Part shown: positions 1-64,000 of the stretch, piece by piece
Layout: every line of letters starts with the position of its first letter
Position numbering within the stretch: position 1 is the stretch's first letter
NCBI GenBank assembly: GCA_026414975.1
Contig: JAOAHZ010000002.1
Coordinates: 62,001 to 126,000 of the forward strand
From: Bacteroidia bacterium
GTDB taxonomy: Bacteria; Bacteroidota; Bacteroidia; SpSt-205
Reading direction: 5' to 3'
Length of the DNA stretch: 64,000 nucleotides
The notes under the pieces: generated by a model
The model's input: the letters and a program-made list of their open reading frames with translations, nothing else
Told to the model about the DNA's origin: nothing
Database searches by the model: none
Made by a program: the position numbers and the translations under genes

Positions 1-1789
1 TTCCATTAGAGTCTGTTCCATCCCACTGCGGGTTTCCAATGATTTCTTTCACCAAAAGACCCCAACGAGAGTAAATTCTCAATCTACTCCACTCTAAGGG
101 AGGCGCAACAATGATGAAGAGGTCGTTAACGCCGTCTCCATTAGGAGAGAAGGCTGTAGGCACAAATATACCTGAGAATGGCCGCACCCAAATGACCCGA
201 ATGAAGGTATCCAGGCATCCTTCCGAACTGCGAGCGATGAGGACAACCTCGTATACAGTATCCCGAGGGAAACTGTAAGTCAAGAGGGGGGCTTGAGAAA
301 CCAAAGTGCCTCCGATGATCCATTGCCATGCAGCTCCTCCCCGAGAGCTGTCTATGAGAGTAATAGGCTGACCAACCTCGATAGAATCGGAAGGTACCAC
401 CACAAAATAAGCCGTGGGTGCTGGATAGACATACAGAACAAATGGGGAGCTCTCCACTGAGCCGCATGCCTGTAACACCTGAACGAAGTAGGTGCCAGCT
501 TCGCGAACGACCAGCACTGAGTCAGTGGCGCCTATGATTGGAAGCCCGTCTCGGAACCACTGGTAACTCAGCGCAGGAGAAGCTACCAGACGCAGGCTAT
601 CCCCCCAACAAATCCCCTGAGGCGACTCAGGCGAAATACTAACGGAAGGAGCGGGCAACCCCCTCACCTCTACTGAGGCGCTCACGGCAGTGCATCCGAA
701 AGGGTTAGTAGCAGACACGGTATATACTCCGGGAGCATAAATCCACACACTACTCCCTTGAAGGCCATGACTCCATGTGTAGGTCCAGCCTGGAACAGGG
801 TTTTCCACGGCAAGCTCCAGAGAATCGCCAGGACATAGCTCATGAGGTCCCTCAGGAATAATCCGCACGCTGGGCTGCCGAACTGCCAGAGCAAAAGGGG
901 TAGGCGAGAAAACGCTGACCGACTGGGTCATCCAACTAAATCCTCCACTGGAGCTTAAGATACCCCCAACGCTATCCCACTGGGTGCCGCTCCAGTGAGC
1001 GGCTGCATCATAAGGCCCATCTCGAATGGGATCAAACGCTATCTCTAATAAAGCATTGGGCGGACCTGAGATATGGTGGAAGAAGTCAGGATTAATCAGA
1101 CATAGACGAACATCTCGCCTGCTTCGGTCGTAGCCTTCAACCGTAGCATCGGAGGGAGCAAAGCGCCCCGCATACAGTCCATTTCCTAAAGGCGTAATAT
1201 AAATGGGACGATACCGAAGCACTGGCAACGAGTCACCTAATGGGAAAACATAGCGTTCTCCAGCTATACACTCGCGCTCCAAAGCCCCACCCTGAGCTGA
1301 TCTCACAAATCCCGCATTCCGCACAATAGAGTTAGGGGAAGCCTGACGATGGTGAAGCGTTTCTGCGTGCGTATTGAGCATTTGGTTACCTAAATCCAAC
1401 CAATGACGCACATAAGCCGATAGAGCTAAGTTCTTACTGGAGGTTCCCCGAAGCTCCAGCGTGTCAAAATGGATGGGGTCTGTTCCAGTTATCCACTGGT
1501 AGCCTCCCCATAACTGGACTTTACCGGGCGGCACAGGTGCTCCGTTGGGAAAGGCAGGTAGAAACATCACATTGCCCGCTTGATTGTCTAAGGTATCCGT
1601 TATGAAAAAAGCCCCCGATTGATACCAGCGTCCGCCTTGGCGATTAGTTACACTGCCTACGACACTGAGGATAGTGCCTGGCTCCACCCGAATCACCTCC
1701 CCCCAGTTACTTAGAGTCTGAGAGAAGCTCAGTCCAACCAAGAGGAAAGGGATTGAGAGGCTCACCCTATCGCAGAAGCTACAACTCAT
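1..1789 (-). CDS. Large secreted protein with Ig-like/PKD repeats and CHU_C (T9SS type B) C-terminal domain, partial
   Basis: The frame is open from an ATG at 1789 to the left edge, so the last residues are missing. It begins with a signal peptide (hydrophobic SLSIPFLLVGLSF) and about 300 residues I do not recognise. Ig-like repeats follow with the recurring pattern CPGDSL / CWGDSLRL ... G-YTV / G-YFVQV, then a PKD-like stretch. The last visible part is the gliding-motility-associated domain (FVPTAFSPNGDGVND, then RIYSRWG and WDGTDSNG), which in Bacteroidota directs export through T9SS and attachment to the surface. The role is probably a cell-surface or adhesin-like protein; the ligand is unknown. 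The start is set by a TATATTTGC box 7 nt upstream. The gene is divergent from the metalloprotease at 1882. Confidence 0.85.
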   Translation of the reverse strand, partial: MSCSFCDRVSLSIPFLLVGLSFSQTLSNWGEVIRVEPGTILSVVGSVTNRQGGRWYQSGAFFITDTLDNQAGNVMFLPAFPNGAPVPPGKVQLWGGYQWITGTDPIHFDTLELRGTSSKNLALSAYVRHWLDLGNQMLNTHAETLHHRQASPNSIVRNAGFVRSAQGGALERECIAGERYVFPLGDSLPVLRYRPIYITPLGNGLYAGRFAPSDATVEGYDRSRRDVRLCLINPDFFHHISGPPNALLEIAFDPIRDGPYDAAAHWSGTQWDSVGGILSSSGGFSWMTQSVSVFSPTPFALAVRQPSVRIIPEGPHELCPGDSLELAVENPVPGWTYTWSHGLQGSSVWIYAPGVYTVSATNPFGCTAVSASVEVRGLPAPSVSISPESPQGICWGDSLRLVASPALSYQWFRDGLPIIGATDSVLVVREAGTYFVQVLQACGSVESSPFVLYVYPAPTAYFVVVPSDSIEVGQPITLIDSSRGGAAWQWIIGGTLVSQAPLLTYSFPRDTVYEVVLIARSSEGCLDTFIRVIWVRPFSGIFVPTAFSPNGDGVNDLFIIVAPPLEWSRLRIYSRWGLLVKEIIGNPQWDGTDSNG

Positions 1790-1795
1790 GGGTAA

Positions 1796-1804
1796 GCAAA
1801 TATA
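1796..1804 (-). promoter_or_regulatory. -7 box (TATATTTGC) of the CHU_C surface protein gene
   Basis: Perfect TAnnTTTG on the minus strand with 7 nt between TTTG and the ATG at 1789, so the mRNA probably begins at or next to the start codon. It faces a twin box at 1870 on the other strand. Confidence 0.65.
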
Positions 1805-1869
1805 CCACTTAGCTTGATTTGAAGAAGCTATGAGGGAGCTCTGAAGTCGTTTCCAACCAAACACTGTTG

Positions 1870-1878
1870 TATATTTGC
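1870..1878 (+). promoter_or_regulatory. -7 box (TATATTTGC) of the M43 protease gene
   Basis: The same nonamer as at 1796, here on the plus strand, with 4 nt (CCAC) between TTTG and the ATG at 1882. Its position rules out an upstream TTG start at 1867, which would lie before the box. Confidence 0.65.
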
Positions 1879-1881
1879 CAC

Positions 1882-4047
1882 ATGGATTTCCTCATAGCTG
1901 GGGTCATCTGGATGCAAGCCGCCTGGTGTGGCACAGATGACTTTGTTGGACAAGTGGACCCTGACTGGGAATTTCGTCGCCTGCTCTTGGAGGGAGCAGC
2001 CCCCCTCATAGAGAGTCAGCAGCGTACTAACCAACCAAGCTGTACCCCTTCAAGATACATCATACCTGTTGTCTTCCATGTGATCTACTCTAATAGTTCC
2101 GATAGCATCAGTTACCAGCGCATTTGGAATCAGATGCTGCGGGCACATGAGGACTTCAGACGGATACCTGAGACGGCTGGCTTTGCAACGGGGGGCGCTG
2201 ATACGGAGATAGAATTTTCCTTAGCCACTAAAGACCCTAATGGTAATCCCACCACGGGTGTAGTGTATTGGAAATACGATCAGCCCCCTCTCAATTGGAC
2301 CTCACCAGACTTCTGCCGAGAGACCCAAGATTATTCCATGAAGCAAGCGACAGGATGGGACCGCAGTCGATACTTGAATGTATGGATCGTGCCGCGTCTA
2401 TGTACTCGCTCCAGTAGCAGCTCGCCTTGCAATCAGTGTAACATAGTGGCTGGTTATGCATTTTTCCCATTCATATTAGACCCTATATCTTATGGCACGG
2501 TGATTGGCTCTGACTACTTCTGGGGCGGACCTTATTCTCGAGGAATGCGAACCCTTATTCACGAGTTAGGACACAATCTCAACCTTCCTCATACCTTCAA
2601 TAACGGATGCGGCGGTACCAACTGCGGCACTACGGGAGACGGAATTTGTGACACCCCTCCCACCGCTGCAACGAATGGAAACTTCTCCGTGCGGCGGCAA
2701 AACACTTGCACAAATGATAACCCAGATCTCCCAGATAACACGCGCAACTATATGGATTATGTAGTTGACGCAGATATGACTCACTTTACAGTCGGCCAGC
2801 GAGCTCGCTCCTGGGCTGCCATTCAGAGCAGCTCTTCCCGGCTCTCACCGCTGGTACGCAGCATCATACCTCAGCAAACAGGTACAGGGGCTTATGGTCG
2901 TGTCAAAGCCTATTTTAGCGCTTCCCAGCGAGTGGGCTGCCCAGGCGAACCCATTCAGTTCTTTAGCTACAGCATGGGTGCGCCCCACATTTACGAATGG
3001 AGTTTTAGTGGGGGCATCCCTGACAACCCGTCGGCTTCTTGTCCTACAGTAACCTTTCCTGCAGCGGGCACATACGACGTTCAGCTAATCGTGGAAAATC
3101 AAAGCGGTCGCCGAGATACCTTGCTGAAACAAAACTACATTCGCATTCAGGATACTATTTATAACCTTCCTTATATCCAGGATTTTGAAGGTGCTGTCTT
3201 CCCCCCTTTGGATAGCTACATTCAGAATCCAGATGGGGGCCGCACTTGGGATCGGTTCCGAAGCACTTCCTCGCCAAGGGGGGCTTACGGTGCTTCGGCT
3301 ACCTCTATGAGATTAGCCTTTTTCAGCTACAGTTCTTATAGAGAGTCAGATAGTTGGGTAACCCCCTCTCTTGACCTTCGCCCCTATACTGGCTCCTCAC
3401 CTTCCGTGCAGCTCAAGTTCTCTTGGGCTTATGCCTGCTTGAACTTTGAAGGCACAGTGGGAAGCTATAACTCTTATGAGTTGGATTATATAGACTCCTT
3501 GCGAGTCTATGTCTCCACAGATTGCGGCCGCACGTGGGACTTAGTATGGCAGCGCAGCGGACGAGCCCTCTCCACTCATCCAGATGGATGCATCGTTGCT
3601 CGCGGCTCTGTGTCCTCCACTTCACACCAATTCCTTCCTTCAAGCTCCCAGTGGGCTACCGATAGCCTCCTCCTGGATGACTATAAAGGACAAGTGATTC
3701 GTCTCCGCTTTGAGGGTATCTCTGGCTGGGGCAATAACCTGTACTTAGACGATATTGTAGTAGACACTCTGCCATCGCTATCCACTAACCTAAGGCCTCT
3801 CTCGCCAATCATACGAGCATACATCAGCGATGCCACTTTACATTTATCTATCTCAACAGACCTACCGAACTTAGCCCTAAGGCTGTACGACATACAAGGG
3901 CGCGAGATATGGAGGGATAGCCAAGGACCTCTCTCGGCAGGAACCCATCGTATCTCGCTTCCAGATGACCTGAGCCCAGGTATATATCTTCTGCGCTTAG
4001 ACGGGGGGCAATCTACCCTCACCTTGAGATATTGGCACGCGCCGTAG
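1882..4047 (+). CDS. Secreted M43 (pappalysin/cytophagalysin-type) zinc metalloprotease with T9SS type A tail
   Basis: 721 residues. A short signal peptide precedes the protease domain. The domain carries the metzincin zinc motif HELGHNLNLPH (first His near residue 227) and a Met-turn NYMDY, as in M43 peptidases. Cys-rich loops (CGGTNCGTTGDGICDTPP) are typical of the family. A PKD domain follows (GEPIQFFSYS ... YEWSFSGG ... YDVQLIVEN), then a jelly-roll-like region ending in NNLYLDDIVV. The C-terminus matches a T9SS type A sorting domain (LRLYDIQGREIW ... LSPGIYLLRL). Expected outcome is export and surface anchoring or release after tail cleavage. The kinase gene begins almost directly behind its stop. 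Substrate unknown. Confidence 0.9.
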   Translation: MDFLIAGVIWMQAAWCGTDDFVGQVDPDWEFRRLLLEGAAPLIESQQRTNQPSCTPSRYIIPVVFHVIYSNSSDSISYQRIWNQMLRAHEDFRRIPETAGFATGGADTEIEFSLATKDPNGNPTTGVVYWKYDQPPLNWTSPDFCRETQDYSMKQATGWDRSRYLNVWIVPRLCTRSSSSSPCNQCNIVAGYAFFPFILDPISYGTVIGSDYFWGGPYSRGMRTLIHELGHNLNLPHTFNNGCGGTNCGTTGDGICDTPPTAATNGNFSVRRQNTCTNDNPDLPDNTRNYMDYVVDADMTHFTVGQRARSWAAIQSSSSRLSPLVRSIIPQQTGTGAYGRVKAYFSASQRVGCPGEPIQFFSYSMGAPHIYEWSFSGGIPDNPSASCPTVTFPAAGTYDVQLIVENQSGRRDTLLKQNYIRIQDTIYNLPYIQDFEGAVFPPLDSYIQNPDGGRTWDRFRSTSSPRGAYGASATSMRLAFFSYSSYRESDSWVTPSLDLRPYTGSSPSVQLKFSWAYACLNFEGTVGSYNSYELDYIDSLRVYVSTDCGRTWDLVWQRSGRALSTHPDGCIVARGSVSSTSHQFLPSSSQWATDSLLLDDYKGQVIRLRFEGISGWGNNLYLDDIVVDTLPSLSTNLRPLSPIIRAYISDATLHLSISTDLPNLALRLYDIQGREIWRDSQGPLSAGTHRISLPDDLSPGIYLLRLDGGQSTLTLRYWHAP

Positions 4048-4069
4048 ATTGACGGAAGCTGAGGCTGAG

Positions 4070-5989
4070 ATGAAGTTTAAAGCCATACGGGTAGCTAATG
4101 CACCTGGCCCAGGAGAACAGCTACCTCAACTTCCCCCTCGCCCTGCTCCCTACACAGTCTACCTTTTGCCTAAGTCCCATCCTAAGCTCTCTGAACCTTT
4201 TCCTACCCTCAGGTACGATCCCCGAAAAGCCACCCGGTTCCCTGAGCGCTATTACGCCCCCGAGACCCTCCACCCAGCTCAAATAGGACTCGCTTGGTAT
4301 TTCTACAAGTACAGGCGATATCGGCGCTTACGGTGGCGCATAGCTCTCTTGCAGCGGGCCCCCTCCATCTATTACTTCGCTTTTGACAGAGCGGGTCGAT
4401 TGATAGACTACAATCCTGCCTTCAAAGAAGCCCTTCGCTCGCTCGGACGTCCCGACCCCATCATAGGACAACCTGCGCCAGACATAGTCTTACCTGAGAA
4501 TAGAGATGTCTTTGACTCAGACCTTCAGACCGTTTTAGAAGGGCATGCTATTCAACTACAGCGAGTCATAGGTTCTCGTCATGCTGAGGTTTATATAACC
4601 CCTCTCTCTAAACGAGGGGACGCATTTGCGTATTATGCCTTAGACACTACCATCTACAGGCAGCTCTTAGAAGCAGCTATGATGCAACAGAATCTGCATG
4701 AAGCTATCCTCCAACACTTGCGAGATGGGGTGATTCTCTTGGATGCTGATCAAAAAATACTTTATGCCAATGCTGCAGCCGAGCGCATTTTAGGTGAAGA
4801 AGCCGTTGTGCTTGTCGGCACCCCCTGCCCAATACCTCTGCAAGAAGCAATCTCTATCTACCGCAATCAGCCCATTTCAACCAACTCCATACCTGTGGGG
4901 GACGAACGGACCCTCTTAATCGTGCGAGACCTATCGGAGCTATGGGAAGCAGAGAAGCGACATAATTTACTTAGAAAAGCTATCGAGGAAGCCCCCTTCG
5001 GAGTTTTGATCTTGTCTTATACCCCAGAGCAGTGTAAGGCTATTTACTACAATCAAACCTTCAAAGATTGGCTTATACCCGATGGAGATAGTCTTCCTGC
5101 AGCTCTACGTCACCATGTAAGCTCCCAAGAATGGAAATCACTCCTACGACACCTAAGAGAAAGACAAACTTTTCAGGTTTTGCTTCGAAACAATCATAAA
5201 AGTAAGAACTGGACTCACCTATTGGCTGTGTTCTTCCCTATTGACTTGACTCTTCCAGATGGAGAGACAGAGCTCTACTGGGCGGTGGTTTTTCAGAATC
5301 AAAGTGAAACCTACCGAGCTGCTCAGCGCCAGCGCCGACTTGAGCGACATCAGCATCAACTGATTTTAGAGGCGCAGGAAAAAGAGAGACAATACTTGGC
5401 AGAGGAACTGCATGACAACCTTGGGATGCTTTTGAGCGTCCTAAAAATGGAGCTTTCTACCCTCATGCAAGATATACCTCCTTCATCCCCCTTGCGTATC
5501 CGACTCCAAACCCTTAGCACACGATTAGATGAAGTTATTCAGCATGTGCGACTCACGAGCCATCAGCTGATGCCTCCCTTAGTGGAGCACTTTGGACTGA
5601 TCCCGTCTTTAGAAGGCCTGCTGCGAAGGCTACGAGTTACGAATGGCTTAATAACGCACCTCAAAGTAAGCGGGGAAGAAGTTAACCTACCCCTTATCAA
5701 AAGGCTTCAGATATACCGAATCCTTCAAGAGCTGATTACGAATACCCTGCGACACGCTCGAGCTCAAAACCTACACATACACCTAACCTACCAGAAGCGC
5801 CGGCTTATCTTGGAAGTATGGGATGATGGCCGTGGATACGATCCAGCCACGACACAACGAGACGGCATCGGTTTGCGCAACATCGTAGGACGCCTCCAGG
5901 TACTGCGAGCTCATTGGGAAAATCTCTCCGCACCTGGACAAGGGGCTCATTACCGAATAGAAGTTCCTCTCCCCCGTAGAAAGTCTTAA
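4070..5989 (+). CDS. Cytosolic PAS-domain sensor histidine kinase (NarL-type, HisKA_3)
   Basis: 639 residues from the ATG at 4070; a TTG at 4049 would add seven residues and start 1 nt after the protease stop. No transmembrane segment is visible, so it should sense a cytoplasmic signal. About 100 N-terminal residues of unknown type are followed by two or three PAS-like domains (around 110-220, 235-330, 335-430; for example DGVILLDADQKILYANAAAERILG). The dimerisation helix contains ELHDNLG, with the phospho-acceptor His near residue 448. The ATPase has an N-box-like ELITNTLRHA and a G-box DDGRGYD. It pairs with the regulator that starts 12 nt later. A link with the upstream protease is suggested only by proximity. 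Confidence 0.92.
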   Translation: MKFKAIRVANAPGPGEQLPQLPPRPAPYTVYLLPKSHPKLSEPFPTLRYDPRKATRFPERYYAPETLHPAQIGLAWYFYKYRRYRRLRWRIALLQRAPSIYYFAFDRAGRLIDYNPAFKEALRSLGRPDPIIGQPAPDIVLPENRDVFDSDLQTVLEGHAIQLQRVIGSRHAEVYITPLSKRGDAFAYYALDTTIYRQLLEAAMMQQNLHEAILQHLRDGVILLDADQKILYANAAAERILGEEAVVLVGTPCPIPLQEAISIYRNQPISTNSIPVGDERTLLIVRDLSELWEAEKRHNLLRKAIEEAPFGVLILSYTPEQCKAIYYNQTFKDWLIPDGDSLPAALRHHVSSQEWKSLLRHLRERQTFQVLLRNNHKSKNWTHLLAVFFPIDLTLPDGETELYWAVVFQNQSETYRAAQRQRRLERHQHQLILEAQEKERQYLAEELHDNLGMLLSVLKMELSTLMQDIPPSSPLRIRLQTLSTRLDEVIQHVRLTSHQLMPPLVEHFGLIPSLEGLLRRLRVTNGLITHLKVSGEEVNLPLIKRLQIYRILQELITNTLRHARAQNLHIHLTYQKRRLILEVWDDGRGYDPATTQRDGIGLRNIVGRLQVLRAHWENLSAPGQGAHYRIEVPLPRRKS

Positions 5990-5995
5990 GTTTGC
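5987..5995 (+). promoter_or_regulatory. -7 box (TAAGTTTGC) overlapping the kinase stop codon
   Basis: The TAA stop of the histidine kinase is also the TA start of a TAnnTTTG box placed 7 nt before the ATG at 6002. The regulator can therefore be expressed independently of its kinase. Confidence 0.55.
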
Positions 5996-6001
5996 GCCTT
6001 G

Positions 6002-6688
6002 ATGAGTTCTCAGCCCGTCAACCTTTTCGTCGTAGATGACCACCCGCTAATAACCCAAGGAATAGCGGGTCTTTTCTCAGGAATTCCTGACATTTCTATC
6101 TCAGCGGTAGCCCACAGCCTGGCGGAGGCTAAGGCGATTCTGCGCGAAAAGGGGAACTCCTTACAGGTAGCCCTTGTAGATATTCGGATGCAGGATGGAA
6201 TGGGCATGGACCTCGTGCGATACATGACCCGCCATTATCCACACATCAAAGCCATAGCTCTTACCATGTATGATACCGAAGACTACCTCCGAGCAATGAT
6301 TCAAGCCGGCGCTTTGGGGTATGTCCTGAAGAATACCTCTCGGGAAGAGCTTTTAGAAGCTATACGGACTGTCTTAGCAGGACACTACTACTTCTCTCAA
6401 GCAACTCAAGATGTCATAGGGCAGTACATCTTGAGGCAGCAAGAACGGCCAGCCGGTCGCTCTCGTTCAGGCTCTTCGGAAGGCATTCATCTCACCCCAC
6501 GAGAAAGAGAAATCTTGGAACTCATCGCCCAAGAGATGACGAACGTCCAAATCGCTGAGAAGTTAGGGTTATCCCCCCGAACTGTCCATACTCACCGCCG
6601 AAGCCTTATGCAAAAGTTAGGCGTGAAAAACTCTGCCGGCCTCGTTCGATACGCTATAGAGATAGGGATTGTCCCTTCTCGTTCCTAA
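6002..6688 (+). CDS. NarL/FixJ-family response regulator
   Basis: 228 residues. The receiver domain (about 6-125) has the acidic pair VVDDHP, the phospho-acceptor Asp near residue 60 (ALVDIRMQDG), the T/S position (ALTMYD) and the Lys in YVLKNTS. The output domain is a LuxR-type helix-turn-helix (LTPREREILELIAQ ... NVQIAEKLGLSPRTVHTHR). It is the obvious partner of the preceding kinase. The start could be the TTG at 5999 just before the ATG; the ATG is preferred. Targets are not known. The protease and the CHU_C protein next door are candidates by position only. Confidence 0.93.
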   Translation: MSSQPVNLFVVDDHPLITQGIAGLFSGIPDISISAVAHSLAEAKAILREKGNSLQVALVDIRMQDGMGMDLVRYMTRHYPHIKAIALTMYDTEDYLRAMIQAGALGYVLKNTSREELLEAIRTVLAGHYYFSQATQDVIGQYILRQQERPAGRSRSGSSEGIHLTPREREILELIAQEMTNVQIAEKLGLSPRTVHTHRRSLMQKLGVKNSAGLVRYAIEIGIVPSRS

Positions 6689-6740
6689 GCTCTCGCCTTG
6701 CCCCCTTGCTAAATCCAGCGTAGTGGAACTCTAACCTCAG

Positions 6741-7499
6741 ATGCACATAGATGTTCTAACGGCTACACCTGAGATATTACACTCTCCTCTTCAGAGTTCC
6801 ATACTACGCCGAGCCCAGGCAAAAGGCATTCTCTATGTCAAGGTGCACAATCTCCATGATTTCTCCCCTACAGGACGCATAGATGATTACCCCTATGGAG
6901 GAGGAGCTGGCATGGTTATCCGGGTAGATATCGTGGTGAAAGCTATGCGTTACCTTCAAAGTCAAGGGACTTATGACGAGATTATCTACCTTACACCAGA
7001 TGGGGAGCCCTTGACTCAATCAACCTTGAATAGACTATCTCTTTGTCGTCGGATTCTCTTGATAGCTGGACACTACAAGGGCATAGACGATCGCATACGA
7101 CACTATGTATCCAAAGAAATCTCCATCGGCGATTATGTACTCACAGGAGGGGAGTTACCTGCCCTTGTATTGATAGACGGTATTGCGAGACTACTGCCAG
7201 GCGTATTATCTGATGAATGCTCTGCTTTGGAAGACTCTTTTCAAGATGGCCTATTAGCCCCCCCTGTGTATACCCGACCCGCAGAGTTTGAGGGTCATAA
7301 AGTACCTGAGGTCCTACTCAGCGGTAATCATGAAGCTGTTCGTCAATGGAAACAAACGATGGCGTGGCAGCGAACTATAGAACGCCGCCCACAGCTCATT
7401 CGCGAGGAAGAGCGACCTCCTCTCCCCAAGCTCGACGCAAAAGAAACAACTCCGCCAGATAAAACCGAGCCAGCTTCTCCGGCGGAAGGCACTTCTTGA
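6741..7499 (+). CDS. trmD: tRNA (guanine-37-N1)-methyltransferase TrmD
   Basis: 252 residues. It transfers methyl from S-adenosylmethionine to G37 of tRNAs, which prevents +1 frameshifting. Family hallmarks are DDYPYGGGAGMV near the N-terminus, the knotted SAM site GHYKGIDDR and IGDYVLTGGELPAL, and the linker to the small tRNA-binding C-terminal domain (HEAVRQWKQ). The last 30 or so residues form a Pro/Glu/Thr-rich tail (LPKLDAKETTPPDK...) beyond the usual end of the family. That tail is encoded where the gene runs through the 3' end of the convergent gene at 7396-7830, so it probably arose by loss of an earlier stop. Confidence 0.96.
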   Translation: MHIDVLTATPEILHSPLQSSILRRAQAKGILYVKVHNLHDFSPTGRIDDYPYGGGAGMVIRVDIVVKAMRYLQSQGTYDEIIYLTPDGEPLTQSTLNRLSLCRRILLIAGHYKGIDDRIRHYVSKEISIGDYVLTGGELPALVLIDGIARLLPGVLSDECSALEDSFQDGLLAPPVYTRPAEFEGHKVPEVLLSGNHEAVRQWKQTMAWQRTIERRPQLIREEERPPLPKLDAKETTPPDKTEPASPAEGTS

Positions 7500-7830
7500 A
7501 CCTGTCGTGAAAGCTCTGACGAATCTCCGCTTCCCGTCTCCAGAGACCCAGATAAATCAAACTCACACTATCCGCATAAGCCTCGGCAGACAGAACGGGT
7601 TGCTTTTCTCGGAGCCGTTTGAGCTGTTCTCGGGCGATTGAACGCACCTTCTGCAGTTCCGCTTCCCGGGCGTTATACAGAGGCCAGAAAGTCTGGGCTT
7701 CCTCTGGCATGAGCTGCATTTCGTTTGAGAGATAAGCTATTCTCATACTCTGGAGTCGCTCACGCACCCTATGAGGCGACTGAGCCAGAAGTAAGGATAA
7801 AAGCAATATCGCCCACCCCTTTCGCCTCAT
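7396..7830 (-). CDS. Small periplasmic Spy/CpxP-like helical protein
   Basis: 144 residues from the ATG at 7830. An N-terminal signal peptide (GWAILLLSLLLAQS) is followed by an all-helical, charged sequence. The stretch LSNEMQLMPEEAQTFWPLY resembles the LTxxQ-type repeats of Spy/CpxP periplasmic chaperones, which in Bacteroidota often sit near ECF sigma genes. Its start overlaps the stop of the 65-residue membrane protein by ATGA, so the two are probably translationally coupled. The last 104 bp overlap the 3' end of trmD on the opposite strand. Function is inferred from general resemblance only. Confidence 0.7.
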   Translation of the reverse strand: MRRKGWAILLLSLLLAQSPHRVRERLQSMRIAYLSNEMQLMPEEAQTFWPLYNAREAELQKVRSIAREQLKRLREKQPVLSAEAYADSVSLIYLGLWRREAEIRQSFHDRFKKCLPPEKLARFYLAELFLLRRAWGEEVALPRE

Positions 7831-8024
7831 AAGTCTATGGGGTAAAAGTGAGACTCCTCGGCTAATAACTCTACGTCCAAGTACCTCTCTTCCGAAGGAA
7901 CGGAGAAAGTCAGAATTGAGCCTAACCAAATAAATATCCAAAGGCCCCCGACAATCAGAACCCAGCGTAAGCTACGCTTAGTCTCGTATCGTCTGAGACG
8001 AAGCATGAGGTCGCTTACACTCAT
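7827..8024 (-). CDS. Small single-pass membrane protein
   Basis: 65 residues: a basic N-terminus (MLRLRRYETKRSLR), one transmembrane helix (WVLIVGGLWIFIWLGSILTF), then an acidic tail facing the other side. The stop overlaps the start of the Spy-like gene (ATGA), which is the main reason to trust this short gene. A start at a second in-frame ATG six codons later is possible. I recognise no family. It could be a membrane partner of the Spy-like protein in an envelope-stress pair. Confidence 0.6.
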   Translation of the reverse strand: MSVSDLMLRLRRYETKRSLRWVLIVGGLWIFIWLGSILTFSVPSEERYLDVELLAEESHFYPIDL

Positions 8025-8054
8025 CCTGAATGATAGGATTCACTTACAACCATT

Positions 8055-8082
8055 GGGGTTTAAGGGGAGGGTGGTGATGGGG
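8055..8082 (+). other. G-quadruplex motif
   Basis: Four G-runs (4, 4, 3 and 4 G) with loops of 5, 1 and 7 nt fit the usual four-run rule. It lies about 30 bp upstream of the small membrane protein gene, on the strand opposite to that gene's sense strand. Confidence 0.5.
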
Positions 8083-8194
8083 TGTGAAGGCATAGATTGC
8101 CCAAAAAGATTCGAGGGTTTTTTTTGAGGTTTTTAGGTTTCAAGACACAACGGCGCCGTGGAGACAAGCGGCTTCCCAGCGATTAGGTTTTCAG

Positions 8195-8224
8195 GGTGGG
8201 TGGGGCGCCGGTGCTCCACCCACC
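8195..8224. repeat. Strong hairpin, 12-bp stem
   Basis: GGTGGGTGGGGC at 8195-8206 pairs with GCTCCACCCACC at 8213-8224 with one G-U in RNA and a 6-nt loop. TTAGGT/ACCTAA extend it outward past a bulge. No T-run follows it in the murB direction, so it is not an ordinary terminator. Confidence 0.6.
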
Positions 8225-8251
8225 ACCTAAACAAGACAGCTCACCTCCGAG

Positions 8252-8267
8252 CCCTCCCACCCCACCC
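8252..8267 (-). other. G-quadruplex motif with single-nucleotide loops
   Basis: On the minus strand this reads GGGTGGGGTGGGAGGG: four G-runs with 1-nt loops, the most stable class. It lies about 70 nt behind the murB stop, on the sense strand of murB and of the genes further downstream. Confidence 0.55.
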
Positions 8268-8335
8268 AAACTCATCGCTGAAACCCCTCTCTGACCTAAA
8301 CCCACAAAATGACAGATGTGCTCAGTCCAGGGGTC

Positions 8336-9331
8336 TCATCCTATCGCACGCACTTCAGGTTCTAACTCAATCCCCCATATCTCTCGTACCGTTGCTCGCA
8401 CATGTTGTGCCAGGGACCACATATCCTGCGGTGTGGCCTGCCCTGTATTTACGAGCACAAGAGGCTGATTGGGATGAACTTGAGCTCCACCGATACGATA
8501 GGCCTTGAGACCAGCCTTATCTATGAGCCAAGCCGCCGGGACTTTGAAGGTACCATCACTCTGAGGATAAACGGGTATATCAGGAGCCCGCTGTTGAAGA
8601 CGCTTTAGTTCTGATAGGGATAAGACGGGGTTCTTGAAGAAGCTCCCAGCACTTCCCCACAGAGGTAATTTTTCAGCACGGATAGCTCGGATAGTCTCAT
8701 ATAAATGCCAGGGATCATGCTGGCGAGCTGGATCAATCCGCCGAAGAACATCTGGATAAGTCAGAACAGGTTCATAGCGCTTTTTGAGCCGCAAGGTTAC
8801 ACGGGTGATGATGAACCGATCCTGCCATTCAGGCGTCTGAAAGATGCTATGACGATAGCCGAGCCTGCAAGCCTCAGCCGGCAGCTCTTGCCAGGCTTCT
8901 AAGGATTTATTCCACCCGCGTACTCTTACTAAAAATGGCGCCAGCTCTACTCCATAAGCACCTATGTTTTGGACGACAGCTGCACCAACTGTACCAGGAA
9001 TAGCCGCGAGATTCTCTATGCCATACCAACCATGAGCTAGGGAGAGCCGCACCCAAGCATCCCAGTTCTCACCGGCTGCGATCTCCACCTCTACCGATGA
9101 GGAATCTTCTTGTAAAACCCGATAGCCTCGCAGGTAGCGTGTGGATAAAATAGGGGGCAGGTCCCGCAAGGGTAAAATGTTGCTCCCTTCACCAAGAATA
9201 AACTGGGCGGAGGTAGCAAGTTCTGGGACTTCTTCTTCCGTCTGAGGCAGAAGAAGGCGGCTCGTATAAACGACTAGGCCGAGTGTATGATACTCACTGA
9301 GGGGAATCGCCCCAGATGCGGCGACGGACAC
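8336..9331 (-). CDS. murB: UDP-N-acetylenolpyruvoylglucosamine reductase MurB
   Basis: 331 residues. The FAD enzyme reduces UDP-GlcNAc-enolpyruvate to UDP-MurNAc with NADPH in peptidoglycan synthesis. The FAD-binding region shows LGEGSNIL and NLAAIPGTVGAAVVQNIGAYG. The substrate domain has YRHSIF and the SAGSFFKNP loop containing the catalytic Ser. The YRHSIF loop and length fit the E. coli-like type I enzyme. The start is a GTG at 9331 that overlaps the anti-sigma gene by 38 bp. It is therefore the third gene of a sigma, anti-sigma, murB run, which suggests cell-wall synthesis under that sigma factor or simple co-transcription. Confidence 0.95.
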   Translation of the reverse strand: MSVAASGAIPLSEYHTLGLVVYTSRLLLPQTEEEVPELATSAQFILGEGSNILPLRDLPPILSTRYLRGYRVLQEDSSSVEVEIAAGENWDAWVRLSLAHGWYGIENLAAIPGTVGAAVVQNIGAYGVELAPFLVRVRGWNKSLEAWQELPAEACRLGYRHSIFQTPEWQDRFIITRVTLRLKKRYEPVLTYPDVLRRIDPARQHDPWHLYETIRAIRAEKLPLWGSAGSFFKNPVLSLSELKRLQQRAPDIPVYPQSDGTFKVPAAWLIDKAGLKAYRIGGAQVHPNQPLVLVNTGQATPQDMWSLAQHVRATVREIWGIELEPEVRAIG

Positions 9332-9608
9332 GAGCTACAATCTCCTGAGCTTCGGCACTAAAGGCTTTCCAACTGCGACTAAGCATCGCCCGCAGTCGCT
9401 TCTCAAAATTGTATTGTTCTGCACAATATTCGCACTGGCTAATGAGCTGCTCAACTTCTTCCCGAGCTTTACCTTGAAGCTGACCATCTAAAAACAGCTC
9501 CAGTTTTTGTATAATCTCCTCACACTCCTGCTCAGAGTAAGGTGAATCAGGTCGATAGACCCCTACTCGCTTAGTCTTGCGGGATGTCATAACCATGAGA
9601 GGCCGCAT
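9294..9608 (-). CDS. RsrA-like zinc-finger anti-sigma factor lacking the motif histidine
   Basis: 104 residues from the first ATG; ATGs at 9596 and 9590 are also possible. The core follows the RsrA layout: an N-terminal Cys (QECEEIIQKLELFLDGQL), then CEYCAEQYNFEKRLRAML. In RsrA-type ZAS proteins a His four residues before the first CxxC Cys helps bind zinc (H-x3-C-x2-C). Here that position is Leu (QLISQC). The gene overlaps the sigma gene by 38 bp and murB by 38 bp. It is expected to hold the sigma factor inactive, with release by thiol oxidation as in SigR/RsrA. The missing ligand makes the zinc chemistry uncertain. Confidence 0.8.
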   Translation of the reverse strand: MRPLMVMTSRKTKRVGVYRPDSPYSEQECEEIIQKLELFLDGQLQGKAREEVEQLISQCEYCAEQYNFEKRLRAMLSRSWKAFSAEAQEIVARVRRRIWGDSPQ

Positions 9609-10182
9609 AGTCTGCTAAAAGTTCTCGTAGAATTTTTCTCGCTCGATGAAGCCGAGAACGAATCGTTCCCACAGGAATACGCAGGACCTGGCTGATTTCC
9701 TTGTAAGAAAACCCTTCTACATCAGCTAAAATCACAATAGTTCGGAAGTCTTCGGGTAGGTGCATGAGGGCTTTTGTAACTTCATCGCCAAATAGTCCTT
9801 CAGTAGGGTCTTGATAGTTGTGGTAGGCATGAACATCCTCTATGTCGTAAATACTCTGCTCATTCTGAGCTTCAAGAGAGTAAGGCTGTTTGACTGATTT
9901 GCGGTAATGATTGATGAAAGTATTTCTCAAGATTCGAAAGACCCATGCTTTGGCATTCGTTGAGGGTTTGTATTGATAGAGGAAGCGGTAGGCTCGGAAA
10001 AGCGTCTCCTGAGCTAAATCGCGAGCTATATCACGGTCCCCAACTAACCGCACGGCGAAATGATACACCGATGAAGCATGGGGCATAATCTCTCGCTCAA
10101 AGAGCGAATCATACAAGGCCTTTTGCTCGGGCGTCATGTCGGGCATCTTCTTGGGCTTGCGCCCGCGCACGCGGATTTCCAT
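9571..10182 (-). CDS. ECF sigma factor, SigR-like
   Basis: 203 residues from the ATG at 10182. Sigma region 2 contains LAQETLFRAYRFLYQY and the -10 recognition part TNAKAWVFRILRNTFINHYRK, which closely follows the actinobacterial SigR pattern (NLKAWL-RI--NTFIN-YRK). Region 4 has LPEDFRTIVILADVEGFSYKEIS and GTIRSRLHRARKILRELL. An anti-sigma gene with a CxxC motif follows directly, as in sigR-rsrA. The expected role is a response to thiol-oxidative or envelope stress. A TACCTTTG box 5 nt before the ATG indicates a housekeeping-type promoter. A GTG two codons upstream lies against the box and is less likely. Confidence 0.9.
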   Translation of the reverse strand: MEIRVRGRKPKKMPDMTPEQKALYDSLFEREIMPHASSVYHFAVRLVGDRDIARDLAQETLFRAYRFLYQYKPSTNAKAWVFRILRNTFINHYRKSVKQPYSLEAQNEQSIYDIEDVHAYHNYQDPTEGLFGDEVTKALMHLPEDFRTIVILADVEGFSYKEISQVLRIPVGTIRSRLHRARKILRELLADYAASHGYDIPQD

Positions 10183-10187
10183 ATACA

Positions 10188-10195
10188 CAAAGGTA
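10188..10195 (-). promoter_or_regulatory. -7 box (TACCTTTG) of the SigR-like gene
   Basis: Five nucleotides separate TTTG from the ATG at 10182, so a leaderless transcript is predicted. Confidence 0.6.
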
Positions 10196-10217
10196 ACGAA
10201 TAAAAGTCAGGAGAAGT

Positions 10218-12086
10218 TCATCCGAAACCCCACTGATGGGCGAAGCGTTTGAAAGTGTAGAGATTCCAGAGCAGCTTACGGAGATTAGAGCGGCGCTGTT
10301 GATGCGCTTCCCAGAGACTCTTGAGAGCCTCGGGACGAAACCAGGGGTCTGGACGCAAAAGTTCTGCTTCAATAGGAGCTCGTAGTTCCTCTCTCAACCA
10401 TCGCGGCAGAGGTACCCCAAAGCCTTTCTTAGGGCGGAAGAGAATCTCATCGGGCAGGCGCCCTTGCATGAGCTTCTTGAGGAGAAATTTAGTCTCACTA
10501 CCTCGGCGGCGATAGGACAGCGGTAAAGAAGCCAAAAACCGAACCACTTCCCTATCCAGCAAAGGGGCTCGCACTTCCAAGGCATTGTACATGCTGGCTC
10601 GATCCACCTTGACCAAAATGTCATCCTGCAAGTAAGTCTTGTAGTATAGATAAGCCGTTTTAGCCCATAATGGAGCCGACTGAGGCATGCGATCGGTATA
10701 GCGATTTAGAAGAAGCTCCAGACTCTGTTCGGCCCCCTTCACAAAGTCTGGCTTGAGAAGCTGCGACAGCTCCTCCGGCAAAAATGAAGAGAGCCAACGC
10801 GTATGGCGCTCCACTGGCGAACCCGTAAAACCACGCAAAAACTGTCGTACTTTGAAGTCCAACGCAATATCATCATCGCTGGGTGGTAGAGTCCGCTCAG
10901 CTATCCACCCGAGCCACGAAATACCCCCTCGGGGTATCCAACTCAAAAGCCCTGCATATCGGTCCGCAATAAAAGTAGGATAACCGGCCTGCAACTCATC
11001 GCCTCCATCTCCGCCCAACGCTACTATCACCCGCTGCCGAGCAAACTGGGATAGAAAATACGTAGGTATGATAGACGCATCAGCAAACGGCTCATCCATC
11101 AAGGGAAAAACCTCCTCTACCAGTTCCAAGGCTTTTTGAGGAGTCAGGATGGCTGCATGATGATCCGTGCCTAAACGCTTGGCTACCTTTTGAGCATAAT
11201 CGCTCTCGTCATAGCTGCGTTCCGTGAAGCCAATAGAAAAAGAAAGGATGGGCGACTCGCTATGCTGCTGAGCGTACCAAGCCACGGTAGAGCTATCTAT
11301 TCCCCCGCTGAGGAAAATACCGACAGGAACATCCGCAACGAGACGCAATCGAACAGCTTCCGCAAGGAGGGCATCTAACCGACGAACCGCCTCAGACAAA
11401 GAAGGGGCTTTCTCCTCTGGCATAGGAGGATCCCAATACATCCCATGCCCTATCAGTTTACCCTCCTTTACTACCATATAATGTCCGCCTTCTAACTTGA
11501 ATACTCCTTCACTTATCGCCAAGGGAGTTGGCACATAATCTAAGATGAGATAAGCATGCAGGGCCGATAAAGATAACTGACGCGGAATCTGAGGGTGTTG
11601 CCACAGCGCTTTCATCTCAGAGGCAAAAGCGAAAAGACCCTCACGAAAAGTGTAGTACAAGGGCTTCTTGCCCATTGGATCGCGGGCCAAGAAAAAGGTT
11701 TTTTCTAAGCGGTCGTAGATAGCGAAGGCAAACATTCCCCGTAGTTTGTCCAGCATGCCCCTTCCCCATTGAGCGTAGGCTTCCACTAATACTTCTGTAT
11801 CGGATGTCGTCCGAAATACCACACCCTTTTTCCTGAGCTGTTCGCGCAGCTCCTGAAAGTTGTATATCTCCCCGTTGAAGACGATTACATACCGGCGGTC
11901 AGCAGAGAAAAAGGGCTGATGACTGCGTGGATCCAAGTCTAATATGCTCAAGCGAGCATGGGCTAAGGTAACAGGTCCTTCGCTCCAAACGCCTTGGTAA
12001 TCAGGCCCACGATGGCGCAATGTGCTTATCATCTTATGCCCGACCGTCTCTCCACCTTCACCCCAAAAACCCGCTATACCACACAT
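10218..12086 (-). CDS. asnB: Asparagine synthase (glutamine-hydrolysing)
   Basis: 622 residues. The N-terminal nucleophile glutaminase starts MCGIAGFWG with Cys2 as catalytic residue; HRGPD and VFNGEIYN belong to this domain. The synthetase domain has the pyrophosphate loop FLSGGIDSS and later LGGDGGDELQAGYP. It makes asparagine from aspartate, glutamine and ATP, or, as in many surface-polysaccharide loci, amidates another substrate. It follows the glycosyltransferase gene by 1 nt on the same strand, so the second possibility deserves notice. Length and motifs are normal. Confidence 0.95.
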   Translation of the reverse strand: MCGIAGFWGEGGETVGHKMISTLRHRGPDYQGVWSEGPVTLAHARLSILDLDPRSHQPFFSADRRYVIVFNGEIYNFQELREQLRKKGVVFRTTSDTEVLVEAYAQWGRGMLDKLRGMFAFAIYDRLEKTFFLARDPMGKKPLYYTFREGLFAFASEMKALWQHPQIPRQLSLSALHAYLILDYVPTPLAISEGVFKLEGGHYMVVKEGKLIGHGMYWDPPMPEEKAPSLSEAVRRLDALLAEAVRLRLVADVPVGIFLSGGIDSSTVAWYAQQHSESPILSFSIGFTERSYDESDYAQKVAKRLGTDHHAAILTPQKALELVEEVFPLMDEPFADASIIPTYFLSQFARQRVIVALGGDGGDELQAGYPTFIADRYAGLLSWIPRGGISWLGWIAERTLPPSDDDIALDFKVRQFLRGFTGSPVERHTRWLSSFLPEELSQLLKPDFVKGAEQSLELLLNRYTDRMPQSAPLWAKTAYLYYKTYLQDDILVKVDRASMYNALEVRAPLLDREVVRFLASLPLSYRRRGSETKFLLKKLMQGRLPDEILFRPKKGFGVPLPRWLREELRAPIEAELLRPDPWFRPEALKSLWEAHQQRRSNLRKLLWNLYTFKRFAHQWGFG

Positions 12087-12087
12087 A

Positions 12088-13050
12088 TCACACGGAAAGT
12101 GTTTCAGGAAAATTTATCTTTTGTCTAATATGAGCTGGTGCGCGACCCGTGGATTCATAATAGACACGCACCAGCAGTTCTGCTAATACTCCAATAAGTA
12201 AAAGCACCACCCCTACGCTGATGAAAAGCGCCGTAAACACAGGCAGTGGGGTCTCTACAAAAGACTTCTGCTTAGTGAGCTTGTAAAACATAGCCCAGCC
12301 AAATGTCCCCAAACCGAGGAATATAGAAATAAGCCCCACTCCCCCAAAAAACTGGATAGGACGCTGCAGGTATCTGTCCAAGAAGACAATCAGCACTAGG
12401 TCCAATAGAACCGACACGACACGCATCATCCCGTAGTTGCTGCGACCGTATTTACGGGGGCTATAGGTTACGGGCACTTCGGTGATGCGCCCTCCCTCCC
12501 ACTTGGCGTAGATTGGAATGAACCGATGCATGCGTCCATACAGTCGGACAGGTGCTATGACTTCTCTTCGATAAGCCTTTAGGGTACAGCCGTAGTCATG
12601 TAAATAAACACCCGACAGGCGACTAATCAACCAGTTGGCTAAAAGAGATGGTAGCCTACGGGTGAAAAACTGCCCTTTCCAGCGCTGCTTGCGCCACCCA
12701 CTCACGACATCAAAACCCTCTTCGAGCTTCTCCAAAAGTTTAGGGACATCGGCTGGATCATTTTCTAAGTCAGAGTCCATAAGCACTATCACTTCGCCCT
12801 GAGCATGCTGAATACCCACCTGAATCGCCAAAGTCTGCCCGTAGTTTCGGCGTAGCAGAATAACCCGCATCCAAGGATATCTGCCGGCCAACTCCTTCAA
12901 TACCCTGGCTGACTCATCCTTAGACCCGTCATCCACGAAAATCACCTCAAAATCATAGGGTAAGCTACTCATTACAGCTTCCAATCGCTCTACCAGCTCA
13001 GGTAGACCCGGCGCCTCATTGTACACAGGTATCACGACCGACAGCCGCAT
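12088..13050 (-). CDS. Family 2 glycosyltransferase, polyprenyl-phosphate type (DPM1/GtrB-like)
   Basis: 320 residues. The GT-A domain starts directly with LSVVIPVYNEAPGLPELVERL and has VDDGSKD and the metal-binding DSDLENDP. Two C-terminal transmembrane helices (about 230-255 and 265-290) complete the ArnC/GtrB layout. Such enzymes move a sugar from a nucleotide carrier to undecaprenyl phosphate. It is first in a two-gene unit with asnB and has a TACCTTTG box 4 nt before the ATG. Substrate sugar unknown. Confidence 0.92.
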   Translation of the reverse strand: MRLSVVIPVYNEAPGLPELVERLEAVMSSLPYDFEVIFVDDGSKDESARVLKELAGRYPWMRVILLRRNYGQTLAIQVGIQHAQGEVIVLMDSDLENDPADVPKLLEKLEEGFDVVSGWRKQRWKGQFFTRRLPSLLANWLISRLSGVYLHDYGCTLKAYRREVIAPVRLYGRMHRFIPIYAKWEGGRITEVPVTYSPRKYGRSNYGMMRVVSVLLDLVLIVFLDRYLQRPIQFFGGVGLISIFLGLGTFGWAMFYKLTKQKSFVETPLPVFTALFISVGVVLLLIGVLAELLVRVYYESTGRAPAHIRQKINFPETLSV

Positions 13051-13054
13051 TTAA

Positions 13055-13062
13055 CAAAGGTA
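13055..13062 (-). promoter_or_regulatory. -7 box (TACCTTTG) of the glycosyltransferase-asnB unit
   Basis: Four nucleotides (TTAA) separate the box from the ATG at 13050. Confidence 0.6.
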
Positions 13063-13098
13063 TAACCCGCTACCGAGGTACAGTAAGGTGCTTTTTAG

Positions 13099-13106
13099 TT
13101 CTTTTG
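13099..13106 (+). promoter_or_regulatory. Imperfect -7 box (TTCTTTTG) of yggS
   Basis: TTTTG ends 3 nt before the ATG at 13110. The leading TA is replaced by TT, so this is a weaker match than the others. Confidence 0.35.
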
Positions 13107-13109
13107 AAC

Positions 13110-13769
13110 ATGGGCTATGAAGCGGTGCTTGAGAGGATAGCCGAAACCGCTCACCGAGTCGGGCGTTCTCCCAATGAGATTACCTTGCTTGTTGTCTCCA
13201 AGGGACAGACCCCAGATATCATACGCTCCATCTATAATAAGGGTCAGCGACTCTTTGGCGAAAATCGCGTCACAGAGCTCCTCTCTAAAAAGGCAGCCCT
13301 CCCTGCAGATATTCAGTGGCATCTGATTGGCCACCTCCAGACTAATAAAGTCAAAGCGGTCTTGCCTCATATCCAGCTTTTACATGCCCTGGATAGAGAT
13401 AGTCTCCTCAACGAAATAGCTAAGCGAGCCGTAATCCCCCTCCCCTGCCTTATAGAAGTCAAAATAGCCCAAGAGCCCACCAAACATGGTGTGCTCCCTG
13501 AGGAGGTGGAACTATTCATAGAAAAAGTATTGGCAGAACCCAAAATCACTTTGCGCGGCTTTATGGGTATGGCGACCTTGACTAAAGACAAAGCTCAGAT
13601 TAGACGAGAGTTTCGACTCTTACGCCAAATCTTTGATACAGCTCGTCAGAGATACCCCGAAGCTCCAATAGATACACTCAGCATGGGCATGTCTAATGAC
13701 TTTGAGCTGGCTATCGAAGAAGGCAGTACGCTAGTTCGGGTGGGATCGGCGATTTTTTCGCCCCAATAG
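13110..13769 (+). CDS. yggS: YggS-family pyridoxal phosphate homeostasis protein (PLPBP)
   Basis: 219 residues from the ATG at 13110; a TTG at 13104 would fall inside the presumed promoter. The fold is an alanine-racemase-like single TIM barrel. Family signatures are LLVVSKGQTPD (Lys that holds PLP), FGENRVTEL, WHLIGHLQTNK, and the C-terminal LSMGMSNDFELAIEEGSTLVRVGSAIF. The family buffers pyridoxal phosphate and has no clear enzymatic activity. It is a lone gene divergent from the glycosyltransferase unit. Confidence 0.95.
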   Translation: MGYEAVLERIAETAHRVGRSPNEITLLVVSKGQTPDIIRSIYNKGQRLFGENRVTELLSKKAALPADIQWHLIGHLQTNKVKAVLPHIQLLHALDRDSLLNEIAKRAVIPLPCLIEVKIAQEPTKHGVLPEEVELFIEKVLAEPKITLRGFMGMATLTKDKAQIRREFRLLRQIFDTARQRYPEAPIDTLSMGMSNDFELAIEEGSTLVRVGSAIFSPQ

Positions 13770-13820
13770 GCAAGCTGACTCATGCTCCCGAATTCTCTCA
13801 CTTGCGTTGTATGGATGGCC

Positions 13821-14204
13821 TCATTTATGCTGTCCAGACCAACTGAGCCATACAGCTACAATAATCAGTCCAAATGCTATATATTGGCGCAAACCAAGCT
13901 TTTCGCCCGCAAACAGAACACGAACCACTATTACAAACACTAAGATGGAGATGGCCTCTTGAAGAACTTTCAGCGTAACCAGAGAAAAGGGCCCTCCCGT
14001 CCCTCGGAATCCTAGGCGATTAGCCGGTACTTGGAGGAGATACTCAAAAAAGGCTATGCCCCAGCTTCCCACTATTGTCAGTAGCCACCCATACAAGGAA
14101 AGCCGCCCAGAAGGTTGAACTCGTAGATGTCCATACCAAGCTAAAGTCATGAATAGGTTAGATAACAGCAGCAGACCTATCGCTGCCCATCCACGCCACG
14201 ACAT
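13821..14204 (-). CDS. DMT-superfamily small membrane protein (DUF486)
   Basis: 127 residues with four transmembrane helices: WAAIGLLLLSNLFMTLAWYG, LYGWLLTIVGSWGIAFFEYLLQVPANR, LQEAISILVFVIVVRVLF and YIAFGLIIVAVWLSW. The FFEYLLQVPANRLG stretch and the overall size match DUF486 proteins of the drug/metabolite transporter superfamily. No substrate is established for the family. A TACCTTTG box sits 8 nt before the ATG. Confidence 0.88.
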   Translation of the reverse strand: MSWRGWAAIGLLLLSNLFMTLAWYGHLRVQPSGRLSLYGWLLTIVGSWGIAFFEYLLQVPANRLGFRGTGGPFSLVTLKVLQEAISILVFVIVVRVLFAGEKLGLRQYIAFGLIIVAVWLSWSGQHK

Positions 14205-14212
14205 AGGAGGAG

Positions 14213-14220
14213 CAAAGGTA
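14213..14220 (-). promoter_or_regulatory. -7 box (TACCTTTG) of the DUF486 gene
   Basis: Eight nucleotides separate the box from the ATG at 14204. The intervening TCCTCCT is not a Shine-Dalgarno sequence. Confidence 0.55.
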
Positions 14221-14327
14221 TGAGCAGCTTAGGGTGATCTCAGGAGGAGAAGCGCTAAGCAAATCGGGAAGAGGGGATAGCGTAACCCGTGCTAAACTTC
14301 CTATACTTGCCTGTATGAGGACCCGCT

Positions 14328-14336
14328 TATCTTTGC
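14328..14336 (+). promoter_or_regulatory. -7 box (TATCTTTGC) of the TPR protein gene
   Basis: Four nucleotides separate TTTG from the ATG at 14340; a leaderless transcript is predicted. Confidence 0.6.
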
Positions 14337-14339
14337 CTT

Positions 14340-15956
14340 ATGCGGTATCTCCTGATCGGAAACTTGATTCTGTGGGCTCAAAGTCTCACTGAAGCTGAAC
14401 TCGCCTTGACCCGCGAAAACTACGACCGCGTACTAACTCTAACGGATCAAATCATTTCCGCCAAGCCTAAGGAGCTCTACGCATACTACCTCAAAGGGCA
14501 AGCCTACATCGGCCAATACCGTCAGACCGAAGAAGATGATCCGCGACGAGCCCTTCTACTGCGTCAAGCCCGAGAGACTTTTGCCGCAGCTTCCGCTAAA
14601 AATCCCAAGTTTCCCTACGCCTACATCGGCCTCGGCGAAGTAGAGCTTTTGGAAAAAAATCCCGAAGCCGCTAAAGCTGTCCTCAGCAAGGCGGAAGAAT
14701 ATGGGACTACCGAGGTAAAAGCCCTCATAGAAACAGCCCGAGTATACACCCTCTTGGGAGGTAAATTTGGCCTGGATAAAGCTGACCTCTTGCTGCGAAA
14801 AGCCAACACTAAAGACCCAAATAATCCTACCATCCTGAGGGGATTAGGAGACTTATGGATGCGCCAAGGTGTCGTGGAGCTGGCTATAGATTCTTATCAG
14901 AAAGCTGTCTCCACTGAGCCCAATAATCCTGAAAACTACTTCAAGCTCGGACAAGCCTACGCCAAAGCCAAATCTTACAAAGAAGCAGGCGAAGCATTCC
15001 GCAAGGTCATAGAGATAGACCCCTCCTTCGCGCCTGCTTATCGTGAGTTGGGCGAAATATTCTTTTTGGCACAGCGCTACCAACAAGCCAAAGAAAACTA
15101 CCAAAAGTATGTCACTCTGCGCCCAGAACTACCAGCGCGGGTTCGTTATGCTACATTCCTTTTCTTCAGCAAAGACTATAAGGCAGCCATAGAGGAAATC
15201 CGTAAGGTATTCCAAGACACATTCAGTTTGACCCTCCAGCGCCTCTTAGGCTATTCCCTCACGGAGGATGGACAATACGAAGCAGCCGCCCGAGAACTAT
15301 CTAACTTTCTTGAGCGACAGAATCCCAAGTTCATCATAGCCAAGGACTACCTCTACTACGCTAAAGCCTTAGATAAGTCGGGCAATGACTCCTTAGCTAT
15401 TCTCTACTACCGAAAAGCTGTAGAAAAAGACTCCACCCTGATGACCGACGCTTACACAGAGATGGCAAATGCTCTCAACACTCTTGGCCGATATCGTGAA
15501 GCCGCAGAAGCCTTAGAAAAAGTTGCTGAGAAAAGCTCCTCTCTAACCACCTACTATAGCTTAGGTCGGGTCTATTATAAGCTGGGTCAAACCGAAAAAG
15601 ACACTACTTATTACCACAAAGCCATACGGGCTTTCAACTATGTAAAAGAGAAGAAGCCTGACCTTCTACCCGTTTATACCGAGTTAGGACGCTGTCACGC
15701 CATGTTAGACCCTGAAAGTACCGAAGGTCTCGCCAAACCCTACTACGAAAAGGTCATAGAACTTGGAGCGGGAGACCCAGCTAAATTCCGCTCAGACTTG
15801 ATTGAGGCTTACTCTTACCTCGGCTACTACTACTACAATAAGGAAAACTACGAGCGCTCCTACGAAGCCTATACGAAACTCCAAGAGTTAGATCCCCAGA
15901 ATCAGCAGGCCAGTCAAGCCCTGCCTTTCTTGAGAGAAAAAGTCAAGAAAAAGTAG
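14340..15956 (+). CDS. Exported tetratricopeptide-repeat protein
   Basis: 538 residues. A signal peptide (YLLIGNLILWAQS) is followed by about a dozen TPR units covering nearly the whole chain. Typical repeat signatures are PYAYIGLGEVELLEKNPEAAKAVL, NPENYFKLGQAYAKAKSYKEAG and APAYRELGEIFFLAQRYQQA. TPR arrays are protein-protein scaffolds; Bacteroidota carry many periplasmic ones linked to outer-membrane complexes or gliding. The partner is not visible from the sequence. DUF4286 starts 4 nt after the stop, so the two genes may be co-transcribed. Confidence 0.88.
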   Translation: MRYLLIGNLILWAQSLTEAELALTRENYDRVLTLTDQIISAKPKELYAYYLKGQAYIGQYRQTEEDDPRRALLLRQARETFAAASAKNPKFPYAYIGLGEVELLEKNPEAAKAVLSKAEEYGTTEVKALIETARVYTLLGGKFGLDKADLLLRKANTKDPNNPTILRGLGDLWMRQGVVELAIDSYQKAVSTEPNNPENYFKLGQAYAKAKSYKEAGEAFRKVIEIDPSFAPAYRELGEIFFLAQRYQQAKENYQKYVTLRPELPARVRYATFLFFSKDYKAAIEEIRKVFQDTFSLTLQRLLGYSLTEDGQYEAAARELSNFLERQNPKFIIAKDYLYYAKALDKSGNDSLAILYYRKAVEKDSTLMTDAYTEMANALNTLGRYREAAEALEKVAEKSSSLTTYYSLGRVYYKLGQTEKDTTYYHKAIRAFNYVKEKKPDLLPVYTELGRCHAMLDPESTEGLAKPYYEKVIELGAGDPAKFRSDLIEAYSYLGYYYYNKENYERSYEAYTKLQELDPQNQQASQALPFLREKVKKK

Positions 15957-15960
15957 CCTT

Positions 15961-16266
15961 ATGCTCATTTATGCGGTACGAGTGGAGATAGAGGCGCATG
16001 TGGCTGAAGCTTGGCGTGCTTGGATGATTCATACGCATATTCCCGAGGTTCTACAGACAGGGTGGTTTCGGGGCTACCGCTTTGGGGAACTGATAGATCC
16101 CCCTCCTCCTCCGAACAAACGGCAGTTTTTAGTGTTGTACGAGGCTGGAGAGGAGAGCGCGCTCAAGGCGTATTTAGAGCAGGATGCCCCGCGCTTGCGG
16201 GCAGCCTATCCCCCCGAGTTTCAAGGAAGATTTCAGGCGGAGCGGTGGATTTGGAAAATGGTATAA
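15961..16266 (+). CDS. DUF4286 family protein
   Basis: 101 residues, full length for the family. The order of landmarks fits: IYAVRVEIEAHVAEAWRAWM at the start, HIPEVLQTGWFRGYRF, then FLVLYEAGEESALKAYLEQDAPRLR. Such proteins resemble ferredoxin-like stress dimers and have no known function. The following flavoprotein gene begins inside its last codons. Confidence 0.85.
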   Translation: MLIYAVRVEIEAHVAEAWRAWMIHTHIPEVLQTGWFRGYRFGELIDPPPPPNKRQFLVLYEAGEESALKAYLEQDAPRLRAAYPPEFQGRFQAERWIWKMV

Positions 16267-17375
16267 AAGACATAGTGATTGTCGGAGCGGGTCCTGCGGG
16301 TGTAGCCTGCGCATGGCGCTTAGCCCAACTGGGCTACGAGCCTGTTTTGCTGGAAAAAGAGACCTTTCCCCGAGACAAAGTCTGCGGCGATGCTCTGAGT
16401 GGTAAAGTAGTCGCCCTTCTCCGAAAGTTAGGAGGGGATGCTATCTTGACAGATCTCCTCCAGCAACCCTTCGCTCACCCCGTAGAATACTTAGACTTCT
16501 TTAGCGGAAAGGGGGTGCGAGTACGCCTTAGGTTTCCGCCGCGCCTTGGCTATCCTCAAGGCTTTTTAGCCCCGAGGTACTGGTTTGACCAGTGGTTAGT
16601 TAGGCACCTGCCTACCTCAGTGCGACTCATCACAGGCTTCACTGTACAGCGACTCCAAAGAGAAGCTGATGTATGGATAGTTCATGGCTCAGAGGGCCGG
16701 AGTATCAAGGCTCGCTTCGTGGTAGGGGCTGATGGGACGACTTCTCGAGTAGCTCCCATCGTACATGCATATCATCGTATTCCGCGCCCAATAGTTTATC
16801 CTTCTGTACGCGGTTATATCAAGGGAGAACCGATAGAAGGACTTCAGCTACACTTCAAAAAGCCTTATTTGCCAGGATACCTGTGGAAGTTTCCTCTATC
16901 AGATAAGCGGTTGAATGTGGGTATGGCTCTGCCTACTGACTCCCTACGGCGGGCTAATCTATCACTGCGCAAACATGCGGCAGAGGTATTTCCTGAAGCG
17001 ACAGCGCTCGGAGGACATGGAATCCCAGTTGCTTTACAAAGCCGCCCTTTAGCTGCGCCGGGTTGTGCTCTTGTCGGGGATGCCGCCGCTTTAGCTGACC
17101 CCTTAACAGGTGAAGGCATCGGAAATGCCCTCCTCAGCGGAATCCGTCTCGCCGAGGCTCTCGCCCGTGTGCCCATCACCGAATGGGCTATCTCCGACTG
17201 GAACGCCCTATATGCACGGCCTCTCTACCAGGAGCTAAGCCAACAGTTCAGGCTAATGCGATTTCTGCATAAACTGGCCCGCTCAGCGTGGCGCTTGGAG
17301 ATGACTATAGCAGCTTTCAGCCTTTTGCCTATTGCCACTAAACCCCTACTGCGCTGGTATGGCGCAAAGGATTAG
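16245..17375 (+). CDS. Geranylgeranyl-reductase-family FAD-dependent oxidoreductase
   Basis: About 376 residues. The start is uncertain: GTG at 16245 or TTG at 16251, both overlapping the DUF4286 end at 16266; the frame stays open further upstream without looking like protein. The FAD dinucleotide motif is IVIVGAGPAGVACAWRLAQLG, followed by FPRDKVCGDALSGK, VVGADGTTS, and GDAAALADPLTGEGIGNAL near the end. The family includes geranylgeranyl reductases that saturate isoprenoid chains (quinones, lipids) and related flavin enzymes, so the exact substrate is open. Confidence 0.85.
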   Translation: MDLENGIKDIVIVGAGPAGVACAWRLAQLGYEPVLLEKETFPRDKVCGDALSGKVVALLRKLGGDAILTDLLQQPFAHPVEYLDFFSGKGVRVRLRFPPRLGYPQGFLAPRYWFDQWLVRHLPTSVRLITGFTVQRLQREADVWIVHGSEGRSIKARFVVGADGTTSRVAPIVHAYHRIPRPIVYPSVRGYIKGEPIEGLQLHFKKPYLPGYLWKFPLSDKRLNVGMALPTDSLRRANLSLRKHAAEVFPEATALGGHGIPVALQSRPLAAPGCALVGDAAALADPLTGEGIGNALLSGIRLAEALARVPITEWAISDWNALYARPLYQELSQQFRLMRFLHKLARSAWRLEMTIAAFSLLPIATKPLLRWYGAKD

Positions 17376-17574
17376 CGACTCTCTTGACAAAGAGCTGATT
17401 CCATCTTATACATGCTCCATGCTCCCTTCCTACCCGCCTATCTAAAGGTTTAGCTGCTCTTAAGCCCAGAGACCGCTTCAAAAAAGCGCTTCCGTAAGAG
17501 ATATCCACCTTTTCTCCCCATGAATTTGAGGAGAGTCTCTGGAAAAGAAGAGCCGATACCTCTTGAAGAAGTGG

Positions 17575-17583
17575 TACTTTTGC
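17575..17583 (+). promoter_or_regulatory. -7 box (TACTTTTGC) of the M23-LysM gene
   Basis: Three nucleotides (CCC) separate TTTG from the ATG at 17586. It decides the start over an in-frame ATG at 17520, which lies upstream of the box. Confidence 0.6.
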
Positions 17584-17585
17584 CC

Positions 17586-18410
17586 ATGCAGAGATTTATC
17601 TGGCTACTCTCTCTGCTACCTATCCAAAGCTGGGCTACAGACAGCACTCGGGCGACCTCCTCTCCCTCGGGAAAAGCCCTATATGCGGGTTTAGAGCGGT
17701 TATCTGAGGAACTGCCCCGTGTATGGTGGGACAGACAGTGGGTAAATGCCTGCCGACCCAAAGATATACGCTCCATTATAGCACCTGTACGCATTCGTTT
17801 AGAAGACTCTATGCAGGGCTTCCATTTTGTCGTGCCGGTAAAAGGGCGGGTGGCTTCTGGATTCGGCTATCGTCGGGGGTGGCAGTTTCACTTCGGTATA
17901 GACGTAGAGCTGCGAACAGGCGACACGGTGGTAGCAGCCATGGATGGAGAGGTCCGATTAGCTGGCTATGATCGCGGAGGATACGGCTACTTCTGCGTCA
18001 TAGCTCATCCAAACGGACTTGAGACCGTGTATGGGCACTTTTCTCGCCTATTAGTTGAAAAAGAGCAGCTAGTCAAAGCAGGAGACCCTATTGGCTTAGG
18101 AGGCAGTACAGGATACAGCACAGGGCCCCACCTTCACTTTGAGGTTCGGTTTATGGGAGAACCCATAGATGTGAGTAGCTTGCTAGACTTCGAGAATGGT
18201 GTTTTACTAGAGCGAGAGCTTCAGATTTCCGCAGAGAGTTTTGCTCATTTAGAGAGGATTCGTAGCATTGTATATCACACGGTGCGTTCGGGGGAATCTT
18301 TGTATTCCATCAGCCGTCGCTATGGTATTTCCATCAAGTATTTAGCGGCTCTCAACGGTCTTTCTCCACAAAGCATCTTGCGTCCCGGGCAGCGCCTTCG
18401 TGTGCGATGA
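17586..18410 (+). CDS. Exported M23 peptidoglycan endopeptidase with C-terminal LysM
   Basis: 274 residues. The signal peptide is RFIWLLSLLPIQSWA. The LytM/M23 domain (about 85-200) has the zinc ligands in FHFGIDVEL (H and D) and GPHLHFEVRF (HxH), with the glycine-rich core GGYGYFCVIAHPNGLETVYGH. A LysM domain closes the protein (YHTVRSGESLYSISRRYG ... LRPGQRLRVR). It should bind and cut peptidoglycan cross-links in the periplasm. Its stop overlaps the pth start by ATGA. Confidence 0.93.
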   Translation: MQRFIWLLSLLPIQSWATDSTRATSSPSGKALYAGLERLSEELPRVWWDRQWVNACRPKDIRSIIAPVRIRLEDSMQGFHFVVPVKGRVASGFGYRRGWQFHFGIDVELRTGDTVVAAMDGEVRLAGYDRGGYGYFCVIAHPNGLETVYGHFSRLLVEKEQLVKAGDPIGLGGSTGYSTGPHLHFEVRFMGEPIDVSSLLDFENGVLLERELQISAESFAHLERIRSIVYHTVRSGESLYSISRRYGISIKYLAALNGLSPQSILRPGQRLRVR

Positions 18411-19024
18411 AAAAGCGGGCTTTTTTTGGTTTGGGCAATCCCGGCAAGGAATACACCCTAACTCGACATAATGTTGGATATCGCTGCGTTGAAGCTTTAG
18501 CGTCCCGCCTTCAAGCCCCTCCCTTCGTGCCAGCTCGGTATGCTGACACGACTCAAATAAGCTGGCATGGCATCCAATGGTATCTATTCCGCCCCACTAC
18601 CTACATGAATCTTTCAGGAGATGCTGTAGCGTACTGGATAGATAAGTTAGCCTTAGAGCCGTCGGATTTTATAGTGATTGTGGATGAGCTACAGCTTCCC
18701 GTAGGTAGCATGCGCCTCAACCCTAAGGGCACTCATGGGGGCCATAACGGCCTCGCTCATATCATCCAGCGATTAGGACGGACAGATTTTCCTCGGCTGA
18801 GGATTGGGATCGGGCGCGATTTTGCCAAAGGCAAGCAGGTAGATTACGTACTATCTTCATTCACACCAGAGCAAGAAGCTGCCTTTCAGAGACTCCTTCC
18901 CAAAGCGGTGGAATGCCTAATTCAGTGGGCCATAGAGGGCATAGACAAAGCAATGAGCACCTACAACCGGCGTTTTTCCACAGCTTCCCCTTCATCCTCC
19001 ATCCAATCATCACCGCCTGATTGA
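18407..19024 (+). CDS. pth: Peptidyl-tRNA hydrolase
   Basis: 205 residues. It frees tRNA from dropped-off peptidyl-tRNA. Signatures are FGLGNPGKEYTLTRHNVGY with the catalytic His, PTTYMNLSGDAV, DELQLPVGSMRLNPKGTHGGHNGL and RLRIGIGRD. The last 20 residues (Ser/Pro-rich) exceed the usual end. It is coupled to the M23 gene by a 4-bp overlap. Confidence 0.96.
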   Translation: MKKRAFFGLGNPGKEYTLTRHNVGYRCVEALASRLQAPPFVPARYADTTQISWHGIQWYLFRPTTYMNLSGDAVAYWIDKLALEPSDFIVIVDELQLPVGSMRLNPKGTHGGHNGLAHIIQRLGRTDFPRLRIGIGRDFAKGKQVDYVLSSFTPEQEAAFQRLLPKAVECLIQWAIEGIDKAMSTYNRRFSTASPSSSIQSSPPD

Positions 19025-19070
19025 TTTCCCCAATCATCCCGCTAAGCCGAAAGCTTGGCAGATTTGTTCT

Positions 19071-19661
19071 ATGGAATTCTCGCTTGAGAAGGGGCTACAC
19101 CTTCATAAGGTAAGACTGGTGAAAACCTTATTTGCGCTGAGCCTTATTTTAGCAAGCAGCGGAGTCCTATTGAGCTGCTCGTACAAATCGCATTCCACCT
19201 CCAACAAGAGAATCTCCAAATCCTTCCCCTACGAGGAGGTTGTACGCGTTGCCCGTAGCTACTTAGGCACACCCTATCGGTATGGAGGTATGGATAAAAA
19301 TGGGATGGACTGTTCAGGATTGGTTTGCCGGGTCTATGCTGAAGCGGTCGGCTTAAGGCTCCCTCGTACGGCAGATGCCCAAGCCCTTCGGGGACAGCCG
19401 GTTCAGAAAGAGAGACTACAACCAGGTGACCTGGTTTTCTTCAGGGAGCCTCGTAGCCGGACTATCACTCATGTGGGTATTGTGCATAAGGTAGAAGGTG
19501 GGGATATCAAATTCATTCATGCTGCTTCAGGTCGTCGGCGAGTCGTGGAAGATAGCCTGATGGACCCGCACTGGAAGGAACGGTTTGTGGGTGGACGCCG
19601 CGTGATCTCTCCATCAAGAGCCGACGCACGCGGCGGTCCACTGGGAAAGTCAAAGCCATAA
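19071..19661 (+). CDS. NlpC/P60-family lipoprotein peptidase
   Basis: 196 residues from the first ATG. The signal sequence ends in a lipobox (SSGVLLSC). The NlpC/P60 domain has the catalytic Cys in GMDCSGLVCRVY, the His in THVGIVHKV, and a third polar residue in FIHAASGRR. It should cleave peptide stems of peptidoglycan at the outer membrane. The final 149 bp overlap the convergent NUDIX gene; that part codes for a basic tail past the domain. With M23 and pth it forms a same-strand group. Confidence 0.92.
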   Translation: MEFSLEKGLHLHKVRLVKTLFALSLILASSGVLLSCSYKSHSTSNKRISKSFPYEEVVRVARSYLGTPYRYGGMDKNGMDCSGLVCRVYAEAVGLRLPRTADAQALRGQPVQKERLQPGDLVFFREPRSRTITHVGIVHKVEGGDIKFIHAASGRRRVVEDSLMDPHWKERFVGGRRVISPSRADARGGPLGKSKP

Positions 19662-19995
19662 AATCAGGCAAGAGCCAGCGGAGCTTAGTCCGAGGACCAA
19701 GAGCCTGCGGGACATCCGCTAAGTCAACTGTATAATACACGGATAGCAGGCGGGCGTTTTCATGATAGTAAGAGCGCTGGTAAAAGTCATTTACATAAAA
19801 AAGCTGATACGAGGCGGCTGAGGTGCCTAACTCCTCCTTAAGTTCCCTTTGTAGAGCTTCTGTGAGCCCTTCGCAAGGTTCTACCCCTCCCCCTGGAAAC
19901 TTCGTGATCCAGCTCCCCTGAAAATACTCCTCCAAAACGAGGTAACGCCCCGCATGATCTGAAATAAGGGCATAAACGCGAACTATCCAGCACAT
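19513..19995 (-). CDS. NUDIX hydrolase
   Basis: 160 residues. The Nudix box reads GGGVEPCEGLTEALQRELKEELG, matching GX5EX7REUXEEXGU, with a hydrophobic beta-strand start (WIVRVYALISD). It hydrolyses some nucleoside-diphosphate derivative; the substrate cannot be read. The final 45 or so residues (VDRRVRRLLMERSRGVHPQTV...) are beyond the fold and lie antisense to nlpC. Its ATG directly follows the TGA of the aminopeptidase gene, so it is the second gene of that transcript. Confidence 0.9.
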   Translation of the reverse strand: MCWIVRVYALISDHAGRYLVLEEYFQGSWITKFPGGGVEPCEGLTEALQRELKEELGTSAASYQLFYVNDFYQRSYYHENARLLSVYYTVDLADVPQALGPRTKLRWLLPDFMALTFPVDRRVRRLLMERSRGVHPQTVPSSAGPSGYLPRLADDLKQHE

Positions 19996-22386
19996 TCACG
20001 AGCTGCGTTGATAGAAGGTAGGAGCCCGGTACTCAAAAAGCGGAGCTATAAGGGCCTTTTCGGTAGGAGTCCAACTTTGCCGCTGATAGTACTCCATGAG
20101 AGTCTGGCGATAGCGCGTCTGCTGCATCCAGTACTCCACGACCTCCCGAGCTACGGCAGCAAGGCGATTATTCGTGGAAAGAAGGGCCTCAAAGAGATGC
20201 GGTAAAAGCTCAGCTGGCATGGCATTGAGGGATTTGAGCGTCCTAAGGGCATTTTGGCGCGTGCGAAACTCAAAACTTGGACTGGCATAATCTACCAACT
20301 TCTCAATCGCTGTTCGATCGCCATTCAGAGCAGCCACCTCTAAGTGCTTGATGCGGACATTATGCCCTACAATCCCTAGAGTGCCAGACGTCAAGCGAAG
20401 ATACTCGGGCACTCGCCGAGGAAAGGCTTCGCTAAGTCGCTCCAAAGCATAACTCTGCACTACATAAGAAGAGTCTTCTAAAAGCTTTTCCAGTGCAGGA
20501 CGCAGGGTCGCCGGAATAGGGTTTAGATTCGCTAATACCGCAAATCGCACTTGGGGATGGGGATCTTGGAGAACTTCTTTCAGAAACTCCAAGCTGGCAG
20601 GGTCGCTAGCAAGCTGGGCTGCAATCTCGGCCCGCATACCCCAGAAAGTTTCTCGTTTGTAAGCCATTTTGAGAGCCTCTCTCTTTACCGCTGCTGGCAC
20701 TCGCCGCAGTCCAAGAAGAGCATCGTATCGGTCTAACAGCCCCGGCGCCCGCTCTAACTGAGCTAAAAGCTCTCCCACCTCTTTATCGAAGGTAATCTGC
20801 TTTAGTATCCACCCTCCAACATCAAACAGCGTAAAGGCGATAGGCTTACGACTGGGATTGGGTATCTCTACGATTTCGCGCCGCTCGGCTATCCAAGCCC
20901 GTAGCGTATCGTAGCTTCCATCCCGATAATGTACAGCGAAGGTTATAGGCATCTTAAAGAAGCCGAGACTGGTGTCCTGAATCTGCTCTACAATGAACTG
21001 GGTGTAAGCTTTCCCCTCCCGCTCTATGCTCTGGTAGCGCACCCGATAGTGTGGCTCACCCCCTCTGTAGAGCCACTGCTGGAAGAACCAGTCTGGACTC
21101 AGCCCAGCCGCATCTTGAAAGGCTTGGTATAAATCGTTGGTCTCTACGACATCGTAAGGATGCTTCTTCAAATAGTGAGTGATGACTCGGCGATAAATCG
21201 ACTCACCAAAGGTATAACGCATCATATCCAAGACGGCTGAGCCTTTCTGATAAATCCGAGCGTAACCAGGATTAGGATGAACGATGGGGAGGTTGTCCTT
21301 CTGACTGGCGGAGAGAGCGAGGTTATGCTCCGTACGTCGCCCCCAAGCGTATGCATCAGGGCCTAAAAGTTGCCCTACAATAAAGCGTGCATAATGCGTG
21401 GCAAAGCTCTCCTGCAGCCATAAGTGAGCAAAACTGCGCGCCGTTACATAGTCCCCAAACCACTGATGAGCCAGTTCGTGAGCATTGACTTCCACGTAAC
21501 TGCGGTCCAGATAACCTCGCTCATCTACATGATAGAAGTCACCAAATACGGTCGCCGTGGTATTTTCCATAGCTCCGTAGATATAGTCGGATACAGGTAC
21601 TTGAGCATATCTTTCCCAGGGGAAAGGTACTCCTAACTCGTCTTCCAGTTTCTCTATCATTTCCACGGAGTAACGGTAGGTGGGTTCTAAGCAGCACTGC
21701 CGCCGATCCGGGTAGTAATACAGCCAAAGTGGAAGGCCTCGGCTCGTTTGTCTGCGTTCTATGCCGTATTCTCCAATAGCTATCATCAAAAGATAGAGAC
21801 TGTGTGGCTTTTGCATGCGATAATGCCAAGTAAGGGAGCCATCCGGGTTTCGGAGGGTATCTATGAGCGTTCCGTTTGAGAGAACTTGATACCTGGCATC
21901 AAAAGTGATAAGCGTTTCAGTGATGAGCTTATCATTCGGATCATCGTAAGCGGGGATCCAATGGCGATGATCGGTAGCTTGGCCTTGACTCCAGATTTGC
22001 TTGCGAGCCCGACCTGTTTTATCCTTCCAGCCGATGAAGTACAATCCCTTTCGGGGAGTAGCCATGTACCGTATCGTAACCGAATCGCGCACGCCCATTG
22101 GCAGCGGAGCTGAAAATCGTAGGATAAGCTGCTCCCCAGTCGTGCGAAATTGAATAGGCTGGTCACGATGACGAACGTCTTCTACATCAATTCGCACCGC
22201 ATCTAATATGAGACTATCCAGAGCAGGTCGCAGGGGGACGAAAACATGTGTAACGAGTCCATACACAATACCCTGCTCGGGAGCAAAACGCACCTGCAGG
22301 CGCATATGCTGCATATCTACGAGCCGCTCGCGCGGGACGACCTGCTGCGCCCACAGCAGGACGAAGCTTATACTCAGTCTAAACAT
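19996..22386 (-). CDS. M1-family zinc aminopeptidase with HEAT-like C-terminus
   Basis: 796 residues from the ATG at 22386, chosen because a TACCTTTGC box lies 4 nt before it. A signal peptide (SISFVLLWAQQ) implies export. The M1 catalytic domain has the exopeptidase motif GAMENTTAT and the zinc motif HELAHQW (first His near residue 303) with the third ligand in WLQESFATHY. After about residue 530 the chain becomes short helical repeats (DPHPQVRFAVLANLNPIP, DSSYVVQSYALERLSEAF) typical of HEAT arrays. It should trim N-terminal residues of peptides in the periplasm. Confidence 0.93.
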   Translation of the reverse strand: MFRLSISFVLLWAQQVVPRERLVDMQHMRLQVRFAPEQGIVYGLVTHVFVPLRPALDSLILDAVRIDVEDVRHRDQPIQFRTTGEQLILRFSAPLPMGVRDSVTIRYMATPRKGLYFIGWKDKTGRARKQIWSQGQATDHRHWIPAYDDPNDKLITETLITFDARYQVLSNGTLIDTLRNPDGSLTWHYRMQKPHSLYLLMIAIGEYGIERRQTSRGLPLWLYYYPDRRQCCLEPTYRYSVEMIEKLEDELGVPFPWERYAQVPVSDYIYGAMENTTATVFGDFYHVDERGYLDRSYVEVNAHELAHQWFGDYVTARSFAHLWLQESFATHYARFIVGQLLGPDAYAWGRRTEHNLALSASQKDNLPIVHPNPGYARIYQKGSAVLDMMRYTFGESIYRRVITHYLKKHPYDVVETNDLYQAFQDAAGLSPDWFFQQWLYRGGEPHYRVRYQSIEREGKAYTQFIVEQIQDTSLGFFKMPITFAVHYRDGSYDTLRAWIAERREIVEIPNPSRKPIAFTLFDVGGWILKQITFDKEVGELLAQLERAPGLLDRYDALLGLRRVPAAVKREALKMAYKRETFWGMRAEIAAQLASDPASLEFLKEVLQDPHPQVRFAVLANLNPIPATLRPALEKLLEDSSYVVQSYALERLSEAFPRRVPEYLRLTSGTLGIVGHNVRIKHLEVAALNGDRTAIEKLVDYASPSFEFRTRQNALRTLKSLNAMPAELLPHLFEALLSTNNRLAAVAREVVEYWMQQTRYRQTLMEYYQRQSWTPTEKALIAPLFEYRAPTFYQRSS

Positions 22387-22870
22387 ACAGCAAAGGTATA
22401 TGCGATCCATCGCTAAGTGCCGAAGGGGTTGTTGGCTCCCGTAGAGACCATCCAGAACAGAGGCCTAACCTGTATAGCTCCAAGAGGATTTTATCATGGG
22501 CTGATCCAACCGTGCCTCGTATGAAATGCCGTTCGCGGCGATAACACCGTGGTGCTTCTATCAGGTATCCGACCGACACCTGTGAGAGGGTGCGCATCCC
22601 GCAAAATCTCGTCCATGGACTTCGGTACCTTGGCAATGAAGGACATACTCATCATGGCATACTGATTCAGGTGCCTGCGACCTATCATCTCCCCGACGGA
22701 GGTCATATAAACATGATAGCCGACATCTACGGAGATGGGGATAATGATCTGGCTCTCCTACCGCCCCTTTCGAGAGAACCTACTACCCTTCTGGCATAAC
22801 CATCAATGGCCTTGAGCCGATAGCGGATGCTCAAGTAAAAATCTGGCATAACATGATACACCTCTCGGGT
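22387..22870. other. 484-nt gap between dapB and the aminopeptidase gene, no gene recognised
   Basis: The first few bases hold the aminopeptidase promoter. The rest has only short open frames. A minus-strand frame at about 22494-22740 reads protein-like in part (IGRRHLNQYAMMSMSFIAKV) and a plus frame at 22590-22799 contains GDGDNDLAL, but neither matches a family I know and both lack a sensible start. An 11-bp direct repeat TCTGGCATAAC occurs near 22790 and 22842. It may be gene debris or an RNA gene; the conserved cores of tmRNA, RNase P RNA and SRP RNA were looked for and not seen. Confidence 0.4.
22390..22398 (-). promoter_or_regulatory. -7 box (TACCTTTGC) of the M1 aminopeptidase gene
   Basis: TTTG ends 4 nt before the ATG at 22386. 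Confidence 0.6.
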
Positions 22871-23557
22871 TCAAAGTGCCTGATTACTCATACGGCCTGA
22901 ACTCAATGCTTCTTCAAAAGACCCCACGAAACGCTGCTGTTGAAGGAGCCATTGAGCGGCCCACAAAGCTCCTTCAGCAAATACGATTCTATCATGCGCC
23001 CGATGTAGCAGTTCTACCTCTTCACCCGGGCCACTGAGGAGTATCCGATGTTCCCCAACCACCTCTCCAAGGCGAAGGCTATAAATGGTTTTTAGAGCAG
23101 GGAAATGACGACGCAATTCAAGGGCTGTACCGCTGGGTGCATCCTTTTTATGGCGGTGATGGGTTTCTACAAGGGCTGCCTCCCAGTCTGAAAGCTGACC
23201 CCACATCTGAAAAATGGCTCGTATAGCTGATTTCAGCAGCAACACCCCTCGGCTGAAGTTACCGCCCCAAAGCCAGCGGGCATTAGGGGTGGTTTCTGCT
23301 AATCGTCGTAAATCGGGCAGGCGCTCATACCACCCCGTCGTTCCCGTTACAAGTGGAATAGAGCGGTGCAGGCAGGCTTCTACGAGAGCGGGCACTTGGC
23401 TTGGATGGGAAAAGTCTATAACTACCTCTACGGACAGTGTCCCCCAAAGCTCCGGAGAAAGCCGCCCCACGTGTGAAGCGATGGAGTAGCCCTTCTGAAG
23501 AGCAAGGGTAGCAAGGGTGTGCCCCATGCGTCCGGTTCCCACTATGGCGAGCCGCAT
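22871..23557 (-). CDS. dapB: 4-hydroxy-tetrahydrodipicolinate reductase DapB
   Basis: 228 residues from the ATG at 23557, where the nucleotide-binding motif begins (LAIVGTGRMGHTL); a longer frame upstream includes the promoter. Other signatures are VVIDFSHPSQVPALVEAC, VTGTTGW, NFSRGVLLL and ETHHRHKKDAPSGTA with catalytic His and Lys. It makes tetrahydrodipicolinate for lysine and diaminopimelate. The chain is a little shorter than the E. coli enzyme, as is common in this phylum. Confidence 0.94.
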   Translation of the reverse strand: MRLAIVGTGRMGHTLATLALQKGYSIASHVGRLSPELWGTLSVEVVIDFSHPSQVPALVEACLHRSIPLVTGTTGWYERLPDLRRLAETTPNARWLWGGNFSRGVLLLKSAIRAIFQMWGQLSDWEAALVETHHRHKKDAPSGTALELRRHFPALKTIYSLRLGEVVGEHRILLSGPGEEVELLHRAHDRIVFAEGALWAAQWLLQQQRFVGSFEEALSSGRMSNQAL

Positions 23558-23559
23558 AA

Positions 23560-23568
23560 GCAAAAGTA
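23560..23568 (-). promoter_or_regulatory. -7 box (TACTTTTGC) of dapB
   Basis: TTTG ends 3 nt before the dapB ATG. Only 6 bp separate it from the divergent box at 23575, so the two promoters interleave. Confidence 0.6.
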
Positions 23569-23574
23569 TAGCCC

Positions 23575-23582
23575 TACCTTTG
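23575..23582 (+). promoter_or_regulatory. -7 box (TACCTTTG) of the DAHP synthase gene
   Basis: Lies 25 nt before the ATG at 23608, leaving a short 5' leader. This is an exception to the near-leaderless pattern in the window. Confidence 0.5.
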
Positions 23583-23607
23583 TTCAGTTTCTGTTTAAGG
23601 TGAAAGT

Positions 23608-24600
23608 ATGTGGCTCCTCTTGAGAATGGATACCCCCCCTGATGGTATCCTAAAAGCCCTGCGTAGTTTAGCAATAGAGGCCCAAGCCCATCGCCTCGGC
23701 AATCGCTGGGCTATTGAGCTTCAGGGAAACGGCTATTTACCGGAGATGCTCCTCCGATACGAGGAGGTTGAACGAATCCTACCCGACGACACTCCCTACC
23801 CTCTTGTACAACGATGGAATGGCTCTGTGGAGCTACCCTCATGGAAACGCAGGGAAAAGCTACTTTGGATTGCGGGACCCTGTAGCGTAGAAAATAAAGC
23901 CCAGCTCTTGTCTTTAGCTCAAGACCTAAAGTCGCTGGGCGTGCATGTTCTCAGAGGAGGGGCCTTCAAAGCTCGCACCTCTCCCTACTCCTTTCAGGGC
24001 TTGGGCGAAGTAGCTCTGGAGTGGCTCCTTGAAGCCCGATCCCTTATAGGTCTGCCCATTTGCGTAGAGATTTTGAGCGAGAAGCATCTCCCGCTGTATG
24101 AGCAGGTGGATATTCTCCAGATAGGTGCTCGTAATATGGACCACTACTGGCTTCTCAAAGAAGTTGGATCCACCCAAAAACCTGTCTTGCTTAAGCGCAA
24201 TCCACAAGCTACGATAGAAGAATGGCTGTTAGCGGCTGAATATCTCCTTCTCCATGGTTCGCCTTGGGTACTCCTGTGCGAGCGCGGTATTCGCACGTTT
24301 GAAAGAAGTACTCGGTATATGTTGGATGTCGGGGCTATCCCTGTCGTGCAGCGCCAAACGCTTTTGCCCGTTATCGCCGACCCATCCCATGCCGCTGGAC
24401 ACTGGCGCTACGTGGAGCCCTTAGCCCTCTCCGCAGTGGGCGCCGGAGCCGAAGGGCTAATAGTAGAAGTCCACCCAGACCCTCTGCAAGCTCAATCTGA
24501 CTCAGCTCAGCAGCTTACCTTGGACCAATTCATCTTGCTCTATCAGCGAGCTAATGCCCTCTTTTCAGCTCGCTTAGGGCACCTCACACAGCCAGTCTAA
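23608..24600 (+). CDS. aroF: 3-deoxy-7-phosphoheptulonate synthase, type I-beta
   Basis: 330 residues. An N-terminal ferredoxin/ACT-like segment of about 85 residues precedes the TIM barrel, as in the Thermotoga-type enzyme. The barrel has WIAGPCSVENKAQL, LRGGAFKARTSPYSFQGLG, ILQIGARNMDHYWLLKE, KRNPQATIEEWLLAAEY, CERGIRTFE, IADPSHAAGHW and the ending IVEVHPDPLQAQSD. It joins phosphoenolpyruvate and erythrose 4-phosphate at the entry to the shikimate pathway. The last 27 bp overlap the convergent phosphorylase gene. The symbol follows common usage and is not certain. Confidence 0.94.
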   Translation: MWLLLRMDTPPDGILKALRSLAIEAQAHRLGNRWAIELQGNGYLPEMLLRYEEVERILPDDTPYPLVQRWNGSVELPSWKRREKLLWIAGPCSVENKAQLLSLAQDLKSLGVHVLRGGAFKARTSPYSFQGLGEVALEWLLEARSLIGLPICVEILSEKHLPLYEQVDILQIGARNMDHYWLLKEVGSTQKPVLLKRNPQATIEEWLLAAEYLLLHGSPWVLLCERGIRTFERSTRYMLDVGAIPVVQRQTLLPVIADPSHAAGHWRYVEPLALSAVGAGAEGLIVEVHPDPLQAQSDSAQQLTLDQFILLYQRANALFSARLGHLTQPV

Positions 24601-25464
24601 CCCCAGTTTGATAAGCCGCCTCATGGCATCTTCAGGGGACGTCCCTCCATTTCGGTAAAGCAACTCCCCTCGCTGCCGATGGGCTACTCCTAAGCACAAA
24701 GCCCCCGCCTCATGGCCCAGCACTTGGGCCAAGTAGTAAAGAGGTGCAGCCTCCATCTCTATATTTTGAACCTTATATCCCTCGTAAGAAAAGGAGGCTA
24801 AAATCTGCGAAAGCTCCGGGAAACGAGCTTTGTAACGAATACTCCGCCCTTGGGGAGCAAAAAAGCCCGATGCACTATAGGTTATGCCCCTCACAAACTC
24901 ACCCCCTGGGGGCCGCTGAGCTAAGTTTTGAAAGAATGGTGAGGCTCGCACGCTGTACCAAGGTAGCTCAGAGCCCGTATTCAGAAGCCAGTATTTGGAT
25001 AAAGCCTCCGTAAGACCAGACGGCAACAAGGGAGAATAAAAAAGAGGTAAGCTATCGGTACCGACCGCCCATTCGCTGAATACCACCGTTCCTAAGGAAG
25101 TTTCATCCTGAAGCAAACCACTTGTTCCAATGCGCAAGAAGTAAAGCTTCTTTTGCGTAGGAAAAGGGCTACCCCGGCTGAGATCAATATTATGAACGGC
25201 ATCTATTTCTATGACAGCTATCTCTGTGTTATCCGCTCCTATGCCCGTACCAACTACGGTAACAAGGGTGCGATGATAAAGTCCCGTTAGCCAAATGAAT
25301 TCTCTGTTGCCTCCGCGATAGAGAACCCGTTCAAAAAAGGGCTCGCACAGCTGGACCCGATTAGGGTCTCCTACCAGCATACAGCGATGGGAAACTTCAC
25401 CCGGCCGAATAGCCAGGTGATAGAGAGAACCGTCTGGACGCAAGGGTAGCTCACTGGCTTTCAC
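24574..25464 (-). CDS. Nucleoside phosphorylase, uridine phosphorylase-like
   Basis: 296 residues from a GTG at 25464. PNP_UDP_1 fold: LVGDPNRVQL and the phosphate-binding GTGIGADNTEIAV near the N-terminus, then RIGTSG, and the nucleoside-site NIEMEAAPLYYLAQVLGHEAGALCLGVAHR. It splits a nucleoside with phosphate for salvage; the NIEMEA segment is shared by uridine phosphorylases, though purine specificity cannot be excluded. No clear -7 box was found in front of it. Confidence 0.88.
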   Translation of the reverse strand: MKASELPLRPDGSLYHLAIRPGEVSHRCMLVGDPNRVQLCEPFFERVLYRGGNREFIWLTGLYHRTLVTVVGTGIGADNTEIAVIEIDAVHNIDLSRGSPFPTQKKLYFLRIGTSGLLQDETSLGTVVFSEWAVGTDSLPLFYSPLLPSGLTEALSKYWLLNTGSELPWYSVRASPFFQNLAQRPPGGEFVRGITYSASGFFAPQGRSIRYKARFPELSQILASFSYEGYKVQNIEMEAAPLYYLAQVLGHEAGALCLGVAHRQRGELLYRNGGTSPEDAMRRLIKLGLDWLCEVP

Positions 25465-25613
25465 TCAGCGAATATGCATGAATTTTCCCGAGAGACCCCG
25501 TCTATCTGACCGAGGGCTACTCTCTCCCCAAGCGGATAACTCAGCTTTCAGCCCCTGCAAGAGAGGGAATAGAAAAAAGAGGTAACTGTTCCCTTAGATC
25601 AAAAGGATTTGCG

Positions 25614-25621
25614 TACCTTTG
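25614..25621 (+). promoter_or_regulatory. -7 box (TACCTTTG) of the lipoprotein gene at 25630
   Basis: Eight nucleotides separate it from the ATG at 25630, which excludes the earlier TTG at 25609. Confidence 0.55.
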
Positions 25622-25629
25622 GGCCCGGT

Positions 25630-26619
25630 ATGCGTAGGATCACGAGATTGACGACTGTAGGGCTGACAGCAGCCTTAGCTGCAGCGATTTTCATCGCATG
25701 CAAGAGAGAAAAAGAGCAAAATGGACCAAGTATCCTCATCCCCAACGAACCTGATGTCATAGCTGGGGACAAAACGGTCCCTCCTGGCAGCACAACCCTT
25801 AAGTTCAAGTTCATTTTCCAAAAAGGCTCAGGCAAAGATGATGCTGATTTGAAGGATTTCTCCTTTACTTTCAACCAAGGAGGGGGTAATGTGCCAGCTT
25901 TTTCCAATCGTTCCGCACCGAACGGTACAAGCTTCACATGGGATACGACCTTCTCCATCAATGGTACAGCGGGAGCAGTCTATACTTACACTGTATCCGT
26001 ACGAGACAAAAATGATAAAACCGCCAGCCGAAGCATAAGAATAACCTTCCAGCAACCCAGTAGTGGGCAGCCCGGAGCCTACTTTACGGCTACTATAACG
26101 CTGGACACCGTGGACCGACCTTTTATTTACTTTACAGGAAACTCCATAACAGCTCAAAGCTTGTCTGGTCTATCCGAGGCAAGAGGTGTCATAGCCAGCC
26201 TTGTAGTGAGAAGGGTCAATATCAATCAGTATAGCGTTGTAACGCCTGACTCTCTGGGGAAAGGTAATTACACCTTCCCTTACCTGAACTGGACAGCCTC
26301 CCCTAAGCCCAGAACTACCTTTTATGCGATCACACCAAATGAATATGATGGTGTTACTGACTCTACCTCCGCTGCTCAGCTCATTGCAGGACTCCCAGAG
26401 GCAAACAAAACGAAATTCTCTGGTAATGCCGATGGGGCTCGGGCTCTTCTGAGTGGCACCCCTGACAATTCTACCACCACTAGTGGGCCTCATGAATTCC
26501 TCGCCTTTGACCAGCAATTCCCCGCTAACAGTCCTACCTCAAGAATCCGAGGAGTCATTAAGAGAACTAGCGTCAGCGGGGCTTCGGTAAGTTTGGAAGT
26601 AAAGGCTATCAGACAGTAA
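25630..26619 (+). CDS. Lipoprotein of unknown function
   Basis: 329 residues. A signal sequence ends in a lipobox (AAIFIAC) followed by charged residues (KREKEQNG). The first third looks like a beta-sandwich with PKD-like features (VPPGSTTLKFKFIFQ, YTYTVSVRDKNDKTASRSIRITF). The rest is Ser/Thr/Asn-rich, without Cys and with no motif I recognise. It is a single gene closed by a strong terminator at 26645-26685. Likely a surface or periplasmic lipoprotein; no function can be assigned. Confidence 0.75.
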   Translation: MRRITRLTTVGLTAALAAAIFIACKREKEQNGPSILIPNEPDVIAGDKTVPPGSTTLKFKFIFQKGSGKDDADLKDFSFTFNQGGGNVPAFSNRSAPNGTSFTWDTTFSINGTAGAVYTYTVSVRDKNDKTASRSIRITFQQPSSGQPGAYFTATITLDTVDRPFIYFTGNSITAQSLSGLSEARGVIASLVVRRVNINQYSVVTPDSLGKGNYTFPYLNWTASPKPRTTFYAITPNEYDGVTDSTSAAQLIAGLPEANKTKFSGNADGARALLSGTPDNSTTTSGPHEFLAFDQQFPANSPTSRIRGVIKRTSVSGASVSLEVKAIRQ

Positions 26620-26644
26620 CCCCTTCCTCAGCTGAGGGGGCTCA

Positions 26645-26685
26645 GGGAGGCACAACCTTAGTTGTGCCTCCCTGTTTGATTTTTT
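26645..26685 (+). terminator. Rho-independent terminator of the lipoprotein gene
   Basis: A perfect 12-bp stem (GGGAGGCACAAC) with a 4-nt loop is followed after 8 nt by a T-rich stretch. It lies 25 nt behind the stop. Confidence 0.75.
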
Positions 26686-26710
26686 CCTTAGCCTGAGCTT
26701 TCTTCCCTGA

Positions 26711-26753
26711 TTAGGGGTGGCGGCAGCGCCTTCAGCGCTGCCGCCACCCCTAA
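26711..26753. repeat. Perfect 19-bp inverted repeat with 5-nt loop
   Basis: TTAGGGGTGGCGGCAGCGC at 26711-26729 is exactly complementary to 26735-26753 around the loop CTTCA. There is no T-run on either side and a separate terminator already lies upstream. It may be a REP-like palindrome or a regulatory hairpin before the efflux operon. Confidence 0.7.
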
Positions 26754-26826
26754 CTCCCTCCGATAGGAACTAAACCCAGCTACCCACCCTACCTCATCCC
26801 TCTGCTAAGTGAGAAAGTTGGTATAG

Positions 26827-26835
26827 TACTTTTGC
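26827..26835 (+). promoter_or_regulatory. -7 box (TACTTTTGC) of the efflux operon
   Basis: TTTG ends 7 nt before the ATG at 26842. Confidence 0.6.
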
Positions 26836-26841
26836 GACGAC

Positions 26842-28089
26842 ATGCGGTGGGGCTGGCTGATTGCTTGGGGAATCGGACTGGCTCAGGATACCTTATATCT
26901 GAGCCTTCAGGAGGCTGAACAACGCTTCTTAGAGAAGAACCTTCTCCTCTTAGCCCATAAGCTCCAAATAGAGGCAGAAAAGGCTCTTGTCTGGCAGGCA
27001 CGTCTCTGGCCTAACCCTCAACTTACAATAGAACAGTTAGACCCTTTCACCTCTGCCGAAGCAGGCTTTCCCCCCCTATTGAACAATCCCCGCATTAATC
27101 AGATTGCCTCTACCTTCTCTCAAACAATTTTGACAGCCCGGAAGCGGCTCAAAGGCATAGCTTTAGCCGAGGCTTCAGTTCAGGTCCAAGAAGCCGCATT
27201 TGCAGAACTCCTACGACAGCTTCGTTACGAGCTGCGTAAAACTCTATATGGACTTCAGCGCGATCAGGTACTTATTGAGCTCACCACTCGTCAAGCCGAG
27301 CTACTAAACCAGCTAAGCCAGCGGTATCGCCGCCTCAGCGAAAGCGCCCTCGTACCCCTTCCAGAATACCTCCGTATAGAAAATCTCTACATGCAGGCTC
27401 TTGCCGACCTACGAGAAATACGACAGCGCTGGGAAGCCCAGCAAAACACTCTACGACAACTTCTCCGCGTACCAGGCGAAGCACCTATTCTCTGGATAGA
27501 TACTACAGGCTTTTACCGAGCCAGTTTTCCCCTGATTCCCCCCTTGGAAGCCCTACTCAGCCGAGTAGGGCAGCGAGGCGATGTGAAGCTAGCAGCTGCT
27601 GAAATGCGCCTGCAAGAAGCGTCCTTGAGTGTAGAGCGAGCCTTAGCGTATCCGGATATAGACATTGTAGTGAATTTTGACCGAACAGGCGGTTACCGCT
27701 TCAACCAATGGGGTGTCGGGTGGGCTATGCCCCTTCCCCTGTTCAATCGGAATCAAGGACGAATCGCCGCTGCCCGCTACGCTCGTCAAGCCAGCGAGCT
27801 GCGTTATCAACAAGCCTACCTCACAGCTCAATCCGAAGTCATCCAAGCATGGCGCAATGCCCTTTTTATACGCTCTCAATGGGAGCAGACCTCATTGAAC
27901 CTCTTGGAACGATATCAGCGCGCCGAAGCCGCCTACAGAGAAAACCTCATGGCAGGGCGAATCGGATTTCTGACCTACATAGATTTTTTTGAAAGTTACC
28001 GCACCCTCACGACCAATATAACCGAGCTTTTCTATCTATCTCATCAGGTTCAGAATGATATACAATATGCGACGGGCGATTTTGAGTAG
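26842..28089 (+). CDS. Outer-membrane efflux protein, TolC/CusC family
   Basis: 415 residues, intact. A signal peptide (WLIAWGIGLAQ) is followed by two copies of the outer-membrane efflux repeat, long coiled-coil helices with LSLQEAEQRFLEKNLLLLAHKLQIEAEKALVWQARLWPNPQ at the start, as in CusC/CzcC. The second half has the internal motif WAMPLPLFNRNQGRIAAARY. It would be the outer-membrane channel of an RND pump for metal ions. It is followed by the adaptor, which overlaps its end by 23 bp, and the pump, both broken here. Confidence 0.92.
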   Translation: MRWGWLIAWGIGLAQDTLYLSLQEAEQRFLEKNLLLLAHKLQIEAEKALVWQARLWPNPQLTIEQLDPFTSAEAGFPPLLNNPRINQIASTFSQTILTARKRLKGIALAEASVQVQEAAFAELLRQLRYELRKTLYGLQRDQVLIELTTRQAELLNQLSQRYRRLSESALVPLPEYLRIENLYMQALADLREIRQRWEAQQNTLRQLLRVPGEAPILWIDTTGFYRASFPLIPPLEALLSRVGQRGDVKLAAAEMRLQEASLSVERALAYPDIDIVVNFDRTGGYRFNQWGVGWAMPLPLFNRNQGRIAAARYARQASELRYQQAYLTAQSEVIQAWRNALFIRSQWEQTSLNLLERYQRAEAAYRENLMAGRIGFLTYIDFFESYRTLTTNITELFYLSHQVQNDIQYATGDFE

Positions 28090-29124
28090 TTTAGTCTGGA
28101 TAGCGTGCTCCACGACCCACTCTTCTCAGAACGGAATACCTTTATGTACCGACAGTCTTTTGAGGACTCTTCACTTAGAAGCGGTACAAAAAGAAGCCCT
28201 GCCCGTAGAGCTGCGCGTGCCTGGAGAGATTGTCTCGGTACCAGAGCTGACCGTGGAGAGGCGATCGCTCGTAGAAGGCAGTATCATAGAGGTTTATGGG
28301 CGAGTGGGACAACCGGTCATAAAGGGAGCTCCCCTTCTACTCATAAGGTCACCTCAGCTTTTAGAGCGGGAAGCGCGTCCGCGAGCTGTACAAGCTCAAC
28401 TTCAAGTTCAGCGTCTGCGGGCTGAAGCTGTGGAACGCATGGGACAAGATAGTCTCGCTTCTATTATAGAAGTCCGTAATGCCCGAGCTGAGCTCTTAGC
28501 TTTAGAAGCTGAATATCAGCAGCTTTCGGAACAGCTTCAGTTATTTAGAAGACGAGGAGAGCTGACTTCATTCTGACCGCTCCACGCAGTGGGACGATTT
28601 TAGCTGCAGGGGTTTCAGCGGGGACGAGTGTAGAGCCAGGTGACTTCTTGCTTCGGATAGCGGACCTCAGCAGGGTGCGGCTACAGATGTATCTGTATCC
28701 CGAGCAGTTTACTCAGGCGGAAGTCGGTATGGCTGGAGAAGCCTTCCTTCCTGGATGGGATGAGTCAATAAAATTTCGCATCCAGCAGTTTCTCCCCACG
28801 CTCAATGAAGAAACCCGAGTTATCACAGCCTACACAGACCTTTCTAATCCGGGCCGCAAACTCCTGCCAGGGTCCTTCTTCCAAGCCAAGCTCCATTCCC
28901 TGCGTGCGGATTCGGCTATAGCTGCTCCGCTGAGCGCCCTAATCTTAGATGCCGACAGACGATACGCTCTGACCTATCGCTCCCCCTGTAAATGGGAGAT
29001 TCGCCCCGTGGAAGTTTTGCGTCAAACTACCGATAGGGTATATGTCCGTGGCTTAATGCCTCAAGAAACTGTGGCGACTCGTCAAGTCCTCTTCCTGTAC
29101 TATCAGCTCACTCGGACTCTATGA
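28067..29124 (+). pseudogene. RND adaptor (CusB/CzcB-like membrane-fusion lipoprotein), frameshifted
   Basis: Reading starts at the ATG at 28067 with a lipoprotein signal (LSSLVWIAC). It continues through the first lipoyl half (VEGSIIEVYGRVGQPVIKGAPLLLI) and the hairpin helices to RRRGELTSF, stopping at 28576. The family sequence continues in another frame: DFILTAPRSGTILAAGVSAG, then LLRIADLSRVRLQMYLYPEQF and the barrel domain, ending at 29124. A single-base loss between about 28549 and 28575 accounts for it. The pump start overlaps the end by ATGA. Either a true lesion or a sequence error; the neighbouring pump gene has more lesions of the same kind. Confidence 0.85.
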
Positions 29125-32100
29125 AGGGTATAGTTACTTTGGCTCTGAGGCGTCCAGTTTTCATAGTCTTTCTGACTCTCCTTATCGGTATAGGGGGTCT
29201 GATCGCCTACTTCTACACTCCCATAGAAGCCTATCCCGATGTTACGAGCACGCGAGCGCGGATTATCGTACAGTGGCCTGGTCGCAGCGCAGAAGAGGTG
29301 GAAAAGTTCATATCCCTACCGCTCACGCAAGCTCTGAGTACCATACCCCGCAAAAGGAGCATTCGCTCCATCTCACTTTTCGGATTGGCCAGGGTAAGCG
29401 TTTTATTTGACGATGATGTAGATGATTTTTTCGCTCAGCAGTATGCAGCGGCTCGTTTGTCTGGGGTGAAGTTACCCGAAGGAGCCGAAGCCTACTTAGA
29501 GCCGCCTTACGGAGCCACAGGCGAAATCTTTCGATACATTCTTCGTGGAGACCGACCGCTACGAGACCTTTACGCTCTCCAAACTTGGGTCGTAGAGCGG
29601 CAACTTGTTCAAGTACCTGGCGTCGCTGATGTGGTATCCTTCGGCGGCGAAGAGAAAATCTATGAAGTCCAGATAAATCCCGCTCGCCTACAGGCTTACG
29701 AACTTAGCCCCCTGGATGTGATAGAAGCCTTGGCTCGCAGCAACATCAATGTCGGAGGCGACATTATCGTCCAGGGCGATCAAGCTTATGTAGTACGCGG
29801 TATTGGGCTCTTGGAATCACCCGAGGATATTGAGAACCTAATCATTGACTTTAGGAAAAACCTGCCCATTTATGTGAAAAATGTGGCACGGGTCATCATT
29901 TCCGCAGAGCCTCGACTGGGCCAGTGCGGCTACAACGAGCTGGATGATGTCGTTCAAGGTATCGTCCTCATGCGGCGCGGAGAGGACCCCTCTAAGGTGA
30001 TTCCACGCCTCAAAGAAAAAATTCATGGACTCGACTCTCGCATTCTACCACCTGGAGTTTATATAGAACCCTTTTAGACCGTACAGAACTGATCCAGACC
30101 ACGGTCCGTACCGTCACCCGAAACCTGCTTGAGGGGGCTCTACTGGTAGCTCTTGTTGTAGGGCTCTTCCTATGGGAGTGGAGAGCTGTTCTGATTATCG
30201 TATCGGTCATGCCCTTAGCTTTCCTATTCGCTCTCCTTATGTTGCGGTTTCAGGGACTTCCAGCTAACCTCATTTCTATGGGTGCCTTGGACTTTGGGCT
30301 TCTATTAGAAGGAACCCTCGTTATCGTGGAGAGCGCCATGGTCGCACTCACTCATCTCAGACAAAAAGTCCCCTCGGAACTCCTCCCCTCTCTATCCAAA
30401 AGTGGTCTTCTTCGCCGAGTCATTGCCCAGAATGCTCGGTATATCTTCACCGCTCAGCTGATCTTAATTCTTACTCTGCTGCCTATATTCTTGTTTGAAC
30501 GGGTAGAGGGAAAGCTCTTCAAGCCTCTGGCTTTTACGCTAGGGTATGCGATGCTGGGTGCTTTGATCCTAAGCCTGACTTATGTCCCAGCCATGCTTCG
30601 CCTGCTTTATCAACGGGTGCCTAACGAACCTTCTATGCGTTGGATAGAAAATTTTCTCTATCCGTGGCGATTACTTTCTAATCTTGGATGGTCTTACCTT
30701 CGCAGTACCCTTATTGCCTACGCTGCTTTAGGGATAGCCTCGATGGTGGCTTTCATTTACTATGGTTCAGAGTTCGTCCCCAAGCTTAATGAAGGAGCTC
30801 TTTATGTACGAGGACCCTACCCATCAGCGTGAAGCTAGAAGAGACTGTAGAACTTGCCCAAAATGTCAAGCGGCAGCTTCTTCAAGTACCTGAGGTGCGA
30901 TTTGTCTTATTCCAAGCTGGCCGCCCCAACGATGGCACCGACCCACTGGCTTTTTCAACTTGGAGCTTCATGTACAGCTACATCCTCAAGAAAACTGGCG
31001 TAAAGGCATTACTTGAGAAAAGCTCATAGATGACATTCGCCATTTGCTTCGCTCCTACATCGGTGTGCGCTGGACTATCAGCCAACCTATTCAGGACAAC
31101 ATAGAAGAATACGTCTCCGGCGTAAAAAGCTCCATAGCTGTCAAGGTCTTTGGTCAAGACCTGAAAGAGTTAGAGAGCTATGCCAAACAAATCGCTCAGA
31201 TTCTACAAGGCGTTCAGGGTATTGAAGATGTCAATCCCTTTCAGAGTTTAGGCTTACCAGAGCTGAGGATTCGGTTAGATGAGATACGAATGGCGCGCTA
31301 CGGGGTTAGCATGAGAGAAGCTCAGGCGGTGATTGAGAGCGCTATTGGGGGACGCACTGTTACCTACTTCTATGAAGGTGAAAGATATTTTGATGTGCGG
31401 GTACGGTTAGACAAATCCTATCGAGACAATCCTCAAGCCATCGCTGTGCTTCGGGTTCCCAGTTTGACTGGGCAACAAGTTCCTCTATCTGAAATTGCCG
31501 ACATAAGAGTTCAGACGGGTGCGGCGTTTATTTATCGGGAGGGGCCTCAGCGGTATGTTGCTGTGGGCTTTTCAGTAAGCAGTCGGGACTTAGGAGGTAC
31601 TATCGCCGAAGCTCAGCGTCGCGTCCAGCAAAGTATCAGACTACCCCGCCACATATCTATAAGTTGGGAAGGTGAGTTTGAAAGTAAGCAAAGAGCTACG
31701 CGTCAGCTCGCTATTATTGTGCCCGCCGTGGTTGGCTTGATCCTTTTCGTGCTGTATTTCCACTTTGGCTCTCTTAAGGAGATGCTAATAGCAGCTCTCA
31801 CTTTACCCTTTGGATTTATAGGGGGAATGCTAGCCTGGATGAGTACCGGTACTGTATTCGGCATTTCGGCAGGGGTCGGTATGATTATTGTACTTGGGTT
31901 CAATACCCCCAATGCTCTCATACTTTTGGGTGATTTACGAGGCAAAAGGACTCTTGAGGCTGCCCGAGAAGTAGTTCTACATCGAGTGCGCCCGCTGGTG
32001 ATGGTCATGCTAATAGGGTCTCTGGGCCTCTTGCCTGCAGCCACTTCCACACAAATGGGGTCTGAGGTTCAAAAACCTCTGGCTATTACAATCGTACTGG

Positions 32101-32177
32101 GCATGCCTGTATGCTTGATTCTGGCTTTGCTCGTGATTCCAGCCTTGTACCGTACCTTCTTCCGTTTGAGCCGATAA
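29121..32177 (+). pseudogene. RND heavy-metal efflux pump (CusA/CzcA family), three frameshifts and one internal stop
   Basis: The protein can be followed from the start (IEAYPDVTSTRARIIVQWPG) to the end in four blocks. Frame is lost at 30072-30075 (EPF, then LDRTELIQ in the next frame), at 30820-30822 (RGPYP, then ISVKLEETVELA), and at 30942-30944 (NDGTDP, then TGFFNLELHVQLHPQ). Each is repaired by adding one base to a short run (TTTT, CCC, CCC). The restored frame then meets TGA at 31014-31016 inside WRKGIT-EKLIDDI, where relatives have a basic residue. From there to 32177 it is intact (SQPIQDNIEEYVSGVKSSIAVKVFG and the last membrane bundle). Confidence 0.88.
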
Positions 32178-32183
32178 CTTTGC
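32175..32183 (+). promoter_or_regulatory. -7 box (TAACTTTGC) overlapping the pump stop codon
   Basis: The TAA stop of the pump gene forms the TA of the box. Five nucleotides follow before the GTG start of the TetR gene. Confidence 0.55.
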
Positions 32184-32187
32184 GCCT

Positions 32188-32730
32188 GTGGATGCCGCAG
32201 AACGCATAAAAGAAGCCGCTGTCCAGGAGTTCGCTCGACATGGCTACGATGGAGCACGCTTAGAGCGAATCGCTCGGGCAGCCGGCGTCCACACCGCTCA
32301 GATCCACTATTATTTTCGGAACAAACGGCATCTATATGAAACTGTCCAACCTCTCTTGACCCCCCCTTCTTTAGAGAGCGTCATAGAACCCCTAAGGGAA
32401 GCAGGAAAACCGCTTCCTGAACGAGTGCAATCCTTCTACGAGCGCTTTTATGAAGCAGCCCAGCACTTAGTGTGCGGCAAAGGACATTCCGCTCTCTTAC
32501 CCCCTATCCTGCTAAATCCTCAGCCGTTAGCCGTCCCTCAATGGAAAGAAGCTCTACAAAACGCTCAGACAATCGGACTACTCAAGCCCTTGCGCATGGA
32601 ATTCATCCTCGCCCAGCAGTGGTCTCTGGCCCTTTTGCCAATCTGGTTTGATTTTCCTAAAGACAGCTGGCAGGAGTACTATTCCAGGGAAGCCCCTCGT
32701 CTCTTCTGGGAAGCTGTGAGGAGTGTATAA
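32188..32730 (+). CDS. TetR-family transcriptional regulator
   Basis: 180 residues from a GTG. The N-terminal helix-turn-helix is typical (RIKEAAVQEFARHGYDGARLERIARAAGVHTAQIHYYFRNKRHLYE). The C-terminal ligand domain is divergent (EPLREAGKPLPERVQSFYERFYEA). Its position directly behind the efflux genes suggests that it regulates them or itself. It is intact although the pump is broken. It has its own promoter overlapping the pump stop. Confidence 0.9.
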   Translation: MDAAERIKEAAVQEFARHGYDGARLERIARAAGVHTAQIHYYFRNKRHLYETVQPLLTPPSLESVIEPLREAGKPLPERVQSFYERFYEAAQHLVCGKGHSALLPPILLNPQPLAVPQWKEALQNAQTIGLLKPLRMEFILAQQWSLALLPIWFDFPKDSWQEYYSREAPRLFWEAVRSV

Positions 32731-32783
32731 GTAGAGTCGCTAAATTGCCTCAAGTATTCTCCTGGTAGGAGCATCTCATCTTA

Positions 32784-32804
32784 GAAAAATGCCCTTAGCA
32801 GGGC
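32784..32804 (-). terminator. Probable terminator of the PP2C operon
   Basis: On the minus strand GCCCT-GCTA-AGGGC is followed by ATTTTTC. The stem has only 5 bp, so it is weak. Confidence 0.45.
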
Positions 32805-32843
32805 TTGTCCCCGCTCTACAGAATGTGCTTGTATCTTGAAAAA

Positions 32844-33587
32844 TCAAGCTTGCTGATAAAACTCAACTGCAATCACACTGATATTGTCATATCCCCCTGC
32901 TTCATTGGCTGCCTGTACGAGCTCGTAGGCGCGCTGGCGCAGAGACAAACGCAGATTCAGAATAGTTTCTATATCCCTGTTAGAAAGCATGTTAGTGAGC
33001 CCATCACTGCACAGCAGAAGTAAATCACCCGCTTGAATCTGAATCGGCTCAGGAGCAATCTCGGGTTCAGGACGCGGTGAGATACCTAAAGCCCGTAATA
33101 TGACATGGCGGCGCGGATGATACTCAGCTTCTTCCGCTGTGAGAAGTCCCTGAGCAATCAGGAACTGCACATAAGAGTGATCCACTGTCTTTTGAATGAG
33201 TCGTCCTTCTCGAAGGTGATACAGGCGACTATCGCCTGCGTGTCCATAATACACGAAGCCTCCAGCATAAAGAGCCATGACACAAGTGGTGCCCATTTTC
33301 CGGTATTCAGGTTGAGTCTGGGCAACCGTATAAATCGCATGATTAGCCTCGTGAAAAGCCTCATGAAGGAGCTGAGGATACGAGAGGAAACTCGTATGAT
33401 GAAAGAAATTGACGACAGCTTTGATAGCCAACTCAGCTGCTTTTTCCCCTGCCGCATGTCCCCCCATTCCGTCGCACACCATCCAGACCGCACCGTATTG
33501 AGTTTGGAAGTGGGCTACCCTATCCTCGTTATTGGGCCGAGCGCGTCCTTTATCAGACAGGGCTACAGCATTATAGCCGATAGGCAT
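32844..33587 (-). CDS. PP2C-type serine/threonine phosphatase (Stp1/PrpC-like)
   Basis: 247 residues. All PP2C metal and phosphate motifs are present: SDKGRARPNNEDR, VCDGMGGHAAGE, GTTCVMAL, GHAGDSRLYHLR, LLLCSDGLTNML and GGYDNISVIAV. It removes phosphate from Ser/Thr of target proteins. No partner kinase is visible here. It is the last gene of the minus-strand run that starts with the Wza-like gene and overlaps the cyclophilin gene by 17 bp. Confidence 0.93.
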   Translation of the reverse strand: MPIGYNAVALSDKGRARPNNEDRVAHFQTQYGAVWMVCDGMGGHAAGEKAAELAIKAVVNFFHHTSFLSYPQLLHEAFHEANHAIYTVAQTQPEYRKMGTTCVMALYAGGFVYYGHAGDSRLYHLREGRLIQKTVDHSYVQFLIAQGLLTAEEAEYHPRRHVILRALGISPRPEPEIAPEPIQIQAGDLLLLCSDGLTNMLSNRDIETILNLRLSLRQRAYELVQAANEAGGYDNISVIAVEFYQQA

Positions 33588-34173
33588 TCCCGTACCGCTT
33601 GATAAGGGCCTTAACTTTATGTCGCTCTAAACGCACTTTCATGGGAATAGCCTGCAGGGGACGGTCGCGTCCATCACGCTGCACAGCCGCTATCTTATCT
33701 GCAACTTCCATACCCTCTAAAACCTGCCCGAAAACCGTGTAACCTCCATCCAAAAACGGGGTCCCCTTTTCAGCGATGACGATATAAAACTGGCTTCCAT
33801 TAGAAGCCCGAGAAGGATTCACCGCATCACCTAATCGAGCAGCCCCGACGGCCCCTCGTATGTGTTTGAGCTCCGCATCCAGCTCTGCCGGAATGGTATA
33901 GCCCGGCCCCCCCATGCCATCGTTATTCGGGTCAGAATCTTTGGAGTTAGGGTCTCCTCCCTGTATCACAAAGCCGGGCACCACTCGGTGAAAAGTCGTT
34001 CCATCAAAGAAGCCCTCTTTAGCCAATTTGATAAAGTTAGCCCGATGTTGAGGCGTCTTGTGATAAAGCTGTAAGCGAATAGCTCCATAAGCTGTTTCTA
34101 TGACCGCCAGCGTATCCCATTTCTGAGCTAGGAGAATACCAAGGCTAATGACGCTCCATCTCCACATACGCAT
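33571..34173 (-). CDS. Exported cyclophilin-type peptidyl-prolyl isomerase
   Basis: 200 residues from the first ATG (a second ATG two codons later is equally good). A signal peptide (WSVISLGILLAQ) places it in the periplasm. The cyclophilin core has FFDGTTFHRVVPGFVIQGGDP, SNGSQFYIVI and FLDGGYTVFGQVLEGMEV. It assists folding of exported proteins. The N-terminus overlaps folB by 29 bp. Confidence 0.93.
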   Translation of the reverse strand: MRMWRWSVISLGILLAQKWDTLAVIETAYGAIRLQLYHKTPQHRANFIKLAKEGFFDGTTFHRVVPGFVIQGGDPNSKDSDPNNDGMGGPGYTIPAELDAELKHIRGAVGAARLGDAVNPSRASNGSQFYIVIAEKGTPFLDGGYTVFGQVLEGMEVADKIAAVQRDGRDRPLQAIPMKVRLERHKVKALIKRYGNAYRL

Positions 34174-34522
34174 AGGCGCTTTTAGCTAAGATACCTATCG
34201 GCGGATGTACCTTGTGCACAACTACGCGCACTTTTTCCACAGCAGTCCAGCGATCTAAAATTAGCTCAGCTAAAGCCTGAGCCACATGTTCTATGAGAAC
34301 CCCTTCCTTTGCCAACTCCCCATTCACCATGCGAGCTATATCCCGATAATCTATAGGCGGAGTCTCGCCTATGTCTGAAGTAGTGTATTCTGCATAAACA
34401 TCTATGCGAAAGAGCCGTCCCATTTTTCGTTCTTCCGGAAAGAAGCCAATATGCCCATATACTTCTATTCCTTCCAGTCCGACGGCTCGCCGAATGAGAG
34501 TATGTCTTTTTGAGGGTTCCAT
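34145..34522 (-). CDS. folB: Dihydroneopterin aldolase FolB
   Basis: 125 residues from the ATG at 34522, the family's usual size; a much longer frame upstream is antisense-like and not used. The signatures are LEGIEVYGHIGFFPEER, DYRDIARMV and LIEHVAQALAELIL with the catalytic Glu, and VVVHKVHPPI. It cleaves dihydroneopterin to hydroxymethyl-dihydropterin in folate synthesis. A TACTTTTGC box lies 18 nt upstream, inside the end of the preceding gene, which overlaps folB by 58 bp. Confidence 0.92.
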   Translation of the reverse strand: MEPSKRHTLIRRAVGLEGIEVYGHIGFFPEERKMGRLFRIDVYAEYTTSDIGETPPIDYRDIARMVNGELAKEGVLIEHVAQALAELILDRWTAVEKVRVVVHKVHPPIGILAKSAYAYVEMERH

Positions 34523-34962
34523 AGGATATCCATCGGTACTGCAAAAGTATCCCCTATAACTGGAAGAGCTATGAGCCGATGCGCCCTTCGGTCTATAAGC
34601 CAACTGTAGGCCCGGACGCCCGGCATACCTTCCCCAACTTGAAATCCATCTTCGGTATGCCAGAGGAGAATATGTACCTTCTTCTTGCGAATCTCCATCC
34701 ATATAAATCGCTGATGAGCGGTGGTCAAAGCCGAATCACACGAGAAAAGATACTCTTGTATCCCATTTTGATTAGCATCTAATCGGAGCCCTTGATTGAT
34801 AAGATAAGGAGGACACTTCAGAAGACGGGTAGCTTCTGCAGTAAGATAGGTCACTTGCGAGGGCTCTTTGATGCGACTGCCCGCCCACCACAGGTAAAAA
34901 CTCAGGCCCACCAACGCAATAAAAAGCCCCATCAGCCAGAGCCGTCCAATTTTATCCGTCAT
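34465..34962 (-). CDS. Single-pass membrane protein of unknown function
   Basis: 165 residues. One N-terminal transmembrane helix (LWLMGLFIALVGLSFYLWWAG) and a soluble outer domain with LRLDANQNGIQEYLFSC, an EF-hand-like DxNxNGxxE loop also seen in secreted Bacteroidota proteins, and two Cys. No family recognised. It overlaps the CpsB-type gene by 4 bp and runs 58 bp into folB. The context suggests the operon rather than a function. Confidence 0.7.
   Translation of the reverse strand: MTDKIGRLWLMGLFIALVGLSFYLWWAGSRIKEPSQVTYLTAEATRLLKCPPYLINQGLRLDANQNGIQEYLFSCDSALTTAHQRFIWMEIRKKKVHILLWHTEDGFQVGEGMPGVRAYSWLIDRRAHRLIALPVIGDTFAVPMDILWNPQKDILSFGEPSDWKE
34541..34549 (-). promoter_or_regulatory. 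-7 box (TACTTTTGC) before folB
   Basis: Internal promoter candidate within the 3' part of the preceding gene, 18 nt before the folB ATG. Confidence 0.45.
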
Positions 34963-35675
34963 AGCAGCGTAGGATTGAGAAGACTTGAGATTTGACGGCG
35001 AACCAGCCTATGCGCCAGCGCTTGCCTGACCAACGCTATTTGTCCGGAATGATGCATGTCGCTCCCAAGGAAATGAACCCAACCCTTTTCTAGTAGATAT
35101 TCGGCTTTTTGTTGGGCCTCTTTGCCATAAGCCCGAGCAAGTGAGAGGAGATTGACTTGAAGGAAATAGCCCCTCTCATACCAACTCTTAAGGGTCTGTC
35201 TATCGGCAAAAGTATAGCGTTCGGGATGAGCCAGCACGGGAGTGTATCCAATCTGATAAAGCTGAAACATCAGACTTTCCCAGCCCACCGGTGAAGCCCA
35301 AAAGCCAAGCTCTATGAGCACATATCGCTTAGGACCAAATGTACGAAGAGAAGGCAGCCTCCCTTGAAGCTCGGGCTCTACCAAATATTCAGCCGCCGCC
35401 GTAAGAAAGATGGGTATCTCCTGTTCTTGAAGCTGAGCGCGCAGCCTATGCTCAGCTGCATCTAACTGAATTTCAGATGCATTCATGAATGTGTTCTGAT
35501 GGGGGGTAGCTATAACTTTTTGGTAGCCCATTTCTGCCCAGAAAAACATCATCTGCAGCGCCTCTTGCATGGTCTGTGCCCCGTCATCCACCCCCGGCAG
35601 GACATGATTGTGCAGCTCAACCACCAGTTCAGCTCCTAAGTTGATCGGCGTGGACGCTTTAGAAAAGAACCACAT
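34959..35675 (-). CDS. CpsB/YwqE-type PHP-fold tyrosine phosphatase
   Basis: 238 residues. Metal-binding motifs of the PHP fold: ELHNHVLPGVDDGA, IATPHQN, AAEYLVEPEL, LAHPERY and FLGSDMHHSG. In Gram-positive and Bacteroidota loci this phosphatase reverses autophosphorylation of the Wzc/CpsD tyrosine kinase and so controls polysaccharide export. Here it follows the kinase gene by 2 nt, as expected. Confidence 0.93.
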   Translation of the reverse strand: MWFFSKASTPINLGAELVVELHNHVLPGVDDGAQTMQEALQMMFFWAEMGYQKVIATPHQNTFMNASEIQLDAAEHRLRAQLQEQEIPIFLTAAAEYLVEPELQGRLPSLRTFGPKRYVLIELGFWASPVGWESLMFQLYQIGYTPVLAHPERYTFADRQTLKSWYERGYFLQVNLLSLARAYGKEAQQKAEYLLEKGWVHFLGSDMHHSGQIALVRQALAHRLVRRQISSLLNPTLL

Positions 35676-35677
35676 GT

Positions 35678-38050
35678 CTATATAGGTAGAAGGTCTCTCA
35701 CCCGCCTCCAGATAGAACCATTTTGGGTAAGGGTTTCATAATACTGGCGAGTATAGCTTTTCGCATAATACCCATAACCATAACCGTACCCATAGCGTGG
35801 CTTAGTAAGGCGGGTACCATTGAAGAGTAAGTACACCTTCCGAAGGTGCTGAACGCTCATGACTTCCTTGAGGTGGCTCAGAAACGATAGCTTAGAATAG
35901 TCTGCTCTGAACACATATAGGGTTATAGCATACGACAACTCACGCAAGATACCTAAGGTATCAGGCACGAGACCTAAAGGAGCTGTGTCTATCACGATAA
36001 TCTCAAACTCTGCTGAAAGATACTCTACCAGCTCCCTCAAAACCGAAGACTCTAATAGCTCTGTGGGGTTCGGCGGGAGAGGACCCGCAGGCAATAGATA
36101 CAATCCAGGTTGCCCCAGAGGGGAGATGTAGTCTGGGACCATCTCTCTAAACCTCTGAGGATGAGAGAGGAGCATGCTCAAACCTTGGTCTCGCAAGCCA
36201 GCCTCGTGGGTAAGAGAAGCTCGTCGCAAATCTGCATCTATTATGAGCACCTTACAGCCAGATAAAGTATAGGCATAAGCTAAGCCTGAGGCTACATACG
36301 ATTTCCCCTCCCCACTCACCGTAGAAGTTACGACGAGCACTTTCGGTTTATCTCTCTCCCAGAGAAAGCCCAGGGCACTCCGAAGGCTCCGTAGTATTTC
36401 AAGCTGAAGCCCAGAATGAGAAAAGGTCTTATTCACCTTTTCATGGTAAGGAAGCTCCCCAATAATCGGTACGGGGGCTATGCCTTCTAAATCTACCTTG
36501 TACGATACTTGCTGATATATGAGGTGCCAAAGAAGTACCCCTCCTACACTGAGCAAAAGGCCTAAGAGAAGCGATACAATGTACACTTGTATAGGGTTTG
36601 GGGAAAGGGGTTTATCAGGTAAAGAAGGGGGCTGAGAAATCCGAATAGCCGAGACAACGGCTTCTTTGTCTATGGATAGCTGTATCCGCTTCTCTAAGAG
36701 TAACTTGTATATCTCTCGGCGTAAGGATATATCGTCTTGAAGCAAGGAGGATTGTCTTTCGGACAATATGTCTTTGTAAAGGCCCTCTCGGTAACGACGC
36801 CACTCTTGTAAATGGCGCTGACGCAGCTCATTCTGAAGACTCAAAAGCTCGGATGCAGCATGCTGGGCTTGCCTCAAACCTTTGATTAGGGCTTGGGTAA
36901 GGCTAACGACTGGCAAAGCCTCTGGTACATAAATCCGCATCAACCGCTCCCTTTGATCTATAAGCTGATTGATTTCCTTGAGAAGTGAGGCTAGCTCCTT
37001 GTTGATATTGACCGGGACAGGTATCAAACTCAACGATACACTAGGGCTGGAGGCCAAGGTATCTAAAAGCGCTCTGACATGTGCCTCCAATGTAAGTAAA
37101 GAATGCTCCTCGGGGGGTGTAAGGCGACGCTGTTCTAGCTCAGAGAAAAGAGTCAGGGTACGCTCTTTTCTGACCTGAGCCAAGGGCATGTCAGTTAGAC
37201 GCTCTTTTACGAAGAGAGAATCTTGAACCTTATTCAAGTCTCTGCGAATGGAAAGAAGGAGGGTATCTACATACTCTATCGCCCGCGTATATTGCTCTTG
37301 ACGAAGGACTTGTTCATAAGCACGGGCATGCTTCAGGAGTTTCTGAAGAAACATTTGAGCCCTTACAGGGGATATGTCGGTAACACTTATGACCCAGGCG
37401 GTTAGCCCTCGCTTAGAAAGAATGTTGATACGCCTTTGCCAGCTACGAATCGCTTCAGCCTCCTCTACTCTGCGAATCAAAAAATCTCCCGAAGGAAAAC
37501 TGCCGTCATCTCTCGTAGAGGCAAGGCGAAGTCTGAAGCCTTTACAATCAGTCCATTCCCCCAAAGTACCTTGGCAAAGTAAAGAATCCTTCTGACGGAG
37601 CGAGAAAGTATTTTCATTACTCTTCAACTCTACATAGAGCGGAAACGGAAGAGCTCTGGACAATAAAGCTCTTGCCGAAGAGGTATCCACTTCTATCCAA
37701 AAAGGCGTAGGAAAAGTTAAGCTCTTCCCTACTTTACCGAGAGAATACACTTCCCAGTTCAGACTAAGCTCTCGTACCACGGCTTCTACGAGATCATGAG
37801 TCGTAAAGAGCTCTATGTAGGAGTCAGCTATGTTTTCGTAGGGAATAAACATATTAGCGGGTTCCTCTCTCTTGAGGAAGGAGCTTTGAGAGAAGTCTAT
37901 CTGGATAGTGGCTTGACTGATATAAGTAGATGTCGTATAGCGCAGATAAAGCCAAGCCAGAACTATGCTCAGAGCGACAGCTGAGGCAATCTTCCACCAG
38001 CTTCGTGTAAGTACTATAAGAACTCGTCTAAAATCCCACTCCTGAGACAT
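35678..38050 (-). CDS. Wzc-type polysaccharide co-polymerase and tyrosine autokinase
   Basis: 790 residues. A Wzz domain spans two transmembrane helices (about 16-32 and 495-520) with a long periplasmic coiled coil between. The cytoplasmic BY-kinase domain has Walker A STVSGEGKS (Lys near 583), A' LIIDADLRR and Walker B EIIVIDTAP. The C-terminus is a tyrosine cluster, a GY repeat (RYGYGYGYGYY) followed by more Tyr, the autophosphorylation site. It governs chain length and export of capsule or exopolysaccharide together with the Wza-like gene upstream and the phosphatase downstream. Confidence 0.94.
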   Translation of the reverse strand: MSQEWDFRRVLIVLTRSWWKIASAVALSIVLAWLYLRYTTSTYISQATIQIDFSQSSFLKREEPANMFIPYENIADSYIELFTTHDLVEAVVRELSLNWEVYSLGKVGKSLTFPTPFWIEVDTSSARALLSRALPFPLYVELKSNENTFSLRQKDSLLCQGTLGEWTDCKGFRLRLASTRDDGSFPSGDFLIRRVEEAEAIRSWQRRINILSKRGLTAWVISVTDISPVRAQMFLQKLLKHARAYEQVLRQEQYTRAIEYVDTLLLSIRRDLNKVQDSLFVKERLTDMPLAQVRKERTLTLFSELEQRRLTPPEEHSLLTLEAHVRALLDTLASSPSVSLSLIPVPVNINKELASLLKEINQLIDQRERLMRIYVPEALPVVSLTQALIKGLRQAQHAASELLSLQNELRQRHLQEWRRYREGLYKDILSERQSSLLQDDISLRREIYKLLLEKRIQLSIDKEAVVSAIRISQPPSLPDKPLSPNPIQVYIVSLLLGLLLSVGGVLLWHLIYQQVSYKVDLEGIAPVPIIGELPYHEKVNKTFSHSGLQLEILRSLRSALGFLWERDKPKVLVVTSTVSGEGKSYVASGLAYAYTLSGCKVLIIDADLRRASLTHEAGLRDQGLSMLLSHPQRFREMVPDYISPLGQPGLYLLPAGPLPPNPTELLESSVLRELVEYLSAEFEIIVIDTAPLGLVPDTLGILRELSYAITLYVFRADYSKLSFLSHLKEVMSVQHLRKVYLLFNGTRLTKPRYGYGYGYGYYAKSYTRQYYETLTQNGSIWRRVRDLLPI

Positions 38051-38064
38051 AGCCGTGATGAAGG

Positions 38065-38838
38065 CTACCGAAAGATAGTGATGAAAAAGAGAACGAGATT
38101 GACAACCTGAAGAATGCCGAGTAGGGTTAGCACGTTTTGAAACTCTATTCGGCTGCGCACGATGCCCCGTTGTTCAAATATAATAATATCTTCAGACCGA
38201 ACCATAAACCGACTCGTTAGAATATCAGCACTCCGAGCATCTACGAGAAAGACCTCATCATAACGGGGGGGGCCTCGAAGAACTTTCACCCGACTATAAT
38301 CTACTTCCCGACTCTGAATAGGAGTCAGAGCTAAAACTTCGGTTAGAGGGATTTCTGGTTTGTCAAAAAAAACACGGCCCTGTTGAGAGACCTGCCCAAA
38401 GACATAATAAACATACAACGGATAGATGCGTAAGCGAGCTTTAGCAAACAAGCGAGAGGCTACGGCCTCCAAAACGATCTGGGCCGAATCTATACTAAGC
38501 CCCCCTAATCGTACGGACCCAGCCCATGGGAGATAGGTTAGACTGTCCTCGAATATGCGGACCGTGTCTATCCGTACCTTTTGCATGGATTCAATTTCAG
38601 AACCTACGGGATAGGCAAGTTCGGTAACTATGCGAATAAACTGGCCAGGGAAGAGGTATCCTTGAGTACGGTGTGGGGAGATGTCGGAAGGAACACCAGC
38701 TTTGACCCACCCAGTTCGTCTCTGACGAAGAGCTTTATATAACTCCTTATCGTAGGGCGTGGTAAAAACAAGTGCGCGACTGCCACATCCCCATAGTCCT
38801 ATCAGAGATAAAAAAAGCCAGCACGGCCACCTTCCCAT
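38065..38838 (-). CDS. Wza-like polysaccharide export lipoprotein
   Basis: 257 residues. The signal ends in a lipobox (LIGLWGC). A Poly_export domain (FPGQFIRIVTELAYPVGSE ... LPWAGSVRLGGLSIDSAQ) is followed by one SLBB-like segment (YYVFGQVSQQGRVFF) and a C-terminal hydrophobic helix (VNLVLFFITIF). It should form the outer-membrane channel for the polysaccharide handled by the Wzc-type kinase, 14 nt downstream. The chain is shorter than enterobacterial Wza, as usual in this phylum. No polymerase or flippase genes are nearby. Confidence 0.9.
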   Translation of the reverse strand: MGRWPCWLFLSLIGLWGCGSRALVFTTPYDKELYKALRQRRTGWVKAGVPSDISPHRTQGYLFPGQFIRIVTELAYPVGSEIESMQKVRIDTVRIFEDSLTYLPWAGSVRLGGLSIDSAQIVLEAVASRLFAKARLRIYPLYVYYVFGQVSQQGRVFFDKPEIPLTEVLALTPIQSREVDYSRVKVLRGPPRYDEVFLVDARSADILTSRFMVRSEDIIIFEQRGIVRSRIEFQNVLTLLGILQVVNLVLFFITIFR

Positions 38839-38869
38839 CGCTACCTTGTAAGTATCGGCAATATTAAGC

Positions 38870-38903
38870 AGAAAGAGGCACAGGTTTGAGTCCTGTGCCT
38901 CTG
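38870..38903 (-). terminator. Terminator of the coiled-coil lipoprotein gene
   Basis: GAGGCACAGG and CCTGTGCCTC form a perfect 10-bp stem with a 7-nt loop, followed on the minus strand by TTTCTGCTT. It lies 21 nt behind the stop. Confidence 0.6.
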
Positions 38904-38924
38904 GAAGAGAAGGGTGAGGAGAAC

Positions 38925-39458
38925 TTATTTTTTAGGAGCGTACTTCTTCTTAATCTCCTCAGTCAGTTCATTGACCTGGCTTTGGAGCTCGGAAACCCCT
39001 CCAGCCACTTTATCCAGAGCTGCTTGCTTCTCCGATAGTTTATTCTTCTGACCTTCCCATTCCGGCTTGAGGTCCTCGTCTTTCTTTTGCTGGGAAGCGA
39101 GCCCATCCACAAAAGCCTTAGCTTCGCTAAGAGTGGAATTCAGTTCATTTCGGGCTGTGTTGAACTCCGTGGAGAGCTGCTGGGCTCTTTGGCTGAGGGC
39201 ATCCAAGCGCTCCTTGATAGCCTTGTCTTTTTCCACCTTATCTGTCCAGGTCTTGCCCAGCTCAGACTTCAATGAAGCAAACGGGTCTTGCAGAGAGGAA
39301 ACATCGCTCTCCACTTGCTTGATTTTATCGGAGAGGCTTTGCTCCACAGTCTGGAACTCCTGCTGGACAGACTGAATAAACTCTTGGCTTGGCTTAGGCG
39401 CGCAAGCCGTTACCGCCCATAATAGGGCACCCGCGATGATGTGCTGTGCGTACCGCAT
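38925..39458 (-). CDS. Coiled-coil lipoprotein
   Basis: 177 residues from the ATG at 39458. A lipobox (WAVTAC) is followed by an almost unbroken coiled coil rich in Gln, Glu, Lys and Ser (FQTVEQSLSDKIKQVESDVSSL ... LSEKQAALDKVAGGVSELQSQVNEL). It ends in KKKYAPKK. This layout (acylated N-terminus, coiled coil, C-terminal Lys) recalls Braun's lipoprotein, but it is about three times longer and no family is recognised. A single gene with its own promoter and terminator. Confidence 0.75.
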   Translation of the reverse strand: MRYAQHIIAGALLWAVTACAPKPSQEFIQSVQQEFQTVEQSLSDKIKQVESDVSSLQDPFASLKSELGKTWTDKVEKDKAIKERLDALSQRAQQLSTEFNTARNELNSTLSEAKAFVDGLASQQKKDEDLKPEWEGQKNKLSEKQAALDKVAGGVSELQSQVNELTEEIKKKYAPKK

Positions 39459-39473
39459 AGGCGTGTGTTTGGT

Positions 39474-39482
39474 GCAAAGGTA
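39474..39482 (-). promoter_or_regulatory. -7 box (TACCTTTGC) of the coiled-coil lipoprotein gene
   Basis: TTTG ends 16 nt before the ATG at 39458. It lies 16 bp from the divergent ruvA box. Confidence 0.55.
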
Positions 39483-39498
39483 TGTAAAAAGGCCCACA

Positions 39499-39507
39499 TA
39501 CTTTTGC
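39499..39507 (+). promoter_or_regulatory. -7 box (TACTTTTGC) of ruvA
   Basis: TTTG ends 7 nt before the ATG at 39514 and excludes the longer in-frame start at 39436. Confidence 0.6.
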
Positions 39508-39513
39508 TCTGAG

Positions 39514-40083
39514 ATGATTTACGCCATTCAAGGTAAGCTGATTCGTGTAGCCCCTCATCAAATATGGATTCAAGTAGGAGGGTTTGTCTTTTGGCTGCGG
39601 GTACCTCTGTCAGTCAGCCAAACCCTTTCTCATCAATCGGAAGCTCTTCTATATACCCTTTTACACCTACCTCGTGAAGAGGGAGAACCTGTCTTGTATG
39701 GTTTTTTAGGTGAGGAAGAGAGACGCCTATTCATACAACTTTTACGGGTCCGAAATCTGGGCCCTCAGAAAGCTCTGGCTCTCATTTCACATTTCCCGAC
39801 TGAGCTGTTAGTTCAGGTTATTCGAGCCGGAGATGTCTCAGCCCTCACCAGCGTAAAAGGTATCGGTAAAAAGCTGGCTCAACAACTGATTTTGGACATG
39901 CAGCCGGCTCTCCAGCACTTTGCCTCTCATTCCCTTTCACCCCAATATGCGGAAGCCTACGAGGCTCTTGTCACCTTGGGTCTCACCCCTCAAGAAGCCC
40001 ATACTCGGCTGCAAGCTGCTCTAAAGGAAGAACCCGAGGCCCCCGCTGAAAAGCTCGTTCAACTGGCACTCAAATCTTCGTAG
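39514..40083 (+). CDS. ruvA: Holliday junction DNA helicase subunit RuvA
   Basis: 189 residues. The OB-fold start is IYAIQGKLIRVAPHQIWI. The two helix-hairpin-helix motifs follow (VRNLGPQKALALIS and VKGIGKKLAQQLILDM). The C-terminal RuvB-binding helices end the chain (AEAYEALVTLGLTPQEAHTRL). RuvA holds the four-way junction for RuvB branch migration; ruvB and ruvC are not in the window. Its TAG stop is part of the next gene's -7 box. Confidence 0.95.
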   Translation: MIYAIQGKLIRVAPHQIWIQVGGFVFWLRVPLSVSQTLSHQSEALLYTLLHLPREEGEPVLYGFLGEEERRLFIQLLRVRNLGPQKALALISHFPTELLVQVIRAGDVSALTSVKGIGKKLAQQLILDMQPALQHFASHSLSPQYAEAYEALVTLGLTPQEAHTRLQAALKEEPEAPAEKLVQLALKSS

Positions 40084-40089
40084 CTTTGC
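40081..40089 (+). promoter_or_regulatory. -7 box (TAGCTTTGC) overlapping the ruvA stop codon
   Basis: The ruvA TAG is the TA of the box; TTTG ends 6 nt before the icd ATG at 40095. Confidence 0.55.
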
Positions 40090-40094
40090 CTGGT

Positions 40095-41549
40095 ATGTCC
40101 AAAGTGCCTATTGCAGTCGCGTATGGCGATGGTATCGGTCCCGAAATCATGTCAGCCTGCCTCTTTGTCTTGCAGGAGGCTGGCGCCCAGATTGAGCCGC
40201 AAGTCATAGAAATCGGCGAAAAAATCTATCTCCAAGGTTATACCGCTGGCATCACTCCAGAGGCTATCAAGACCATCCGAGAAACAAAGGTTTTCTACAA
40301 AGCTCCTATCACGACCCCTCAAGGAGGCGGTTTCAAAAGCCTTAACGTAACCACTCGGAAGCTCTTCAACCTATTTGCCAACGTTCGCCCTTGCGTCTCG
40401 TACCACCCCTTTATTGAGACAAAGTACCCCAACTTAGATGTTGTAATCGTACGAGAAAATGAAGAAGACTTGTATGCTGGCATAGAACATCGTCAGACAG
40501 CCGAGGTGTATCAAGTTCTAAAGCTGATTACCCGTCCTGGTACGGAACGAATCATTCGATATGCCTTTGAGTACGCTCGCGCCTACGGGCGCAAAAAAGT
40601 AACCTGCATGACCAAAGACAATATCATGAAGCTCACCGATGGTCTCTTTCACAAGGTATTTGACGAGATTGGAACCGAATACCCCGACATAGAAAAAGAG
40701 CACTGGATTATAGACATAGGCACGGCCAAATTAGCCGATACACCCGAGCAATTTGACGTGGTGGTCACGCTCAATCTATATGGAGACATTTTATCGGACA
40801 TGGTGGCTCAGATAGCGGGGTCAGTGGGGTTAGCTGGCTCGGCGAATATTGGTCCGAATGTCGCTATGTTTGAAGCTATCCACGGCTCCGCTCCACGTCG
40901 CGCCGGACAAAACCTTGCCAATCCTTCGGGTTTACTCCATGCGGGTATCATGATGATGGTTCATATTGGACAGCCGGAAGTAGCAGAGCGAGTCCATAAC
41001 GCTTGGCTTCGGACGATTGAGTTAGGGTATCATACCTACGACATCTATCGGGAAGGAATATCTCGTGAAAAAGTCGGTACGAAGGAGTTTGCTCAAGCAA
41101 TCGTCCGCAACCTCGGAAAAGAACCCGAGCAACTTCGTCCGGTTCGTTACACGCAAGAAGGAGGGCCAGCCAAGGTCCTGACCGTTCCACCTTATGAACG
41201 GTCAGCTCTCCCTAAAAAGGAACTCATCGGGGTGGATATCTTCGTGCACTGGACGCCGGGGCACCCCAGCGAACTCGCCCAGAAGATTCAGTCCATCCTC
41301 CCCCCTCAACTCAAGCTGACTATGATTTCCAACCGAGGCACAGCTGTTTGGCCTCAGACTATAGAAGAGACTTTTTTGGTAGACCATTGGCGAACCCGTC
41401 TCCTCTCAACGGATGGTAAGCCGATCTCTCACGACCTCGTGATACAGGCTCTTCAAGCCTACCAGCGAGCTGATTTAGACTTTATTAAGACGGAACACCT
41501 GTACCTATTTGACGGCGTAGAAGGCTACTCTAAAGGTCAAGGCGAGTAA
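40095..41549 (+). CDS. icd: Isocitrate dehydrogenase, long Thermus/Rickettsia-like type
   Basis: 484 residues from the ATG at 40095. The dehydrogenase core has VAYGDGIGPEIM, TTPQGGGFKSLNVTTRKLFNLFANVRP, VIVRENEEDLYAGIEH, TCMTKDNIMKLTDG, NLYGDILSDMVAQIAGSVGLAGSANIG and FEAIHGSAPRRAGQNLANPSG. An extra C-terminal domain of about 140 residues (GVDIFVHWTPGHPSELAQKI ...) is found in Thermus thermophilus-type enzymes and not in the E. coli enzyme. It oxidises isocitrate to 2-oxoglutarate. NADP is the likely cofactor but this was not derived residue by residue. Confidence 0.93.
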   Translation: MSKVPIAVAYGDGIGPEIMSACLFVLQEAGAQIEPQVIEIGEKIYLQGYTAGITPEAIKTIRETKVFYKAPITTPQGGGFKSLNVTTRKLFNLFANVRPCVSYHPFIETKYPNLDVVIVRENEEDLYAGIEHRQTAEVYQVLKLITRPGTERIIRYAFEYARAYGRKKVTCMTKDNIMKLTDGLFHKVFDEIGTEYPDIEKEHWIIDIGTAKLADTPEQFDVVVTLNLYGDILSDMVAQIAGSVGLAGSANIGPNVAMFEAIHGSAPRRAGQNLANPSGLLHAGIMMMVHIGQPEVAERVHNAWLRTIELGYHTYDIYREGISREKVGTKEFAQAIVRNLGKEPEQLRPVRYTQEGGPAKVLTVPPYERSALPKKELIGVDIFVHWTPGHPSELAQKIQSILPPQLKLTMISNRGTAVWPQTIEETFLVDHWRTRLLSTDGKPISHDLVIQALQAYQRADLDFIKTEHLYLFDGVEGYSKGQGE

Positions 41550-41571
41550 TCCTCCCCGCTACCCTCTAAGT

Positions 41572-41606
41572 TTAGGGCGAGGTTGTCAGCCTCGCCCTAA
41601 CTTTTT
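41572..41606 (+). terminator. Rho-independent terminator of icd
   Basis: TTAGGGCGAGG and CCTCGCCCTAA form an 11-bp stem followed by CTTTTT, 22 nt behind the stop. Confidence 0.8.
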
Positions 41607-41690
41607 GTCAGCATGAGCTGCCTATCTGGCAAAAATCCCTGTTGGCACAGAGATTGTGAAAGGGATCAGCAAACCTAACCGAAGCAGCCT

Positions 41691-41969
41691 ATGTCAGTGA
41701 ACATCAAGCCATTAGCCGATCGGGTTATCGTAGAGCCGGCACCAGCAGAAGAAAAAACCGCTGCCGGCATCATCATTCCTGATACAGCGAAGGAAAAGCC
41801 CCAAAAGGGCACCGTCGTCGCCGTAGGTCCCGGCAAGAAAGATGAGCCTGTAACCGTAAAGGTAGGGGATAAGGTCCTCTACGGTAAGTATGCAGGGACC
41901 GAAATAACGATAGACGGAAAAGAGTATCTCATCATGCGGGAATCGGACATTTATGCAATCATTAGCTAA
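41691..41969 (+). CDS. groS: Co-chaperonin GroES
   Basis: 92 residues. Typical order: [38 protein letters not shown] with the mobile loop, [22 protein letters not shown] and [13 protein letters not shown]. It caps GroEL, whose gene follows 20 nt later. No CIRCE element and no clear -7 box was found in the 85 nt between the icd terminator and the start. Confidence 0.97.
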
Positions 41970-41989
41970 AAACCAAATCTTGAAAGAGT

Positions 41990-43639
41990 ATGGCAGCAAG
42001 TAAGATCATCCGTTACAACGCAGAAGCCCGCGCAAAACTTCTGGCGGGTGTAGATGCGCTGGCCAACGCCGTGAAGGTTACTTTAGGCCCTCGCGGACGG
42101 AATGTGGCCATAGAAAGAAAATTTGGTGCACCCCTCGTAACCAAGGACGGTGTAACCGTAGCCAAGGAAATCTCCCTCAAGGACCCCCTGGAAAACTTAG
42201 GGGCCCAAATGGTTAAGGAAGTCGCTTCTAAGACGGCTGATGTTGCAGGAGATGGAACGACCACCGCTACCCTTCTCGCCCAAGCCATCTTCCGCGAAGG
42301 TCTCAAGAGCGTTACCGCTGGCGCCAACGCCATGGAGATCAAGCGCGGGATTGACGAAGCCGTAAAAGTCGTGGTAGAGGAGCTTAAGAAGATCAGCCGA
42401 CCTATCACCTCAAGCAAGGAAATTGCCCAAGTGGCCACCCTCTCCGCTAACGGTGATGAGGAAATCGGCAAGCTCATCGCTGACGCCATGGAAAAGGTCG
42501 GCAAGGATGGTGTCATTACGGTAGAGGAATCCCGAAACATCGAAACTTACTTGGAGGTCGTGGAGGGGATGCAGTTTGACCGCGGCTATATCTCGCCCTA
42601 CTTCGTTACGAATCCCGACAAAATGGTAGCGGAGCTTGAAGATGCCCTCATCCTTATCCACGACAAGAAGATCTCCAGCATGAAAGACCTGCTGCCTATT
42701 CTGGAGCAGGTTGTCCGAATCAACAAGCCGCTCCTCATTATTGCCGAAGATGTGGAAGGTGAAGCCTTGGCAACCCTCGTCGTGAACAAGCTGCGTGGTA
42801 CTCTCCGCGTGGTGGCGGTCAAGGCCCCAGGCTTCGGTGATCGTCGCAAGGCCATGCTAGAAGACATTGCTATCCTCACCGGAGGTACCGTCATCTCAGA
42901 GGAGCAAGGGTATAAGCTGGAGCATGCTACTTTGGACTACCTTGGCAAAGCCAAGAAGATCACTGTAGATAAAGACAACACCACCATCGTAGGCGGCCAA
43001 GGCGATCCGGACCGAATCAAGGCCCGCATCAATCAAATCAAGGCCCAGATTGAGACCACCACGTCAGACTATGACAGAGAAAAACTTCAAGAGCGGTTAG
43101 CTAAGCTATCCGGTGGTGTGGCCGTTCTATACGTGGGCGCTGCGACAGAAGTAGCCATGAAGGAAAAGAAGGCCCGCGTGGAAGATGCTCTGCATGCAAC
43201 CCGCGCAGCGGTAGAAGAAGGTATTGTACCCGGTGGCGGAGTGGCCTATTTACGCTGCCTGCCTAGTCTCCTCCCAGGTAAAGGAGGCATCAATGACAAG
43301 CTCCTCAAGGGAGATACAGGCATAGGCGTTGATATCGTCCGCCGGGCTCTGGAAGAACCGCTCCGACAAATCGCCCAAAATGCGGGTAAGGAAGGGGCCA
43401 TTATCGTAGAAAAGGTCAAAGAAGGTAAAGACGACTTCGGCTGGAACGCACGCACAGAAGAGTTTGAACATCTCTTCCAAAGCGGCGTTGTAGACCCTAC
43501 TAAGGTCGCTCGCACAGCTCTGGAAAATGCTGCCTCTATCGCATCCCTCCTCCTAACCACCGAATGTGTAGTAGTAGAAGAACCTGAGGAGGAGAAGGCA
43601 CCCGCTCGCCCCAGCGGTGGCGGTGACATGGACTTCTGA
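41990..43639 (+). CDS. groL: Chaperonin GroEL
   Basis: 549 residues. ATP-site motifs are [13 protein letters not shown] and [15 protein letters not shown], with further signatures NANGD-like [24 protein letters not shown], and [14 protein letters not shown]. It forms the folding chamber with GroES. The tail ends [10 protein letters not shown] rather than in a GGM repeat. The base composition of third positions is more C-rich than in the flanking genes, as expected for a highly expressed gene. Confidence 0.98.
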
Positions 43640-43668
43640 TAGCAGTCCAATCGAATCGCTCACCCAGC

Positions 43669-43697
43669 AAGAGCTCCCCACATCGGGGAGCTCTTTT
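43669..43697 (+). terminator. Rho-independent terminator of groES-groEL
   Basis: AAGAGCTCCCC and GGGGAGCTCTT form a strong stem with a short loop, followed by TTTT, 30 nt behind the groEL stop. Confidence 0.8.
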
Positions 43698-43835
43698 CAT
43701 TTCCCTCCCGTTGGGTAATGCCCGAACCTAACGATTTTGAGAGTACATGGAAGATGCACCAGCAGCAGTGGCGCATAGCTCCTGAGTTCTAATGTCTTTC
43801 CGTTCTCTTTTCACTCCGTTTATCCCCAAACCGCC

Positions 43836-45983
43836 TTATGAACCTCTCTGCTGAACATACTGAGCGCGCAGAAATCGGCGCATAACTTTGTTAGAGGCTG
43901 TTCGGGGCAGGTCTTCTACGATGACTACCTCATGCAGATGAAAAAGAGGACTGAGCTTTTCTCGAATCGCCTGCGCCGCCTGTTTATAAATCTCCTGAGG
44001 AGATAGGATGATACCAGCTCTGGGTACGACGTAAAGCACGAGCTGTTCAGGTCCTCCTTCGGGGGGAGGTACTGCAATAGCGGCGGCTTCTCCCACCGCA
44101 GGGAGTTGAGCGACGACTCGCTCAATTTCTGCAGCCGAAACCTTGATGCCACCAAGATTCATGGCGTCATCAGATCGCCCTCCAGACACCCAGTACCCTG
44201 AGTCTAAGCGACGCATGTAGTCCCCATGTCGTCGCAGATGCATCGGTACTCCAGCGTACTCTTTAGGTACGGGTGCTCCGGATGCCCCTATCCATCCTTC
44301 TTGCACACGGGGTACCCCTTCGTAATATACCTTATGATGGTCAGCATTCAAGAGCGACTGGGAAAGTCCAATAGAAGGGGGCACTAAGAACAGTTCCCCT
44401 TCTACTGAAGGCATAGCTTTCTCATCCAACAAAATGAAATCCAACCCCAGAGCGGGGGCACTGAACTGGCTGGGGGCATTTGGGTGAAGGAGAGTGCTGG
44501 TGATATAGCCTCCTCCTATTTCGGTGCCGCCGCAGTATTCTATGATAGGCTTGTAGCCGGCCTTTGCCATGAGGCGCCACATATGCCAAGGGTTAGAGGC
44601 CTCACCTGTAGAGCTAAACAGCCGGATATGAGACCAATCCACCCCCTCCCACGCATCAGATTCTATCCAGCGGCGTACGAGCGAAGGGACCACTCCCAAG
44701 ATCGTAACCTTCTGACGCTCTATAAATCGGCAGTAGCTGGCGCTAGTTGGGGCTCCCTCATACAAAGCGATAGCCGCTCCATGCCCTAGCCCCGCCAAGA
44801 GGAGCCACGGACCCATCATCCAGCCTAAGTTGGTGGGCCAAGTGATAATATCCTCAGAATGTAAATCATGATAAAAGTGGGCGTCGGCTATAGCCTTAAT
44901 GGCGGTGAGTTGAGTCCAAGGGATAGCTTTAGGTTCGGCGGTCGTCCCAGATGAGAAAAGAACTCCTATTTCATGGTCAGATGAGGTGTAATGAGGTGCG
45001 TTGAGAGGCGACCCCTGAGCAAGGAAATGAGCCCAAGCTGATGCATTATTGCGCAAACGAGTCTGGATAGTTTCTCTGCCAGCTATCACAAAAGTTCTCG
45101 GCAGCTCAAAGGCCCTCAGCCTGTCATACAGAGGTATGTACTTTCCTTCCCGATACAATCCATCCTGAATAAAGAGCAGTTTTGGGGCGGCGATGCGGAG
45201 ACGAGCAGCTATTTCTTCTCCAGACAAACTATCGGGTATGGTGGCGACGCTAACACCAGCGTATAGAGCGCCTAAATACAGAAACACCGCCTCTGGACGC
45301 AAGGGCATGCATAGAGCGATTCGGTCTCCGGGACCCAGCCCAAGCGCGTGTAGGGCACCCGCTACCGTCTGTATCTCCCGCAGAAGCTGTCCATATGTCC
45401 AATGATGCTGAACCTCTTCATCCTCTCGCTCATAGATTAGGGCTGTCTGATCAGAGGAATGACGAAAAAGAAAATCGCAGATATTCCAAACCGCTCCTCC
45501 TAGCCATAGAGGCTGCGTAATATCACCCTTAGGAAAGGCCAGTATAGTGTCGGGTGGACACCGAAAGGGTAGCTTGAGCCGCTGAGTAACTACATATCGC
45601 CAGAAATGACTGCGCTGCTCTACGCTCCACCGATGGAGAGGCTCATAAGCATTTTCCCGATTTCCATCATGTGCCCGCCAATAGGGGGAGAAAGAAGGCT
45701 CTATTGCTATGAGCTCAGAGATAGCTTGATAGAGATTGGTCGTTCTAATCCATGCGGCATTAGGGAAGAAAGCTGACAAAACATCATGGGAGGTAGTCGT
45801 GCGGAATCGCATTTCACCCATACGATGGGGATACCATAAGGGGAAAAAGGGTGGATTAGCTTTGACGCCGAATGCATCTTCATACAAGCCTATGTGGTTC
45901 TCAAAAGCCGCTCCGCCATCTTTCAAGATGCCTGAGGCCTGGTAGTCACACCACTTCTCCACCTGATGCGTCGTAGGCCGCAT
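43836..45983 (-). CDS. AMP-forming acyl-CoA synthetase, AAE17/18-like
   Basis: 715 residues. Adenylation motifs are present: SSGTTAEPKAIPW (A3), STGEASNPW, EYCGGTEIGGGY (A5), HGDYMRRLDSGYWVSGGRSDD (A7/A8) and the catalytic Lys in RTASNKVMRR (A10). A long N-terminal part (about 1-190) with FFPNAAWIRTTN and the order LGWMMGPWLLLAGLGHGAAIALYEGAP resemble the plant peroxisomal acyl-activating enzymes AAE17/18 and their bacterial relatives. It activates some carboxylic acid to its CoA ester. The substrate is unknown; acetate or acetoacetate are less fitting alternatives. A TATCTTTGC box sets the start. Confidence 0.88.
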   Translation of the reverse strand: MRPTTHQVEKWCDYQASGILKDGGAAFENHIGLYEDAFGVKANPPFFPLWYPHRMGEMRFRTTTSHDVLSAFFPNAAWIRTTNLYQAISELIAIEPSFSPYWRAHDGNRENAYEPLHRWSVEQRSHFWRYVVTQRLKLPFRCPPDTILAFPKGDITQPLWLGGAVWNICDFLFRHSSDQTALIYEREDEEVQHHWTYGQLLREIQTVAGALHALGLGPGDRIALCMPLRPEAVFLYLGALYAGVSVATIPDSLSGEEIAARLRIAAPKLLFIQDGLYREGKYIPLYDRLRAFELPRTFVIAGRETIQTRLRNNASAWAHFLAQGSPLNAPHYTSSDHEIGVLFSSGTTAEPKAIPWTQLTAIKAIADAHFYHDLHSEDIITWPTNLGWMMGPWLLLAGLGHGAAIALYEGAPTSASYCRFIERQKVTILGVVPSLVRRWIESDAWEGVDWSHIRLFSSTGEASNPWHMWRLMAKAGYKPIIEYCGGTEIGGGYITSTLLHPNAPSQFSAPALGLDFILLDEKAMPSVEGELFLVPPSIGLSQSLLNADHHKVYYEGVPRVQEGWIGASGAPVPKEYAGVPMHLRRHGDYMRRLDSGYWVSGGRSDDAMNLGGIKVSAAEIERVVAQLPAVGEAAAIAVPPPEGGPEQLVLYVVPRAGIILSPQEIYKQAAQAIREKLSPLFHLHEVVIVEDLPRTASNKVMRRFLRAQYVQQRGS

Positions 45984-45986
45984 GAA

Positions 45987-45995
45987 GCAAAGATA
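45987..45995 (-). promoter_or_regulatory. -7 box (TATCTTTGC) of the acyl-CoA synthetase gene
   Basis: TTTG ends 4 nt before the ATG at 45983. Its last two bases are shared with a possible divergent box at 45994. Confidence 0.6.
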
Positions 45996-46000
45996 GTTTG
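45994..46000 (+). promoter_or_regulatory. Imperfect -7 box (TAGTTTG) of the HD hydrolase gene
   Basis: One base shorter than the consensus spacing. It lies 12 nt before the ATG at 46013. Confidence 0.35.
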
Positions 46001-46012
46001 TACCTTCTGGGT

Positions 46013-47200
46013 ATGCTTCCTACAGCGAAAATCATCAATGACCCTGTGCACGGGTTCATACGCATACCAGAGGGGCGGGTCCTGACAGTGCTGAATCATC
46101 CCTTAGTCCAGCGGTTGCGGCGATTATCTCAACTGGGGTTGGCGCAGTTTGTATATCCCGGAGCCGTTCACACCCGATTTGCTCACGCCTTAGGTGTAAT
46201 GCATTTAGCTGATGAAGCACTCTCCTCACTTAGCCGAAAGGGCGCAAACATCCCCCGAACGACTTGGGAGTCCGTGCTCATAGGCGCCTTGGTTCATGAT
46301 ATAGGACATACGCCCTTCTCTCATAGCTTAGAGAGGGTCATTTTGCCCTATTCTCACGAGGAGCTCGGGGAAATGCTTCTTCGCCTTTTAGAGCAGGAGG
46401 TGGGGGACTTATCAGAAGTGCATTTGATCTGGCAGGGGCAGCATCCCCTACCCTTTTTAGCTGAGCTTTTAGCGAGTCAACTGGATGTGGACCGGTTAGA
46501 TTATTTAGTGCGTGATAGCTTTTTTACAGGAGTTCAGGAAGGGCTAGTAGGTACAGAGCGCCTGATATACACTATGACCGTGCACGATGGACGCTTAGTA
46601 GTTGAAGAAAAGGGACTGACATCGGTTGAGAAGTTTATTGTTACACGGCGATTCATGTACTGGCAGGTGTATCTTCACAAAGGGGTTCTTGGAGCCGAGT
46701 GGCTGCTGCGGCGCTGGTGGGCAGCCTTAGTTCAATCAGAGGAGACGCCTGATTTACTTCTTCACCTGCGGAATGCTGAACCAAAGGAAGCTTTGAGGGT
46801 ATTCATAGAGTTAGACGAAACGCGAATATGGCACTGGATTTATGAAAGAGCTGAGTCGACTTTTCCGCCCTTACGAGCTCTCAGTAGAGCGCTGCTATGG
46901 CGCCGCCCATACAAAGTGTGGTTCTTGGAGGGAGAAAAGCAATCTGATAGACGGTCCATCTGGGAGAGTACTCTACCCCGCATAGCCCGTCCGTGGCGAG
47001 ACTGGTTCTGGCTAGAAGGCGAGGCAGAGAGCCAAGCCTACCTTCCTGCACAAGGCGAAGCTATTCGCATCCTGTTCAAAAACGGCCACCTTGCCTCCTT
47101 AACCGATGTGAGCCCCTGGTTGACAGGGTTATCCATTCCTATGAGAAAGCCTTTTGTGGGTGCCATTCCCGCAGCTTGGCTCGAATCGCTTCTGCGGTAG
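46013..47200 (+). CDS. HD-domain phosphohydrolase (SAMHD1/YdhJ-like)
   Basis: 395 residues from the ATG at 46013. The start KIINDPVHGFIRIP and the metal motifs are characteristic: HTRFAHALGVMHLA (first His), VHDIGHTPFSHSLE (HD), HEELGE and QLDVDRLDYLVRDSFFTG (last Asp). Members of this group hydrolyse nucleotides, in some cases dNTPs, but the bacterial ones are mostly uncharacterised. The last 62 bp overlap the convergent HIT gene. Confidence 0.92.
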   Translation: MLPTAKIINDPVHGFIRIPEGRVLTVLNHPLVQRLRRLSQLGLAQFVYPGAVHTRFAHALGVMHLADEALSSLSRKGANIPRTTWESVLIGALVHDIGHTPFSHSLERVILPYSHEELGEMLLRLLEQEVGDLSEVHLIWQGQHPLPFLAELLASQLDVDRLDYLVRDSFFTGVQEGLVGTERLIYTMTVHDGRLVVEEKGLTSVEKFIVTRRFMYWQVYLHKGVLGAEWLLRRWWAALVQSEETPDLLLHLRNAEPKEALRVFIELDETRIWHWIYERAESTFPPLRALSRALLWRRPYKVWFLEGEKQSDRRSIWESTLPRIARPWRDWFWLEGEAESQAYLPAQGEAIRILFKNGHLASLTDVSPWLTGLSIPMRKPFVGAIPAAWLESLLR

Positions 47201-47561
47201 CTCGGAACTCATCTGGAGTGAGTTCTACGCGAGGATTTTGAAAGTTGAGGTCAGCCATGGAGCGAATAGGTACAATATGAATATGAGCGTGAGGCACTTC
47301 TAATCCCACTACGGCAAAGGCCACTCGCTCGCAAGGTATAGCCGCTTGAATGGCGCGAGCCACCTCTTTGGCAAAAAGCCAGAGCCCCACGTATAGAGGC
47401 TCGTCCAAATCCAGAATGTAGTCCACTTCTTTTTTCGGAATAGCGAGAGTATGCCCGCGAGTAAGGGGACGAATGTCTAAAAATGCAAGGTAGTCTTCGG
47501 TCTCAGCCACTTTGTAGGCAGGCAGCTTTCCCTCTACTATTTGTGAGAAAATGCTGGCCAT
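47139..47561 (-). CDS. HIT-family nucleotide hydrolase (HinT-like)
   Basis: 140 residues. The histidine triad is HAHIHIVPI; earlier motifs are FSQIVEGKLPAYKVAETED, FLDIRPLTRGHTLAIPKKE and the Asn-loop positions typical of HinT. It hydrolyses AMP-conjugates. Its start overlaps the last base of the greA stop, so it is the last gene of the TonB-T9SS-PorV-greA transcript. Confidence 0.94.
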   Translation of the reverse strand: MASIFSQIVEGKLPAYKVAETEDYLAFLDIRPLTRGHTLAIPKKEVDYILDLDEPLYVGLWLFAKEVARAIQAAIPCERVAFAVVGLEVPHAHIHIVPIRSMADLNFQNPRVELTPDEFRATAEAIRAKLREWHPQKAFS

Positions 47562-48031
47562 CAGTCGTAGCGGATTTCAAGAATCTTGAGTCGCATTTTA
47601 CCAGCAGGTACTTGGACTTCTACTTCTTCGCCGATGCTACGCCCAAGGAGAGCTTTCCCGATAGGCGATTCGACGGAAATCTTTCCAGCTCGCACATTCG
47701 CATCTACGGCTGAGACAAGCGTAAAACACTGCTCTTGCCCATTAGATAAGTTCTGAACCCGAACAGTAGCCAAAAGACTTACCTTAGAGGTGTCTAACTG
47801 GGATAAATCTAGGATTTGGCTTTGAGCAAGTAGAGCTTCTAACTCAGCGATTCGTGCCTCTAAGAGGCGCTGTGCCTCTCGGGCCGCAGCATACTCAGCG
47901 TTTTCGCTGAGATCCCCTTTATCGCGAGCTTCAGCAATCGCAGCCGCTATTTGAGAGCGACGCGTAGTCTTGAGCTCATGAAGCTCCTCTCGCAACCGTT
48001 CAAAAGCATCCCTTGTCAGTACCCGACTCAT
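47561..48031 (-). CDS. greA: Transcription elongation factor GreA
   Basis: 156 residues. The N-terminal coiled coil has the acidic tip DKGDLSENAEYAAAREAQ, and the C-terminal FKBP-like domain ends ISVESPIGKALLGRSIGEEVEVQVPAGKMRLKILEI. It rescues backtracked RNA polymerase. It is wedged between porV and the HIT gene with 4-bp and 1-bp overlaps. Confidence 0.96.
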   Translation of the reverse strand: MSRVLTRDAFERLREELHELKTTRRSQIAAAIAEARDKGDLSENAEYAAAREAQRLLEARIAELEALLAQSQILDLSQLDTSKVSLLATVRVQNLSNGQEQCFTLVSAVDANVRAGKISVESPIGKALLGRSIGEEVEVQVPAGKMRLKILEIRYD

Positions 48032-49128
48032 ATATAGAGACGCGCTCCAATACTATGCGTACCATTGAAGAAGTATGTAGGACGATAGCTGTAATCAATA
48101 CCAAAGGTGGAGTACCGATTTTCACCTGTTCGGAAGGGTAGCTCCACTGTCGCACCGAAGTTGATACCCGTAAAAGCGTTTTGAGTCGTCTCTTTACGGG
48201 TTACATCCGGCTCCCAAAGGTAAGCGCCTCGGACCATAAAGTAGCTCTTATAACGCAGCTCTACACCCGCTCCAAGCTGGTTATTTTGAAAAGAGTGGGC
48301 ATAAAACCCAGCCATGGGGACGATATAGAAGAGATAGTCTTTCTCCCCTCCAGTTCCTCCAGCATTAGACTCCCGAGCACGCACCTCAGTTTCCCCCCCA
48401 ATTCCGATACGATATGCCGCTCCAATAAGAAGGACCGAAGGTATCTCAAATGAAGCCGCTGGCGTATGAACTAAGCTAGTGAAAGTACCCGAAGCACCCC
48501 CAAGATTCGTCCGAGCGGATAGCCCTTCTCCTCTGTAACGCATTTGCGGACCAACATTACGAAGGGCTACACCGAGTTTTAGATTACCCTTCTTGTCTCT
48601 ATACTGAACGCCGGCGTCAAAAGCCACACCATTAGCAGACGCGTCGGGGATGGATTCATGGATAAGCTTTATAGTTGCACCTACAAATATTCTTTCATCG
48701 GCAAAAACTTTTGCATAAGACAAGGATATATTCAAAAATGTTGGGGAAAAGTAACCGATGCCACCGTCGGGATTATCAATTGTTGTGCGCTCAAACTGAC
48801 CTAAGTCAAAAGCCATGACAGCCAGTCCCAGCGTACCGCCGTTTTTGAAGCCTTGAGCAAAGCCAAATGCATTAATGCTAATGTCGCTGCCCACTAACCA
48901 GCGGGTATGACTAAAAAGAAACTCCGTTCGACGAGTTAGAGCGATACCCGCTGGATTAGTGATCACGCTTTCTATACCGTAAGTATTAGCAATGTTAAGT
49001 CCTCCCATACCCGAGCTGCGGGCATAAGGATTGATGAGAAGCTGGGTGGCGCCCGCCGATCCAGCGCGCTCTGGATTCCCAGCGAGCGCCACACTTGAAA
49101 CGATGGCGACGATGAGTATATGACGCAT
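48028..49128 (-). CDS. PorV/PorQ-family outer-membrane protein
   Basis: 366 residues from the ATG at 49128, the second of two close ATGs; the first (49140) lies inside the previous gene. A signal peptide (HILIVAIVSSVALA) precedes a FadL-like beta-barrel. The signatures GGLNIANTYGIESVITNPAGIALTRRTEFLFSH and the final YRPTYFFNGTHSIGARLYI fit the PorV/UPF0164 group. PorV carries T9SS cargo to the attachment complex in well-studied species. The gene follows a very large T9SS protein, which suggests a dedicated carrier. Confidence 0.87.
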   Translation of the reverse strand: MRHILIVAIVSSVALAGNPERAGSAGATQLLINPYARSSGMGGLNIANTYGIESVITNPAGIALTRRTEFLFSHTRWLVGSDISINAFGFAQGFKNGGTLGLAVMAFDLGQFERTTIDNPDGGIGYFSPTFLNISLSYAKVFADERIFVGATIKLIHESIPDASANGVAFDAGVQYRDKKGNLKLGVALRNVGPQMRYRGEGLSARTNLGGASGTFTSLVHTPAASFEIPSVLLIGAAYRIGIGGETEVRARESNAGGTGGEKDYLFYIVPMAGFYAHSFQNNQLGAGVELRYKSYFMVRGAYLWEPDVTRKETTQNAFTGINFGATVELPFRTGENRYSTFGIDYSYRPTYFFNGTHSIGARLYI

Positions 49129-49129
49129 A

Positions 49130-52100
49130 CTAATACGCATTTAGGTCTATCTGAGGCATGATTGCGAAAAACTTTATAACCCGCTGGCCTACGCCAGGCA
49201 CTTCTACATGGATGATGTACACTCCGCTGGCTATGGGGACACCATATTCATTTTTGAGATCCCACTCAATGTAGGGCTCTTCGGAGTCTTTCCGGAAAGT
49301 ACGGACTAAGACACCGTTGAGAGTAAAGATACGAATGTTACACCGAGTAGGAAGGTTAGTGATTCTGGCTCGGGTATCAATCTGGCTGGTCTCATAGCGG
49401 CCACGACCAACCCCTGAACGGCCGTAGAATGGATTAGGCACAATGCGGATTTGTTCAAGAGCACTCTTCATTGTAGACAGATCACCCGGCCGGACAGCCA
49501 AGGAGCTTGTAGAGAATCTAAAGGTAGGAGGCTCGCCGTTTGGACCGGACTTGAAAGACTTATTCACCGCTAAAGTAATCCGAACTTCAGTGGGTATGTC
49601 CTTGTAGTGACGGAATTGGTACTGAGGGCCAGCTAACCGAGGTAGGCTAACCCAAGCTACATACTTATAGAAAGAGTCTATACGCACAGAATCGCCAGGC
49701 GCCCCTACTTTACCAAAAGTAATAGATTGAACCCCACTTCCCGCAGTCCTACGAGGAGCTGAGTCTGCTACACACAACCACTCAGCAAACTTCTGACATT
49801 CATCATAAGGATAAGTAGTTACTAATATCCAGTGCCGTCCTCCCAGTGCATCTCCACCTGTGCCAGGAGAGGCCGTTGGATTGAATAGCATATCATCCCC
49901 ATTCTCTCCACGAAACCAAGAAGCCTCAGCAAAGAGGATATTCACACGCTCTCCCGTTTCCAAATTAATGGCATACCCTGGAAACCAGCTATAGCCCTGA
50001 GACGATATAGAGAGTGGTTCATTTCTATAAGCCAAGGTATCTCCTCTCAACACATCACGACTGACGCGCCACTTAGCCGTGCGAGGCGTACTACTACCGA
50101 CCAGACGGCTCAAGCCCAGAGATGGAGAAGACTCTATTACCAAACACTTTGACCACTTAGAGGGGTCAGGCGTAATCACAACCTGCATACTAGGCAGCTT
50201 GCTCAGAGTGATAGCTTCATCTGGATCAGCTAAGTAAGGTAGAACAGCCGGGGAGCGGGTAGCATAGTAGCCAATGCCAATACCTACCTGACTAGGGTCT
50301 AAGTTAGTGTAAGGCGTTACAAGACCAAATGGCACCCACCCTAAGCTGGCACTATCCCTATAAAAAATTTGATAAGTGCCATCGTAAAATCGTAACCAAA
50401 CTTGATTGCCAGGAGGAGGTGGATACGGTGAGCTTCCTGTCCCAGAGAAAGTAATCTGACAACCTGGGGAATAAGCTTGGACTCCTCCTGTGCCCCCCAA
50501 AGAAGGTACTCCTATGACTGTACCCGTATTAGGCCCGCGTGCCCATCCATAGGTCTCTTTAGAAAAGAAGGAAAGCCATGGCTTAGTTGGATCTGCATAC
50601 TCTACATTGACGGCAATCAGGCCATTTTTGGGGTCCATCTCAAAATAATACACATCCGGATTATTGGTCTGACAGATCCATGGGTAATCAGAAGCACGGT
50701 AAAAGCGACCTTCTATCCCAGGGTCTAAAACTTGCCGAACCGATATGCTAATCCCATGCCCAGGAATAATCCGTTCAGTTCCACTGAGAAATTGATTTTT
50801 GATAAAGGTCCATGTGTTGAGACCATAGTCCCACACTCTCTTTGACAGAGCCACCCAAGAGGTATAAATAAGCTGCTCAGGTGTATTTGATCCACTCGGG
50901 CGTCCATATAAGTCCCATTCCTTTAGTAAAATCGTGGTATCAGTGCCACCTGTCAGCGTGATTTGTCTATTGGATGTATCGGTATTGATAACCAGACGAT
51001 AGTCATAAGGCTTGACTTGGCGAGGATCAACGACCCGCACCCTAAAAGGCGATGCATCCGACTGATAGGAGGCTTCACCTAATCTGTAGGGAGGAGAAAG
51101 CAGAGCCTGCTCCGCTTCGGGAGTCATCCTCATAATGTTTCCTCCATTACCTTGTCCCGAAACGCGGGCGATTGAAGGCGGTCCATCTCCATAAGAGCTA
51201 CCCAGAACAAACCCTACCCCTCCACCTCCTCCCGTAGGTTTATGGGGTATCGCCTCATAAAGACGCACATTATTGCGACCTAAGATGAATTTTTTATCAT
51301 TGGTGGCTTCTCCATTATAGGCATAAGCTAATATCATGAAGTAATACCGGCGGTAATTCACTAAGCGAGGGTCGGTCCCCTCGGCAAACCTATCCTCCTT
51401 AACGCGCAGAGTGTAGAACAAACCTTGGTCTTTACCGTTTACCATCACTTTATCTACAATCAACGGCGTGCTCTGACCCGGGAGAATGATCTGTTCTCTA
51501 TTTACGATAGAGGTAATCCCATTTTTTAGATCGCACTGTCCGATAAGGGCTGCACGAGTGGGGTCACCCAAATCAGCCACAGAGACCCGCTCATCTCTAA
51601 GCTGATAAATGAGATAGCCCTCAAAACGATAGGTAGAGTCCGCAGCCCCCCTAGCCTTCAAAACAGGGTCTACTTGACGGTAGTTTTCATAGTAGTTATT
51701 AGCCAGAGGATTTTTGTATCGCCAGGTTAGAACGAGCTCTCGGTCTAACTCCACAATCTCTAAATCAGGTGCATCTGGACCTTCAACGAGCCGAAATTGA
51801 TTATCAAAGAGAGCCTGTGCAATATCATCAGCCTGAAGAAGTAGGCAAACCGATCCAATACGACCGTCGTTTGCAGGCCCATGCTGGCTATTAATATCAC
51901 GAGCCCAAGGCACACCGATGATAACATCATTTACAGCACCTGGCTGCAAGGTAAATGGACCCGCAGACTGAAGGTAGCGTCTATCGAAGGGAGGGTTGCC
52001 TACCGTGACTTCGTTCCAATCACCAGGCGGCGGAGAGAATCGACACAAGCTAGCTACCGTGGGACCACCTGGATACCCAGTATAGATAAAGTGTGTGGGA

Positions 52101-53266
52101 TTCCCTGTTCCATACCCATTCGTGCCATTTTCAACAAGTGGAGAGCCATCTTTCCAGATAGAACGCATGTAGTTGTAAAAGTGTATAGCATTCTCGGGAT
52201 TCCCCCGCACACTGAAGTCATTCTCGTAGTACATAAAGTTTGTCATCTTGAGCCGATTGCCGTTCTCATCTAAAGGGCCCTGAAAGAAGTCAGTTCCAAT
52301 AGCAGGTGGATTTATACCATAACCCGGTCCAGAGGGATTATCATCGTTATCGCCGTTGTAGCAGTACCCTAAGCCGCGAGCTGTATCGCATCCCACATAG
52401 TCATCAGCATAGAATCCTAAGTCGGCATCCACCCAAACCGCCATATATGTCTGCTGCAGCGCCAAAGTACCCCGATTGATGATTCGGTACTTGTAGAAGG
52501 TCATGTCATTAATCTGGTCGGTAGTAGCAAAAGCAAATGCCATAGCCTGAATCTCCAAGCCAATAGCAGGGGCACCCGTTTCTGTATGTACGTTTCCTCG
52601 GTCATTATAAACCCACCAGATCGCCATATCTCCCAGAACATCAGGATAATCTCCTGCCGTAGGGGAGTAGTCTCCATCTCCATTCACATCCACAAATGGA
52701 GCCAAGGTACGCTCAAAGCCGGGGGCTGGGTTGATTGCAGGCCAGTTGGCTACATTAGGAAAGTCTCCTAAATTGATGTTGTTCGGGTCCGATTGGTAGG
52801 CAGCTCTGAAGTTGTCTATTTCCCGGCGGGTAATGACAAAGTGTCTGTCCCATTGACGACAGGTGTTGTCATCAGTAGTGCCTTGCAGGGAAAGAGGGCC
52901 GGCGAAGAAATCTACTCCGCTTTGCCGATATGTTTGTGCAGCAAGGCGCAGACGGCCTGCTGCATCTATGCCACCTACCCATATAGCACTGGCAAACATA
53001 GAATGAACCGCAGGCACACCCGGAGGTACTTTTGGAATTTCGTAGCGGGGGTTCTGTACTAAGTCCCACCACATATCGCCCCCGTTGTGGATAAGACAGC
53101 GCACATTATTAAGGTCCAACTGTACGCTGGATGTAGGAGCTGTACAGGTGCTGGCCGTACGGGGAGCTATTCGGCGTTGGACAGGTCCCATGATCTCCCG
53201 TGCCCAAAGGCCCGTCATGTTAGCCACTACCAGTACTAAGGCTATTCTCTCTGACATGACACGCAT
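49130..53266 (-). CDS. Very large T9SS-exported protein of the TonB/PorV-linked family
   Basis: 1,378 residues from the ATG at 53266, which has a TATATTTG box 8 nt upstream. A signal peptide (IALVLVVANMTGLWA) is followed by VRCLIHNGGDMWWDLVQNPRYEIP and a long beta-rich body with Asp/Asn-rich loops (DVNGDGDYSPTAGDYPDVLGD, YNGDNDDNPSG). The C-terminus is a type A sorting domain: IVPNPFYGRSG, IRIFTLNGVLVRTFRKD, EWDLKNEYGVPIASGVYIIHVE. Proteins of this plan are found between a TonB receptor and PorV in other Bacteroidota, from memory. No enzymatic motif was seen; a surface structural or binding role is likely. Confidence 0.85.
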   Translation of the reverse strand: MRVMSERIALVLVVANMTGLWAREIMGPVQRRIAPRTASTCTAPTSSVQLDLNNVRCLIHNGGDMWWDLVQNPRYEIPKVPPGVPAVHSMFASAIWVGGIDAAGRLRLAAQTYRQSGVDFFAGPLSLQGTTDDNTCRQWDRHFVITRREIDNFRAAYQSDPNNINLGDFPNVANWPAINPAPGFERTLAPFVDVNGDGDYSPTAGDYPDVLGDMAIWWVYNDRGNVHTETGAPAIGLEIQAMAFAFATTDQINDMTFYKYRIINRGTLALQQTYMAVWVDADLGFYADDYVGCDTARGLGYCYNGDNDDNPSGPGYGINPPAIGTDFFQGPLDENGNRLKMTNFMYYENDFSVRGNPENAIHFYNYMRSIWKDGSPLVENGTNGYGTGNPTHFIYTGYPGGPTVASLCRFSPPPGDWNEVTVGNPPFDRRYLQSAGPFTLQPGAVNDVIIGVPWARDINSQHGPANDGRIGSVCLLLQADDIAQALFDNQFRLVEGPDAPDLEIVELDRELVLTWRYKNPLANNYYENYRQVDPVLKARGAADSTYRFEGYLIYQLRDERVSVADLGDPTRAALIGQCDLKNGITSIVNREQIILPGQSTPLIVDKVMVNGKDQGLFYTLRVKEDRFAEGTDPRLVNYRRYYFMILAYAYNGEATNDKKFILGRNNVRLYEAIPHKPTGGGGGVGFVLGSSYGDGPPSIARVSGQGNGGNIMRMTPEAEQALLSPPYRLGEASYQSDASPFRVRVVDPRQVKPYDYRLVINTDTSNRQITLTGGTDTTILLKEWDLYGRPSGSNTPEQLIYTSWVALSKRVWDYGLNTWTFIKNQFLSGTERIIPGHGISISVRQVLDPGIEGRFYRASDYPWICQTNNPDVYYFEMDPKNGLIAVNVEYADPTKPWLSFFSKETYGWARGPNTGTVIGVPSLGGTGGVQAYSPGCQITFSGTGSSPYPPPPGNQVWLRFYDGTYQIFYRDSASLGWVPFGLVTPYTNLDPSQVGIGIGYYATRSPAVLPYLADPDEAITLSKLPSMQVVITPDPSKWSKCLVIESSPSLGLSRLVGSSTPRTAKWRVSRDVLRGDTLAYRNEPLSISSQGYSWFPGYAINLETGERVNILFAEASWFRGENGDDMLFNPTASPGTGGDALGGRHWILVTTYPYDECQKFAEWLCVADSAPRRTAGSGVQSITFGKVGAPGDSVRIDSFYKYVAWVSLPRLAGPQYQFRHYKDIPTEVRITLAVNKSFKSGPNGEPPTFRFSTSSLAVRPGDLSTMKSALEQIRIVPNPFYGRSGVGRGRYETSQIDTRARITNLPTRCNIRIFTLNGVLVRTFRKDSEEPYIEWDLKNEYGVPIASGVYIIHVEVPGVGQRVIKFFAIMPQIDLNAY

Positions 53267-53274
53267 ATGTATCA

Positions 53275-53282
53275 CAAATATA
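53275..53282 (-). promoter_or_regulatory. -7 box (TATATTTG) of the large T9SS protein gene
   Basis: Lies in the 21-nt gap behind the TonB receptor gene, 8 nt before the ATG at 53266. It gives the gene a promoter of its own. Confidence 0.55.
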
Positions 53283-53287
53283 AGGGT

Positions 53288-56200
53288 TTAAAAGGTAAAT
53301 AAGAGTCCAACCCGGATTCTCAGAGGCAAACCGAAGTTAGCCGGATTTCGCTCCTTGAGCCGGTAGAGAAACTCAAAGCTCTCCTTAGAGTACTGACTCG
53401 TAGCAAGCTGCTGCCCCACAGGAGACTGTATGTATCCACTATCATCAGGAAGACCCGTGAAAGGATAGACAAAGGTCACATTCCTTTGATTGAAGGCATT
53501 CAGGAAGATGACATACACATTTAGTATGGATTGCTTGTCCTCGCCGCGTCGGATAATAAAGTCCCTATCCACTCGGATATCAAATCGGTTGTACCAAGGC
53601 AAGTTATTGCTCAAAGGCTGGCCGCTAATGAGATTCACAGGGTTGACCCCAAACTGAACATCGGCTGGATTGGGCAGCAAGTATCGGGTATAAGGGCGTC
53701 CAGAGCCTAAGTTGTAAGTGATATTGATGCCGGCTCCTTTGAGGGGATAAATAACCCTATCCCCAAGCGTAAGAGCAGGTCCTTTAACTCCCCGTTCCAA
53801 AAATCGTATGTCCGCCACCCCTGTGAAAGTGTGTCTCTGATCAAACGACAACGGCAAGAGCGAACGGAAGACATTGAATCCCTCAATAGACCCAATAATA
53901 GCGCGATTGGAGGCAGGCGAAGAGCCTGTACCTTGAGCGTACTGAAGGGTATAAGCAAATCGTAGCTCTAATACACCTATGCGCCGCACATCAATATCTA
54001 CGTTAATTCCTTTCACCGTAGCAAAGTCCAAGTTCTCATAAGCGGTATAGCTTACTGGATAAGCACCCAGGAATAAGAAACTTTGAACCATATCACGCAT
54101 CTCCCGGTAATAACCCGAAATAGAAAGAGCGATATTTTGGGTCAGAAGCTGTTTGAAGCCAACTTCAAAATCTATGGTTTTTTCAGGACGAAGCGCAGGA
54201 TTGGCTTGTTGAAGCGTAGCGTTCTGAAGAATAAAAAGCCAGTCAGTAAATTGAGCTACCTGACCGGAGCGAGGGCGCTGCGTGAGTACATCATAGTGAG
54301 CAAAAAAGGTAGCCTCATCCGAAATAGGGAACGAGAAGGAGATACGAGGCATTATATTGATTTGGGGACGGTAGTCTTCAAACGCTTCAAAAGTTAGGCT
54401 GTCTTGCTTTAGGTGAGGCAAAGCGCGCCCACCTGAAGCCCGAGTAATAGCCAGGGCACTTGTAGGCGCCCCATTAGCATCATACCAAACATTTTTATGC
54501 CGAAATCCAACGATACGAGTCGGGTTGAGCGCATTATCTACATACGCCACCCAATCTCCCCCTACGCCTTGAGGCAATCTTACGCCCAAAATCCGTGCTG
54601 TCTCCTCGGCTCGGTAAAATGGACGAATGATATAAGGATCCTTCAGCACAGGAATATTCGCATCATAGCGGTCTACCCGAACCCCTATGTTGAAGAACAT
54701 ACGGTCAAACTCAAACTTATCCTGAGCGTAAAAAGCCACATAGGTCGGAGCAAAAGCATTCTGAGGACGATTGTCTCGGTCAGTGAAGAATTTTTCCGGG
54801 GCTGTCCTTCGAGCCCTTTCTCCCCAGGGCGTATACCCCTGATAGAATACTAAGGGATTTCCACCTGCGAAAAGATCATTGATATCAAACATGCGCATGT
54901 TGAAAAAGTCTGGATCCATCGCATCCGGGTCTATAAAGTCCAATCCATCCACAGGAAGCCCTAACTTCTCGCGCATTTTCCTGTCAAAATGACTTTGTTG
55001 GCTGGCTTGGTATAGCGGGCGATAGCGAATCGTATCTCCTGCGATAGTGGGCTGAGAACGATCCAACTCTTGCAAATGCCGATTGGCGTACAGCCGCATA
55101 AGCTGCCAGACTCTGAATGATTCTACTCCATAAAACCGAGAATACCGCTGATCAAACTCAAAGCCGACTTTAACATTATGGCGGCCAATCTCAACCGCAG
55201 CCTGACCCGTCACCCGAAACATTTCTCCATTACTGAATGAGGCTCCAAACGCAGCGGGGTAGCCCTGACCGAAGTAAAGATTATAGATACGGGTCTGAGC
55301 CCCTACTATCCCATTTACATTCCCACCCAGCTGAATTAGGTCTACAAAGTTGAGCACTCGAGAACTGGGCTCGCGACGAAGCGTAAGGGGATTGAAGAGA
55401 ATACGAGGATTTTGAGCGAGATAGTTGTAGATGTAAGTATTGTAATTGGCTAATATCGGATTTGAGCTATTAGAAGGGTCAAAAATGTATTCGTTTTCTA
55501 CAAAGCCCGCCGATTCATACACAGGCAGGTTGCCATCCCTAAGTGAAGGAACTAACAGCTCAGCATAGCGAGTCTGGAATCGCCCAATATGGGTATAGCG
55601 AAAATAATTTAGGCCAAAGTTGTCGTCCACAGTACGACCGTCTACTCGAGTTGCATCAAACTGTACAGTATAAAAAAAGTTGCGAACTAAGCTATTGGTA
55701 TCACCTGGAAAAGTCTGTTGAATCCGGATGAAGGAACGAAGGGTCCGAGAATAGGACACAGGTAAGGTCTCATAAGCCAAGAGAGCTCGACTTAGACTCC
55801 AAGAGACCACTTTTGAGTCCTCGCCACTGAATCCAAACTTTAGGAAAGCGTTTTCACCCAGCCTCAAATCCATCCGCAGGTTTGCTCTCCATTGACGGAG
55901 AGGTGCTCCTTGTCTATAACGGATCCTTTCAATCTGGTCAGGCCCTATAAAGTGAGCTCTATTCACGAAAAATACGCGTCCCTCACCTAAGGGTTGAAGC
56001 GGCGTTCTTTTCAAATCCTCTAAGATTTCAGGCTTGACCCGATAGACGCCGCCATATGGAGGATTATAGTCCCGTTCGTGTTGAAACTCCCCGCTAAAGG
56101 CATACCCTAAAATGGGGACTTTGACACCATCTTCTAAAGTACGAGAAAAGATAGGTCCTGAAGCATTGAAAGCGAAGAGATTGAACTTGTACGGGTCTGT

Positions 56201-56923
56201 GAATTGGCTGGATTGGATTTCCCCTCCAAAAGTGTGAAATCCGCTGGGTGCTCCTGTCGTGATTTGCACGACGCCGCCCATTACATCTCCGAATTCAGCT
56301 GGTATTCCCCCCGTATAAATAGAAAGCTGTGAGATGCCTCGCTGCGGCATGCCCAAAGCTCCGACGACCCGCACCCCATCTATGAAGTACTGAGTCGCAT
56401 CCGAACGTGCGCCTCGCACGAACAACGCCCGCCCATCATCGGCTTGGTATACTCCTGCCGAGGTCGCCAAAAAAGTCGTGATATTTCGTGTCCCCATCTT
56501 CTGAATCTGCTCCAAGGTGATGGTCTTGCCGGTAACCGTTTCGTCTTTTTCAAAGAGGGGCACCTTGTAATCCACAATTTCCTGAGTCTCGGTCTCCACA
56601 CTAGCTTCCATGTTGATATCCAGGACGATAGTCCGATTGGCGGTAATGATAACACCGCTCACCGTAAAAGTCTTCCCTGCATAACTGACACGCACATCGT
56701 AGGTACCAGGGGTAACGGGAGCAATGCTGTATTCACCATTTTCGTTGGTGTTGGCTCCGCCCTTGATAGCTCCGCTCTGAAGGATAACGACGGTAGCGAA
56801 TGCAAGCGGTTCTCGGGTTACCTTGTCGCGCACGACGCCTCGGAGCTTGCCTGCATCTTGCTGAGCGAAAGCGAGGAACACCCCAGCCCAGCCAGCTAAC
56901 CAGTGAGTAAGCTTTCGGAACAT
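53288..56923 (-). CDS. TonB-dependent outer-membrane receptor with N-terminal regulatory-like domain
   Basis: 1,211 residues from the ATG at 56923 (the ATG at 56929 is as likely). After the signal peptide (WLAGWAGVFLAFAQ) comes a CarboxypepD_reg-like domain (LRGVVRDKVTREPLAFATVVI ... YSIAPVTPGTYDVRVSYAG). The plug follows (LATSAGVYQADDGRALFVRGARSDATQYFIDGVRV ... GGIPAEFGDVMGGVVQITT). The remainder is a 22-strand barrel ending in LPLRIRVGLLFTF with a terminal Phe. It imports or senses an unknown large substrate. No SusD partner is adjacent; the large T9SS protein follows instead. Confidence 0.93.
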   Translation of the reverse strand: MFRKLTHWLAGWAGVFLAFAQQDAGKLRGVVRDKVTREPLAFATVVILQSGAIKGGANTNENGEYSIAPVTPGTYDVRVSYAGKTFTVSGVIITANRTIVLDINMEASVETETQEIVDYKVPLFEKDETVTGKTITLEQIQKMGTRNITTFLATSAGVYQADDGRALFVRGARSDATQYFIDGVRVVGALGMPQRGISQLSIYTGGIPAEFGDVMGGVVQITTGAPSGFHTFGGEIQSSQFTDPYKFNLFAFNASGPIFSRTLEDGVKVPILGYAFSGEFQHERDYNPPYGGVYRVKPEILEDLKRTPLQPLGEGRVFFVNRAHFIGPDQIERIRYRQGAPLRQWRANLRMDLRLGENAFLKFGFSGEDSKVVSWSLSRALLAYETLPVSYSRTLRSFIRIQQTFPGDTNSLVRNFFYTVQFDATRVDGRTVDDNFGLNYFRYTHIGRFQTRYAELLVPSLRDGNLPVYESAGFVENEYIFDPSNSSNPILANYNTYIYNYLAQNPRILFNPLTLRREPSSRVLNFVDLIQLGGNVNGIVGAQTRIYNLYFGQGYPAAFGASFSNGEMFRVTGQAAVEIGRHNVKVGFEFDQRYSRFYGVESFRVWQLMRLYANRHLQELDRSQPTIAGDTIRYRPLYQASQQSHFDRKMREKLGLPVDGLDFIDPDAMDPDFFNMRMFDINDLFAGGNPLVFYQGYTPWGERARRTAPEKFFTDRDNRPQNAFAPTYVAFYAQDKFEFDRMFFNIGVRVDRYDANIPVLKDPYIIRPFYRAEETARILGVRLPQGVGGDWVAYVDNALNPTRIVGFRHKNVWYDANGAPTSALAITRASGGRALPHLKQDSLTFEAFEDYRPQINIMPRISFSFPISDEATFFAHYDVLTQRPRSGQVAQFTDWLFILQNATLQQANPALRPEKTIDFEVGFKQLLTQNIALSISGYYREMRDMVQSFLFLGAYPVSYTAYENLDFATVKGINVDIDVRRIGVLELRFAYTLQYAQGTGSSPASNRAIIGSIEGFNVFRSLLPLSFDQRHTFTGVADIRFLERGVKGPALTLGDRVIYPLKGAGINITYNLGSGRPYTRYLLPNPADVQFGVNPVNLISGQPLSNNLPWYNRFDIRVDRDFIIRRGEDKQSILNVYVIFLNAFNQRNVTFVYPFTGLPDDSGYIQSPVGQQLATSQYSKESFEFLYRLKERNPANFGLPLRIRVGLLFTF

Positions 56924-56943
56924 ACACATTCGCTTTACGAATG

Positions 56944-56952
56944 GCAAATATA
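56944..56952 (-). promoter_or_regulatory. -7 box (TATATTTGC) of the TonB receptor gene
   Basis: Lies 20 nt before the ATG at 56923 (14 nt before that at 56929), leaving a short leader. Confidence 0.55.
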
Positions 56953-56999
56953 AGACAAAGAGCAAAATTACAAGTCCTATTGACGACTGAGAGGGGCGG

Positions 57000-57008
57000 T
57001 ATCTTTGC
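57000..57008 (+). promoter_or_regulatory. -7 box (TATCTTTGC) of lpdA
   Basis: TTTG ends 4 nt (CGGC) before the ATG at 57012; one of the tightest cases. Confidence 0.65.
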
Positions 57009-57011
57009 GGC

Positions 57012-58400
57012 ATGGAAAAGCGCCTGATTATCATCGGCGGCGGACCGGGCGGCTATGTGGCAGGGATTCGCGCCGCCCAGCTTGGCTTTTCAGTCCAACT
57101 CATAGAACGAGAGAACCTCGGCGGCATCTGCCTCAACTGGGGCTGCATACCCACCAAAGCTCTATTGAAGTCAGCTGAAGTTTTAGAGTATCTTCTCGCC
57201 GCAGAGCACTACGGGTTCAAAGTAGGCGAACCGCAAATAAACTTCCCTCAAGTCATAGCTCGCAGCCGAGCTGTCGCCGATAAAATGAGTCGCGGGGTGG
57301 ATTTCCTGATGCGTAAAAATAAGATAGAGGTGATTAAGGGAACAGCCCGATTACAGCCAAACCTCCAAGTAGAGGTGACCCTTCCCGACAAAACAAAGCG
57401 GACCCTGCAAGCCCCTCACGTCATACTGGCTACGGGTGGGCGTGCTGCCAACCTACCCCACATTCAGATAGATGGCCAATCCGTCATAGGCTACCGAGAA
57501 GCCATGACCCTCTCCAAGCAGCCCAGCAGTTTATTAGTTATCGGAGCCGGCGCCATCGGGGTAGAGTTTAGTTATTTCTATCACACCCTTGGTACTAAGG
57601 TTACCCTCGTAGAAGCTCTCCCCCACATTTTACCCCGAGAAGATGAGGAGGTTGCCCGAGAGTTAGAGAAAATCTATCGCAAGAAGGGCCTCTCCATCCT
57701 CACCAGCACGCAAGTAACGGAACTTCATAAGACCAAAAAAGGCATCAAAGCCACCCTCCAGACTCCGACTGAAACCCTCCAAGTAGAAGCAGACGTTGCC
57801 TTATTAGCTGTAGGCATTACTCCTAACACCGAAAGGATTGGGTTGGAGGAGCTGGGTGTCAAAATGGACAAAGGACGAGTGTTGGTAGATGAGTACTACC
57901 GCACGAATGTGCCTGGGCTTTATGCTATTGGAGACATCCTTCCCACACCAGCCTTAGCGCATGTAGCTTCCATGGAAGGGATCATTTGTGTAGAAAAGTT
58001 AGCTGGACTTGACCCTCAGCCTTTAGACTATTCTACCATCCCAAGCTGCACTTACTGCCAACCCGAAATAGCTTCCATGGGATTGACTGAAAAAGCGGCG
58101 CGGGAGAAAGGCTATGAAATCAAGGTGGGTAAGTTTCCCTACACCGCCTCAGGAAAGGCTTCCGCTATAGGGAAAAACGAGGGGTTTGTCAAGCTGATTT
58201 TGGATGCCAAGTATGGAGAGCTACTCGGAGCTCATATCATTGGACCGAATGCTACTGAGATGATAGGGGAGCTGATTACAGCCCGGCGACTGGAAAGTAC
58301 GGGACACGAGATAATGAAGACGATTCACCCACATCCTACGCTATCGGAGGCTATTATGGAAGCGGCAGCCGCTGCTTATGGAGAGGTGATTCACTTATAG
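57012..58400 (+). CDS. lpdA: Dihydrolipoyl dehydrogenase
   Basis: 462 residues. FAD site IIGGGPGGYVAGIRAAQLG, redox-active disulfide GGICLNWGCIPTKALLKS, NAD site LLVIGAGAIGVEFSYFYHTLGTKVTLVE, YAIGDILP and the active-site His-Glu in HPHPTLSEAIMEAA. It reoxidises the lipoyl arm of 2-oxoacid dehydrogenase or glycine cleavage complexes, none of whose other genes are in the window. The last 6 bp overlap the convergent transporter gene. Confidence 0.96.
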   Translation: MEKRLIIIGGGPGGYVAGIRAAQLGFSVQLIERENLGGICLNWGCIPTKALLKSAEVLEYLLAAEHYGFKVGEPQINFPQVIARSRAVADKMSRGVDFLMRKNKIEVIKGTARLQPNLQVEVTLPDKTKRTLQAPHVILATGGRAANLPHIQIDGQSVIGYREAMTLSKQPSSLLVIGAGAIGVEFSYFYHTLGTKVTLVEALPHILPREDEEVARELEKIYRKKGLSILTSTQVTELHKTKKGIKATLQTPTETLQVEADVALLAVGITPNTERIGLEELGVKMDKGRVLVDEYYRTNVPGLYAIGDILPTPALAHVASMEGIICVEKLAGLDPQPLDYSTIPSCTYCQPEIASMGLTEKAAREKGYEIKVGKFPYTASGKASAIGKNEGFVKLILDAKYGELLGAHIIGPNATEMIGELITARRLESTGHEIMKTIHPHPTLSEAIMEAAAAAYGEVIHL

Positions 58401-59744
58401 TCTCTCAAGCTGGGGGCTTCTTTCTGGCAGCTTACGGTTCTCTTGACCCGAGGTCCAGAGCAGCAGCCGATACAGAGTTAGGAGGGTTATAACCCGCGCT
58501 ATAAGTAGCCCTAACAAAGCTCCATAGAGAGCGGTCATCTTTACTCCAAATAATAAAAGGCTAGCCAGCGCCCCCACTGCAGCGATCTCTATAAGGGCTG
58601 AGAGAAAGTTAACTCGGGTCTGATGAGCCCAGATAAAGTAGCCCTTGAGGTAAGCAAGATAAACGATGATAGCTGGCATCGGGAGCATACACCATACCCC
58701 TCCCCAGGTCAGTGCACGTACCTCTGGAGGCAGATCATATAAACGACCAAACCATAGCTCATGCACCACAGAGATCAAAAGCACCGCCAGCCCCACAACT
58801 GCCATTAGGGCAATCCGGTGGGCAAAAGGCACCAGTTTAGGCCCCACCCGAGTTCCCAGGAGAACTATGACTACTTCTTGGTAGGCCACGCCTACACAGC
58901 TAAAGAGAAAGACGGTACTCGTCGTAGGAGAATAAGCGGCAAGCGATAGGATCGGATGGGTCCCCTGAGCAATCAAAAGGGTCAAGAGAGGGGTGAGGGC
59001 GACATTGAGGATAGAAGTCAGCAGAAGAGGGAGGTAGAAGTCTAAAATCTTTCGGTAAGTAAGGGCCTCTCCCTGAGAAATAGGCATGTGCTTCAGGGTA
59101 GGGGAGGCCCAGAAGCGCACTGCTATCATTTCGGAAACGACTCCAGCAGACAGGGCTAAAGCAGCAATCCAAGCACCAGGCCACGAAGTGAAACCCAGCC
59201 CCACCCCAGCTCCTGCAACTATACCGACCAAGCGAAGTACTGTACCCCAAGCTACTAACCGAGAACGCCCAAAGCGAATCAAGATTCCCTGCCAAAGTCG
59301 GCGGTAAGCAATCGCCGCCGGCCATGGGATAAGTAACCACACCGCCCCAGCGACCCGTTCTGCCAGCTCAGGGGGTAGATGCCACAAAGCTCTATTAATC
59401 CGATGAAATATGAGAGGAATGCCGATGAGACCCATGAGAGCTGATAAGGGGATAGCCAGCCAAGAGGCAAAACGCCACAATCGCTCATACCGAACCTGGT
59501 CGGTACCCAGGGCCGCCGAGGTGCTCAGCAGCATCATCACAGGCGCCTCTACTATCAGAGCGATCGAAAAGGCCACACTAAAGGCCGCCAGATTATGCGT
59601 AGGGTCCGGAAGGTGTCCTAAAAGGCCTACAAGAATCGGGCCTTCTAAAGCCATCATCAGCCAGTTTAGAGCTAAAGGCATCCAGGTGCGGGCTATGATA
59701 CCGTAGGCCGAAGACTCCGAAGAGAAAATAGTTTTACCACTCAT
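58395..59744 (-). CDS. Multi-helix membrane transporter, MATE/ANKH-like
   Basis: 449 residues with about twelve hydrophobic helices in two similar halves, no signal peptide. The repeat of motifs such as LVGLLGHLPDPTHNLAAFSVAFSIALIVEAPVMMLLS and the later RFGRSRLVAWGTVLRLVGIVAG resembles the MOP-flippase fold. To my eye it recalls ANKH-type phosphate/citrate exporters as much as drug-sodium MATE antiporters. The substrate is unknown. Its ATG overlaps the Ddl stop by 4 bp, so it is made together with the ligase. Confidence 0.7.
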   Translation of the reverse strand: MSGKTIFSSESSAYGIIARTWMPLALNWLMMALEGPILVGLLGHLPDPTHNLAAFSVAFSIALIVEAPVMMLLSTSAALGTDQVRYERLWRFASWLAIPLSALMGLIGIPLIFHRINRALWHLPPELAERVAGAVWLLIPWPAAIAYRRLWQGILIRFGRSRLVAWGTVLRLVGIVAGAGVGLGFTSWPGAWIAALALSAGVVSEMIAVRFWASPTLKHMPISQGEALTYRKILDFYLPLLLTSILNVALTPLLTLLIAQGTHPILSLAAYSPTTSTVFLFSCVGVAYQEVVIVLLGTRVGPKLVPFAHRIALMAVVGLAVLLISVVHELWFGRLYDLPPEVRALTWGGVWCMLPMPAIIVYLAYLKGYFIWAHQTRVNFLSALIEIAAVGALASLLLFGVKMTALYGALLGLLIARVITLLTLYRLLLWTSGQENRKLPERSPQLERL

Positions 59745-62347
59745 CCTGCTCGCTTCCGACCTTCTGATATAATGTGCTCCAGTATTTCAGTAGGAGTATA
59801 ACCCAACAAAGCAGCCTGATGAAAGAACACCGTAGCAGGGGTAAGACCAGGCAGGGCATTGACTTCTAAGGTCCAGAACTCTACTTGCCCTTCTCCTAAA
59901 AGCCGCACAAAGCCATCTATGCGGGCGTATCCGCGTATCCCTAAATACGCTGCGATTCGCTCCACTTCGGTTTGGACGGCGGAGAGAGCTTGAGCATTCT
60001 TTATAGGGTCATCGGGATAGAGGCGGGCTGGCGTTATATTCTGACCCACCCCAGCGAGAAACTTCTCTTCTAAGCGCAGAATGCGCTGCTCTTTCACGGT
60101 TTCGCTCGGAGGCAGAGCCTGATACCGAACCCCAGAATCAGAAGTATGGGTGATAACGCCCACGGTAACTTCTATCCATTCGGGTCCGTGGAGATAGGTC
60201 TCTATTAGAGCCTCTTCTTTTAGAGGAAAAGGCTCATCGGGGGCCAAAGCTATCGTCTCACTTAGCTCGACCGGCACTTGTTCCTCTGAACGAAATAAAG
60301 CGGTGAGATAAGCTCGCATTTGGGAAGCATTCTCTAAAACCCGCACGCCAGTGCTGCATCCCTCGTCTATAGGTTTAGCTATGAGAGGATAAGCCCCCAA
60401 ATGAGTCTCTATCTCCTTCAAAATCCGTTCTGGCTCGCTCTGCCATCGCCGTTTCTCCACCCGATAATGTCGGGGCACGATGAAGCCGCCTTCAGCCAAA
60501 CGCTGCTGCGTAGCATATTTATCCATCAAGAGGGCACAAACCTCAGCCGAACTGCCATTGTAGGGAATACCCAGAGCGTCCAAGCGCTTTTGGACCGTGC
60601 CATCTTCACCTGGACGCCCATGCAAAGCCAAGAAGGCGAAATCTATTTTCTCAGGTAGCTCCTCCCAGCGCACTTGACGAGCTGCGTAGGTATCATGAAG
60701 GGTCAAGACTTCCAACTTTTCTCTCTCTAAGTGGCGCCTAACCGCTTGGACCTCGGGTGGAGTGTGCGTCAAGTGAAGAGAGTTGGCCACATCGTCTGCG
60801 TTATCCTTGAAGAGCAGCCGAGGCGGCAGTTCCCATAGCTGCAGCTCGTCCTGCTGAACGGTCAGAAAAAGCGGCATAACGGGGTAAGAGCCAGAAAGTT
60901 TTTGCACGACGTTGCGCCCACTCTCCAAAGAGATATGCCGCTCAGAGGAAGAGCCCCCAAATAACACAGCGATAGGTTTAGGATGGACGCTGAGCAGGGT
61001 ATTTACCTGTCCCAGGTGGAGTCGATGCCGTCGGACAAACCCGGCGGCGGTTCCCGTACGAGGCACTCGAATGGAAAGGTCAATCAGATAAGTCAAAAAA
61101 TCAGTCGGTGAGAAACCCACTTCCGCCGCTTGATGGAAAAGCAGGGAAGCTGGCATCATACCCGAGGTAGTGTTGGGATCGTTGAAATAGATGTCGCCCG
61201 AGTCTGAAACAATCCCATCTAAACGGCAATAGACCTGAAAGCCGGCGGCTTCAGCGAGACGCTCTGCCTGCCTTTGAATAAGGGCGTTAGGAAGGGCAGG
61301 AGAGGGCGTCTTTTTAGAACTTACGCCTGAGAGATACTTGGCTCGGTAATCATAGACCGCTTTCGCTTTCTGGATATGAGTCGGCGGCAAAGCGACTTTT
61401 TCTCCAGTTGGCGTATCTATGACGATGACGGAAAACTCCTCACCTTTTATGAACTGTTCTACGAGGATGTAAGGCGGACTGTCCCAAGCCTCTAAAAATC
61501 CTTGCTGGGGTCGTCGGCGCAGGAAGTGTCGGAGCTCCTCCCAGTCTGTAATCAGTTCGCGAGGCTCACCCTGTCTATCCCGATATAGGGCGGGTAGAGT
61601 CAGACCTTCTATTAGGTCCAAAAGCTCGGGGACAGGGGTCTCTGGAAGCTGGCGCGCCTCCCAAGTAAAGCTGCAACGGCGTACAGCCGAAAGCAGCGCA
61701 GGAGCATCTGAGCAGACCTCTACTCCGATAGTGGAACCTTGCCAAGGGTGCTTGACGACGCACGGGAATCCTACCACCTCCCGGACGCGCCGCTCTATTT
61801 CCTCGGGGGCCTTCCATAGAAGGTCCCGAGGCAAGATGACATACGCTGGTACTGGAAAGCCATGCCGCTGTAACCAGCTTCGCTGAAGCGCTTTGTCCAT
61901 GCCCCAAGCGCTGCTCCCTATCCCTGAGCCCACATAAGGAATCCCCACCTGCTCTAAAACACCTTGAATGCTCCCATCCTCCCCACCCAAGCCATGAAGG
62001 ACAAGAAAAGCCACATCTATCTCCTTAGCCAGCGTTTCTAACGGGAGAATCGGTCCTAAGCGCGTCAAAGCCCGGAGGTAAGCCGAGCTTTCGGGAAAGT
62101 AAAGCTGTTCAGCGTATAAAGGAAACCGCACCTCTGAGGGTAGGTCTTCCGGAGGCGGGAAAAAATCGCTAATCATACCGAAATACAGGTACTTCGGATG
62201 AATCCGTATCATTCGGTGAAAGACGTCCAAGAAGATAGGTATAGCCTGAAACCGACGCTTATCCAACAAGTCATAAACGGTACGCCCCCCAGCGTAGGAT
62301 ACCTCTCGCTCGCGTGAAGCCCCACCTAAAAAGATACCGACTCGCAT
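59741..62347 (-). CDS. Tandem fusion of two D-alanine-D-alanine ligase modules
   Basis: 868 residues, more than twice the usual Ddl (about 310-370). Start at the ATG at 62347, 4 nt behind a TACCTTTGC box. Each half has an N-terminal lobe (FLGGASREREVS; LFGGSSSERHISLESG from about residue 460), HGLGGEDGSIQG / HGRPGEDGTVQK, an ATP-grasp core (VVKHPWQGSTIGV; IAKPIDEGCSTGV) and RLDG / RIDG. The metal-binding end is standard in the second half (LEVNALPGLTPAT) but changed in the first (FNDPNTTSGMMPAS). One half may have a different substrate. It makes the D-Ala-D-Ala terminus of peptidoglycan. Confidence 0.93.
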   Translation of the reverse strand: MRVGIFLGGASREREVSYAGGRTVYDLLDKRRFQAIPIFLDVFHRMIRIHPKYLYFGMISDFFPPPEDLPSEVRFPLYAEQLYFPESSAYLRALTRLGPILPLETLAKEIDVAFLVLHGLGGEDGSIQGVLEQVGIPYVGSGIGSSAWGMDKALQRSWLQRHGFPVPAYVILPRDLLWKAPEEIERRVREVVGFPCVVKHPWQGSTIGVEVCSDAPALLSAVRRCSFTWEARQLPETPVPELLDLIEGLTLPALYRDRQGEPRELITDWEELRHFLRRRPQQGFLEAWDSPPYILVEQFIKGEEFSVIVIDTPTGEKVALPPTHIQKAKAVYDYRAKYLSGVSSKKTPSPALPNALIQRQAERLAEAAGFQVYCRLDGIVSDSGDIYFNDPNTTSGMMPASLLFHQAAEVGFSPTDFLTYLIDLSIRVPRTGTAAGFVRRHRLHLGQVNTLLSVHPKPIAVLFGGSSSERHISLESGRNVVQKLSGSYPVMPLFLTVQQDELQLWELPPRLLFKDNADDVANSLHLTHTPPEVQAVRRHLEREKLEVLTLHDTYAARQVRWEELPEKIDFAFLALHGRPGEDGTVQKRLDALGIPYNGSSAEVCALLMDKYATQQRLAEGGFIVPRHYRVEKRRWQSEPERILKEIETHLGAYPLIAKPIDEGCSTGVRVLENASQMRAYLTALFRSEEQVPVELSETIALAPDEPFPLKEEALIETYLHGPEWIEVTVGVITHTSDSGVRYQALPPSETVKEQRILRLEEKFLAGVGQNITPARLYPDDPIKNAQALSAVQTEVERIAAYLGIRGYARIDGFVRLLGEGQVEFWTLEVNALPGLTPATVFFHQAALLGYTPTEILEHIISEGRKRAG

Positions 62348-62350
62348 CCC

Positions 62351-62359
62351 GCAAAGGTA
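62351..62359 (-). promoter_or_regulatory. -7 box (TACCTTTGC) of the tandem ddl gene
   Basis: TTTG ends 4 nt before the ATG at 62347 and rules out the 27-residue longer frame. Confidence 0.6.
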
Positions 62360-62389
62360 TAGCGGCGAAATCCCTATCTTCGCAAGGCA

Positions 62390-62398
62390 TAGCTTTTG
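62390..62398 (+). promoter_or_regulatory. -7 box (TAGCTTTTG) of lon
   Basis: One base longer than the consensus spacing, 15 nt before the ATG at 62414. Confidence 0.45.
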
Positions 62399-62413
62399 CA
62401 CGCTACGCCTATT

Positions 62414-64000
62414 ATGCGAGACGAGCACAACCCTTTTGCAGAGGATACTGACACTTTGGCTTATGTCCTGCGCGCGTCTGGCATGCCTGAGTTTCCCTTA
62501 GTAGACCTGGAAGTCATAGACATACTGCCGCTCCGTAATACCGTCCTCTTCCCTGGCGTGATTCTACCTATTTCGGTAGCTCGGCCGAGCTCTATCCAAC
62601 TTTTGGAGCATTTGCGCGCTCAGAAGCTCACCTACTTAGCCATTACAGCTCAGAAAAACCCCGACATAGAAGAGGTAAGCCCAGACAATGTCTATACAGT
62701 CGCGACTTTGGCCAAAATCTTGCGGGCCCAGAGCACACCGGAGGGCCACATCACCCTCATGATCCAAGGGCGCCATCGTATTCGCCTACAAGAGTTTGTT
62801 CAGGTGCGTCCTTTCCTGCGGGCTCGCTTTGAGTACATTCCTGAGACTTTGCCTGATGAAACTCGTCAGAAAGGCCTGCTCTTAGCCTTGAGAGAAAACG
62901 CCCTAAAAGCCTTAGAACATCTGCCAGAGAGCCCCCAAGAAGCTCGGTTCATCCTCCAGAACATTCAGGGGCTACCTTTCATGACCAACTTTCTCGCCAA
63001 CAACCTCCCGATGGGAATCAATGAGCGGCAAGCCCTCTTAGAGATAGATGACATGGGGGAGCGCGCAGAAAAGGTATTGGCCCAGCTTCAGAGCCAACTG
63101 AATGTGTTAGAAGTTACAGAAGACATTTTGAATAAGGTTCGCAGCACGCTGGAGCGCCAGCAGCGCGACTACATCCTACGCCAGCAAATCAAGGCCATAC
63201 AAGACGAGTTAGGTGAATCGCCCGAGCAGTCGGACTTCGCCCGATACCAGGAAATCGCTAAAACCAAAAAGTGGCCCCCTGAGGCCCAGCAGACTTTTGA
63301 GCGGGAAATAGCCCGCTTAGAACGCATTCCACCTTTCTCACCCGAATACAGTGTAGCTACAGCCTATATCGAATGGCTTTTAGACCTACCTTGGCTAAAC
63401 TACACAAAGGATCGTTTTGATCTACGCAAAGCGCGCAAGGTCTTAGATAGAGACCACTATGGAATGGAGAAGGTCAAGAAACGCGTCTTAGAATACTTAG
63501 CCGTCCTCAAGTTACGGCAAGACATGAAGAGTCCGATTCTTTGCCTGTATGGACCGCCAGGGGTAGGTAAGACCTCCTTAGCCCGCTCTATAGCGGAAGC
63601 CTTAGGACGCAAGTATGTACGCATGTCCTTAGGTGGGTTACACGACGAAGCCGAGATACGCGGACATCGGCGCACCTATATCGGTTCTATGCCTGGTCGA
63701 ATCCTCCAGCTCCTGCGACGGGCTGGTACCAGCAACCCCGTTTTCGTCTTAGACGAGATAGACAAAATCGGGCACGACTTTCGGGGAGACCCCGCTCATG
63801 CGCTCTTGGAAGTGTTAGACCCCGAACAAAATACTACTTTTCAAGACCACTACTTGGAGATACCGTACGATTTGTCGCGAGTACTTTTTATCGCCACGGC
63901 TAACTCCTTAGACACCATCCACCCGGCCTTGCGCGACCGCATGGAAATCATAGAGCTCTCAGGATATAGCGTGCCGGAGAAGCTCCAAATCGCTCGCCGC
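62414..64000 (+). CDS. lon: ATP-dependent protease Lon, partial
   Basis: 529 codons are present; the gene runs off the right edge. The N-terminal LON domain reads DILPLRNTVLFPGVILPISVARP ... IQGRHRIRLQEF. The long helix region contains RQQRDYILRQQIKAIQDELGE. The AAA domain has Walker A YGPPGVGKTSLARSIA (near 380), KYVRMSLGGLHDEAEIRGHRRTYIGSMPGRI, Walker B FVLDEIDKIG and sensor 1 FIATANSLD. The protease domain lies outside. It degrades damaged and regulatory proteins. Confidence 0.97.
   Translation, partial: MRDEHNPFAEDTDTLAYVLRASGMPEFPLVDLEVIDILPLRNTVLFPGVILPISVARPSSIQLLEHLRAQKLTYLAITAQKNPDIEEVSPDNVYTVATLAKILRAQSTPEGHITLMIQGRHRIRLQEFVQVRPFLRARFEYIPETLPDETRQKGLLLALRENALKALEHLPESPQEARFILQNIQGLPFMTNFLANNLPMGINERQALLEIDDMGERAEKVLAQLQSQLNVLEVTEDILNKVRSTLERQQRDYILRQQIKAIQDELGESPEQSDFARYQEIAKTKKWPPEAQQTFEREIARLERIPPFSPEYSVATAYIEWLLDLPWLNYTKDRFDLRKARKVLDRDHYGMEKVKKRVLEYLAVLKLRQDMKSPILCLYGPPGVGKTSLARSIAEALGRKYVRMSLGGLHDEAEIRGHRRTYIGSMPGRILQLLRRAGTSNPVFVLDEIDKIGHDFRGDPAHALLEVLDPEQNTTFQDHYLEIPYDLSRVLFIATANSLDTIHPALRDRMEIIELSGYSVPEKLQIARR

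Follow-up and report, generated by a model that had tools for sequence, protein, structure and literature searches.

The TAnnTTTG box that precedes hundreds of start codons in the order of Bacteroidia studied here is very probably the -7 element of sigma-A promoters (sigma-ABfr type), held so close to the start codon that the mRNAs of these genes would be leaderless. With somewhat less assurance, the entire order is likely to depend largely on leaderless mRNAs that open with AUG or GUG, rpsU included, while showing no sign of Shine–Dalgarno (SD) use, and the family f38 to be in the same state less frequently. The analysis covered the window (the whole stretch of DNA analysed, 64 kb), 718 kb of the source genome in stretches, and whole-genome pattern counts, the source being a small-genome Bacteroidota bacterium. 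Gaps are given as nucleotides between box and start codon.

Position of the box relative to start codons

The genome-wide positional peak proposed as a check in the original prediction was found, and it is sharp, at gap 4. In the 718 kb, ATG codons opening open reading frames (ORFs) of at least 100 aa numbered 51 at gap 4 and 17, 16, 12, and 10 at gaps 5–8, with approximately 2–3 per gap beyond gap 9; GTG openings of such ORFs numbered 18 at gap 4 and eight at gap 5, and TTG was flat. Permuted motifs reached at most 25 over gaps 0–9 in the same 718 kb, compared with 122 for the real box. At a gap of exactly 4 in the whole genome, the real and the reversed pattern gave 192 and 8 matches with ATG, 74 and 8 with GTG, and 21 and 5 with TTG, while the samples of this genome and of the genome G078 held 123 ATG, 45 GTG, and 4 TTG at that gap. 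Start codons behind the box follow an RTG rule that fits a purine at +1, TTG being nearly excluded.

The motif obtained from the box-blind starts of 253 first genes of transcription units is T-12 A-11 T-8 T-7 T-6 G-5, counted from the start codon, and the numbering of the Flavobacterium johnsoniae -7 motif is identical when counted from the transcription start site (TSS) (PMC6847099). The TSS of that species follows the -7 box after 4 or 5 nt (PMC6847099); the gap-4 peak coincides with this polymerase start, which would place +1 on the A or G that opens the start codon. Among 69 strict gap-4 sites, G was found in 1% at -9 and 9% at -10, positions not used in selection, and this avoidance matches the TAHHTTTG rule of real promoters (PMC6847099). 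Upstream of the box, no clear -33 TTTG was seen, with only A/T slightly enriched around -18 and -28; the -33 element is weak in F. johnsoniae as well (PMC6847099).

These sequence patterns lead us to infer where transcription starts and how translation is initiated. The box is fixed 3–8 nt, most often exactly 4, upstream of the starts of most first genes with a recognizable box, and RNA polymerase would initiate at a purine approximately 5 nt past its final G. At gap 4, that purine would be the A or G of AUG or GUG, giving an mRNA with no 5' UTR; at gaps 5–8, the leader would be 0–4 nt, lengths that are uncertain because only 60% of gap-5 sites carry a purine five bases past the box. Translation would use direct recognition of the 5'-terminal AUG or GUG without SD pairing (the fMet-tRNA and IF2 route, with 30S or 70S), and ribosomes would arrive at the box-less downstream genes of operons by translational coupling, in many cases across overlaps of 4 nt.

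Box-led genes in the 64-kb window

The window contains 47 TANNTTTG boxes compared with 29.6 ± 4.7 in shuffles, and 18 of them, distributed over both strands, end 3–8 nt 5' of a called gene's start codon; approximately twenty such genes had been predicted. Gene identities are family matches from profile searches, and each box is given below with coordinates that run through the start codon. At gap 4 are the M43 metallopeptidase with a T9SS sorting tail (1882–4047; TATATTTG, 1870..1884, +; ATG 1882), a glycosyltransferase (12088–13050; TACCTTTG, 13048..13062, -; ATG 13050), a TPR protein (14340–15956; TATCTTTG, 14328..14342, +; ATG 14340) whose box and gap are kept in L065 and L066, the M1 aminopeptidase (19996–22386; TACCTTTG, 22384..22398, -; ATG 22386), lpdA (57012–58400; TATCTTTG, 57000..57014, +; ATG 57012), ddl, a two-domain fusion (59741–62347; TACCTTTG, 62345..62359, -; ATG 62347), and an acyl-CoA ligase (43836–45983; TATCTTTG, 45981..45995, -; ATG 45983) with a divergent start at 46013, just 29 bp away. 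The gap is 3 in the M23 peptidase gene (17586–18410; TACTTTTG, 17575..17588, +; ATG 17586) and dapB (22871–23557; TACTTTTG, 23555..23568, -; ATG 23557), and 5 in the gene for a SigH/SigR-like ECF sigma factor (9571–10182; TACCTTTG, 10180..10195, -; ATG 10182) and that for a TetR-like regulator (32188–32730; TAACTTTG, 32175..32190, +; GTG 32188).

A gap of 6 was found in icd (40095–41549; TAGCTTTG, 40081..40097, +; ATG 40095, box-blind choice GTG 40104), and a gap of 7 in ruvA (39514–40083; TACTTTTG, 39499..39516, +; ATG 39514), the gene for a TolC-like outer membrane protein (26842–28089; TACTTTTG, 26827..26844, +; ATG 26842), and that for a NarL-type response regulator (6002–6688; TAAGTTTG, 5987..6004, +; ATG 6002, also the box-blind choice), for which the alternative TTG 5999 would give gap 4. 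The gap is 8 in the genes for a DMT_6/DUF486 protein (13821–14204; TACCTTTG, 14202..14220, -; ATG 14204, box-blind choice ATG 14150), a protein with no family match (25630–26619; TACCTTTG, 25614..25632, +; ATG 25630, box-blind choice TTG 25648), and a PorZ-like protein of 1378 aa (49130–53266; TATATTTG, 53264..53282, -; ATG 53266). For lpdA, ddl, dapB, icd, ruvA, and the M1, M23, TPR, ECF sigma, and glycosyltransferase genes, all named in the original prediction, the gaps are as claimed there.

Reliability of the start calls

The box did guide the choice of starts in the original prediction, so the pattern could in principle be an artefact of starts chosen for the box before them, or of base composition. 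The start caller used here was blind to the box, although approximate, relying on coding potential and codon priors only, and it agreed with the box-defined start in most of the 18 window genes, disagreeing at 14204, 25630, and 40095 by 9–54 nt. A scan without any start calling gave the same peak, and neither permuted motifs nor other genomes passed through the same pipeline gave one. Several N-termini are also fixed by NCBIfam profiles, which align from the box-defined residues (ruvA residue 1 to profile position 1, icd 2 to 3, lpdA 4 to 3, and ddl 2 to 1). These controls refute the artefact, which has practically no chance of being the explanation. The longest ORF extends 5' of the box-defined start in at least eight genes, in line with the claim that the box rejects long N-terminal extensions in that many. 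The position of the box can serve as a practical rule for locating true gene starts in genomes of this order.

First genes and operon-internal genes

With first or operon-internal status guessed from gene spacing, a perfect box at gaps 3–7 precedes 89 of 253 first genes (35%) versus eight of 196 operon-internal genes (4%), permuted motifs averaging 1.6 genes. Overall, a perfect box stands in the leaderless register in 36–47% of first genes, and in 129 of the 253 the 60 nt upstream contain none; since about half lack one, leaders, different promoters, or other sigma factors may account for some of them. The description of leaderless mRNAs as widespread holds within the genome for many first genes, but not for the half without a perfect box nearby, nor for the box-less operon-internal genes. 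Degenerate boxes occur before some box-less first genes.

Near boxes might be genuine promoters of secondary importance, with the major transcripts beginning further upstream and carrying leaders. In the source genome, the only perfect box lies at leader-length spacing in 28 first genes, compared with 90 that have a near box, and several sigma factors are encoded. Upstream boxes within 60 nt are nevertheless far rarer than near ones, with 12 versus 137 first genes in G078, and several apparently leadered genes have an ATG close behind a box, their starts probably being miscalled. Divergent start codons less than 70 nt apart make up 43% and 39% in this order and are absent from most controls, and such short spacers limit distal promoters. 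Secondary promoters are therefore a very unlikely explanation. Judged by the box-to-start gap, 76% of first genes with a recognizable sigma-A box in the source genome, and 92% in G078, would be leaderless or nearly so.

Conservation and spread across Bacteroidota

G078 shares a mean protein identity of 63.8% with the source genome. A perfect box is kept in 15 of 15 orthologous first genes with a shared start (control windows, 0 of 15), while the gap shifts within the range 3–7 and the flanks are scrambled; at orthologous operon-internal starts, the box was found in 0 of 34. These comparisons bear on the possibility that the box is a translation-initiation signal, Kozak-like or an AT-rich ribosome contact, that resembles a -7 box on transcripts with ordinary leaders. 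Initiation in F. johnsoniae does use bases 5' of the start codon (PMC6847099), and Bacteroidota lack SD sequences. Operon-internal genes would need such a signal too, yet only 4% of them, and none of the 34 orthologous internal starts, have the box. Furthermore, the gap drifts among orthologues, the box matches the promoter motif exactly, down to the avoidance of G at -9 and -10, and two leaders could not fit between starts separated by 29 bp, making a translation signal extremely unlikely. Leaderless transcription from the box is supported, at the level of sequence, by the gap-4 peak, the restriction to first genes, the G avoidance, the purine first base, the conservation in orthologues, and the close divergent starts.

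All 12 genomes of the order gave 133–223 ATG matches at gap 4 versus 2–23. In controls, several of them small samples (68–134 kb), the leaderless share of box-bearing first genes was 5% in G062, 8% in G046, and 0% in G020, and the remaining Bacteroidota sampled were mostly near background. Lineages with raised whole-genome gap-4 counts were retested: f38 was clearly positive, weaker than the order; f17 was suggestive, on nine genes; f19 and f62 had just six to seven box-bearing genes; and f46 was negative. The f38 result suggests the same state at lower frequency and more than one origin of leaderlessness among Bacteroidota. The term widespread applies to this order but not to Bacteroidota generally, most other members having leaders.

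Comparison with known systems

The Bacteroidota -7 box and leaderless mRNA are both known. The sigma-A promoters of F. johnsoniae, F. psychrophilum, and Bacteroides thetaiotaomicron share with this order the TAnnTTTG/TAHHTTTG element with a TSS expected 4–5 nt on, a short primary sigma without region 1.1, and the lack of SD with the anti-SD core retained. In those species, the box usually stands a leader's length from the start: 87% of F. johnsoniae leaders exceed 10 nt (PMC6847099), the leaderless share is 5.5% and the median leader 24 nt in F. psychrophilum (PMC9723704), and 3.7% of B. thetaiotaomicron 5' UTRs are shorter than 10 nt (PMC7366714). The predicted leaderless share of 76–92% of box-bearing first genes here compares with 4–13% in published Bacteroidota maps and 0–8% in the clearest controls. 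For F. johnsoniae, the idea that leaderlessness explains SD loss was explicitly ruled out (PMC6847099).

Nearly a quarter of mycobacterial transcripts are leaderless (Shell et al., 2015, PMC4633059), and there too a promoter element sets ATG or GTG, not TTG, as +1 in many genes (PMC4633059). The present order differs in promoter family and phylum and has no SD fallback for leadered or internal genes. Zheng et al. (2011) reported leaderless genes in one of 37 Bacteroidetes/Chlorobi genomes, amounting to 2.4% of genes, with a TANNNT motif (PMC3160421); as in those TA-led genes, a promoter box approximately 10 nt before the start leaves no leader. A mostly leaderless Bacteroidota lineage appears to be new relative to published transcriptome maps, and a related genome may already have received such a prediction. 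The Bacteroidota transcriptome maps consulted all show leaders, and this order offers a new and testable example of leaderless expression on a wide scale, in which leader-based regulation is suggested to be scarce and heterologous expression would need an exact promoter-to-AUG fusion.

Transcription and translation machinery

The predicted recognizer of the TAnnTTTG box is an RpoD-type primary sigma of 292 aa, whose best NCBIfam matches are RpoD; at this length, it is too short for region 1.1, which sigma-ABfr is described as lacking (PMC6847099). SD words were not above the shuffled level in any gene class, including operon-internal and leadered genes, and SD use by these two classes was rejected accordingly. 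The anti-SD is intact in G078, where the 16S 3' end was recovered by its conserved 3' pattern, the 16S reading as N in the order's sequences examined. S1, IF3, and bS21 are all present.

SD-led initiation has been lost in Bacteroidota, and a promoter welded to the start codon provides a natural experiment on SD-less initiation. It poses the question of whether a ribosome with a retained, apparently unused anti-SD, S1, IF3, and bS21 can run mainly on 5'-terminal AUG/GUG. The bS21 gene rpsU is a strong-SD autoregulated gene in F. johnsoniae; in the relative examined, it starts 6 nt behind a -7 box.

Position of the promoter box relative to start codons

The source genome, a member of Bacteroidia, comprises 2.2 Mb in 58 contigs with a GC content of approximately 50%. 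In the window (C22:62001-126000, C22 being contig JAOAHZ010000002.1), TANNTTTG (TAnnTTTG), the −7 promoter element of Bacteroidota sigma-A, occurs 47 times against 29.6 expected, and for 18 of these boxes a called gene begins its coding sequence 3-8 nt past the box end. The original prediction had placed such boxes in about twenty genes; the 18 seen include every example gene that it named, and family matches were obtained. The start caller was blind to the box and used only coding potential and start-codon priors; its agreement with the box, reached for most of the 18 genes, is therefore not circular. The ddl gene (window 59741-62347, minus strand) is a tandem fusion of two ligases: its 868-aa product has two N domains of the D-Ala-D-Ala ligase type together with several stretches of the C domain.

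A positional peak of the box, as the prediction required, was found when every gap between box end and start codon was counted for ORFs of at least 100 aa in 718 kb of the source genome, without gene calling. ATG peaked at a gap of 4 nt (51 matches), with a shoulder at gaps 3-9 and approximately 2-3 per position thereafter; GTG peaked at gap 4 as well (18, next 8), and TTG showed no peak there in the same count. Every other order of the six motif letters gave 2-25 matches at gaps 0-9, compared with 122 for the box. Over the whole genome at gap 4, the box and its reversed pattern preceded ATG 192 and 8 times, GTG 74 and 8 times, and TTG 21 and 5 times, respectively.

In Flavobacterium johnsoniae, transcription starts 4 or 5 nt beyond the −7 box, and the near-invariant promoter bases are T-12, A-11, T-8, T-7, T-6, and G-5 (PMC6847099). 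Base frequencies aligned on the start codons of 253 first genes of predicted transcription units place the motif at T-12, A-11, T-8, T-7, T-6, and G-5; this numbering equals that from the F. johnsoniae transcription start, which puts the first base of the start codon at the expected start site. Positions that played no part in selection carry two hallmarks of genuine promoters: G hardly occurs at −9 and seldom at −10, and a pyrimidine occupies −1 in 78%. The leaderless set of this genome also prefers G at −2; immediately 3′ of the start codon, C stands in half of the gap-4 leaderless genes and A in 40% of operon-internal genes.

Promoter or translation signal

A perfect box at gaps 3-7 precedes 89 of 253 first genes versus 8 of 196 internal genes, while permuted motifs average 1.6 first genes; the box reads as a promoter rather than a translation signal. 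Shine-Dalgarno (SD)-like words did not exceed the shuffled level in any gene class. Internal genes mostly overlap or adjoin the preceding gene (by exactly 4 nt of overlap in 52 of 196), which suggests translational coupling with it.

The spacing between divergent start codons is below 70 nt in 43% of cases in the source genome and 39% in its congener G078, compared with 0 in most control samples. At 45983/46013 (window 45981-46015), 29 bp separate two divergent start codons whose boxes, one perfect and the other degenerate (TACCTTCT, gap 4), stand back to back, leaving no space for leaders. The region upstream of the plus-strand gene at 46013 resembles its G078 counterpart.

Conservation and breadth across Bacteroidota

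G078 (one contig) shares 63.8% mean protein identity with the source genome, and 32 first-gene orthologue pairs have a common start. Of these pairs, all 15 with a perfect box in the source genome keep it in G078, with the gap drifting between 3 and 7 and the flanking sequence scrambled; several remaining pairs carry one-mismatch boxes at the same place. Windows set further upstream in these pairs held no perfect box, and none of 34 internal orthologue pairs had a box in the source genome. The box and gap 4 of the window's TPR gene are kept in two MAGs, SKYG57 and SKYB87.

The order of the source genome yielded a single family; all 12 genomes surveyed from that family had 133-223 ATG matches at gap 4 compared with 2-23 for the control. 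Among 149 Bacteroidia and 297 Bacteroidota genomes drawn, gap-4 ratios were mostly 1-2 and approximately 3-5 in a few families; family f9 had a higher ratio but very low counts. Under a common pipeline, leaderless to leadered box-bearing first genes numbered 90:28 in the source genome and 137:12 in G078, compared with 1:18, 1:11, and 0:6 in the control genomes G062, G046, and G020, where spacing is leader-length; the 5% leaderless share of G062 is in line with published values. Family f38 is intermediate (16:15 in G037, i.e., 16 of 31), with three- to five-fold gap-4 enrichment in three of three genomes; it is a second Bacteroidia family with a weaker but clear leaderless register, possibly of independent origin. 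Intermediate values obtained for other families are not firm, since some control samples span only 68-134 kb.

Bacteroidetes were listed, from nucleotide bias, among phyla reported to be rich in leaderless mRNAs (Nakagawa et al., 2017; PMC5397173). Mapped transcriptomes do not bear out such phylum-wide abundance: leaderless mRNAs make up 5.5% in F. psychrophilum (PMC9723704), 5′ UTRs below 10 nt make up 3.7% in Bacteroides thetaiotaomicron (PMC7366714), and leaders exceed 10 nt in 87% in F. johnsoniae (PMC6847099). In the survey of Zheng et al., one of 37 Bacteroidetes/Chlorobi genomes had leaderless genes (PMC3160421). Approximately half of the first genes are without a perfect box, and operon-first status and starts are predicted; leaderlessness is accordingly taken here as an inference with strong support, and the genome-wide share given by the perfect box alone, 36-47% of first genes, as a lower estimate. 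The closest behavioural parallel is Mycobacterium, where a 5′-end ATG or GTG is necessary and sufficient (PMC4633059).

Sigma factor and translation machinery

The primary sigma factor is of RpoD type and, at 292 aa, too short for region 1.1, as described for Bacteroidota. S1, IF3, and bS21 proteins are present, and the 16S 3′ end, read in G078 alone, retains CCTCC. In the G078 rRNA operon (L089), this end is GGCTGGATTACCTCCTTT, not the usual ...GGATCACCTCC. The G078 rpsU (L130 near 1475-1495) starts 6 nt downstream of TATCTTTG and therefore appears leaderless, whereas a strong SD precedes rpsU in F. johnsoniae and related bacteria (PMC10783764) and serves autoregulation in F. johnsoniae. In the source genome, infC (L132 near 1470-1490) appears to begin at a GTG 8 nt behind TATCTTTG.

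Follow-up and report, generated by a model that had tools for sequence, protein, structure and literature searches.

Probable recent decay of the adaptor and pump genes in a metal-efflux operon of a Bacteroidia bacterium

In the 64,000-nucleotide stretch of DNA analyzed here (the window), which comes from a draft Bacteroidia genome of 2.2 Mb in 58 contigs with a completeness of 97% (G000), two adjacent genes encoding the adaptor and the pump of a metal exporter are interrupted by several lesions. This raises the question of whether the exporter has truly decayed in this lineage, or whether its reading frames were broken by faults in the sequence. The kinship of G000 with an organism apparently from the Katase hot-spring study suggests that its habitat is a hot spring.

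Layout of the operon and its five lesions

The operon (26842-32730) comprises, on one strand, genes for a TolC-type channel, an adaptor, a pump, and a TetR-type regulator, with the ends of the first three genes overlapping (Table 1). Matches to OEP, RND_mfp, and ACR_tran followed one another in this order, which is shared with the congeners G004, G005, and G009. A strong terminator-like hairpin of 14 pairs was observed upstream of the operon (26643-26674) and probably terminates the gene at 25609-26619. No promoter-like excess was found, and an Rfam search across the window returned no match. When subjected to frame-aware alignment, TolC and TetR were 76% and 73% identical to their G004 counterparts, respectively, with zero frame breaks, consistent with a preliminary description of this DNA in which the channel and the regulator were considered to be intact. 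The two halves of the adaptor matched positions 3-129 and 163-307 of the 322 positions of the RND_mfp model TIGR01730. The open pieces of the pump matched positions 5-326, 375-573, and 660-1037 of the TIGR00914 model (E 1e-36 to 1e-89), and none of them alone reached the 701 bits set as the cut-off for the whole protein. The charged motif of the fourth transmembrane helix (D...D/E...E), a mark of HME-RND pumps, reads GALDFGLLLEGTLVIVE in the window and is the same in congeners. A continuous frame of about 1000 codons is absent from the window pump, which contains three frame breaks and one TGA; judged by its sequence, it is a predicted pseudogene of the TIGR00914 family and not a working member.

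Table 1. Genes of the efflux operon and lesions in its adaptor and pump (positions in the window)
Feature	Position	Strand	Evidence
Outer-membrane efflux channel (TolC/OEP), 415 aa, intact	26842..28089	+	PF02321, E 1.3e-30
Periplasmic adaptor (HlyD/CusB-like), predicted pseudogene	28055..29124	+	Two frames: 28055-28576, 28648-29124
HME-type RND pump (ZneA/CzcA/CusA-like), predicted pseudogene	29121..32177	+	Open pieces: 29121-30077, 30209-30832, 31044-32177
TetR-family regulator, 180 aa, intact	32188..32730	+	PF00440, E 1.1e-12
Lesion 1, adaptor, net +2 in AG-rich repeat	28552..28563	+	Frame-aware alignment, placement scoring
Lesion 2, pump, net -1	30072..30076	+	Frame-aware alignment, placement scoring
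Lesion 3, pump, net -1	30812..30816	+	Frame-aware alignment, placement scoring
Lesion 4, pump, net -1	30942..30946	+	Frame-aware alignment, placement scoring
Lesion 5, in-frame TGA, pump codon 633	31014..31016	+	Frame-aware alignment

Within the genus, relatives of the pump were found in the Bacteroidia MAGs SKYB95 (G004), KatS3mg025 (G005), and SKW103 (G009). The comparison with close relatives that had been suggested earlier yielded intact orthologues of the adaptor and pump (G004, G009, and G011): the adaptor is 359 aa long in G004 and 357 aa in G009, and the pump, of 1019-1021 aa, occupies one continuous frame in G004 and G009, which belong to the genus of G000, and in G011, a member of its family. 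Relative to these orthologues, both window genes carry disabling lesions, as pseudogenes do. The lesions were mapped by frame-aware alignment to the intact proteins of G004, G009, and G011, and their places agreed across the references used. The preliminary description had reported five lesions in the two adjacent genes, namely four single-base losses, three of them at runs of 3-4 bases, and a nonsense TGA at 31014. The total and most of the places were upheld, as were the three losses in the pump, and the TGA was confirmed to be in frame by alignment to congener pumps. Lesion 3, however, lies at about 30812-30816 and not at 30820-30822, and the adaptor lesion is a gain of two bases; when all placements were scored, the net +2 gain reached 371, as opposed to 144 for a one-base loss. 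With respect to sequence context, two of the pump losses do occur at runs of 3-4 bases, whereas the break at 30814 sits at GG/A and the adaptor lesion falls within its AG repeat.

Sequencing error and recoding as alternatives

Were the lesions the product of a local sequencing or assembly fault over 28.5-31.0 kb (from low coverage or a long-read bridge left unpolished), the pump would be intact in the organism. Low coverage is able to yield both spurious frameshifts and stops (PMC11017572), the lesions are mostly indels, and neither gene shows accelerated amino-acid change. The lesions also include, however, one dinucleotide gain and one substitution. As a control, about 576 kb of G000 was compared with 2,911 ORFs from G005, a congener assembled as a single contig; 410 congener proteins were matched, covering about 435 kb of G000 coding DNA, and at the threshold of 55% identity the adaptor was left uncounted, because its identity to G005 is below that value. 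Only three credible frame breaks were found in this matched coding DNA, all of them in this pump, once most 'STOP' rows, which came from shadow frames or overextended ends, had been set aside without row-by-row checking. The sole further frame-shift row in G000 was a 40%-identity match and probably a shadow frame. At the 95% upper background rate, the probability of three breaks within 3.06 kb is about 1.6e-6. The earlier observation that other genes are clean was thus extended well beyond the window. Moreover, longer runs are correct in G000: homopolymers of 5-6 bases in the adaptor and pump were in frame in 16 of 16 cases, as were the C7 and T7 runs in TolC and TetR. In another part of the genome, TATAAGAGACAG, which we take to be the terminal part of the mosaic end of the Nextera transposon, follows nine N at G000:C11:167025-167045 (L105:7025-7045), between C-rich runs; its position beside an N gap implies that the G000 assembly is at least partly Illumina. 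The operon is also intact on a G004 contig whose name gives a cov of 4.48. Given the clean control, the in-frame long homopolymers, and the Illumina remnant, real decay is far likelier than error, in agreement with the preliminary description, which had preferred decay to clustered sequencing errors, and a local fault is unlikely. On a separate matter, an adapter remnant appears to have been left in the public assembly at this scaffold joint.

A further point that might seem to favor a local fault is that the frame of the G005 pump gene (L030:5295-8352) is also broken, once, at a GGGGG run. In the reverse comparison, several breaks were detected in G005, including in rpoB and rpoC, which were named by their size, order, and neighborhood. 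Since these two genes are broken in the same assembly, the G005 pump break cannot be read as decay, and independent decay of that pump is not claimed; the break is probably an assembly indel. G005 (contig KatS3mg025) seems to belong to the Katase hot-spring study, in which MAGs are numbered mg0xx and PacBio HiFi was used (PMC9671151). It is also conceivable that the pieces are functional, being either separately translated or joined by recoding, and every open piece does match its own part of the pump family. Nevertheless, recoding would be needed at three frame changes plus a stop, and G004, G009, and G011 use a single continuous frame. TGA ends 102 of 246 long ORFs in G000 and is an ordinary stop, on which ground recoding or an alternative code was rejected. 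We consider functional pieces extremely improbable.

Age of the probable decay and apparent dispensability of the operon

Because synonymous sites were saturated, branch dN/dS was unusable, and other measures of constraint were employed. In a profile-based test for relaxed constraint, the private amino-acid changes of the G000 pump were no more neutral-looking than those of its congeners (maximum-likelihood neutral fraction 0.03, interval 0-0.32). Likewise, the relative rate of G000 to G004 showed no excess in the pump and adaptor (84:71) when compared with five control genes (103:97; p 0.67); as tests of relaxed selection, these comparisons have a power bounded at around a dozen neutral changes. 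TolC and TetR were slightly faster on the G000 branch than on that of its sister (48:22, compared with 103:97 for the controls; p 0.017, one of four comparisons). The lack of excess amino-acid change in the pump and adaptor suggests that the decay is recent. Five lesions can be reconciled with such a small number of substitutions, although with little room to spare.

The distribution of the operon was examined in the genus. A close orthologue of the C-terminal third of the pump was missing from 6 of the 10 congeners examined, and 4 of these 6 are 92-99% complete. The pump orthologue was present in G004, G005, and G009, as well as in G001, where it lies at a contig end; truncation there was accordingly ruled out as decay. 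Relative to the flanking genes of the window, G005 carries the operon elsewhere. This distribution marks it as an accessory operon of the genus, a status that fits its loss. The search for another intact CusA-type pump, also suggested earlier, revealed a second, intact CusA/CzcA-family pump at G000:C11:230053-233058 that scores above the TIGR00914 cut-off and has no adjoining adaptor or channel gene. Full-length frames about 30% identical to the broken pump occur in several congeners. Both the lack of a close orthologue in 6 of 10 congeners and the second intact pump were counted as signs of dispensability. The second pump is, at the same time, an example of a candidate partner encoded elsewhere, for which the channel and TetR could be kept under selection, the operon being re-used and not simply lost; we regard such re-use as quite improbable.

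Probable decay of the exporter and comparison with known systems

Taken together, these data make it very probable that the adaptor and pump are ordinary, recent pseudogenes, and that an HME-RND metal exporter operon has undergone real decay in the G000 lineage. The ancestral operon would have encoded a tripartite exporter (outer-membrane channel, adaptor, and proton-driven pump) together with a TetR regulator, and its substrate was presumably a divalent, zinc-like metal. The accessory pump may first have lost its selective value; one hit would then have inactivated it, and more hits would have accrued before point substitutions or deletion could. The likely route involved slippage that added two bases, the loss of one base at each of three sites, and a substitution that created a nonsense codon, leaving the TolC and TetR frames open, and the disabled frames suggest that the adaptor and pump have lost their function. 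The kind of operon and the kind of decay are both familiar, and the case is ordinary in this respect. The locus illustrates, cleanly and on a small scale, the decay of an accessory metal-efflux operon in what appears to be a hot-spring lineage: the lesions have struck the adaptor and pump, and the genes flanking them are still open. It makes a modest addition to data on the loss of such operons. Moreover, it shows that genuine decay can be told apart from assembly errors in a metagenome-assembled genome when the proteome of a congener serves as a control across the genome.

Among solved structures, the zinc pump ZneA (PDB 4k0e) was closest to the intact G004 pump orthologue, which matched ZneA over its full length with 674.7 bits, compared with 495 for CusA. 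Like HME-RND systems of the ZneCAB/CzcCBA type, the window operon combines the genes for channel, adaptor, and pump; unlike in those systems, the adaptor and pump are broken and the regulator is of the TetR type. ZneA has D-F-G-I-I-V-D-G, whereas intact congener pumps have D-F-G-L-L-L-E-G. CusCBA (CusA, PDB 3k07) has the TIGR00914 family and the tripartite plan in common with the window operon, but CusA is more distant than ZneA from the intact G004 pump, and a copper/silver substrate is unsupported. With regard to the mode of decay, the window genes resemble young Salmonella pseudogenes in their short indels, premature stops, and little sequence divergence (PMC2916853). They differ in bearing five lesions over two adjacent genes, more than most pseudogenes of Salmonella, in which multiple inactivating mutations were present in 32 of 378 curated examples (PMC2916853).
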